From: Bolinopsis microptera
Taxonomy: Eukaryota; Ctenophora; Tentaculata; Lobata; Bolinopsidae
Assembly (NCBI RefSeq): GCF_026151205.1
Contig: NC_087072.1
Location: 1,103,375 to 1,167,374, forward strand
DNA length: 64,000 nt
Direction: 5' to 3'
Positions 1 through 64,000 of the stretch are shown here, piece after piece (position 1 is the stretch's first letter; each line of letters begins with the position of its first letter). Under the pieces are notes generated by a model, which saw only the letters and a list, made by a program, of their open reading frames with translations, was not told the origin of the DNA and searched no databases. Both the position numbers and the translations under genes were made by a program.

Positions 1-3000
1 AGACCCAAGTTAAATATTGATAATATCCTTGACATGATAAAGAAAGTGACTGAAGTCACGACCAAGCATGATGAAAAGGAAGAAGCTAAAGCTCCAGTAC
101 CTGATGGGAAAGATGCCCCTAATGACTACATATTCGCTGCCGGACAGAGCAAGAGAATTCATGCGGAGCTGTTCAAAGTAATAGACAGTTCTGATGTTGT
201 GGTCCAGGTTTTAGATGCCAGAGATCCAATGGTTAGTTCTCTATTTAATCAGATATATCAGTCGGTACTTCTTTTGTAGGACCACCTACGGGGGAGAAAC
301 TGGGGCTTTTTTAGGATGGTATTTTAGAATTCCATATTGCGATCTCTTAAAATCCCTACTTTACTTTTCAGACTAACATTTTATTTCTTCTTAGTTAATA
401 TTCTGGCCTAATCAGGGCACGAGGTCAAAGTACATCGAAAGACATTTGAAGGAGGAGAAGTCCCACAAACATCTCATATTTATCCTAAACAAGTGTGACT
501 TGGTCCCAACATGGGTAACAAAAGGGTGGCTGGTGCACCTGTCGGCAGAATACCCTACCTTAGCTTTCCACGCCTCTGTTACAAATCCTTTGGAAAAGGT
601 ATTGTCCGTTAATTATCGATGTTTATACATTGTACATTTATACATTATACATGTTTATGTGACATTTTAATATATTGAGTGTTATAGTTAGAAAGCATAA
701 CTACGTAGGATATCTACTAAATAGCCACAATGTGTGCATAATAACATATAACATAATGTTATAGGTGCCCTGATTAATCTGCTGCGTCAGTTTGCTAGAC
801 TACACTCGGACAAGAAGCAGATAAGTGTTGGGTTTATTGGATACCCTAACGTCGGCAAAAGCTCCATCATTAACACCCTCAAACATAAAAAGGTTATGGT
901 TTACTTTGATGTCTACAAAATGCTGACTTTCATGTAAATTGTATAGCACTGTGGAAGTATCAAGCTACATTGATAATCAAAATGCACATCCTCTTGTGTA
1001 TACAATATACATGTGTAAGATCGCACTAATTAGGAAGATTGCTTGCTTATGATTTTATTACTTAATAGTACAGAGTTTGTTTACTGGTTAACCTAGGTCA
1101 ACTGAAATAAATCAGACATTCTCCAACCAATAACCCCCTCTCTCTCTCAGTGTTGTAAAGTAGCCCCACAACCAATAACCCCCTCTCTCTCAGTGTTGTA
1201 AAGTAGCCCCACAACCAATAACCCCCTCTCTCAGTGTTGTAAAGTAGCCCCACAACCAATAACCCCCTCTCTCAGTGTTGTAAAGTTGCCCCACAACCAA
1301 TAACCCCCTCTCTCAGTGTTGTAAAGTAGCCCCACAACCAATAACCCCCTCTCTCTCAGTGTTGTAAAGTAGCCCCACAACCAATAACCCCTCTCTCTCA
1401 GTGTTGTAAAGTAGCCCCACAACCAATAACCCCCTCTCTCTCAGTGTTGTAAAGTAGCCCCACTAGCGGGAGAGACGAAGGTTTGGCAGTACGTTTCCTT
1501 GTTCCGTCGTGTTAACCTCATAGATTGCCCCGGAGTTGTGAGCAACACCTCCGATTCTAACGCTGACATGATGTGCAAGGTAAGGATTGTGCCTCTAACG
1601 CTGACATGATGTGCAAGGTACGGATTGTGCCACTAACGCTGACATGATGTGCAAGGTAAGGATTGTGCCTCTAACGCTGACATGATGTGCAAGATAAGGA
1701 TTGTGCCTCTAACGCTGACATGATGTGCAAGGTAAGGATTGTGCCTCTAACGCTGACATGATGTGCAAGGTAAGGATTGTGCCTCTAACGCTGACATGAT
1801 GTGCAAGGTAAGGATTGTGCCTCTAACGCTGACATGATGTGCAAGGTAAGGATTGTGCCTCTAACGCTGACATGATGTGCAAGGTAAGGATTGTGCCTCT
1901 AACGCTGACATGATGTGCAAGGTAAGGATTGTGCCTCTAACGCTGACATGATGTGCAAGGTAAGGATTGTGCCTCTAACGCTGACATGATGTGCAAGGTA
2001 AGGATTGTGCCTCTAACGCTGACATGATGTGCAAGGTAAGGATTGTGCCTCTAACGCTGATATGATGTGCAAGGTAAGGATTGTGCCTCTAACGCTGACA
2101 TGATGTGCAAGGTAAGGATTGTGCCTCTAACGCTGACATGATGTGCAAGGTAAGGATTGTGCCTCTAACGCTGACATGATGTGCAAGGTAAGGATTGTGC
2201 CTCTAACGCTGACATGATGTGCAAGGTAAGGATTGTGCCTCTAACGCTGACATGATGTGCAAGGTAAGGATTGTGCCTCTAACGCTGACATGATGTGCAA
2301 GGTAAGGATTGTGCCTCTAACGCTGACATGATGTGCAAGGTAAGGATTGTGCCTCTAACGCTGACATGATGTGCAAGGTAAGGATTGTGCCTCTAACGCT
2401 GACATGATGTGCAAGGTAAGGATTGTGCCTCTAACGCTGACATGATGTGCAAGGTAAGGATTGTGCCTCTAACGCTGACATGATGTGCAAGGTAAGGATT
2501 GTGCCTCTAACGCTGACATGATGTGCAAGGTAAGGATTGTGCCTCTATTACGCTGACATGATGTGCAAGGTAAGGATTGTGCCTCTAACGCTGACATGAT
2601 GTGCAAGGTAAGGATTGTGCCTCTAACGCTGACATGATGTGCAAGGTAAGGATTGTGCCTCTAACGCTGACATGATGTGCAAGGTAAGGATTGTGCCTCT
2701 AACGCTGACATGATGTGCAAGGTAAGGATTGTGCCTCTAACGCTGACATGATGTGCAAGGTAAGGATTGTGCCTCTAACGCTGACATGATGTGCAAGGTA
2801 AGGATTGTGCCTCTAACGCTGACATGATGTGCAAGGTAAGGATTGTGCCTCTAACGCTGACATGATGTGCAAGGTAAGGATTGTGCCTCTAACGCTGACA
2901 TGATGTGCAAGGTAAGGATTGTGCCTCTAACGCTGACATGATGTGCAAGGTAAGGATTGTGCCTCTAACGCTGACATGATGTGCAAGGTAAGGATTGTGC

Positions 3001-6000
3001 CTCTAACGCTGACATGATGTGCAAGGTAAGGATTGTGCCTCTAACGCTGACATGATGTGCAAGGTAAGGATTGTGCCTCTAACGCTGACATGATGTGCAA
3101 GGTAAGGATTGTGCCTCTAACGCTGACATGATGTGCAAGGTAAGGATTGTGCCTCTAACGCTGACATGATGTGCAAGGTAAGGATTGTGCCTCTAACGCT
3201 GACATGATGTGCAAGGTAAGGATTGTGCCTCTAACGCTGACATGATGTGCAAGGTAAGGATTGTGCCTCTAACGCTGACATGATGTGCAAGGTAAGGATT
3301 GTGCCTCTAACGCTGACATGATGTGCAAGGTAAGGATTGTGCCTCTAACGCTGACATGATGTGCAAGGTAAGGATTGTGCCTCTAACGCTGACATGATGT
3401 GCAAGGTAAGGATTGTGCCTCTAACGCTGACATGATGTGCAAGGTAAGGATTGTGCCTCTAACGCTGACATGATGTGCAAGGTAAGGATTGTGCCTCTAA
3501 CGCTGACATGATGTGCAAGGTAAGGATTGTGCCTCTATTACGCTGACATGATGTGCAAGGTAAGGATTGTGCCTCTAACGCTGACATGATGTGCAAGGTA
3601 AGGATTGTGCCTCTAACGCTGACATGATGTGCAAGGTAAGGATTGTGCCTCTAACGCTGACATGATGTGCAAGGTAAGGATTGTGCCTCTAACGCTGACA
3701 TGATGTGCAAGGTAAGGATTGTGCCTCTAACGCTGACATGATGTGCAAGGTAAGGATTGTGCCTCTAACGCTGACATGATGTGCAAGGTAAGGATTGTGC
3801 CTCTAACGCTGACATGATGTGCAAGGTAAGGATTGTGCCTCTAACGCTGACATGATGTGCAAGGTAAGGATTGTGCCTCTAACGCTGACATGATGTGCAA
3901 GGTAAGGATTGTGCCTCTAACGCTGACATGATGTGCAAGGTAAGGATTGTGCCTCTAACGCTGACATGATGTGCAAGGTAAGGATTGTGCCTCTAACGCT
4001 GACATGATGTGCAAGGTAAGGATTGTGCCTCTAACGCTGACATGATGTGCAAGGTAAGGATTGTGCCTCTAACGCTGACATGATGTGCAAGGTAAGGATT
4101 GTGCCTCTAACGCTGACATGATGTGCAAGGTAAGGATTGTGCCTCTAACGCTGACATGATGTGCAAGGTAAGGATTGTGCCTCTAACGCTGACATGATGT
4201 GCAAGGTAAGGATTGTGCCTCTAACGCTGACATGATGTGCAAGGTAAGGATTGTGCCTCTAACGCTGACATGATGTGCAAGGTAAGGATTGTGCCTCTAA
4301 CGCTGACATGATGTGCAAGGTAAGGATTGTGCCTCTAACGCTGACATGATGTGCAAGGTAAGGATTGTGCCTCTAACGCTGACATGATGTGCAAGGTAAG
4401 GATTGTGCCTCTAACGCTGACATGATGTGCAAGGTAAGGATTGTGCCTCTAACGCTGACATGATGTGCAAGGTAAGGATTGTGCCTCTAACGCTGACATG
4501 ATGTGCAAGGTAAGGATTGTGCCTCTAACGCTGACATGATGTGCAAGGTAAGGATTGTGCCTCTAACGCTGACATGATGTGCAAGGTAAGGATTGTGCCT
4601 CTAACGCTGACATGATGTGCAAGGTAAGGATTGTGCCTCTAACGCTGACATGATGTGCAAGGTAAGGATTGTGCCTCTAACGCTGACATGATGTGCAAGG
4701 TAAGGATTGTGCCTCTAACGCTGACATGATGTGCAAGGTAAGGATTGTGCCTCTAACGCTGACATGATGTGCAAGGTAAGGATTGTGCCTCTAACGCTGA
4801 CATGATGTGCAAGGTAAGGATTGTGCCTCTAACGCTGACATGATGTGCAAGGTAAGGATTGTGCCTCTAACGCTGACATGATGTGCAAGGTAAGGATTGT
4901 GCCTCTAACGCTGACATGATGTGCAAGGTAAGGATTGTGCCTCTAACGCTGACATGATGTGCAAGGTAAGGATTGTGCCTCTAACGCTGACATGATGTGC
5001 AAGGTAAGGATTGTGCCTCTAACGCTGACATGATGTGCAAGGTAAGGATTGTGCCTCTAACGCTGACATGATGTGCAAGGTAAGGATTGTGCCTCTAACG
5101 CTGACATGATGTGCAAGGTAAGGATTGTGCCTCTAACGCTGACATGATGTGCAAGGTAAGGATTGTGCCTCTAACGCTGACATGATGTGCAAGGTAAGGA
5201 TTGTGCCTCTAACGCTGACATGATGTGCAAGGTAAGGATTGTGCCTCTAACGCTGACATGATGTGCAAGGTAAGGATTGTGCCTCTAACGCTGACATGAT
5301 GTGCAAGGTAAGGATTGTGCCTCTAACGCTGACATGATGTGCAAGGTAAGGATTGTGCCTCTAACGCTGACATGATGTGCAAGGTAAGGATTGTGCCTCT
5401 AACGCTGACATGATGTGCAAGGTAAGGATTGTGCCTCTAACGCTGACATGATGTGCAAGGTAAGGATTGTGCCTCTAACGCTGACATGATGTGCAAGGTA
5501 AGGATTGTGCCTCTAACGCTGACATGATGTGCAAGGTAAGGATTGTGCCTCTAACGCTGACATGATGTGCAAGGTAAGGATTGTGCCTCTAACGCTGACA
5601 TGATGTGCAAGGTAAGGATTGTGCCTCTAACGCTGACATGATGTGCAAGGTAAGGATTGTGCCTCTAACGCTGACATGATGTGCAAGGTAAGGATTGTGC
5701 CTCTAACGCTGACATGATGTGCAAGGTAAGGATTGTGCCTCTAACGCTGACATGATGTGCAAGGTAAGGATTGTGCCTCTAACGCTGACATGATGTGCAA
5801 GGTAAGGATTGTGCCTCTAACGCTGACATGATGTGCAAGGTAAGGATTGTGCCTCTAACGCTGACATGATGTGCAAGGTAAGGATTGTGCCTCTAACGCT
5901 GACATGATGTGCAAGGTAAGGATTGTGCCTCTAACGCTGACATGATGTGCAAGGTAAGGATTGTGCCTCTAACGCTGACATGATGTGCAAGGTAAGGATT

Positions 6001-9000
6001 GTGCCTCTAACGCTGACATGATGTGCAAGGTAAGGATTGTGCCTCTAACGCTGACATGATGTGCAAGGTAAGGATTGTGCCTCTAACGCTGACATGATGT
6101 GCAAGGTAAGGATTGTGCCTCTAACGCTGACATGATGTGCAAGGTAAGGATTGTGCCTCTAACGCTGACATGATGTGCAAAGTAAGGATTGTGCCTCTAA
6201 CTCTGACATGATGTGCAAGGTAATGGTTGTGCCTCTAACGCTGACATGATGTGCAAGGTAAGGATTGTGCCTCTAACGCTGACATGATGTGCAAGGTAAG
6301 GATTGTGCCTCTAACGCTGACATGATGTGCAAGGTAAGGATTGTGCCTCTAACGCTGACATGATGTGCAAAGTAAGGATTGTGCCTCTAACTCTGACATG
6401 ATGTGCAAGGTAAGGATTGTGCCTCTAACGCTGACATGATGTGCAAGGTAAGGATTGTGCCTCTAACGCTGACATGATGTGCAAGGTAAGGATCGTGCCT
6501 CTAACGCTGACATGATGTGCAAGGTAAGGGTTGTGCCTCTAACGCTGACATGATGTGCAAGGTAAGGATTGTGCCTCTAACGCTGACATGATGTGCAAGG
6601 TAAGGATCGTGCCTCTAACGCTGACATGATGTGCAAGGTAAGGATCGTGCCTCTAACGCTGACATGATGTGCAAGGTAAGGATTGTGCCTCTAACGCTGA
6701 CATGATGTGCAAGGTAAGGATTGTGCCTCTAACACTGACATGATGTGCAAGGTAAGGATTGTGCCTCTAACGCTGACATGATGTGCAAGGTAAGGATTGT
6801 GCCTCTAACGCTGACATGATGTGCAAGGTAAGGATTGTGCCTCTAACGCTGACATGATGTGCAAGGTAAGGATTGTGCCTCTAACGCTGACATGATGTGC
6901 AAGGTAAGGGTTGTGCCTCTAACGCTGACATGATGTGCAAGGTAAGGATTGTGCCTCTAACGCTGACATGATGTGCAAGGTAAGGATTGTGCCTCTAACG
7001 CTGACATGATGTGCAAGGTAAGGATTGTGCGTCTAACGCTGACATGATGTGCAAGGTAAGGATTGTGCCTCTAACGCTGACATGATGTGCAAGGTAAGGA
7101 TTGTGCCTCTAACGCTGACATGATGTGCAAGGTAAGGATTGTGCCTCTAACGCTGACATGATGTGCAAGGTAAGGATTGTGCCTCTAACGCTGACATGAT
7201 GTGCAAGGTAAAGATTGTGCCTCTAACGCTGACATGATGTGCAAGGTAAGGATTGTGCCTCTAACGCTGACATGATGTGCAAGGTAAGGATTGTGCCTCT
7301 AACACTGACATGATGTGCAAGGTAAGGATTGTGCCTCTAACGCTGACATGATGTGCAAGGTAAGGATTGTGCCTATAACGCTGACATGATGTGCAAGGTA
7401 AGGATTGTGCCTCTAACGCTGACATGATGTGCAAGGTAAGGATTGTGCCTCTAACGCTGACATGATGTGCAAGGTAAGGATTGTGCCTCTAACGCTGACA
7501 TGATGTGCAAGGTAAGGATTGTGCCTCTAACGCTGACATGATGTGCAAGGTAAGGATTGTGCCTCTAACGCTGACATGATGTGCAAGGTAAGGATTGTGC
7601 CTCTAACGCTGACATGATGTGCAAGGTAAGGATTGTGCCTCTAACGCTGACATGATGTGCAAGGTAAGGATCGTGCCTCTAACGCTGACATGATGTGCAA
7701 GGTAAGGATTGTGCCTCTAACGCTGACATGATGTGCAAGGTAAGGATTGTGCCTCTAACGCTGACATGATGTGCAAGGTAAGGATTGTGCCGCACTTTTC
7801 ATCAAATTCATTTGCCTTTGTTTTTAGATCTTATAAATACAGAATGAATAGGAGGTAGTTTGTGTCTCCCCTATTATAATGAGATTTTGTCTCGCCACTC
7901 ATTGAGCCGAACAATTGCTAAATTGTTTCGGATTTGTTCACTACATTGCTTCCCGACTCCGCCAATTTGAAATCAAAATATCGAAAGTGTTGAATTCAAT
8001 TTATTGAGAGCTATTAACTGTCGCGACAGGAAAAGCACTTAAACCTATAAATTATTGTAACACCATGGCGTCACAACTAGCATTTAGCCATTTTTACAGT
8101 AGCTGTTATGAAAAGTTCTTTCTAGAGAAATTTTATTATAAATTCTGACTTTCAGGGAGTTGTTCGGTTAGAATATGTGACAAACGCAGCTGATTACATC
8201 GAAACAATCATGGAGAAAATAAAACCCAAGTATCTCACACAAGCGTACAAGGTGAGTTTAAGTTATAACATAAAACTTTGTTAACATAACAAATTTACAT
8301 CCAACAGTCAGCAGATTAAGAAACGAAATAATACATATTCGATTTTTTTAAATCGCTGTTCAGTGTTCAAACATCTAATCGTCTGAAAAAATATAACTAA
8401 ACATTAATTATTTCCCTTCATTAAGGTATATATTCTAAGCTACACAAAATTAATATAATAAAACAAATTTCTAAAATCTGAATCCTTCCCAGTCAATCAA
8501 TCTGTTTCGTCAGTATTCGGCTTAATCACTGTCTACAATCTACATTAAAATATTGTGCTGCAAGATACTAGTTTATAAACAAATTGACGGTCAATGTTTA
8601 GCGTTATGAATAACGCTAAACATTGATCGTCAACTTGTTCTAGTTAAATAAATAGCACTGATATTAATCTGTCGAGGAAGCAACTCGAAACTTAAGTACT
8701 AGCTGGTTTGGGAACACTTAAAACCTCTTTAAGCCTCACTCCCCCTGGTTTGGGAACACTTAAAACCTCTTTAAGCCTCACTCCCCCTGGTTTGGGAACA
8801 CTTAAAACCTCTTTAAGCCTCACTCCCCCTGGTTTGGGAACACTTAAACCTCTTTAAGCCTCACTCCCCCTGGTTTGGGAACATTTAAAACCTCTTTAAG
8901 CCTCACTCCCCCTGGTTTGGGAACACTTAAAACCTCTTTAAGCCTCACTCCCCCACCCGGCTGAGGACCCTTATTACGATACACTACAACAGCCGGAATG

Positions 9001-12000
9001 GGACGTGTAGGAGTCTTGCTAGACTCGCTCCTCCAAAATGTCGCTCCTAAATTAATGCTATCTCGGCCACAAAACAACTTGTTTATGATAAAAATTCTAA
9101 GTTTCTCATTTCTAGCAAAGTATACAACCGGATTGATGGCAGAGTTTAGTGGTATACACAAGCTGTAAACGAAAATGTAGATATCGTAGTTGTGAACTGA
9201 TCCGTACAGACTGCCAGGTCCAAGGGCGTACTCCCAAATGTGAACCACGCAGAAGGGGATGTTAAAGAGACAGAAGATCATGGCAAGGATCAGGACTGTT
9301 GTAGAGGCGTGCACATTCCTTCTCCTCTTACCGTTTGTGTTCAAATCTCCTCTTCCAGAAGCCAATAGACAGCAGATAGATATGACACAGGATAGGATGA
9401 TGAGGGTGGTAAGGGTGGTGGGCAGTACAGCCAGCTCTAGCCAGTAGTATTTGTAGTGGATTGTTTCTGAGAATGCCAAGCTGACAATGATGATCTCGTA
9501 GAGGAAGAACAGTCCGCCCAGGATCATGATGTGACTCACTGTTACTCTGAGAAAGGGTTTCACCAGAGACAGCGTCCTGATGACGGTCATCATGCACGTC
9601 ACAAACACTGTCATCTTCATCGTGATGTCACTTGTTGCTATGAGAGCCTGGGGTAGGGCGTTTATTTAGAATGTATCACGTGTAGCTATTTAAAAGGACG
9701 AATAATATATTTGCACTGTAAGTTTTGGTGGCATCACACTTGCACTGATCGACTTTACCTGGAAAGAAAGAGGAGGGGCTGGCTGGACGGTGTCCAGGAA
9801 CCAGAAGGAGTGAACCCAAGTAGCCAGACTGGTGACACAGACCAGCATGTCGACCAGGTTGAGTGAGATAAAGAGGACAGTGCCAGGAGAGGGAGACTGT
9901 CTCTGGAGGAAGAAGGTGAGAGACAGGGTGTTGGTGAAGAGTCCCAGGATAACTATAGTTGCTGCCAGGTAGCTGGTAATGCTGATGTAGTCTGACATGT
10001 TGCTGGGTGGGAGAGATGTTTAGTAACTCAAATCACTTTATCTTGTGATAGTTGGGGGGGGGGAGTAGTAAAAATATATTTAAGAAATTATTAAGATTCT
10101 AGTCTCGATAGGGGGAGGGCGAGAGTAGTAAAAATATATTTAAGAAATTATTAAGATTCTAGTCTCGATATTGAAAATGGTAATAACGCCAGCGCAACCT
10201 CCTGCAATCGATACTACTGTACGGTTACTTCCCCGAATATAAATATTAAATATTGTAGCACCTGGATCACAACTTGTCGCTGGCAAAAACCATTTATTTA
10301 AGTTATGCGTTCGAACAGAAACGCTAAATAGTCATTTATAACGATATAACCGATCAAAGGCTTAAAATTTACAGTTCCACGCGCCAGTTGAAGAATGGAA
10401 GTGGTTTAACAAAGTAGGGTTAGTCTCTTAAAGTCTTAAATTTTAGTGCATGCAGTCTAGGATAGCCCCCCCCCCCTCCCGATGCGCAGTAGGCGACCCA
10501 TCCCTCCACCCACCCCACCGCCCCCACCCCCCCCCCCCCCTAGTGCCCTGCCCCCTGGCTACCAACTCGTATTATTGGTTGCATAACCCTTGCATAACCG
10601 GAACTGAGCATGGTTATACGGTTATATTACCACATATTATCCCAATCTCCCTTAAGTTATAACCAACTTTGCAAAACCTACAGTTTCACAGAAAATCATG
10701 TCTATGTTAGGCATAAATGGACCATAGTTTATTAGATATGGCCCATCCAGACATCCCAGACCAATAAATGATAATAAGCTGACTACGGCTGAGTCCTCCT
10801 AGAATGGGATATGTTTCTTTGATCTCAGTCTACAAGTGGTTATCAAAGTTCAAATAGCTAAATAGACACGGCGCAATTTGATGTTGTATAACGGTCAAAA
10901 TGAGTTGAAGAAATTCTGAATCCTGTAAGCCAAAACGGCCCCCTTATACGATCATTAGGCGCTGAACCAGTAAAGAACAAACACTACTACACTCTAGTAT
11001 AATTATATAATACTACTGTACAGGAACAAACACTAGTATAATATAGAACAAACACTACTACATAATATAATTATATAATACTACTATACAGGAACAAACA
11101 CTCTAGTATGATATAGAACAAACCTCTTATCTCATTTTCAGTCGTTAACACCATTAACAAAAGAAAACTTAGTCACCTTGAATCCAGACTATAGTGAAGT
11201 TAAACTTAATAAATAATTGTTGACCAGGTGTTAATCTTAGTATTATATTTAAATAATAATTGGGAGTCGAGTACTTCACAACGATAATCCGCCTCCCCAC
11301 TAGACATATAATAGTATATAATATATATATTGAGGTTTTAATAAATCAGGTGTTCAAGTTTTGCGAGGGGCCTTGTGAAGGAAATGGTGCACACTTCCGG
11401 CGCTACAAGGAATCCCTCACAAGGTTATTTAAGAGGAAATGTATGCAGTTAAACTGGCTAATTCAGCACTTAACTTCAGTGAGGCGTACAATTAATAGCG
11501 ATAGAGTAAGTAAAAAGAGAATATACCCAGCTAGCCTCATTGAATATTGGGAGTTGTTAAAACTCATGGAACTAAGGTATTGGACATTGATATGAATTAT
11601 ATGGGATAATGTAATTGGAATAATGTAATATTATCTGGAAGAAGATTAAGTTGTATAATATTTTAAACCAAGGATAGACATTAGACACAGTCTCATTGAC
11701 CACTAGCTATTTGACTATATTACTGAGGGAAGTTGGGACAAACTCTAAAGAGGAACTGCGAACCCTGATGCGAGACAGGGATATAAGGAGGGGGTTATCC
11801 GGGGTAGATCAGACTTAGTTCCGACCTAGTAGTAATACTACTGGATTACACCAACCCACCAGATTACACCAACCCACCAGATTACACCAACCCACCAGAT
11901 TACACATGTAAGCGGTTCAAATCCTCAATCATTAGCAAAATAACTACATACCACTTTTTGAAATCAGCAGCCGTATTTTACAATATAATTTACTAGAAGC

Positions 12001-15000
12001 TGCAAACAGATGACGCTCTGTCGTTTTAACAATTGAAAACTGCTCGGATATTTGGTGTAATCTGGTTGGCTAATCGTTGCTATGCGCCGTTGCTATGCGC
12101 CGTTATCAATTTGCCCCACCGGCCACCAGTTTTCTAGAGGATCTAGACAAATACTTTTAAACAAAGCTTATATCCATTGTGTAACGTAAATGTGGTATGT
12201 TTCATGGAATTAATGACACGTTAGTTTGGACACCACCACGCTGTTACCAATATAGGTAACGTCTATATTATATTAACAATATAACAATATATAGCGTCTA
12301 GCCACTATTGTAGAATTAAAGTAAGTTACAATGTCTACAATAATTATAATAGCGCCTGGTCGGCGACAAGCAATTAGAAGGTAGGCACAACTCACAAGGC
12401 ATAAGGGAGCCTCTATTATTAACAGCGTGGGCCGTGGGGGTCATTAATTCCATGAAACATACCACATTTACATTTACGCTACACAATGGATATAAGCTTT
12501 GTTTACAAGTATTTGTCTAGATCCTCTAGAAAACTGGTGAGTGGTGGCCACCTGCAGAGCTACCATCAATATGATTATAACGAAAAACAAACATTGGGGG
12601 GGGGGGCTGACCATATTAAAGTATATTAAAGTATATCCCCGGCCCTAAATCGGGAAAAACCTACATTTTAATATACTTTAATATACTTTAATATACCCTA
12701 AATTAGTCGAGCTATATTCTTCGTTTAGATTTGCAAGAAAAGCCTGTTTTTGGACTATTACATGAATTTACATCCAGTTTGGTCAAAAAATGGCTGAGTT
12801 ATGAGCTTTAAATCATATGCCCATATTTGGGCATACGCACCAAATTTGAAAGCTTTTGCCCAAAATTCGATCAAATTTCAATATTTGTTAATGAGACTAT
12901 CTTTATGTGAAAGATATAGCTCAATATCTGTTGAATAGTGGATACTAAGTAAAAAGACCTCCATGAACAAAATTGCACATAAAATATCTCGGTTTGTACT
13001 TTGTAAAATTGAAATCAGTTTTCAATATTTTTGCCTCCAAAAAGACACATAATTTCCAGCGACAGATTATAAATTGCCGGATTAAGAGATGTTGTCATTA
13101 AAGAAATGTAACTATGGCAAATTTTAAAGTTAAAAATAAAATCTGTTAACGGTTCATGATCTTCAAAGCAAGTCACTTGAAGCATTCGTTTGATACAGTG
13201 GCTTTAAAGAAGGGTATGAAATGGTGTGCGTCTCCAATAAACAGATAAATGCTGTAGGAGTTGTCTGTCTAGCTAGCCGCTATATGATATTATGCGGCGT
13301 AATGCTATTGGTTCATTTTGTTAACGGTTTTAATCGGTTGCAGTGCAACCTTCACAAGCAATCATTGTTGCGCAACCTTCCCACGAGAAGAAAAACTAAG
13401 AAGAAATAAGAATGCGATATTTAGGTTACCTGGTTACCAGATAGCAGAGGGCTAAAACAGAAAGGACGATGACGTCATGGATCCTTAGCGTATTCAGAGA
13501 TAGGTCACGCTTCCTCATGCTCACACTCTACAAAACCCTGGTGAGAAGCAAACTCGAATACTGCTGCCCGGTGTGGAACCCGGACAAGATCAGCGATATA
13601 GAAGCTATTGAAAGCATACAACGACACTATAACACTCGTCGAATCAGTGGCTGCCAGAACCTTGATTACTGGGAACGCCTGCAGAACCTGAATCTTCTCT
13701 CGTTACAGAGACGCAGAGAACGATACATCATAATCCATACGTATGGAAGATGATGAATGGACTAGCTCCGAACGACATCAGCATGCAGTTCAAGGAAAAA
13801 AGGCACAATTCTCAATCTCGACCCATTATGAAAACTCTTTTGGAGTAAAAGCAGCCAAACTATGGAACCTGCTCCCCAAGGAAGTTAACACAATCCAAGT
13901 CTTGGAAACTTTCAAATCCTCCCTTGCTAAATTCTTGAAAGGCTTCCCGGATACCCGCCCACAAAAGGGTATACCGCCATCACAAATAACTCTTTTTGGA
14001 ATGGACTCTACAAAAAGATCTAAGCCAGGAGTGATTGGAGGCTAGGAGGTATAGTATCAGGTACTTGATACTGTTGTCCAGAAGCGATCCCTGCCGAACC
14101 TACCTAAAGTAACCCTAAGTAAGTAGATATTTGATAACCCGTTAGGATCTTTAGAAAAACTGTCTGAAAGGATATATTAATCTCCTAGCATAAAACGGGG
14201 TAATCTTCACTCAGCCCTTGTCCGAATGCTTTTTACAGTGCTAAGTGGCTCGTGTCATACTGTGGATATTATATTATTATATTATTATGTCTCAACCTAG
14301 AACATGATCACTAGCATGACAAAGCCTTTATTGAAGGTGTGTTAGCAATGAGTGCCACCTTGATAATAATATAACTGACACCCCGATAATATAACTGACA
14401 CCGAGCTATAAATCTACTTACTAATACTTAGGCCGGCTGGCGAATACTCTAGGAGAGATTAGCAGATTCTCCTTCTGGATCAATGCTGGTTTGTTTAAAT
14501 ACTACTTGTTATACAAGACCACAATTCAGCTAAGAATTTCCATTACGGCAGTAGGGTTGCCATTATCGGTACAAAATTTTTTATCGCGATAATCGATAAT
14601 TTGGCACCGTTTGGCGGTTGGGGTCTAGTTTGTTGGTCAACTGCTATCTCGAAACCAAGTTTCACAAAAAATCAGGGTGAACCACCCACCCCCACCCCCC
14701 TGTAAGGACATGTTTTATTCATAGGACAGAGAGGAGCGCGATTGGATATCCAATTATCATTAAATATTAAGGACATGTTTTATTCATAGGACAGAGAGGA
14801 CCGCGATTGGATATCCAATTATCATTAAACATTATATACTTGCTTTAGGTACTTGGTATAATAGATATGATAATGATATTGGCTTGAGCTTCCATCATTT
14901 CTGTTGGACCAGGAGCTTCCTATTATCATGTTAAATTGAGTTGAATAATTAACCTTATTAAAGATACAGTGGGACGGTGGAATATGGTATTCAGTACGGA

Positions 15001-16573
15001 GTCTGCTCAGTAGTTTATAAATGAGCTTTAAAGAAAGATAATCTAATTTCTATCTACAAACAAACAGATAAGAATGATATGATAGAAGTATGTTTAATTT
15101 TAAACGACAGTAATAGTGTTACGTCCGACAGTGAACAGCAAAGTTAACAATCACGCTACTATTTGTAGGTTTCAGCTTTAATTTGCGATAGATATAACTT
15201 GACCCACAGATTTGTTAACTTCAATATGACAGTATGAAAATCGATAAATCCCAAAATAAATCGCGATACAGAACGAGATTATGGTTAGGTATGAAACTCC
15301 GTTATAAATACTGCAACTCCCTGTAGTTTAGAGTGAGGTTATACTAATACAGAATACTGCACTGGAAGCTATCGCACGTGGAACTAAACACTTCCGTGAC
15401 ACGCGTTAATCGCTGACACGAGCACCATTTCATACATCCATGTAATAATAATCACAAATATTGTCTCGAAGCAAGCCTGCAATTAAATTTGAATCCTGCA
15501 GTTAACACCATGACAGTTCCCCCACGTAGCTTCGTGTGACATGGGTCACGTGTGACATGGGTCACGTGTGACATGGGTCACGTGTGACATGGGTCAACTG
15601 CATGTGTTATTTAATTAATGGCAGTAGTAGTAGTAGTGGCAGCAGGATGACTATCACAAGGGTAGAGAGCGAATTATAAGTTATAATAAGTGCTATATTG
15701 ACATTTTAAATATATTGAGTGGAGGTCAAACCACCGCTTTTTTATTCCCATCGAAGATTGGTTACACTTTCAATTAATCAATATAAAAGGATATATTCGA
15801 TTGAAAACGCTAATATCTTATTTTCTTAACACATTTAAAACCCAAGGTGGAGAGTTGGACGAACGGAGAGGACTTTTTAGCTCAAATGTGCAAGTTAACC
15901 GGAAAATTACTGAAAAAGGGGGAGCCAGATCTGAACACCTGCGCTAGAATGGTATTCCAGGACTTCCAACGAGGCAAATTACCATACTTCAACGTTCCGC
16001 CAAACAGTTCCAGGGTTTGTTATTTCTTAATTTTCTAATGCCTGGTTTTACTACTTTCCTTAGCATTATTCATTTTTAACCATTTCTTGTTCATACTTTC
16101 ATAGTTCAGACGCCTTCTTTACGCGAAGAGAGCACTGTTATTTCAATCGAGAGTTTTTGCTAGCCTTGTTTTAATTCAGCTTTAAAACACTATTTAATAC
16201 GGTTTAATATAAACATACAAATTACAGTTTTAATGTAGAACATGATTGGTTTCTATAACATATAGTGGTATATATATAGTGTATAACTTCCGAACATTGT
16301 TATCAGAAGTCAACAGACGAAGCAATGCCGACAGCGAAAGATATGTCATTTATAGACGAGGCTAATAATGAACAATTAAAAGAAGATAACCCTGAAGATA
16401 TGAAAGACATCTCAAACGAAACAACAGAAGATGCAGCTTTAACAGAAGATAACACACCAGATGATAATAATTGTGGTGAAATATCAGACGGTAATCAATT
16501 AGATACTAGTCTTCCTGAGAGGACTCCCGAGCAAGCTAAGAAACGGAGGAGAATTGTTCCTGATGATGATTGA
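1..16573 (+). CDS. GNL2: GNL2/NOG2-like nucleolar GTPase, 3' seven exons (5' end outside window)
   Basis: GNL2/NOG2 proteins are circularly permuted GTPases (YlqF/YawG class) that act in nucleolar/nuclear assembly of the 60S ribosomal subunit. Exons read: 1-231, 416-598, 765-892, 1445-1579, 8156-8251, 15847-16014, 16307-16573. Exon 1 carries [18 protein letters not shown] and VLDARDPM, exon 2 the G4 motif NKCDLVPTW, exon 3 the P-loop GYPNVGKSS, and exon 4 [13 protein letters not shown] and the G3 motif DCPG. This G4-G1-G3 order is diagnostic of the permuted family. Exon 6 has the conserved [12 protein letters not shown] block. The last exon is acidic and ends in a basic KKRRR stretch before a TGA. 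The C-terminal tail looks short next to the human protein. Exons 2 and 3 do not join in frame: one base appears to be missing near 589-592, in the NP-x-GKG motif. That is either an assembly error or a real lesion. Both junctions of exon 4 are tandemly amplified. Intron 5 (8252-15846) contains an antisense GPCR. Confidence 0.9.
1124..1464 (+). repeat. 41-44 bp tandem repeat that copies the exon 4 splice acceptor 8 times
   Basis: Each unit contains CAACCAATAACCCC, a CT-rich tract, CAG and then TGTTGTAAAGTAGCCCCAC. The last part is the true 5' end of GNL2 exon 4 (which continues into CTAGCGGGAGAG). Acceptor AGs end at 1150, 1193, 1234, 1275, 1316, 1359, 1401 and 1444. Only the last one reads on into the coding exon. 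Use of an upstream one would read through the next unit into TAA. Copies differ in CT number and by one substitution (AAAGTTGCC near 1285). Confidence 0.95.
1556..7793 (+). repeat. 38-bp minisatellite, about 164 copies of the GNL2 exon 4 donor junction
   Basis: The unit is the last 22-24 bases of exon 4 (ending GACATGATGTGCAAG) followed by GTAAGGATTGTGCCTCT. The first donor is at 1580 and the last at 7778. The spacing is 38 bp, with two units carrying a 2-bp gain (CTCTATTACG, near 2547 and 3537), which gives 163 intervals. The first ~120 units are nearly identical; substitutions such as GATCG, AACACTG, AAGTAAGG and TAATGG cluster after ~6180. Because 38 is not a multiple of 3, and each unit read on from exon 4 reaches TGA, only the first donor keeps the protein open. 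Confidence 0.97.
8703..8953 (-). repeat. 42-bp tandem repeat forming the GPCR C-terminal tail and 3' flank
   Basis: There are six copies of a 42-bp unit starting CTGGTTTGGGAACACTTAAA on the plus strand, at 8703, 8745, 8787, 8829, 8870 and 8912. On the minus strand the unit encodes a 14-residue repeat ([14 protein letters not shown]). The copy at 8829 lacks one A (CACTTAAACC rather than CACTTAAAACC). That deletion shifts the frame into a stop, so the protein ends inside the array at 8844. Confidence 0.93.
8844..9998 (-). CDS. Class A (rhodopsin-like) G protein-coupled receptor, two exons, nested antisense in a GNL2 intron
   Basis: Two minus-strand exons, 9998-9759 and 9647-8844, join in phase 0 across a 111-bp GT-AG intron and encode 347 aa. 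Exon 1 holds a short N terminus, TM1 and TM2 ([16 protein letters not shown]). Exon 2 begins at TM3 with [11 protein letters not shown] in the DRY position, followed by TM4-TM6 and a TM7 with [17 protein letters not shown], a clear NPxxY motif. The basic GKRRRN segment is the third intracellular loop. The start is the ATG at 9998; the apparent ORF running on past 9759 is intron. The tail is built from a 14-residue repeat and ends at a frameshift-derived stop. The ligand cannot be inferred; the SRT/IRT...PF variant of DRY is common in invertebrate orphan receptors. Confidence 0.85.
10055..10170. repeat. Two-copy direct repeat (~71 bp spacing)
   Basis: The segment GAGTAGTAAAAATATATTTA and the following AAGAAATTATTAAGATTC occur twice, around 10062-10111 and 10122-10170. 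They are separated by different G-rich linkers. No coding signal is seen. The neighbouring stretch 10171-10980, still in the GNL2 intron, shows only C-rich low complexity (10466-10540). Confidence 0.8.
10975..11125. repeat. Imperfect tandem repeats rich in ACAAACACTA and TATAATTATATAATACTACT
   Basis: Three or four imperfect copies of a module with GAACAAACACTACTAC followed by an AT-rich stretch. This is a non-coding intronic repeat. Confidence 0.7.
11260..11595 (+). other. Unassigned open frame of 111 codons
   Basis: An uninterrupted frame with a moderately basic composition ([42 protein letters not shown]). It lies in the GNL2 intron just upstream of a retrotransposon remnant. I do not recognise it. 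It has no splice or domain support and may be TE-derived or chance. Confidence 0.2.
11712..11826 (+). mobile_element. Short fragment of a non-LTR retrotransposon 3' coding end
   Basis: The sequence matches, at base level, the C-terminal block of the minus-strand element at 17116-17343 ([22 protein letters not shown] versus [22 protein letters not shown]). Only about 115 bp is present, so this is a dead remnant. The flanks show AATATTATCTGG AT-rich DNA on one side and a short tandem repeat on the other. Confidence 0.65.
11843..11906. repeat. ACACCAACCCACCAGATT tandem repeat, 3-4 copies
   Basis: An 18-bp unit repeated between 11843 and 11906 in the GNL2 intron. No function is visible. Confidence 0.8.
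12118..12556. mobile_element. Foldback/MITE-like element with ~100 bp terminal inverted repeats
   Basis: The left arm runs from GGCCACCAGTTTTCTAGAGG through ATCTAGACAAATACTTTTAA to TTCATGGAATTAATGACAC (about 12119-12222). It is repeated in inverse orientation at about 12441-12552 (TCATTAATTCCATGAAACA ... CTAGAAAACTGGTGAGTGG). The ~220 bp centre has no ORF. It is a non-autonomous inverted-repeat element by structure; the superfamily is not determined. Confidence 0.82.
12613..12704. repeat. Small palindrome of ATTAAAGTAT units
   Basis: TATTAAAGTATATTAAAGTA at 12614-12637 faces ATACTTTAATATACTTTAAT at 12669-12698, separated by ~30 bp. This may be a stem-loop or a tiny foldback. 12705-13440 holds AT-rich DNA with no gene seen. 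Confidence 0.7.
13446..14045 (+). mobile_element. CR1/jockey-like LINE, 5'-truncated and frameshifted 3' end
   Basis: The frame from 13446 reads [65 protein letters not shown]. This is the conserved region C-terminal to the reverse transcriptase core of CR1-type LINEs. The reading then moves frame twice: [11 protein letters not shown] is in another frame at ~13741, and [17 protein letters not shown] is in a third at ~13840-13890. The polymerase core is absent. It is a dead copy inserted in the GNL2 intron in sense orientation. Confidence 0.85.
14704..14834. repeat. 67-bp tandem duplication
   Basis: A unit starting AAGGACATGTTTTATTCATA occurs at 14704 and again at 14769, with only a couple of substitutions (GAGCGCG versus GACCGCG). 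14046-14700 and 14835-15530 are intronic with no gene seen. Confidence 0.9.
15537..15597. promoter_or_regulatory. Array of four GTGACATGGGTCAC units, each junction a CACGTG E-box
   Basis: The 17-bp unit GTGACATGGGTCACGTG is repeated four times. The joints create the palindrome GTCACGTGTGAC with a core CACGTG, the consensus for bHLH-ZIP factors. The sequence shows the sites; any regulatory role is inference. Confidence 0.45.
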
Positions 16574-17115
16574 TAGAGTGGTGTTCCCTTTTTATTTTGC
16601 TTCATATCGCCAGCAAAGGCGCCTTTTAAAGTCTATTTTATGTTTTACCGTAGGGTTTTTAAGAGTTTTTGTCCGGAAACTTGACCGGGGGTAATTTATT
16701 ATCGACTGTAATCGTTCATTTTAAAGAGCATTTTAATTTAAAACTAAATTGCTGCGTTTTAGTATCATCAAATTAAATTACAAGTAAAATGTTTGACGTT
16801 CCCACTTGCAACCTACAGTTACACTGAAACCATGGGACGCGACCAAAGTGCGTCTGAAAATCCGGAGGCTAAACTATAAAATGAGTTACATTGTCTTATA
16901 ATATGTAATACTAATGTTCCTTAAGTACGGGAACTGAGACAAAGTGACTTCATCACTTCAACTCGAAGCATTCTCCAAATTAAAATGTGTACCATTATAC
17001 CATATTCAATATTTAAGACTGATAATAATATCAAATTTGCCATATTGGATATATTCAACTACAAATGTAGTGGAAGATTGAGATTAACCATTAACTGGAT
17101 ATACTTCTACTACTA

Positions 17116-17343
17116 CTATGTTGGAGCTAAGTCCGATCTACGCCAGATAACCCCCTTCATGCATATATCCCTGTCCCGCATCAGGGTTCGCAGTTCCTCT
17201 TTAGAGTTTGTCCCAACTTCCTTCAGTAACATAGACAAGTAGCTTTGTCTTGGTCGGCCTTGCTGTGCTCTACCGTGCGTAGGTTCCCATAAGACTAAAT
17301 CACTGGCAAGTAGCTCAGGATGTCTGATGCAGTGTCCCGCCAT
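17116..17343 (-). mobile_element. Non-LTR retrotransposon ORF2 C-terminal remnant
   Basis: The minus frame reads AGHCIRHPELLASDLVLWEP, THGRAQQGRPRQSYLSMLLK and [19 protein letters not shown]. This matches the well-known GHCxRHPE...VLWEPTHGRxxxGRP C-terminal region of LINE polyproteins in marine invertebrates. Only ~75 codons survive. It lies just downstream of the GNL2 3' end, in antisense orientation to it. A second piece lies at 11712-11826. Confidence 0.8.
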
Positions 17344-17515
17344 TTGTAATTTCCTAACTTCGTAACTGGATATAGGGTATTATAATCATCACGATAACTA
17401 GCATGCAGCAGCACTATAGCGGTATCCACAGACTATTAATTAGAATCTTGCGATCTACTTATTCAGGGGTGATTTTAGGGATTCGTGAATCCATCGATAG
17501 AAAAATGCGACTGTT

Positions 17516-17687
17516 AGGGGTCGTTCACATATTACGTTCTCTTTTTTAGAACATTTTTAACCCCCCCCCCCCCCTCCGTAATCAGTTTTACATATAGCTA
17601 TTGTAGTGTGTCAAAATTACACTAGCGTAATCATTCGGAACCCCCCCTCCCCCCTCAGCTGATAACGTAATATGTGAACGACCCCTT
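17516..17687. mobile_element. MITE with AGGGGTCGTTCACATATTAC termini
   Basis: The left end is AGGGGTCGTTCACATATTAC and the right end its inverted match (GTAATATGTGAACGACCCCT); the element is 172 bp. The interior has runs of C and the recurring phrase CCGTAATCA. It has no coding capacity. A related longer copy is at 19777-20536. Confidence 0.85.
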
Positions 17688-18361
17688 ATGTCAATTAGCT
17701 GGTCGAGGGCTGCCGTACAATGGTGACGGGCTTACCTGGGGACCTCAGGCTATTATGTTCATAAACATAATAGCCGAATAGAGATTAGGCGGAATGACAG
17801 GCTGAGCGCGGCCCAGTAACTGTTCACGTGACATGGACGACCAATCAAATAGGTAATACAGTATGTAACAGGTAATACAGTATACACCTTGTCTATATGG
17901 TCTAACTCACCAAGTCAACATACATGACACATGAGATTGAGAACTAAGCAATTGAAACGTAACACATCTCACCAAATCTAGATCAAGTAACCACCATTGC
18001 ATGGGAAGATGATAAATCAATTAAACCAATAAAAATTGCTTAAATAGATAAGACAGGTGCTGCGATTTTCGTGTTTTTATCTGTATAAGAAATAGGGGCG
18101 TGGTCCACGGCCAGGGCGTGGTCACAGAGTCTTGAAAATATGTTTCAACGAAATGCCATCATCACATTTATATTAGAGTAGAAAGTCTCAAAGCACAGAA
18201 ATGACGCTATCATGTTAAAAAATGCGATGTTCCTTATTTTACCTGTATAAGAAACGCGCTATAAAAATGGGCGTGACCCAAGGCGACATTATCCGAAACA
18301 CTAGAGTCAAAAAGATTTGTTTGCTTGTTCCTGACCCTATTGCGCCCTGTTACTGTCACCA

Positions 18362-18502
18362 AGATGCAGTTAGACCTAACCAGTTAGGCCTAACGTAGAG
18401 TTAGAAAGCGGCGCGCGCTACTTCGAAGAAATTTAGACGAGTAACATCCGTCAAGCCTAACTCTGCGTTAGGTCTAACTAGTTAGACCTAACTGCATCTT
18501 GA
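18362..18502. repeat. Foldback with AGATGCAGTTAGACCTAAC ends, nested in the 17732-18859 element
   Basis: AGATGCAGTTAGACCTAACC at 18362 pairs with GTTAGACCTAACTGCATCT at 18484-18502, and a second inner pair (TTAGGCCTAACGTAGAGTTA / AACTCTGCGTTAGG) brackets the loop. The loop holds one copy of the CTTCGAAGAAATTTAGACGA module. Confidence 0.82.
18411..18453 (+). repeat. Dispersed GC-rich module family 1, copy a
   Basis: The module reads GCGCGCGCTACTTCGAAGAA and then ATTTAGACGAGTAACATCCG with TCA. Related copies are at 18983-19112 (split), 51813-51881 (inverted) and 56202-56290 (inverted, diverged). Confidence 0.8.
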
Positions 18503-18890
18503 GGACAGTTAGTGTTAATCACGAAATCCTATTTTTTGAGCTTCACACTTCAGATCAAATACAATTGTCCATATTATGTGATATGTATATTATAATTAGT
18601 TAATTAATAGTTCTTAAGTAATATTGGCAAATCGATTGACCCAGTTCAACGGGTGATACTCTGTACTCGTAAAATATTTGTTCCAAATATATACAAGCAC
18701 AAGACTGTCGACGAGTCCAACTCGGCGCGCGTCTCATGGTAAGTTATAAACCTTGAAATCTACAAAACTCTTATTGGGCCGCGCTCAGCCTGTCATTCCG
18801 CTTAATCTCTATTCGTTTATTTTCGTTTATGAACATAATAGCCTGAGGTCCCCAGGTAACAGGTAACAATACCTTTTTATATATCACCTC

Positions 18891-18982
18891 CACAGGGAGA
18901 CTAAAGTGCAAAGAAACTGCTGCTGTCGCGCGCGCGCCATTTGCATCAGTTTCTTTGCACTTTAGTTTACTAGCTCCCTGTG
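18891..18982. mobile_element. 92-bp hairpin element with CACAGGGAG termini
   Basis: CACAGGGAGACTAAAGTGCA and AAGAAACTG in the left arm pair with CAGTTTCTTTGCACTTTAG and CTCCCTGTG in the right arm, around a short CG-rich loop. It is the same family as the larger copy at 20223-20470. Confidence 0.85.
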
Positions 18983-19112
18983 CCTTGACCATTGTTAATG
19001 GTTTGGCCCGGCGCGCGCTACTTTGTAGCACTTGCCATCTGGCCGAAATAACATTTCGAGAAGAAAGCGACGCGCGCTATTTCGAAGAAATTTAGACGAG
19101 TAACATCCGTCA
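18983..19112 (+). repeat. Dispersed module family 1, copy b (split by ~48 bp)
   Basis: TTGACCATTGTTAATGGTTT and GGCCCGGCGCGCGCTACTT at 18985-19023 are followed, after an insertion, by CGCGCGCTATTTCGAAGAAA with the TAGACGAGTAACATCCGTCA end at 19071-19112. Compared with the inverted copy at 51813, it defines a ~68-bp element with TGACCATT and CCGTCA ends. Confidence 0.7.
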
Positions 19113-19189
19113 ACCTGTGCCTGGCTTCGTGACCGGTGGGTCCAGTGACCCCGGCCCCATTGTCGAGCGCGAGCGAAAGCCCCAATATT

Positions 19190-19289
19190 GATTCACATTT
19201 CACGATGTCAATTTTTCGCATCTCGCCGATCTGCATTGTGGTTGCGAGAAGATGCGCGGCGCGGCCCGGTGGTGCATCGCGCTACAATT
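19190..19289 (+). repeat. Dispersed GC-rich module family 2, copy 1
   Basis: About 100 bp with the landmarks CACGATGTCAAT, CGCATCTCGCCGATCTG, TTGCGAGAAG and GGTGCATCGCGCTACAA. The same order recurs at 20004-20123 and 48291-48382. Confidence 0.8.
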
Positions 19290-20003
19290 TTCACGTTTAC
19301 TTTAAAACCAGAACTAACTCAAATCCTAAAGCATAAACAGCTCAAATATTTTTTAACAAACTGTCACACGACGTGCGCGCGTTCGACAAAAATGGTTATT
19401 TACTCATAACTCGTCAAAAAATTATTTTCATGCTATGTAGTATGTAATTATTGTATCACGTCGTGACTTGCTCTATTCAGAGCCCTTGTGCTTGCAGTAG
19501 TGCGCGCCCGCCTCTTGACTTGTGAAACAAGCGCGCCCGCAGTGGCGCGCCCGCACATGGTTAGGTGAACGTCGTGACCCCTATTGGCGTGTCACTAAGT
19601 AGCGTTTCTACGACACAGGGGGAGCCGCGCACTCGTGCGCGGCGGGTCATACAACGTAAGACATTGTAATCAGTAATAGGTTTTATTCTAAATCAGCTTA
19701 AAAAATACATTGGTATATAAGCTTAAATTAACCTTATTAAGCTTACTTTCACAATCCCACAGCTTAGGTGTCCATGTCGTTCACATATTATATAACGTAA
19801 TCAATATTTTGGCAATTTTTACCCTCCTCCGTAATCAACCGTAATCAAGACCAAACCCCCCTAAATTACGTAATCAAGGTTTGACCCCCCGTAATCAAGA
19901 CCCAACCCCCTATATTACGTAATCACGGATTAATGAATGAAATAATCTCAAAGCACTTACTAAACGAAAATTGGTTTAAAAAACGAAATTTTTGATTACT
20001 TGA

Positions 20004-20123
20004 TTGACGATGTCAACCCTTTCTAGCTCGGCGCGACCCAGTGGTGCATCTCGCCGATCTACGGAAGGTTGCGAGAAGCATTATTGGATGCGCGCGCGAC
20101 CCAGTAGTGCATCGCGCTACAAT
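20004..20123 (+). repeat. Dispersed GC-rich module family 2, copy 2
   Basis: Contains TTGACGATGTCAACCCTTTC, a partial duplication of GCGACCCAGTGGTGCATC, CTCGCCGATCTACGG, GGTTGCGAGAAGC and the GCATCGCGCTACAAT end. Confidence 0.75.
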
Positions 20124-20222
20124 TTGATTACATAATTAACGAAAATTGTCCAATTGGTATTTTGAAAATCGGTAAAAAATAAAAATTTTGATTACGTTAT
20201 CAACGACCAAAACCCCCCCCCC

Positions 20223-20470
20223 ACAGGAGGAGCAAAGTGCAAAGAAACTTCTACTAACTGCTACTAACTGCTACTAACTGCTACTAACTGCCACTAACTG
20301 CCACTAACTGCCACTAACTGCCACTAACTGCTGCACACGGCGCGCGAATGCGTGGGCGCGAATGCGTGGGCGCGATTGCAGCAGTTAGTGGCAGTTAGTG
20401 GTAGTTAGTGGCAGTTAGTAGCAGTTAGTAGCGGTTAGTAGCAGTTTCTTTGCACTTTGCTCCTCCTGTG
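20223..20470. mobile_element. 248-bp hairpin element whose two arms carry mirrored 10-bp tandem repeats
   Basis: The ends are CACAGGAGGAGCAAAGTGCA and its inverse TGCACTTTGCTCCTCCTGTG. Inside the left arm are four CTACTAACTG and then four CCACTAACTG units. The right arm, read from the outside inward, has about three CTACTAAC-type and then three CCACTAAC-type units. The unit types are therefore in mirror order around a CG-rich loop (CACACGGCGCGCGAATGCG). Confidence 0.9.
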
Positions 20471-21268
20471 CCCCGTAATCAACCGTAAGCATTTAAAAAC
20501 CCCCCTCGGCTGATTACGTAATATGTGAACGACCCCTTACTCAATACTCATAATATATAAAACAAAAACGTATAAGCATGTACACAGAACGTCAAAATCT
20601 AATATGTAATAGTGCCCTCAGCTCTGGCACCCCGCGACTCAAGTGTCAAGGTTTTACTGGTTAAGTAAAAGTAGTTTGATTATTTATAAACGTTGCATAC
20701 CTGGCCTCGGCCGGTGCGAGAAAAGTGAAAGTATACAACGCAAATGCGTGTATAAAAAATAAAAATTTGCTGCAACTGATTTATAAGCACCACTAATAAT
20801 TAAATGCACTGTTTTACTTGATACAAAGCATTCAGAATAATTCATGGCTCATGCCATAATGTAAAAAAAGTAACCCACCGCAATTTTATTTTTGTAAGAC
20901 CCAGGACCCGTAATATAAGTCTCGCAAAGGTATATTATACTACTTCTTTTTTCTTCTATCAGTTGTGATGGAATTGTAATGAACAAAATCCATATATAAT
21001 AATTTATGATATGTTTGATTTCTTGTTATTGTATGTCATTCAAATTTGGTAGACGGCCCCAACGTTAATGTGGCTCTTGCTATGTGTTGGTTCAGCCGAA
21101 TTAATTAGTATGTAATCAAGATCATTTTACTCTTTTAGTTAGTTGTCTTCCGGCCAAACATTAAGCAACTTATATTGCAGTACCATTTATCAATTAGTAT
21201 ATCTAAATATTGTAATTTTGTATGGCTGAAATGTAACGCTTGATTTGTATATATACAAATTTTTTTTA

Positions 21269-21330
21269 ATTTGAAAATTCAATTAATCATCATATATATA
21301 TATGATAATTAATTGAATTTTCAAATAAAA
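21269..21330. repeat. ~62-bp near-perfect AT palindrome
   Basis: AATTTGAAAATTCAATTAAT at ~21269 is mirrored by ATTAATTGAATTTTCAAAT ending near 21326, around (AT)n. It may be a tiny foldback. No gene is seen in 20537-21519. Confidence 0.85.
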
Positions 21331-21519
21331 AAATAACTAAAAACAAGAAATACAAAATAAGAAGTTTCAAGTTCAGCGAAACTAAACTATCTTCTATAGA
21401 CTTTACAAAACCATTTCTGCCAGATGTATCTAATTTAGTATTTACTAATCCTTTTGGTTTTATTTGAAATGCTTATGATTTAAAATCGTCTTATAATTAT
21501 TATGGCGACATGTATACTG

Positions 21520-22484
21520 GCACGCCACCCCCTCTTTTTCACTATTGTCATTATAAACTAAGAACTCTTTGAGAGAATAGAAAGATTCCAGGATGAATCT
21601 TTCTGGACAAATTTGGCCAAGTTCCGAAAATTGTAAGTTGACATTTTAAAATTTAGCAGAGTTATTACCATATCAAAATATGGCAGACATGTGATCTCAG
21701 CACCCAATCAGTTATCTCCTCACTCAATCAATGGCCTGTTTGGTTCACATGCACAGCTTGATTGGTTGCAGGATTCTTAGAAGCTGATCCTTTTGGCTGA
21801 CAGCTGCACCTGAAGCGATGTAACACAACCCGGATAAAGTGGTGCAGAAAAAGGCTTTTTCTGGAAGGTAATAATCTGGTGCGCCATCAGCTTGTACTTA
21901 CGAGGAAAACGGAGTAGAGCAAGAAAGAAAACAACAATTTCAAGAAAAAAAGTTCACCATGCGTATCTGCTGACAAAATAAATGAAGGAACAACAAACAT
22001 CCCACAGCTGCTTAAGTGCCATTTAATAATAATTTAATTTAATTTAATTTGACGAACATCATTAACAATATAGACCCATAGCTTGCTGTTTATGATTATC
22101 GGAGTGTAAAAAAGCTATGAGCTATCCCACAAGGTGCTTGCAGCTGCGTGAAGGCATTTTGAACATCTTTGAATCATTATTTTATTATGTAGGAATTTTT
22201 TTAACATGATCAGATCATCGTCTCCCCAACATTCTTGGTACCTCCTTATGAGGTGCATTGTTGCGTGTTAGCGACTAGCTTCTGATGAGATCACTGATTA
22301 AATGATCAGGTAACTGATTGAGTGCCGAGATCACGTATCTGCCAAAATTTCAAATGGTTTTAACTCAACTAAATTTTCAACTATCGACTTGAAATTTTGT
22401 AAAAAATTTTCAATTTTCTGACCAAATGTATCTCAAAGCGTTCTCATTTTATGACAATAATAGTGAAAAAGAGGGAGTGCTTTT
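21520..22484. mobile_element. ~965-bp element with ~190-bp inverted ends, just upstream of PLC-gamma
   Basis: The left side CCCCCTCTTTTTCACTATTG ... GTGATCTCAGCACCCAATCA (21526-21713) matches the inverse of the right side ACTGATTGAGTGCCGAGATC ... AGTGAAAAAGAGGGAGTG (about 22310-22480), with substitutions along the arms. There is no ORF inside. It ends ~150 bp before the PLC-gamma start codon, so it may contribute upstream regulatory sequence. Confidence 0.72.
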
Positions 22485-22635
22485 AGGAAGTCTAAGTTTG
22501 ACCCATATCTGTAATATCTGAAATTTTGATATGCTGACATAAATTACACGAGTTGTGTGTTACTTCTCGCCCACCCTGTATACAATTTTCCCTTCTTTTT
22601 CTACCTCAGAGTATGCTTTCAGATCATAGCATGAA

Positions 22636-42909
<20,274 letters not shown>

Positions 42910-43400
42910 GGAGAATACTGATCCTTCAAGGAATTTAGGAGGGGGAGGTATGATTGTCAATCATGTTATTAATTTGTCCTTCATTTCACGTTTGTTTAAG
43001 ACGCACATCCGTAGTAATGACTGGTGTGCTGGGTCACACAACTCATGCGGCAAGTCTTAAAATTGATTTTTTAAAGATTTTCGATTGAAAATGTTGTGTT
43101 TTTCGTTGAATTTTAATTTTGATACCTGTTTTGATACCTGTTTTTTCTTTCTTTTGACTACCAGCGGTACTTATGTTGTTGAGAATATTGTTTGATGTTT
43201 TACGAGTGGGCCCAATATTGACTAATGAGCTTGAAAGTAAAACTAAAAAGTACTTAATCATGATCATTTTGAAAACACGCTGACATAGCTCACCTGTGAC
43301 TTAAATTGTGATTTAAATTTGACTGATTTAATTGATTGCTATTTCAAATTGTTTAAAGTATTTGATTTATTGTGATTTGAAACATTTATTTTAGATGTAA

Positions 43401-43406
43401 AATAAA
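43401..43406 (+). terminator. AATAAA polyadenylation signal, likely of PLC-gamma
   Basis: The first clear AATAAA after the PLC-gamma stop (42909), in TGTAAAATAAAAGATTGC. It would give a ~0.5 kb 3' UTR. 43407-44620 is AT-rich with no gene seen. Confidence 0.5.
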
Positions 43407-44084
43407 AGATTGCTAATATTCAGTGTTTGGGAACCTTATCTATTTACTGGCCCTCTTTCCTGCTACACAGTCTGTTTCTTTAATTCAGATAATATAATTC
43501 GAAAAGCCAAATATTTCACAGAAAGGAATGGTGAAACCAAGGTAATATGACGCAAAATCACTAAATTTTTGGGGGATGGGGGCCATTTCCCCAACTTCTG
43601 GCCAAATGGGCATAGATAGACAAAGCCTTAAAGTTAAAAACAGCTTAGAATTTATTCATATTACGAAAACAATATCAGAAATATTAATTTTTTTTCGATT
43701 TTAACAGAAAAATGAAGGAAATCACGAAATTTTGCCCCAAATTTAAGTCAACAGACGTCGATTGGCATAGATGGGGTTGCCCCCCCCCCTACAATTTTTC
43801 TTATGAATTGAGATGACAACTAACCATCGTTGACGTAGTATTTTGATTTTATATTGAATATTTCTATTTTGGTTGAAAAGTAAAGTATGGGCGTTTCATT
43901 TTGGTTCTGAGATACATTAGAATAGATTTTTATACTTTAATCCCGTTTTATTTATTTACATTTACCAAAACCAAAACGTCACTCACTGTTTCAGGAGGGT
44001 GCATCCCAGAGAAAGTTTTACAAAACGACAATTCTTATTTTCTCATTTTTGTTCCATTTCCAAATATGATATTTCCTAATATTT

Positions 44085-44697
44085 TCTTGATATGAACAGA
44101 AATTTCACAGATTTAACGAAATTTGCGTCCAGTGACCAATTAGTCAGTTAATTATGTAAAAATTAGAAATTAGAAATTAGAAATTAGAAAGATCATAATA
44201 CATACAATTTTACAATTTACATGTGTCAGATCCAGACCAACTAAATGAAAATTATTTAACCAAACAGTAAACATACCAAAAATAAAGAAATGATTTTAAA
44301 ATGACCACGGACTATGGATACTATAAGAGTCACAGTTTACTTTTAGGAAATTAAATCTTTCACGAAATAAGAAAACTAAACAATATTTCTAGTCTCAAGA
44401 AACTAGTTTGTGAAGTTTCGTGCTGTTTCTCTGTCTGATCTCCTCCAATCCAAAACTGCTTTTGATTTCGTTGTAAAATACAATTTAATTGGTGTTTTGG
44501 GACAAAGTGAGAGTCCCCGCTCAGTGGAGACTCTCACATTGTCACAAAACATTAATTATATGGTCGACCCACTCAAAAGAGTGAAAACAGATTATTATTT
44601 TAAAATACAATTTGATAAGTTATTTCCTGATACAAACAGAAATTTCACAGATTTAACGGAATTTTTGTCCAGTGACCAATTAGTGAGTTATCTATGA
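44085..44697 (+). repeat. Two diverged copies of an ACAGAAATTTCACAGATTTA module
   Basis: 44092-44156 and 44633-44697 share ACAGAAATTTCACAGATTTA + ACG.AATTT and GTCCAGTGACCAATTAG. A third, weaker copy is at 45210-45262. The second copy ends an open frame (from ~44410, no ATG) that reads DRNFTDLTEF-like residues. I do not regard that frame as a gene. Confidence 0.7.
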
Positions 44698-45104
44698 CAC
44701 GATACCAATAAGTGAGTTAACTATGACATGAGACCGGTAGTCCCTACAATTAGTGAGTTAACTATGACATGAGACCGGAAGTTCCTACAATTAGTGAGTT
44801 AACTATGACATGAGACCGGTAGTCCCTACAATTAGTCAGTTAACTATGACATGAGACCGGTAGTCCCTACAATTAGTCAGTTAACTATGACATGAGACCG
44901 GAAGTCCCTACAATTAGTGAGTTAACTATGACATGAGACCGGAAGTCCCTACAATTAGTGAGTTAACTATGACATGAGACCGGTAGTCCCTACAATTAGT
45001 GAGTTAACTATGACATGAGACCGGAAGTTCCTACAATTAGTGAGTTAACTATGACATGAGACCGGTAGTCCCTACAATTAGTCAGTTAACTATGACATGA
45101 GACC
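44677..45104. repeat. 41-bp tandem array, ~10 copies
   Basis: The unit starts TTAGTGAGTTAACTATGACA and continues TGAGACCGGTAGTCCCTACAA, with variants AGTCAGTT, GGAAGT and GTTCC. The array grows out of the end of the preceding ACAGAAATTTCACAG module (CAATTAGTGAGTTA). Confidence 0.95.
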
Positions 45105-45280
45105 CTATGGAAGTAAGATTCCTGTCGGACAAAGCACCACAAAAGAGAAAATCATACTGTAAAACTCTTGTCCCATTTTTTAATTTCGAAGGTGATATTT
45201 ACTGGCCTGAAATTACACAGTTTTTACTGAATTATTGTCCAGTGAGCAATAAGACAGTTTCTTGATGGTTTTATTAACCG

Positions 45281-45690
45281 CTCAAGTATATATTTCAATA
45301 GTTTAAAGTGTATAAGATAAAATAGCTATTAGTATTACTAGAATAAAATAATGCTAATAATAAGATTGTTAAGCTCCAAATGAAATAGTTTCTCTCAAAA
45401 GATTGTCCACCCAGCACTAAGCTCAAGTATATATTTCAATAGTTTAAAGTGTATAAGATAAAATAGCTATTAGTATTACTAGAATAAAATAATACTAATG
45501 ATAAGATTGTTGAGCTCCGAATGAAATAGTTTCTCTCAAAAGATTGTCCACCCAGCACTAAGCTCAAGTTTATATTTCAATGGTTAAAAGTATATAAGAT
45601 GAAATAGCTATTACTAGAATAAAATAATGCTAATATCATAAGATTGTTAAGTTCCAAATGAAATATTTTCTCTCAAAACATTGTCGACCC
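45281..45690. repeat. 141-bp tandem repeat, three copies
   Basis: Units start with CTCAAGTATATATTTCAATA at 45281, 45422 and 45563. The third is slightly shorter and more diverged. Each ends with CTCAAAAGATTGTCCACCCA or similar. No coding potential is seen. The array abuts the 3' flank of the minus-strand GPCR. Confidence 0.93.
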
Positions 45691-45933
45691 AGCGTTGACA
45701 CACGCTGTGACCCCTTTTGATCGCCGAGAGGTATACAACGCGTATCAACTACAGATTACATATACTCATACTGTATGATACAGTCAGGGAAACTCTTTTA
45801 GCAAATACCTCGTGCAAGGACATCCTTGAAGGATGGGCTGAACAGTTTTTCATCGTTTTGAACTTTAATCACGATCCAATGTATTTCCCTTTCCTGCAAA
45901 GTATCTTCCGGCTTCGTTTGAGAAATTATCCAT

Positions 45934-46935
45934 TTACCGCTCCCATTTCACGCTGCTCACTATCCTTCGCATTGGTCCCACGAACTTCACTCTCAGTTGA
46001 CTGCTTCTCGTGATGATGATAACGGGATTGAGTGCAGCGTTCAGCATTGGTAATACTATTCCGAGCACTGCTACGATAGTAAAGTGGGTTGCATTAGAAG
46101 TTACATAATATGCATCGAGATATAGAGACGTTATATAGCCATAGAAGGCGGAATTACAGACTACAAACAGGGATGAAATCAGGAGAACAGTGATGGTCAC
46201 GTGTCGTTGAGTGGAGCTAAATTGAAACTGACTTGATCTGTGCAGTGATACTAGTTGTACAACACATGTGATAATGATGATAAGGACCGGTATTATAAAA
46301 GCTATCGCGTCAGGCAGAAGACTTATGAAGGTAAAGATATCATAATTGTAGTTGTACGAACTATTTTCGTAAATATCTGAAAGACCAGAGCCCATTTGCA
46401 GAGCGTAGTAGGAATACACCTTGGTTGTAAATTTGTTTTCAACAAAATGAAACTGATATATATCAATAGCAGTTAGGATAAGCCATGGCACAATGTACAA
46501 GAAACATGCCAGTTTCACTGCATTTAGCTTAATCTGGAAAAAAGGTCTTAAGATCAAGAGAGTCCTGGAAACAGCCAGCACTAAGTTGTAGAATACAGAT
46601 GATCTGTAGCTTACTTGGATGAGAGTGAAGCAGACAATGCTGTTTTTATCTGTGGTACTTTCATCAATACTTCCTTTTGTGAACAATGATAGTGTTATAG
46701 ACTGGTGTATAACCCCAACAGATGTCAGAATATCCGCTGATGCTATCATGGTGTAGAGAAATGGAACTAGAGAGAGTTCGCCTTTCCGATAGTAGTTGAT
46801 AACGAAGATGTTGAGGGTGATGGTTATCATTCCGAGTATGATGCACGGTGCGCTGATGCTAGAGTAGGGCTCTAGAATATGCGCAAGTGATGGCGTCATA
46901 TAATAAACAGTTGCATATGTACTGTTATTAGCCAT
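45934..46935 (-). CDS. Class A (rhodopsin-like) G protein-coupled receptor, intronless
   Basis: A single 333-aa frame from an ATG at 46935 with an N-glycosylation site (NNST) at the start. Seven hydrophobic segments can be placed: ~28-50 (IILGMITITLNIFVINY), ~60-80, ~103-125 ending SRTLLILRPFF in the DRY position, ~142-162, ~205-230 (FIIPVLIIIITCVVQLV), ~248-270 and ~282-305, ending LNAALNPVIIITRSSQLR (an NPxxI form of NPxxY). The C-terminal tail is short and basic. It is diverged from the GPCR at 8844-9998, though both share the xRT...PF variant after TM3. The ligand is not predictable. The gene stands alone, antisense to PLC-gamma. Confidence 0.88.
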   Translation of the reverse strand: MANNSTYATVYYMTPSLAHILEPYSSISAPCIILGMITITLNIFVINYYRKGELSLVPFLYTMIASADILTSVGVIHQSITLSLFTKGSIDESTTDKNSIVCFTLIQVSYRSSVFYNLVLAVSRTLLILRPFFQIKLNAVKLACFLYIVPWLILTAIDIYQFHFVENKFTTKVYSYYALQMGSGLSDIYENSSYNYNYDIFTFISLLPDAIAFIIPVLIIIITCVVQLVSLHRSSQFQFSSTQRHVTITVLLISSLFVVCNSAFYGYITSLYLDAYYVTSNATHFTIVAVLGIVLPMLNAALNPVIIITRSSQLRVKFVGPMRRIVSSVKWER

Positions 46936-47192
46936 TTCACAGTTTTCTGTAGCTTTATGAAAATCAAAACGATTTTAATTGAATTCAGAGCAAATATTTG
47001 TAAGGGTGGACCGTATAGAATACCTGCAATCAACCGATAAAATCAAACAAATGCGGTTCAATTGACCTTCTCAATTCCATGCAGTTCCCTGATTATAGTT
47101 GCTGGTTTTTAGCTACGGAGTTCAGCATGAATCATGAATGATATAAAATTGAAATTATGTAAATTTTACAATTTACCTGTCAAATCTTTGCA

Positions 47193-47241
47193 GGTTGCAT
47201 TTCAATAGTAATACTAATACTATTGTTTTGAAATGCAACCT
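47193..47241. repeat. 49-bp hairpin
   Basis: GGTTGCATTTCAATAGTA pairs with its near inverse TATTGTTTTGAAATGCAACC around an ATACTA loop. It may be a tiny foldback. No gene is seen in 46936-47460. Confidence 0.85.
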
Positions 47242-47462
47242 ATTAATAATAGAAGTCGTTGAGAAAGTTCATGTTGAGTCCAAAATTGTAAACTACAAAT
47301 GCGACAGCACTATAATAGTATTTATACTAATATTATACAAAATCCTAAAACCTACATATCGCCATCGGCCGTGAAGAAATTAAAACAAATTCTAAATGAG
47401 GATTAATTGAAACATTGTTTACCTCTTACTCTTACTCTTAGTCCTACTCGATCCTATCATTA

Positions 47463-47834
47463 ATGCACAGGATGAAATACCCTGAAACAGTGCCAAAATC
47501 AATCAAAGGCCTTTTTCCAAGTAATATCCCGACAGTTAACTCCAGCCATGAGACTAGCTCTGACTGGCTTCTTACATACGGTAGTAACACTTTTAGACAA
47601 TCAGTATTTTTTAAAGGTCCACTGCTTACCATCACTGAAACAAACTTAAATATAACGTGTCTTCCCAGCTTACTTTCAATAAACATATACAAGTCTAATG
47701 CAAAACGTGTGCTATTGGAACACCAATCAAGAGGTAATAACGAGGAAAGCTGGCAAACCTTTTTACTGAATAATATTCCAGGTTTAAGGAAATCTCAACA
47801 GTCACAAAATCACACACCTCACAACATAACTTAG
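47463..47834 (+). mobile_element. Probable LINE C-terminal remnant (123-codon open frame)
   Basis: The open frame from ATG 47463 reads SSDWLLTYGSNTFRQSVFFK + GPLLTITETN ... INIYKSNAKRVLLEHQ. The arrangement (a YGxNxFRxSxFxxGP block, then ~20 residues, then a basic K..LL helix) resembles the extreme C terminus of LINE reverse-transcriptase polyproteins. No polymerase core is present. It could instead be a spurious ORF. Confidence 0.4.
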
Positions 47835-48290
47835 TATTAGTAAACTATCTAAACAGCATGAGGCATACATTCTTCTCCTGTCTCAATTCATCACCCAATA
47901 CCAAAATACTTCAACATTATTCCTTATACTCGGCAGTGTTTAATGAGTGAGAGGAAATATAAATATCAATATGGCCATGGGAGTGCCGGCCATAAACAAT
48001 AGAAGCAATTATTCTCATTGTCCTATCAAAAACTAAATCTCATCTGTTCGTCTGCCAGTTCAGACTCATGACCCAGACCGGCAAGCGGGCAACCGTTCTC
48101 AGTTCAACAAAAGCAAAAAATGATTTCAACAAAACAACAATTGGGAAGGTCTATGTTCTGGACCGACTCCATTGTCAACCTGACATATTTATAGATTGTA
48201 TTTTGAAGTTTAAAATAATTGTGTGATCGGCCAGGGAAACTCGACATTCTGCTCGAATCTGAGCAGAAACTACGATATACCCAATTACTT

Positions 48291-48382
48291 TGATTCACGA
48301 TGTCAATCCTTCGCATCTCGCCGATCTGGTTGCAAGAAGCATATTTGATGCGCGCGCGACCCAGTAGTGCATCGCGCTACAA
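48291..48382 (+). repeat. Dispersed GC-rich module family 2, copy 3
   Basis: GATTCACGATGTCAATCC, TTCGCATCTCGCCGATCTGG, TTGCAAGAAGC and ...TGCATCGCGCTACAACC in the same order as at 19190-19289 and 20004-20123, ~28 kb away. The base composition is far more GC-rich than the AT-rich surroundings. Confidence 0.82.
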
Positions 48383-48543
48383 CCAATTACTCAATTATAC
48401 CGCTCGTGAATTTCTTAAAATGGAGAAAAAAGGAACGGCGCGGCGCAGCTCAATTGTCAATTGTTGATTGTAGATTTTATTTATAGATTGCATTCTGAAG
48501 TTTAAACTAATTCAAATTGTGTGTGGAGTAAAAGCTAATGGGC

Positions 48544-48861
48544 CATCTACTTAGGACGTCCGGCAAATAGGCCGGGAGGGGGTGGTTTTGGAATTTCGGA
48601 CAAATCCGGACAAATCCGGACAAATCCGGACAGGGGGAGGGGAGTGGTTTCTAAAAATCGTGACGTCCCGAAATTTTGGCAGTATTAACGAAAAAGTTTT
48701 GTTTATTTCAACTTTATACTAACTTTTTACTAACTCTTTGAATTTTATTAACAATGAATTTTAGTTGGTTTTATTTGTATTTTTAAAAGTAGCTAGAAAT
48801 TTAGCTAGCTCATGTGTCTGAATTTTCAAAACCACCCCCTCTCCCCCGAACATCTTAGATG
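48544..48861. mobile_element. ~320-bp MITE-like element with imperfect inverted ends
   Basis: CCATCTACTTAGGACGT and GGAGGGGGTGGTTTTGGAAT + TTCGGAC at the left pair with GTCTGAATTTTCAAAACCAC + CCCCTCTCCC and ACATCTTAGATGG at the right. The interior holds CAAATCCGGA x3 and is non-coding. A second GGGGTGGTATTGAAGATTCGGAC phrase follows at 48870-48897. Confidence 0.68.
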
Positions 48862-49015
48862 GGGGGGGGGGGGGGGTGGTATTGAAGATTCGGACACACC
48901 AGGAGTAAGGACATAGTAGAGGCTCTTACGGGCAAAAAGACGTGTTTTCTGCTATGATTTTGGAGACCTAATCATTAATTGGACACAATAGTATTATGGA
49001 TCGAGAATATGTTAA

Positions 49016-49175
49016 ATGTGCCCCAGCTGTGTCCCAAGTAACTTTTTGCCCCAACTGTGCCCCAACTGTGCCCCAAGTGTGCCCCAGGAAATACAATTTT
49101 GTGCCCCAAGTGTGCCCCAACTGTGCCCCAACTGTGCCCCAAGTGTGCCCCAACTGTGCCCCAAGTGTGCCCAGC
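49016..49175. repeat. Minisatellite of GTGCCCCAAS units
   Basis: About 15 GTGCCCCAACT / GTGCCCCAAGT decamers, interrupted once by GGAAATACAATTTT. It gives misleading Cys-Pro-rich frames on the plus strand and GHTWGT-like frames on the minus strand. Confidence 0.92.
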
Positions 49176-49695
49176 GCGATTACCAAATTGCCCTGAATTC
49201 AGCCATGGAGTCATGGCAACCACATTAATTTGTAATGTTAAAAAGCTGTGATCTTACATTTGTATTATTGGCCCAAAATCATACTTTTCAGGATAACTCA
49301 AAATTTACAATGTCCCTAATTTTCCTCCTGGGAATGTAACCTTAGTTTTACAAAACGAAAATTTTGTTGAAAACCAGACGTTTCTATTTCTTTTATTTTC
49401 GAAGTTAGGCCCCATACCAGTAATGTTTTTTGAGTTTTTGTAAGGGTTACACTTACTGTCCTAGCGCACATTGCTGATTTATTTTTATGCTTTTATATGT
49501 GCATATTTGATATATGGTGCTGCATTGCATTAAAAGATTTTATCAATTCGATGACAATTTAAACTGCGAAGTTGCATGATTTTGAAATTATTGATAAAAT
49601 TTTTGAAAATGCATTCTAAACTCAATTAAAGCTAACGTGGAATTAACCAAATGCTTAAATGCATACTACTAGTCCACTGTTCATTACTTAAACAC

Positions 49696-50475
49696 TTAAA
49701 CACAAATCTCAAGTTCGTCCTTCCCCTCTGATAAGTCAGATGACAGCCATGTGCTATCCTCGTTCTTGAAAGTCCGGGAAGATTTACCTCGTGTAACTTT
49801 AATCTCGTCAAACAGCCAGGCATCATCTTGAGCAGCAGTGATGAAGATACAGCCAGCTTTTCCAATGTTCTTTAGGTTGGGCAGGGTGAAGGTGTCTGTT
49901 GCCCCTTTAATAAAGTCGTCTTTACCTTTATTGTCCAGGATCCCTGTGGTGGTGTTCCCCTTCCTGCTTTTAGTGCTGCTAATTGTCAGTCTAGCGTGGA
50001 TGTTGTCCGTGCCGGCGTGATTCTCATCTTTAGTCGTGATCGCGAGAACGTAGGTTGCATCCCCCTGTTTGCAAAAGCTCATCTTATCCTTTCCTTCACT
50101 TGTATCTGAGGACAGATAGCTACCGTCAGTGTTGTACACGTATGTCTTCTCCGAGCCAGCAGTCACAGTTATGTAGTCTACCATCCACGCGTCATCTGAT
50201 TTAGCTTCGATTTCCACGCACTTCACTTTACCGATGTCGATGTCGGACTCAGCTGCAAAGTTGTCAGTTGCTCCCAACTGGAAATCATTCTTCGATGGGT
50301 CGTCTAGTACTCCAAACGCTATTTCACCATTGCTTCCTTTTACCTTTGCTACAAAGCTACCGTCAGTGCCGTCGTACTTCCGAGATCCAGTAACGACATC
50401 CAGCTGGTAGTGGACAGAGAGAGCTTGTGCGGCCAGGAGACCCAGTAACAGGAGTTGAGAAAGTTGTTGCTTCAT
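49696..50475 (-). CDS. Secreted protein with two PLAT/LH2-like domains
   Basis: A 259-aa frame. The chosen start, ATG 50475, gives a clear signal peptide (MKQQLSQLLLLGLLAAQALS). The open frame continues upstream to 50568, but a TTCCAG just before (minus ~50482) suggests a 5'-UTR splice acceptor. Domain 1 (~22-140) reads YQLDVVTGSRKYDGTDGSFV, GVLDDPSKNDFQLGATDNF, IGKVKCVEIEAKSDDAWMVD. Domain 2 (~145-259) repeats GILDNKGKDDFIKGATDTF, IGKAGCIFITAAQDDAWLFD. Both finish W/YLSSD.SEGKD. The G..T..F....IG....I......W pattern is that of PLAT beta-sandwiches, which bind lipids or proteins. No enzyme or membrane domain is attached. The role is unknown; secretion is inferred from the leader. Confidence 0.82.
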   Translation of the reverse strand: MKQQLSQLLLLGLLAAQALSVHYQLDVVTGSRKYDGTDGSFVAKVKGSNGEIAFGVLDDPSKNDFQLGATDNFAAESDIDIGKVKCVEIEAKSDDAWMVDYITVTAGSEKTYVYNTDGSYLSSDTSEGKDKMSFCKQGDATYVLAITTKDENHAGTDNIHARLTISSTKSRKGNTTTGILDNKGKDDFIKGATDTFTLPNLKNIGKAGCIFITAAQDDAWLFDEIKVTRGKSSRTFKNEDSTWLSSDLSEGKDELEICV

Positions 50476-50553
50476 TTTCAGCTGGAACGAATAGATAAAA
50501 ATATCGAATGATGGTAGCTTTATAGACTGCTTTGAACGCGGCTCATTGGATAC

Positions 50554-50628
50554 TTGAAGTTTAAACAATGGGCTACCTCATGGAGATTTAATAAATCTCC
50601 ATGAGGTAGCTTATCGTTTAAACTTCAA
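50554..50628. repeat. 75-bp near-perfect palindrome upstream of the PLAT gene
   Basis: TTGAAGTTTAAACAATGGGC + TACCTCATGGAGATTTA is mirrored by TAAATCTCCATGAGGTAGC + TTATCGTTTAAACTTCAA with one or two mismatches. It lies within ~80 bp upstream of the PLAT start, probably in its 5' UTR or promoter. Confidence 0.93.
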
Positions 50629-50901
50629 ACCTCTTATATTCTCCATTGCAGAATAAGAATTTTAAACTTGTAATTCAATATTATAGTTTACTACGGACAG
50701 TAACCACACTCACAGTACTCAGATGGTGCTACACCGTTAGTCTAGACCTGATCATTATCTTCTCGTCCGCACATGACAGAATTCAAAACAGTTATTAGTA
50801 AATGACAACTCCACTTTTCAAACGTCCCCGGAGTGTTGAACGAACAAATGAGAAAGTTAATCCAAATAAAAAGATTGATCTGAAAATTTCCTGGTGTTAC
50901 C

Positions 50902-51172
50902 CCCCAGTTTCATAGCCGGATATTATGCCAAATTATTAGACGGAGGTCCATTTCCCGTAGATCATCTCTGGAGATGATTCTCCGGCTCCGTCTACTGTAT
51001 TAGACGGAGATGAAGCTCTCCGGGAATTTAACGGAGATTAATTCACACAGAATCAACAAAATTACCGTAGATGGTCTCCGGTCATGGAACTGCAAACTCC
51101 GGAAAAATATCAGTAGACGATCTCCGTCTAATAATTTGGCATAATATCCGGATTCCGGCTATGGAACTGGGG
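50902..51172. mobile_element. ~271-bp MITE with CCCCAGTT termini and probable TTA target duplication
   Basis: CCCCAGTTTCATAGCCGGAT + ATTATGCCAAATTATTAGAC at the left is mirrored at the right by GTCTAATAATTTGGCATAAT + ATCCGGATTCCGGCTATGGA + ACTGGGG. The flanks read GTTA and CGTTAA, allowing a 3-bp TTA duplication. The interior has repeated CTCCGTCTA/TAGACGGAG pairs and no ORF. Confidence 0.85.
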
Positions 51173-51812
51173 CGTTAACAAATTTAGTCTAACATTTACA
51201 CTTTACATACAGGCTGGGTTAAACAGATCAGATCATTTGACATTTTTCACTCATGACTCATTTAAAATTAAAGTTTTAACGATGTTTTTGACAAGGAAAT
51301 CTCTAGACACTTTGGACTATAATTTCTATAATGAGTGTTTTGGAACTTGTTTAGAACAAAAATAATTTGTTTAAGACATCATCGAGATTTACTGTAAAGC
51401 TGAAGATAGATAGCGCCGATTAATCACATATGCCCTTTTAATGTTTTAGTAATTAATAGTAATTTATATTTTAGAGTGCAGTAAACCTCTATTATACCAT
51501 GTTTATCTATAATATGAACCCCGGCCCCTCCCCTCCCCCCGGGGCCGGAGGCGGGAGGGGGAGCCCCCCCCCCCCCCAATACGACACTGTAACCACAATA
51601 CACGTACAGTTACACTAAACTAATAATACGCTCGACGCTTGACAGATACTGGCGTCATCTTTTTTATACCAATTTCTTGCTGTATCATTTATTTTTCGTT
51701 TCATCCGACAAGCCCGGCATAGGGGGTTTTACTGTACAGTGTACATGAAAAAATAGTTATTAGTTGTTGTGCTGTTGGAGTCATTGAATTTGAACGAAGA
51801 GCTTAAAGACTG

Positions 51813-51881
51813 TTGACGGATGTTACTCGTCTAAATTTCTTCGAAGTAGCTCGCGTCGGGCCAGATCATTAACAATGGTCA
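51813..51881 (-). repeat. Dispersed module family 1, copy c (inverted, most complete)
   Basis: On the plus strand TGACGGATGTTACTCGTCTA + AATTTCTTCGAAGTAGC + TCGCGTCGGGCCAGATCATT + AACAATGGTCA. It defines both ends of the ~68-bp element. The neighbourhood 51173-52820 has C-runs and AT-rich DNA, no gene. Confidence 0.78.
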
Positions 51882-52823
51882 AAAATACTGTCACACGGAA
51901 AGGATGGTTTTACTGAGAGAAGCTAAGCCTCATTGAGTGCGCGGCGCGGCTACAACATCCCTCACTACACGGTGTTCAGTCTAGGTAAAGTTTAGATTGT
52001 AGGTTGATAATGTACTTTTATAACTTAATAAGAAACCATCCTGAATTTCTCAGATTCGAAAATAAGTTTTGAGACATTATTGAGTATTCCCGGTGAAAAT
52101 GGTCAAATTCTCAGATTCAAAATTTCTCAAAAATACTTATGACTCCCCTCCCCCGCCCCCCCCCCCCCCCTGAAGAATGAGAGTTCTAGTTTCTAATATG
52201 ACCGAGATATGAAGCATAACGAGTTTATTCATTTACATGTAAGGTGGTAAGGTACTATTACTAACTGCTAATACCTTTGCTCCTTTTTGAAAAATTACGG
52301 AATACTGCAAAGGGACGGGAAAGAATGAAGAAGGATAAAAAGAAAAGGGCGGCGTTATTTTTATCCATCCCGCTCAATAAATGATCTCTGCACATGCACA
52401 GTTTTAACATTCAGGGAGTTGTATTTATTTCACTGAACATAATAAAGTGATAAACCGCACAACGATGAACGATAGTGTTAAACTGTAATTAGGACTTTAG
52501 GAGTGTGGCAGGTATACATACTGTTTGACACGTGCTCAGGTTCAACACACCCTGAGGTTCAATTCCGCGCGTTCTTGGACACGTACAATTACAAAAGTTC
52601 GACAAAAATTCTGTCGAAATTCTGCACTCATAAGTCATAATTGGATACATTTTCAATTAATTCAGATTCATCATTGAAAAATCCGGTTATCTGCATGCAG
52701 TCTGATATTGTACATTATATTTATAATTCAAAAGTTGGCGAGCAAGGAGGGCCTCGTAGATTACAAGCCCATTGTAACAAATATTCAGATTAAACTTTTT
52801 CAATAATATGATTTTATTCTCAG

Positions 52824-52916
52824 TTGTGCCACTGCCTGGGTTTCTACGTGCTTTTTGTCATCAGAGATCCTCAACGAGCAAAGAAACCAAGATCCGAATC
52901 CGTCAGTTTAAAGGAG
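52824..52916 (+). other. Possible isolated plus-strand exon
   Basis: ATTCTCAG|TTGTGCCACTGCC and TTTAAAGGAG|GTAAGT bracket a 93-nt open segment. It reads a hydrophobic stretch (CLGFYVLFVI) followed by a basic tail (RDPQRAKKPRSESVSLKE). It looks like a membrane-proximal exon, but no partner exons were found, and it lies between two minus-strand genes. Confidence 0.25.
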
Positions 52917-53323
52917 GTAAGTTATTTCGAGATGATCATTCAAACGCCATCTTATGCTGCGAATCAAGTATCGATTGATTTGAACCAAGTGTTTACGTTT
53001 CGGGTTTCAAATTAAATTGAAATGCAGCGATGAGCGAAATCAGAAATTTTTTTTAACATACACCACATCAAAAAAATCTATAAAATCTCGTTTTAGTTTA
53101 ACTTTACTTATATCTGTTAAAATACTATATCATTATATAATGTTTAAACTATGATATAAATCACAATTGTTGTTAACCTAAAGAAAATCACCTGACTTTC
53201 TGCGATTATTTGAATATTATCTAAATATTTCCCAATAAACAGCTCTCTTTAGTTCATAACCATTAGTCTATCTACGATAGCTATAACGTTAGCTTAGTTC
53301 ACGATATAGTCATCTTGACAAAC

Positions 53324-56300
53324 CTACAGCAGAACCTGCATCAGGAGGAGGAAGGTCAAAATTCGAGGTCCTAATTTTACACCAAATCCCAAAACCGGCT
53401 CATCTGAAAATATGTAGATTAAATCTCTGAATTCTTTGGATAAATGTGGCGTTACTTTTTAAAGTTTGTACTTTGTTTTTAATCTAAAGTTTTATCGGGT
53501 GTTAACGTTGGAATATTCATACTGATGACTGGTCACCCAAGAAGTGTCCAGAAATATATTACCCAGTACAGTGAGAGTCATAGAATGAGATAAAGTTTCG
53601 TTCAGTTCACGAGACAGCTCTACGGTTATAACTCCTGATTGTTCCACTTTAAGGTCTACAAGTTTCAGTGTGTACGTTGTGATGTAGGTTGCTGGGTCAA
53701 AAGATTCCTCGATGAATATAGTGGCCCTGATAATGAATGGAATTTAATTTCTCCAAGAGTAACAATGATAAGACTCAATAAAATATATTTTAAGGTAGTA
53801 TAGAATCTGGATATAGCAATATCAAAAACTAGGCAGTAATGAAATATAATGTATCATGTTATTTTGAGTTTAAAATTTTAAGTGCAATTTGATTACAATT
53901 CGATCCAATTTAACATTGAATTTCATTACCATGATTACGGACAAAACTTACTTATTATCCACAAGGTCAGTGTCATCAAGCTTCCAAGTTACTCTCTCTG
54001 GAACCGGCTTAGCAATCACATGTACATCTAAATTCAGTTCCTCACCATTGTTTAACTTCTGATCTTCAACAAAGGTTTCGGTAAATGTCATCGGAACTGA
54101 AATGTTATAACTTTATAAGTTTACTAGAAAGCCTGTGGTCACAGGGAGGAGGCTAATAGTATTATTTGGTAGTCAGTTTTTCGCATAAAAAAAATCCGTC
54201 AAAACCGAAGATACAACTGATCAAAATGTAACTTGCACTGAACACAATACGTAATTACCACAAGACCGATCAAAATGACGTTCCAACAATCATTGCAGTG
54301 CGGCATTTTTGGCACATCTACCGCTATTTTCGCAGCACATTGGAAATATAAGATATACCTTTTGCTATTTTGATGTCACGACGATAATTTGCGTTTTGAA
54401 GTTGTATACCATTAACCTATCAAACTTTACAATTAAAAATGGTGTGTTTACGCACCATTTTTGCGTGACGTCACGATATTGGAGAGCTTGGAGCAGCAAC
54501 TTTGTAAGCCATGCAAGTTAGAACGTCTCAATATATCCCAATTATTTTGCAAAAGTGAGGAGTGAGGAGTGAGGAGTGAGGAGTGAGGAGTGAGGAGTGA
54601 GGAGTGAGGAGTGAGGAGTGAGGAGTGAGGAGTGAGGAGTGAGGAGTGAGGAGTGAGGAGTGAGGAGTGAGGAGTGAGGAGTGAGGAGTGAGGAGTGAGG
54701 AGTGAGGAGTGAGGAGTGAGGAGTAAGGAGTGAGGAGTGAGGAGTGAGGAGTGAGGAGTGAGGAGTGAGGAGTGAGGAGTGAGGAGTGAGGAGTGAGGAG
54801 TGAGGAGTGAGGAGTGAGGAGTGAGGAGTGAGGAGTGAGGAGTGAGGAGTGAGGAGTGAGGAGTGAGGAGTGAGGAGTGAGGAGTGAGGAGTGAGGAGTG
54901 AGGAGTGAGGAGTGAGGAGTGAGGAGTGAGGAGTGAGGAGTGAGGAGTGAGGAGTGAGGAGTGAGGAGTGAGGAGTGAGGAGTGAGGAGTGAGGAGTGAG
55001 GAGTGAGGAGTGAGGAGTGAGGAGTGAGGAGTGAGGAGTGAGGAGTGAGGAGTGAGGAGTGAGGAGTGAGGAGTGAGGAGTGAGGAGTGAGGAGTGAGGA
55101 GTGAGGAGTGAGGAGTGAGGAGTGAGGAGTGAGGAGTGAGGAGTGAGGAGTGAGGAGTGAGGAGTGAGGAGTGAGGAGTGAGGAGTGAGGAGTGAGGAGT
55201 GAGGAGTGAGGAGTGAGGATTGTAATTCGAAATATTATGTCTGTATGTCTGTCTGTATAGCTGTATGTACGTCTGCCCACGTGCAAATTAGGTAAAAAGC
55301 AAAAGTTTGCATAGTAACCTAAACCATGGTAACGGTGTTGAAACGCGCATGGGCACGTGCAAAGATTTGCGAGCGACATTTTGATCGGCTTTGTGGTAAC
55401 TTGGTAATTACGTTTTGTTCAGTGCGAGACATTTTAATCGGCTGCATCTTTTGTTGTAATGGACATGTTTTGAAGCGTTTAAAACTGGCTATCAAAAAAA
55501 TACTATTAGCTTCCTTCCTGTGACCACGGGCTTTCTAGTTATAAATAAAATAAGTCTGAACTCTTTAGGATCATAAAGTCCGGCAAAACTTCGCCAGAAC
55601 TGACCATCATTAATTCACTTTTCTGTCCATAATTTCAGGATAAGAATTGTAATTTGTATCCCACCTCTGATTTCAACGGGGTGACTAGGCACTATCGGTC
55701 CTTGGAAAATATGGAACTGTTCACCGTTCAGATCACTTGATACTTCAACGAATCTCTTCCGTCTGCTTTTTGTGCACAAGTCTGTACAGCCAAAACTGAA
55801 AGTGTTGATGAATTACGAATGAAGTCATAAAGCCGTAGTACATACTTATTACTTATTACTATATTACATTGCGATGAAACCTAGCCAGAAATTCTTACTG
55901 GCTGGGTCCCAACTTCAAAACTTCAAAAGTAAAAGAGCTAGCGCCTTCCGGTTTTTTGAAAAATGTTCGTTTTGTAAAATAACCTTCCTCCCCAGGAGGA
56001 AAATTTGGGACATTGTAGATTTTGAGTTATCTCAAAATCTCCGGAAAAGTCTCATTTTGGGCCGATCAAAAGTTTGCAACTTTAACTTTGCGGATTCCTG
56101 TCGTCTGATTGGCTAAATTGTGTCACGTGCTGGCTGCTTGAAGATTGGAATGCGCCACGCGTGCAAATCACTTAATGTCGTACTCGTACGAGAGCTCAAG
56201 TTGACAAATGTTACTCCGTACTCGTCTAAATTTCTTCGAAGTAGCGCACGACGATTTTTTCTCGACCATTAACGATGGTCAAGAGCTCGAGCCGTCTGTT

Positions 56301-59300
56301 TGAATAAGACCACTTTTAGTAACACGGCCAGCCAGTAGGGTTTGCTGGGTACATTGCAATGAAAACCGCGATAAAATGCTGCGTCTATATAAAATTAAAC
56401 GTATGCCTGTATTAAAAATGCGCGGCATTTAATCGCAGTTTTCATCTCAATGTAGGTTTCATTGCAATGTAATATGTATGTACTACGGCTTTAGGATGGG
56501 ATACAGTTGAGTAATACTAATGAGTATAACTATAACATGATAATTAAATAATTGATGAATTATGCACATATTTTAAAGCTTAAAGCTAACTTCCCAGGAA
56601 ATCAAAAAGGTTCTAATTCTAAATTATTTTATTTTTACGGAAGAAAATTAAATTAGGAAGGCCCACCTTGAATATTCTTTAAACAGAAGGTTTCTGAATG
56701 TGTTAAGTTTTACAAAAAGATCGTTCAACTTCACTTAATGAAGATGCCTGCCTGCCTGCATAGCTCAATGAATATAATCAATAATGACATCATAATACTA
56801 TTACCTGTTATCCGAAAGACTACAGACTTTTATAACAGCGTGAATGTAAATCGGAGTCTGGCTGTCCAAAAAGCTAAAAGCTTTAAAAATAAATCGTTTA
56901 GATTTGGGGTCGGAAAGAGGCTGTAAATTCGAGTCTGTTTCAATAAACTTGAAGGTGGAGTCAACGATGCACCTGAAATGAATTTAAATTAATTAAAACC
57001 TAAAGGTCACAGCATATTTGTCTAGCTATATGGAAATTAAATTCCCTTCGTTAATATTTCACCTTTAAAAAAACTTTGAAATTTTGGATATAAGCAATAG
57101 TTTCGTGCTATAAGCAATATCATCGTTATCACTATTTTAACTCAGTCACGCTCACTACTGTGTGATATGAATATTATTTATGGCACGTTGAGACAGCAAT
57201 AATCCAATCAGCTTCCAGTGTTGACCCAATAAAATTAAACATGTTTCACCTCCCCCTATGCGGGGGTAGCGGGGGCGGTCGTACTGAACCTCCCCACTAT
57301 AATACCAATTAAAGAACTAACCCTTCCTTCACCAAGTCGTAGGACAAGTTTCTATCCTCCTCGGTTTCACTGTCCTTTGCCTGTATTCGAACCACACCCA
57401 GAGACTGGTCTGGATCTAATGAATCCAGCGTGACCTGGTTATGTGTTTTAGTTTATCAAAGCTATTCTTCTAAGTGCTTAAGTGGTCACTAAACACTTAT
57501 ACAACCGTTGGGAATATAATAAGTTGCTATAAAGTGGTAAAAAAGAATCGAAATTTGATTCTATCCTAATTTTCACATCCCAATCAGGGACAAAACTAGT
57601 TAATAACCATGGTAACTAGTTAGTAACCATGGTAACTAGTTAGTAACCATGGTAACTGTTACTGTTTATTTTATTCCATCCTAATTAACACATCCCAATC
57701 AGGGACATAAGAAAATCGCGATTATTTTGGCCAGAAATCGCGATACGGCGACAAGCCAAAAAGACGACATATAAAATTTGTCACAAAGAATAAGAAAAAT
57801 CGTGATCCCGCCACATGCCGTGATTTCCTTTTGTCCCTGATCCCAATCAACTCCTAAATTGATTTAAAGTCTTTAAATTTCAGATGATACTGGCGATGAG
57901 TATTACAAATCAGTAGATTAAATATTTCAGACAAGACCTGCATGTTGATGTTAGCATTAAGGGTTAACTGAAATGGAAAGTTGACCACTTTGTTGGCATA
58001 TGTTGCGTCCTCGTAGATATCTAGAAGGAAACGTAGCGAACCTTCACCCGTCACTCTTTCCACAATGGCTGCACCCTTTACCTCCCAAGATGCATACTCG
58101 GTAGCACCTAAAAAAAATTAAAGTGTCTATGATTGTGGTTAAAGTTTTTCTTTTTAAACTTTTTGCTTTTTTTCTTTATAAATCTAACTTTCGATCCGAC
58201 AAAACTGCTCCGTCAAACTATCTTTTATCATTTAAAACCTAAATTGCAATTTGAATTGTGTTTAAAAATAAAGGTATATTCACAATTATAGTTCATAGAC
58301 AATAAAAAATTGTTGAAATTAGATTAATTTCCATGCTATTTCACCTGTTCTATTGAATGAGCACTCAAATGCTATCTTAAGTTCTCCTCCTCTGGTTATA
58401 CCGTTACTGTAATCAATTTTGCTGGAAATTCCTGTCATCTGAAAAATTAATTTATAAGAAAATTTACAAGGAAAAAACGTAATTTTTAAGACTTGATTTA
58501 TAATCTTTTTAAAATTTATAATGTATTTATTCTACCACCCGTCTCTTCAGCTCAATCGAAATTCAACGACCAAAATCTGCTAATAACTAACAAATATAAC
58601 GGTAAATGAAGAGCATCTTACTTGGTTTTTGTAAATGACATGACTGTTATTATAAGATACCGTCGTACCGCATTTGTCTAAATCTGTTCTGATTTCTTGA
58701 GAGTCTCCCTTAAACTCACAATCTGTAATGAAGTATTGACAACGTGATTTACGGTATAAGAATTCTATCAGATATTCAAAAAATAGAAGCAAACAAACTC
58801 TAAAAATTATCAAATAAAATACCTTTGTCGTTGAGCAATATTGTATCAAAACTGATTTTCTCGGTAACGAACAACTTTATTCCGTATTCATCACAAGTGA
58901 CGGTAGCCACTGAAAAAAAAAGTAAATTATCATAGACAGAAGTATCCCTGTTGGTAAATATGCAGTCACAAATTTGGAAAATATTTCTCAATTTACATTG
59001 ATCTATACCAAATGTGAAAGTGTAATAACATTTAACAAGTACTGAGGATAACCCGATTGAACTTTATTCCTTATCAATGATAATTTCATTTGGAAACCAT
59101 AATATCTCTAAGTCATATTTAGTAGATTAACCTGGTGGACAAGATGGGGATTCAGATAAGGTACCGTTAGTGCACACCATCGAGGACGGTCCAATTATGA
59201 CAAACCCGCTGTCGCACCTTATTTCGTATGTTGAGCCTGAATCAATCGTCGAATATGGAGATATGATGCCTTGTTCGATAAAGGGCATGCTACAAGGTGC

Positions 59301-62300
59301 TGAAAGGGAAAATATGATTAAGGGTAAAAAATGCTTCCTCAGTTCAAAGTATTTTAGATAAATACACTTTGTAAATTGTAGCGACTTACTCATGAATCAA
59401 AAATAAAATCTAATTTTACAATCCACATTTTGAGGACAACGAAAGTTTTTGTTTTATTACGAGACACCGTCAAAGTTATTTTTATGTGAGCTCAAACATC
59501 TTCAAGGGCGAATCAAGCTATTCCAGCTGTACGCTTACTGCAACGTATAAGAATACTATTAGCTAAAAGGGAATCAAAATATTATGGAAACAAGACCATA
59601 CACAAATAATTGTCCTTAAACTTTTGCAGAACATTATTCTTTATTAAATCACCTAGAACGTTGACCACAACTCCGTGGGTAGATACAGGTGAGTTTGGGT
59701 ACTGTGTTGATGTTACCGAGCACTTGTATGTGAATGTTGACTGGTTAACAAAATCAGCAAGCTTGGTAGCCTTGATGGTGAGTTCTGCCACCTGTATGCC
59801 GGTTCCATCAACTGCACCGTTGCTGACATAGTAGTTCGTAATATCCGAGACAGATACAGTCGTACCATCAGGAGCCTTCCAGACTACATTAACAGGGGTT
59901 CCACCTACGTCTAGTTCTCCAACTGTACAGGTCAATGTCTGATCCTTACTAGTAATGACTGACTTAGTCACTGACGCTACAGCTGAAAGATGTATATGTT
60001 AATAAATCATTTTAAACTTTGGAAGATGGCTATAAAGTTACTCATGTTTTCAAGTGTTTTTTGCCTACCCCAGAGATAGACAGAGCATCTCAATACTATT
60101 CTCTCGTGGGCTATCTTGGCCCAACCTCTCTTAAAAAAAGAAAAAAAAGCCTCAATTAAGAAAGATTACTGCTACAAAATTCGATTAAGACCTCGTTATA
60201 CACATTGTGGTTCTCAAATTGTATCAAGATTACTCACTGAAAACGTTTGAGTTGACATCAGTCTTTTCTGATGTTTTTGCATGCTCGTCAGATGTAATGA
60301 CACAGGTGAAAACAGCATCAACCGTGTTTTCATCAGCAGGTACGGTCAGAATTGTAGTTTGAATGTTGGTGGTATGATCGTAAGTTCCAAGCTCAATAGC
60401 ATAGCTGCCAGCACTCGCAGTTATAGCTTCACCCGAAGGTTTCTTCCATGTTACCGCCTCCAGCTGCTGACTCAAACCACTTACTACACAAGATATTGTA
60501 GCTTCTGTGTTTATCAGCACTTCGCTACCCTTAGCTTGTACATCTGAAACAATCAGTCATTTAAAGTAAGCCCGTAATAAAAAATATCAAGAGTATTGTA
60601 CAGGAACTGAATCATTGAACTTTCTCAACTAAATTCACTGGATCCTTTGATGAGTTTAATTTTGTTTTAACAGTAGGATGTAACAAGTTATTTTAGATAT
60701 AAAGTTAAAACAGCAGGGCATCATTTATGGGCAGTTATAAATACCCACCAAGTCCTAAGAAACTTACCGAAAGTAAGAAAGTTGACAACAATGTCTTTGA
60801 AAGTAGATGTTGCTGAATCCGAATATTCTGCAGATTGCGCAGCACATGTGTATGTCGCGGGATTTCCTGCTTCAGCTACACTTGGAAGAGTGGCAGCATC
60901 AATGGTCAGAGTTGATTTCTGAATCTTGGTACTAGGGTCAGCTGCTCCCTGTGCGATGATGTACCCTCCACTACCACTTGTTATAGCAGCCCCAGCATGA
61001 TCCTTCCACGACACAGTGACACTTGTATCCACAGCTCCGATATCACAAGTCAATGTCTGAGCCACAGCGGTGGTGGCTTTTTTAGGAGTCTCCGGAACGA
61101 CGGCTGAAATAATTTGATTCTTTCAAACTCACAACACATTTGGTATGTTAAAGTATCATTACATTTAGTTGTAACTAAAATAGCCTAAATTAAGAAAGAT
61201 TACTGCTACAAAATTCGAATAAGTCCTCGTTATACACATTGTGGTTCTCAAAATGTATCAAGATTACTCACTGAAAACGTTCGAGTTGACAGCAGTCTCT
61301 TCATCAGTTTTTGCATGCTCGTCAGATGTAATGACACAGGTGAAAACAGCATCAGCCGTGTTTTCAACAGCAGGTACGGTCAGAATTGTAGTTTGATCGT
61401 TGGTGTCAGGAAGGTAAGTTCCAACGTCAATAGCATAGCTGCCAGCACTCGCAGTTATAGCTTCACCCGAAGGTTTCTTCCATGTTACCACCTCCAGCTG
61501 CTGACTCAAACCTTTTACTACACAAGATATTATAGCTTCTGTGTCTTTCAGAACTTCGCTACCCTTAGCTTGTACATCTGAAACAATCAGTCATTTAAAG
61601 TAAGCCCGCAATAAAAAATATCAACAGTATTGTACAGGAACTGAATCATTGAACTTTCTCAACTAAATTCACTGGATCCTATGATGAGTTTAATTTTGTT
61701 TTAACAGTAGGATGTAACAAGTTATCTTAGATATAAAGTTAAAACAGCAGAGCATCATTTATGGGCAGTTATAAATACCCACCAAGTCCTAAAAAACTTA
61801 CCGAAAGTAAGGAAGTTGACAACAATGTCTTTGAAAGTAGATGTTGCTGAATCCGAATATTCTGCAGATTGCGCAGCACATGTGTATGTCGCGGGATTTC
61901 CTGCTTCAGCTACACTTGGAAGAGTGGCAGCATCAATGGTCAGAGTTGATTTCTGAATCTTGGTACTAGGGTCAGCTGCTCCCTGTGCGATGATGTACCC
62001 TCCACTACCACTTGTTATAGCAGCCCCAGCATGATCCTTCCACGACACAGTGACACTTGTATCCACATCTCCGATATCACAAGTCAATGTCTGAGCCACA
62101 GCGGTGGTGGCTTTTTTAGGAGTCTCCGGAACGACGGCTGAAATAATTTGATTCTTTCAAACTCACAAAACATTTGGTATGTTAAAGTATCATTACATGT
62201 AGTAAGTAGTTGTAACTAAAATAGCCTAAATAAAGAAAGATTACTGCTACAAAATTCGAATAAGTCCTCGTTATACACATTGTGGTTCTCAAAATGTATC

Positions 62301-63652
62301 AAGATTACTCACTGAAAACGTTCGAGTTGACAGCAGTCTCTTCATCAGTTTTTGCATGCTCGTCAGATGTAATGACACAGGTGAAAACAGCATCAGCCGT
62401 GTTTTCAACAGCAGGTACGGTCAGAATTGTAGTTTGATCGTTGGTGTCAGGAAGGTAAGTTCCAACGTCAATAGCATAGCTGCCAGCACTCGCAGTTATA
62501 GCTTCACCCGAAGGTTTCTTCCATGTTACCACCTCCAGCTGCTGACTCAAACCTTTTACTACACAAGATATTGTAGCTTCTGTGTCTTTCAGCACTTCGC
62601 TACCCTTAGCTTGTACATCTGAAACAATCAGCCATTTAAAGTAAGCCCGCAATAAAAAATATCAACAGTATTGTACAGGAACTGAATCATTGAACTTTCT
62701 CAACTAAATTCACTGGATCCTATGATGAGTTTAATTTTGTTTTAACAGTAGGATGTAACAAGTTATCTTAGATATAAAGTTAAAACAGCAGAGCATCATT
62801 TATGGGCAGTTATAAATACCCACCAAGTCCTAAAAAACTTACCAAAAGTAAGGAAGTTGACAACAATGTCTTTGAAAGTAGATGTTGCTGAATCCGAATA
62901 TTCTGCAGATTGCGCAGCACATGTGTATGTCGCGGGATTTCCTGCTTCAGCTACACTTGGAAGAGTGGCAGCATCAATGGTCAGAGTTGATTTCTGAATC
63001 TTGGTACTAGGGTCAGCTGCTCCCTGTGCGATGATGTACCCTCCACTACCACTTGTTATAGCAGCCCCAGCATGATCCTTCCACGACACAGTGACACTTG
63101 TATCCACATCTCCGATATCACAAGTCAATGTCTGAGCCACAGCGCTGGTGGCTTTTTTAGGAGTCTCCGGAACGACGGCTGAAATAATTTGATTCTTTCA
63201 AACTCACAAAACATTTGGTATGTTAAAGTATCATTACATGTAGTTGTAACTAAAATAGCCTAAATTAAGAAAGATTACTGCTACAAAATTCGAATAAGTC
63301 CTCGTTATACACATTGTGGTTCTCAAAATGTATCAAGATTACTCACTGAAAACGTTCGAGTTGACAGCAGTCTCTTCATCAGTTTTTGCATGCTCGTCAG
63401 ATGTAATGACACAGGTGAAAACAGCATCAGCCGTGTTTTCAACAGCGGGTACGGTCAGAATTGTAGTTTGATCGTTGGTGTCAGGAAGGTAAGTTCCAAC
63501 GTCAATAGCATAGCTGCCAGCACTCGCAGTTATAGCTTCACCCGAAGGTTTCTTCCATGTTACCGCCTCCAGCTGCTGACTCAAACCTTTTACTACACAA
63601 GATATTGTAGCTTCTGTGTCTTTCAGCACTTCGCTACCCTTAGCTTGTACAT
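53324..63652 (-). CDS. Modular surface protein: tandem Ig-like domains, CCP, ZP domain, furin site, Ig-like domain, hydrophobic tail (5' end outside window)
   Basis: Nineteen minus-strand exons join in one frame (>1326 aa): 63652-63347, 63178-62843, 62618-62313, 62137-61802, 61577-61272, 61103-60768, 60543-60238, 59982-59653, 59299-59132, 58909-58823, 58722-58622, 58438-58345, 58107-57938, 57434-57322, 56972-56805, 55795-55665, 54096-53952, 53726-53563, 53403-53324. The first eight are phase 1-1 exons, each one Ig-like domain with C...W...(Y/F)TC. Exon 9 is a CCP/sushi module (PCSMPF, YEIRCDSGF, PSCPP). Exons 10-16 form a ZP domain with cysteines at VTCDEYG, DCEFKG, DKCGTT, FECSF, GCIVDS, KVCSLS and FGCTDLC, then a furin-type RRKR. 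Exons 17-18 give an Ig-like fold lacking the cysteine pair (VTWKL kept). The last exon ends GPRILTFLLLMQVLL, resembling a GPI-anchor signal. A ZP domain suggests polymerising extracellular filaments. The ligand and family name are unknown. Confidence 0.85.
54552..55219. repeat. (GAGGAGT)n heptamer array, ~95 copies, in the Ig/CCP/ZP gene intron
   Basis: Nearly pure, with one GAGGAGTAAGGAGT variant at ~54725. The minus strand therefore reads as a long artificial SSLLTPH repeat frame. It lies between the furin-site exon and the post-ZP Ig exon. Confidence 0.97.
56202..56290 (-). repeat. Dispersed module family 1, copy d, inside a GAGCTC-ended palindrome
   Basis: GAGCTCAAGTTGAC..., GTACTCGTCTAAATTTCTTC + GAAGTAGCGC and ...GACCATTAACGATGGTCAAG + AGCTC. 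The central part is the inverted module; the flanking GAGCTC/GTCAA pair forms inverted ends. Confidence 0.65.
57595..57660. repeat. Three copies of TAGTTAGTAACCATGGTAAC
   Basis: A short tandem repeat in the ZP gene intron. A similar CCATGGTTAC phrase occurs twice at 33305-33350 in PLC-gamma intron 10. Confidence 0.85.
57700..57843. mobile_element. ~144-bp hairpin element with ATCAGGGACA ends
   Basis: ATCAGGGACATAAGAAAATC + GCG at the left pairs with CGTGATTTCCTTTTGTCCCT + GAT at the right. The interior ATCGCGATACGGCGACA / CCGCCACATGCC also partly pairs. A separate half copy (TCCCAATCAGGGACAAAA) lies at 57579-57597. Confidence 0.68.
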
Positions 63653-63787
63653 CTGAAACAATCAGTTATTTAAAGTAAGCCCGCAATAAAAAATATCAAC
63701 AGTATTGTACAGGAACTGAATCATTGAACTTTCTCAACTAAATTCACTGGATCCTATGATGAGTTTAATTTTGTTTTAACAGTAGGG
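60151..63787 (-). repeat. Recent ~1.04 kb tandem duplication of an Ig-domain exon pair (3.5 units)
   Basis: Exons plus introns repeat at 1034-1041 bp spacing. B-type Ig exons start at 60543, 61577, 62618 and 63652, and A-type Ig exons at 61103, 62137 and 63178. Introns are almost as similar as exons, so the copies are recent. The oldest-looking B exon (60543) differs most (residues ELGTYDHTTN versus DVGTYLPDTN). A 4-bp AGTA gain distinguishes one intron (62199). All units are phase 1-1, so copy number can change without a frameshift. Confidence 0.95.
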
Positions 63788-64000
63788 ACCCATTCTTTTC
63801 ATTCTATACATTGACGACCAACTTGATACATTGGTTACCGCTCTGGGAAAGGTGTTTGCTGACGACACCAAGCTCATTGGAAAAATCATGGACTTAGCTA
63901 CCAAAAGCCTACTTCAAGACGACCTCCTAAATGTAATCGGTTGGGCCCTGAAGAACAACATGCAACTAAATGAGGCCAAATTCGAAATATTGAATTACAG
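63787..64000 (+). mobile_element. 5'-truncated CR1/jockey-like LINE reverse transcriptase, running off the window
   Basis: The open frame starts abruptly inside RT domain 4-5 with GPILFILYIDDQ and contains the catalytic box FADDTKL, then VIGWALKNNMQLNEAKFEI. It begins exactly where homology to the 1.04 kb Ig repeat stops (after ACAGTAGG), so it inserted in an intron of the minus-strand gene in opposite orientation. It is a different segment of the polymerase from that kept at 13446-14045. Confidence 0.88.

Follow-up and report, generated by a model that had tools for sequence, protein, structure and literature searches.

The analysed window, a stretch of 64,000 nucleotides of the Bolinopsis microptera genome (C1:1103375-1167374; genome size 264.65 Mb), carries two genes in which tandem arrays include or adjoin exon-intron boundaries (Table 1). 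The upstream gene is presumably GNL2, encoding a nucleolar GTPase, a name based on protein similarity. The downstream gene encodes a phospholipase C of the gamma type (PLC-gamma): the frame of its last exon contains the Pfam domains PI-PLC-Y and C2, and its best PDB matches are PLC-gamma-1/2.

Table 1. Genes, splice-site arrays and related repeats in the window
Feature	Position	Strand	Remark	Basis
GNL2, 5' end missing	1..16573	+	7 exons in window	splice models and translation
GNL2 exons	1-231, 416-598, 765-892, 1445-1579, 8156-8251, 15847-16014, 16307-16573	+	last end counted by hand from translation	
~41-bp x8.0 array	1124..1463	+	over GNL2 exon 4 acceptor	TRF
38-bp x164 array	1556..7791	+	over GNL2 exon 4 donor	TRF
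PLC-gamma	22633..42321	+	22 exons, stop codon 42319-42321	splice models and translation
11-bp x10.9 array	23909..24028	+	from nt 7 of PLC-gamma intron 5	TRF
Exon 7 acceptor segment (~70 nt), two copies	24408..24715	+	copies at 24408-24477 and 24646-24715 (PLC-gamma)	ends counted by hand
27-bp x214 array	25713..31488	+	deep in PLC-gamma intron 8, away from junctions	TRF
TAGT tetranucleotide array	31712..32713	+	from nt 2 of PLC-gamma intron 9, donor CAG/gtagttag	TRF
48-bp x2.0 duplication	36426..36521	+	PLC-gamma exon 11 donor	TRF
66-bp x11.1 array	37397..38129	+	PLC-gamma exon 15 donor; unit of 51 exonic and 15 intronic nt	TRF
8-bp array	39021..39779	+	from nt 10 of PLC-gamma intron 18	TRF
20-bp x19.9 array	40358..40755	+	from nt 4 of PLC-gamma intron 20	TRF
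48-bp x2.1 duplication	40916..41014	+	PLC-gamma exon 21 donor	TRF

Both ends of GNL2 exon 4 are covered by arrays. The acceptor unit contains the polypyrimidine tract, the AG, and the first 19 nt of the exon, and the donor unit joins 24 nt from the end of the exon to 14 nt from the start of intron 4, an intron of 6576 nt that is composed mostly of this 164-copy array. The donor GT is retained in 163 of the 164 units, and 141 units are identical. Most of the 23 variant copies (18) fall in copies 2-4 or 122-161. Two-copy variant blocks recur in the array (copies 26-27 and 52-53; copies 122-123 and 127-128, which are nearly the same), a pattern expected from block duplication, and thus the array appears to have been duplicated internally in blocks. 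The eight arrays of the 7.6-kb intron 5, none of which is at a junction, were omitted from the preliminary description of this DNA. On the minus strand, the same intron contains a rhodopsin-type GPCR (positions 8703-10000; 7tm_1, under the curated cut-off), whose coding sequence ends, at the C-terminus, in an in-frame array of 42 bp x6 (14 residues per unit). GNL2 exon 2 has a single occurrence in the genome. Between exons 2 and 3 (599-764), splicing at the evident GT-AG pair shifts the conserved frame by one base, possibly because of a one-base assembly error; given this offset in the exon model, the integrity of GNL2 is only partly supported.

In the PLC-gamma splice model, which uses the outer sites only, all 21 introns are GT-AG with consistent phases, and the frame of 1263 aa is free of stops. 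For exon 22, an acceptor at 41065 was rejected, as it breaks the frame, and the acceptor at 41126 fits. TRF and the splice models bear out the earlier statement that arrays are built from real junctions, namely the acceptor and donor of GNL2 exon 4 and the donors of PLC-gamma exons 11, 15, and 21. At exon 11, the outer donor defines an intron of 151 nt, and the inner copy would give one of 103 nt. Six arrays or duplications across junctions had been counted before. Five of them stand as junction-crossing TRF arrays; the remaining one, at the exon 7 acceptor, consists of two identical copies that are ~168 nt apart with a 10-bp x15.6 array (24487-24642) in between, and thus differs from a simple head-to-tail duplication. 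Arrays do start within ten bases of the donors of introns 5, 9, 18, and 20, as had been noted. The 27-bp array of intron 8 lies 336 nt from the donor and 101 nt from the acceptor.

Reading through the first extra copy leads to a stop in all six junction repeats (four donors and two acceptors), in agreement with the preliminary description; the stops at the four duplicated donors are TGA, TAA, TGA, and TAG. We discarded the idea that the stops of the inner copies point to selection: those of exons 11 and 15 are not made by the repeat, because the donor consensus supplies them in phase 2 (CC/GTAA and CC/GTGA). The frame kept by the exon-proximal site in all six cases had likewise been taken as a sign of selection. 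This argument does not hold, since a tandem duplication spanning a junction leaves the outermost junction intact, so that frame keeping by the outer site is automatic and follows from geometry.

The positions of the arrays were compared with a null model in which the ancestral unit of each array was placed randomly in the collapsed intron. The set included 27 introns and 27 non-homopolymer arrays, the exon 7 repeat being outside it, as TRF does not call this repeat as one array. Before the addition of GNL2 introns 5 and 6, 11 of 25 introns were array-free, with lengths of 94-254 nt. Because the introns are short and units of 38-66 bp easily reach an edge, straddling is expected often: five of the 27 arrays straddle a junction (four donors and one acceptor) versus 4.08 expected (P=0.37). 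When arrays either straddling a donor or lying within 10 nt of it are counted, the donor side has 8 arrays versus 2.90 expected (P=0.002), or versus 3.55 expected with the last 35 intron nucleotides barred (P=0.0075); both comparisons are post hoc, and their P values are only nominal because the window was picked for the pattern. On the acceptor side, one array of the 27 was observed versus 2.90 expected.

Independent junctions were collected from myosin and kinesin genes elsewhere in the genome. The myosin sample covers nine genes or gene parts and includes 62 domain-supported exons from 62 of 73 matches, the other 11 being beyond the stretches examined. The kinesin sample includes 17 exons selected by score ranking from the best 33 of 83 matches; the 16 matches left out are two long single-exon matches, two near-identical copies, ten matches with internal stops, whose removal is a possible source of sample bias, and two further exons of a gene that was already represented. 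Exon edges were assigned to the best-scoring GT or AG near the domain match, and individual edges may be wrong.

The 62 myosin exons have two donor-associated and two acceptor-associated arrays, all of them short. On the donor side, these are one abutting array and one weak straddling array, the latter in myosin D (19 bp x2.2, reaching 5 nt into the exon). In one myosin gene (L022, 2714-3188), two adjacent predicted exons match the same part of the domain (HMM 105-167 and 102-167) and are perhaps a duplicated, alternatively used exon. Several arrays were found at kinesin junctions: a clean donor duplication of 53 bp (L035), an acceptor unit of 49 bp with five copies within the stretch examined (L038), a 13-bp array starting on the first intron base (L046), and a TTAA run from intron nt 2 (L044). 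The kinesin cases of junction duplication, on chromosomes C2, C5, and C12, show that the pattern recurs outside the window; also borne out is the earlier view that the duplicated part comes to lie within the intron. The C12 case is outside the pooled counts, as it was chosen because one of the stretches, L040, hinted at it. Here the donor of the exon ending in SLSELG occurs seven times in 421 bases and four times more near the far end of an intron of ~1.8 kb, so that a donor unit of ~32-36 bp is present at both intron ends (L040, positions 1-123 in gene orientation, and L050). This intron, seen from its two ends alone, may be a single array of tens of copies; it has the same architecture as GNL2 in another gene.

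In the pooled myosin and kinesin samples, 3 of 158 junctions are straddled versus 1.9-2.0 expected (P about 0.3). Arrays abut 3 of 79 donors versus 0.33-0.61 expected (P 0.005-0.024); the lower expectation was obtained from the array density in a 200-kb block (0.39 per kb) and the higher one from the density in the myosin loci (0.70 per kb). For acceptors, with the same expectation, two of 79 have abutting arrays at a score of at least 50, and a third (L048) scores 46. Thus, the earlier claim that the pattern is more than coincidence is not supported for straddling, both in the window (5 versus 4.1) and at the independent junctions, and holds nominally for the donor side of the window.

In the 200-kb block (GC content 39.3%), 11.3% of array units contain a donor with a score of at least 5, versus 7.2% in control windows (n=53 units), so that the units are not clearly enriched in donor scores. 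A purpose-built gene finder predicted 53 putative introns with 30 arrays in this block, three of them straddling, and five introns in a reversed decoy. At least two of the three straddling arrays are in a retroelement-like frame, as judged from translation. Little weight was given to this gene finder, which recovered only 11 of the 27 known introns of the window with exact ends.

To cover the whole genome, we searched for pairs of the same motif at a spacing of 24-54 bp; the counts include matches whether or not they are at exon edges. Pairs of the donor motif AAGGTAAGT have 617 matches versus 4 for the backwards motif (4018 versus 3288 for the single motif), pairs of CAGGTGAGT have 383 versus 15, and pairs of CAGGTAAGT have 496 versus 2. 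A 25- to 250-fold donor excess, as obtained from backwards controls alone, was rejected, since the shuffled motifs demonstrate that controls vary widely: AGATGAAGT pairs have 114 matches and 224 backwards, and GATAGACGT pairs have 11 and 125, respectively. Each of the three donor motifs has more matches than any of the seven controls (rank test P=0.008), the controls being the three backwards donor motifs and both directions of AGATGAAGT and GATAGACGT; the shuffled motif GAATAGGTA and an acceptor pair are outside these counts. The match counts are inflated, as many of the matches listed come from a small number of very long arrays.

Loci were counted by hand among the matches listed and merged within 10 kb. 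The donor motifs have 26 loci among the matches listed, or about 0.087 per Mb, over stretches of 48, 55, and about 196 Mb, the last figure being approximate with regard to the length of C4. Five controls have about 42 loci in 1323 Mb, or about 0.032 per Mb; this number combines 20 loci and 1 locus among the matches listed (those of AGATGAAGT from 100 of its 114 matches) with the match numbers 4, 15, and 2 as upper bounds. The resulting donor to control ratio is about 2.7-2.8 (P about 1e-4) and leaves aside the controls with 224 and 125 matches, whose places were not listed. If these two controls are included on the assumption of 5.7 matches per locus, the ratio drops to about 1.6 (P about 0.03), and against AGATGAAGT alone, with at least 20 loci, it is 1.1-1.2 (P about 0.37). 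The genome-wide excess of donor duplications is modest and not yet specific, and amounts to roughly between 1.1- and 2.8-fold, according to the control used. Beyond the window, the proposed enrichment at junctions is not supported for straddling; for donors, it may amount to a modest, control-dependent excess at their edges and in motif pairs.

The search also revealed a CAGGTGAGT-bearing array with a unit of ~46 bp and a length of at least 4.4 kb (C3:5823835-5828303) and large arrays akin to it at C1:428573-430927 and C2:21866164-21873062. Near the end of the window (59500-63700, minus strand), near-identical open frames, Ig-like by eye, recur every 1034-1041 bp, and single-motif matches suggest that this series continues past the window to about C1:1.174 Mb.

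We conclude that the arrays are very probably minisatellites of the mirage type (a name given to boundary duplications in amphioxus, see below), i.e., ordinary tandem duplications whose unit happened to take in an exon-intron edge. In a genome that is rich in minisatellites and has many short introns, a chance tandem duplication, arising perhaps by slippage or unequal exchange, would at times catch a junction. Duplication of a donor would leave the 5'-most donor and its exon unchanged, and duplication of an acceptor would leave the 3'-most acceptor unchanged. As long as the outer site is used, the mature mRNA would be the same as before and each further copy would add to the intron; such duplications would be tolerated, and presumably neutral, because the outer site still yields the old mRNA. 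The arrays would later grow and shrink like other minisatellites and lengthen the intron. This chance account is favored by the PLC-gamma frame, which is open over 22 exons with outer sites only, by straddling near the null in both samples, and by the array units of the 200-kb block, which are not clearly enriched in donor scores. It is also favored by the recurring two-copy variant blocks of the 164-copy array, by the like architecture of the kinesin cases L035, L038, and L040/L050, and by the precedents of amphioxus and ABCA7 described below. What argues against it is the donor-side excess, seen in the window, in the 79 independent donors, and relative to most controls in the genome-wide motif pairs, along with the one-base offset in the GNL2 model.

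The same excess would be explained if donors were preferred sites of tandem duplication, either due to their GT-rich, self-similar sequence or due to transcription or splicing at donors, with directed intron lengthening as the outcome. We consider such seeding conceivable but doubtful. It agrees with the 8 of 27 window arrays at donors, as opposed to 1 of 27 at acceptors, with the abutting arrays at 3 of 79 independent donors, and with the pair counts of AAGGTAAGT, CAGGTGAGT, and CAGGTAAGT above all seven controls and their higher locus density (0.087 versus 0.032 per Mb). However, the ratio to shuffled AGATGAAGT, whose reverse has 224 matches, is close to one, and the match counts owe much to the few very long arrays. 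Moreover, independent acceptors fare about like donors (two abutting arrays and L048), and the independent signal comes mostly from the 17 kinesin exons and little from the 62 myosin donors. Genic sequence may simply carry more arrays, as the densities in the myosin loci and the 200-kb block suggest, and the scarcity of acceptor arrays in the window may come from constraint on the branch point and the tract. A stronger version appears unlikely to us. In it, donors would be true duplication hot spots, intron length would come in large part from minisatellites that derive from donors and count tens to hundreds of units, and splicing would therefore have to choose the outermost donor even in cases in which an inner copy yields an intron of the usual short length.

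A function of the duplicated sites, as regulated alternative donors, in U1 recruitment, or in the efficiency of long-intron splicing, is highly improbable. The GTs kept in nearly all GNL2 donor copies could be read in its favor, and repeated donors in IFI6 and ABCA7 reportedly see some use. On the other hand, the 141 identical copies imply that young age alone accounts for the kept GTs, and units with lengths such as 38, 41, and 49 bp cause frameshifts and run into stops. It is also hardly credible that the arrays are artefacts of assembly. Long arrays are hard to assemble, GNL2 has the one-base frame fault between exons 2 and 3, and a draft assembly of amphioxus is reported to have contained one misassembled mirage. 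Nevertheless, the 164-copy array contains scattered and block-duplicated variants, the outer junctions are exact, the units differ at many loci, and the pattern is found on several chromosomes.

The near-identical and well-placed donor and acceptor arrays provide natural competition experiments. In GNL2, only the first of 163 GT-bearing donors gives the frame, and therefore RNA could tell exon definition from intron definition, a question that here concerns an animal with many short introns. The junction arrays also illustrate how introns may lengthen while the protein stays the same.

The preliminary description had considered that the process might be undescribed. This is contradicted by amphioxus, where duplications of intron-exon boundaries in Adh3, the globins BflGb6 and BflGb9, and troponin C have been named mirages and an imperfect mirage is present in PGBD5 (PMC3087553, PMC3902484). 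In amphioxus, RT-PCR suggests that regular splicing is undisturbed. The Bolinopsis arrays share three structural features with mirages: (i) the unit crosses an exon-intron boundary in five TRF arrays of the window and in L035, L038, and L050, (ii) both donors and acceptors are duplicated (four donor arrays and one acceptor array, exon 7, and L038), and (iii) the extra units retain the GT or AG, as do 163 of 164 GNL2 donor copies. Two further traits of mirages, undisturbed splicing and copy numbers that are unstable between haplotypes or cells, may apply as well: the PLC-gamma frame is open with outer sites only, and the block duplications within the 164-copy array of this one assembly are indirect signs of instability. 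The amphioxus units likewise span donors or acceptors and carry GT or AG in many copies, whereas the present arrays belong to another phylum, reach 164 copies, occur several times in one gene pair, and are described here from DNA. Among the titles listed in a small literature search, none reports mirage-type structures in ctenophores; new here are their presence in the ctenophore Bolinopsis microptera and their recurrence in unrelated kinesin genes.

Related structures are known from other systems. The VNTR in intron 18 of human ABCA7, whose unit begins with the two bases of the exon 18 donor GT, has alleles of up to about 427 units and 10.7 kb; retention of one unit is put at 2 +/- 1%, as read from the order of two isoform names, and skipping of exon 19 increases with VNTR length (PMC5954066). 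As in GNL2 and PLC-gamma, the array takes in an exon donor; in contrast, ABCA7 is one human locus that is polymorphic and has measured effects on splicing. The minisatellite of IFI6 (6-16/G1P3), described as having multiple splice donor sites (Turri 1995), similarly provides repeated donors, but there downstream units reportedly serve as donors. Variable repeats at exon-intron boundaries have also been recorded in human segmental duplications (PMC2812944). In the Rogers model of intron gain by tandem duplication, exemplified by ATP2A1 and by potato RdRp, where a duplication across an intron-exon boundary created a new intron (PMC4974935), splice signals are also contained in the duplication; there, a new intron arises, whereas GNL2 and PLC-gamma have introns that keep outer sites of their own and become longer. 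The present arrays thus widen the range of mirages, known from amphioxus and human, to include ctenophores.
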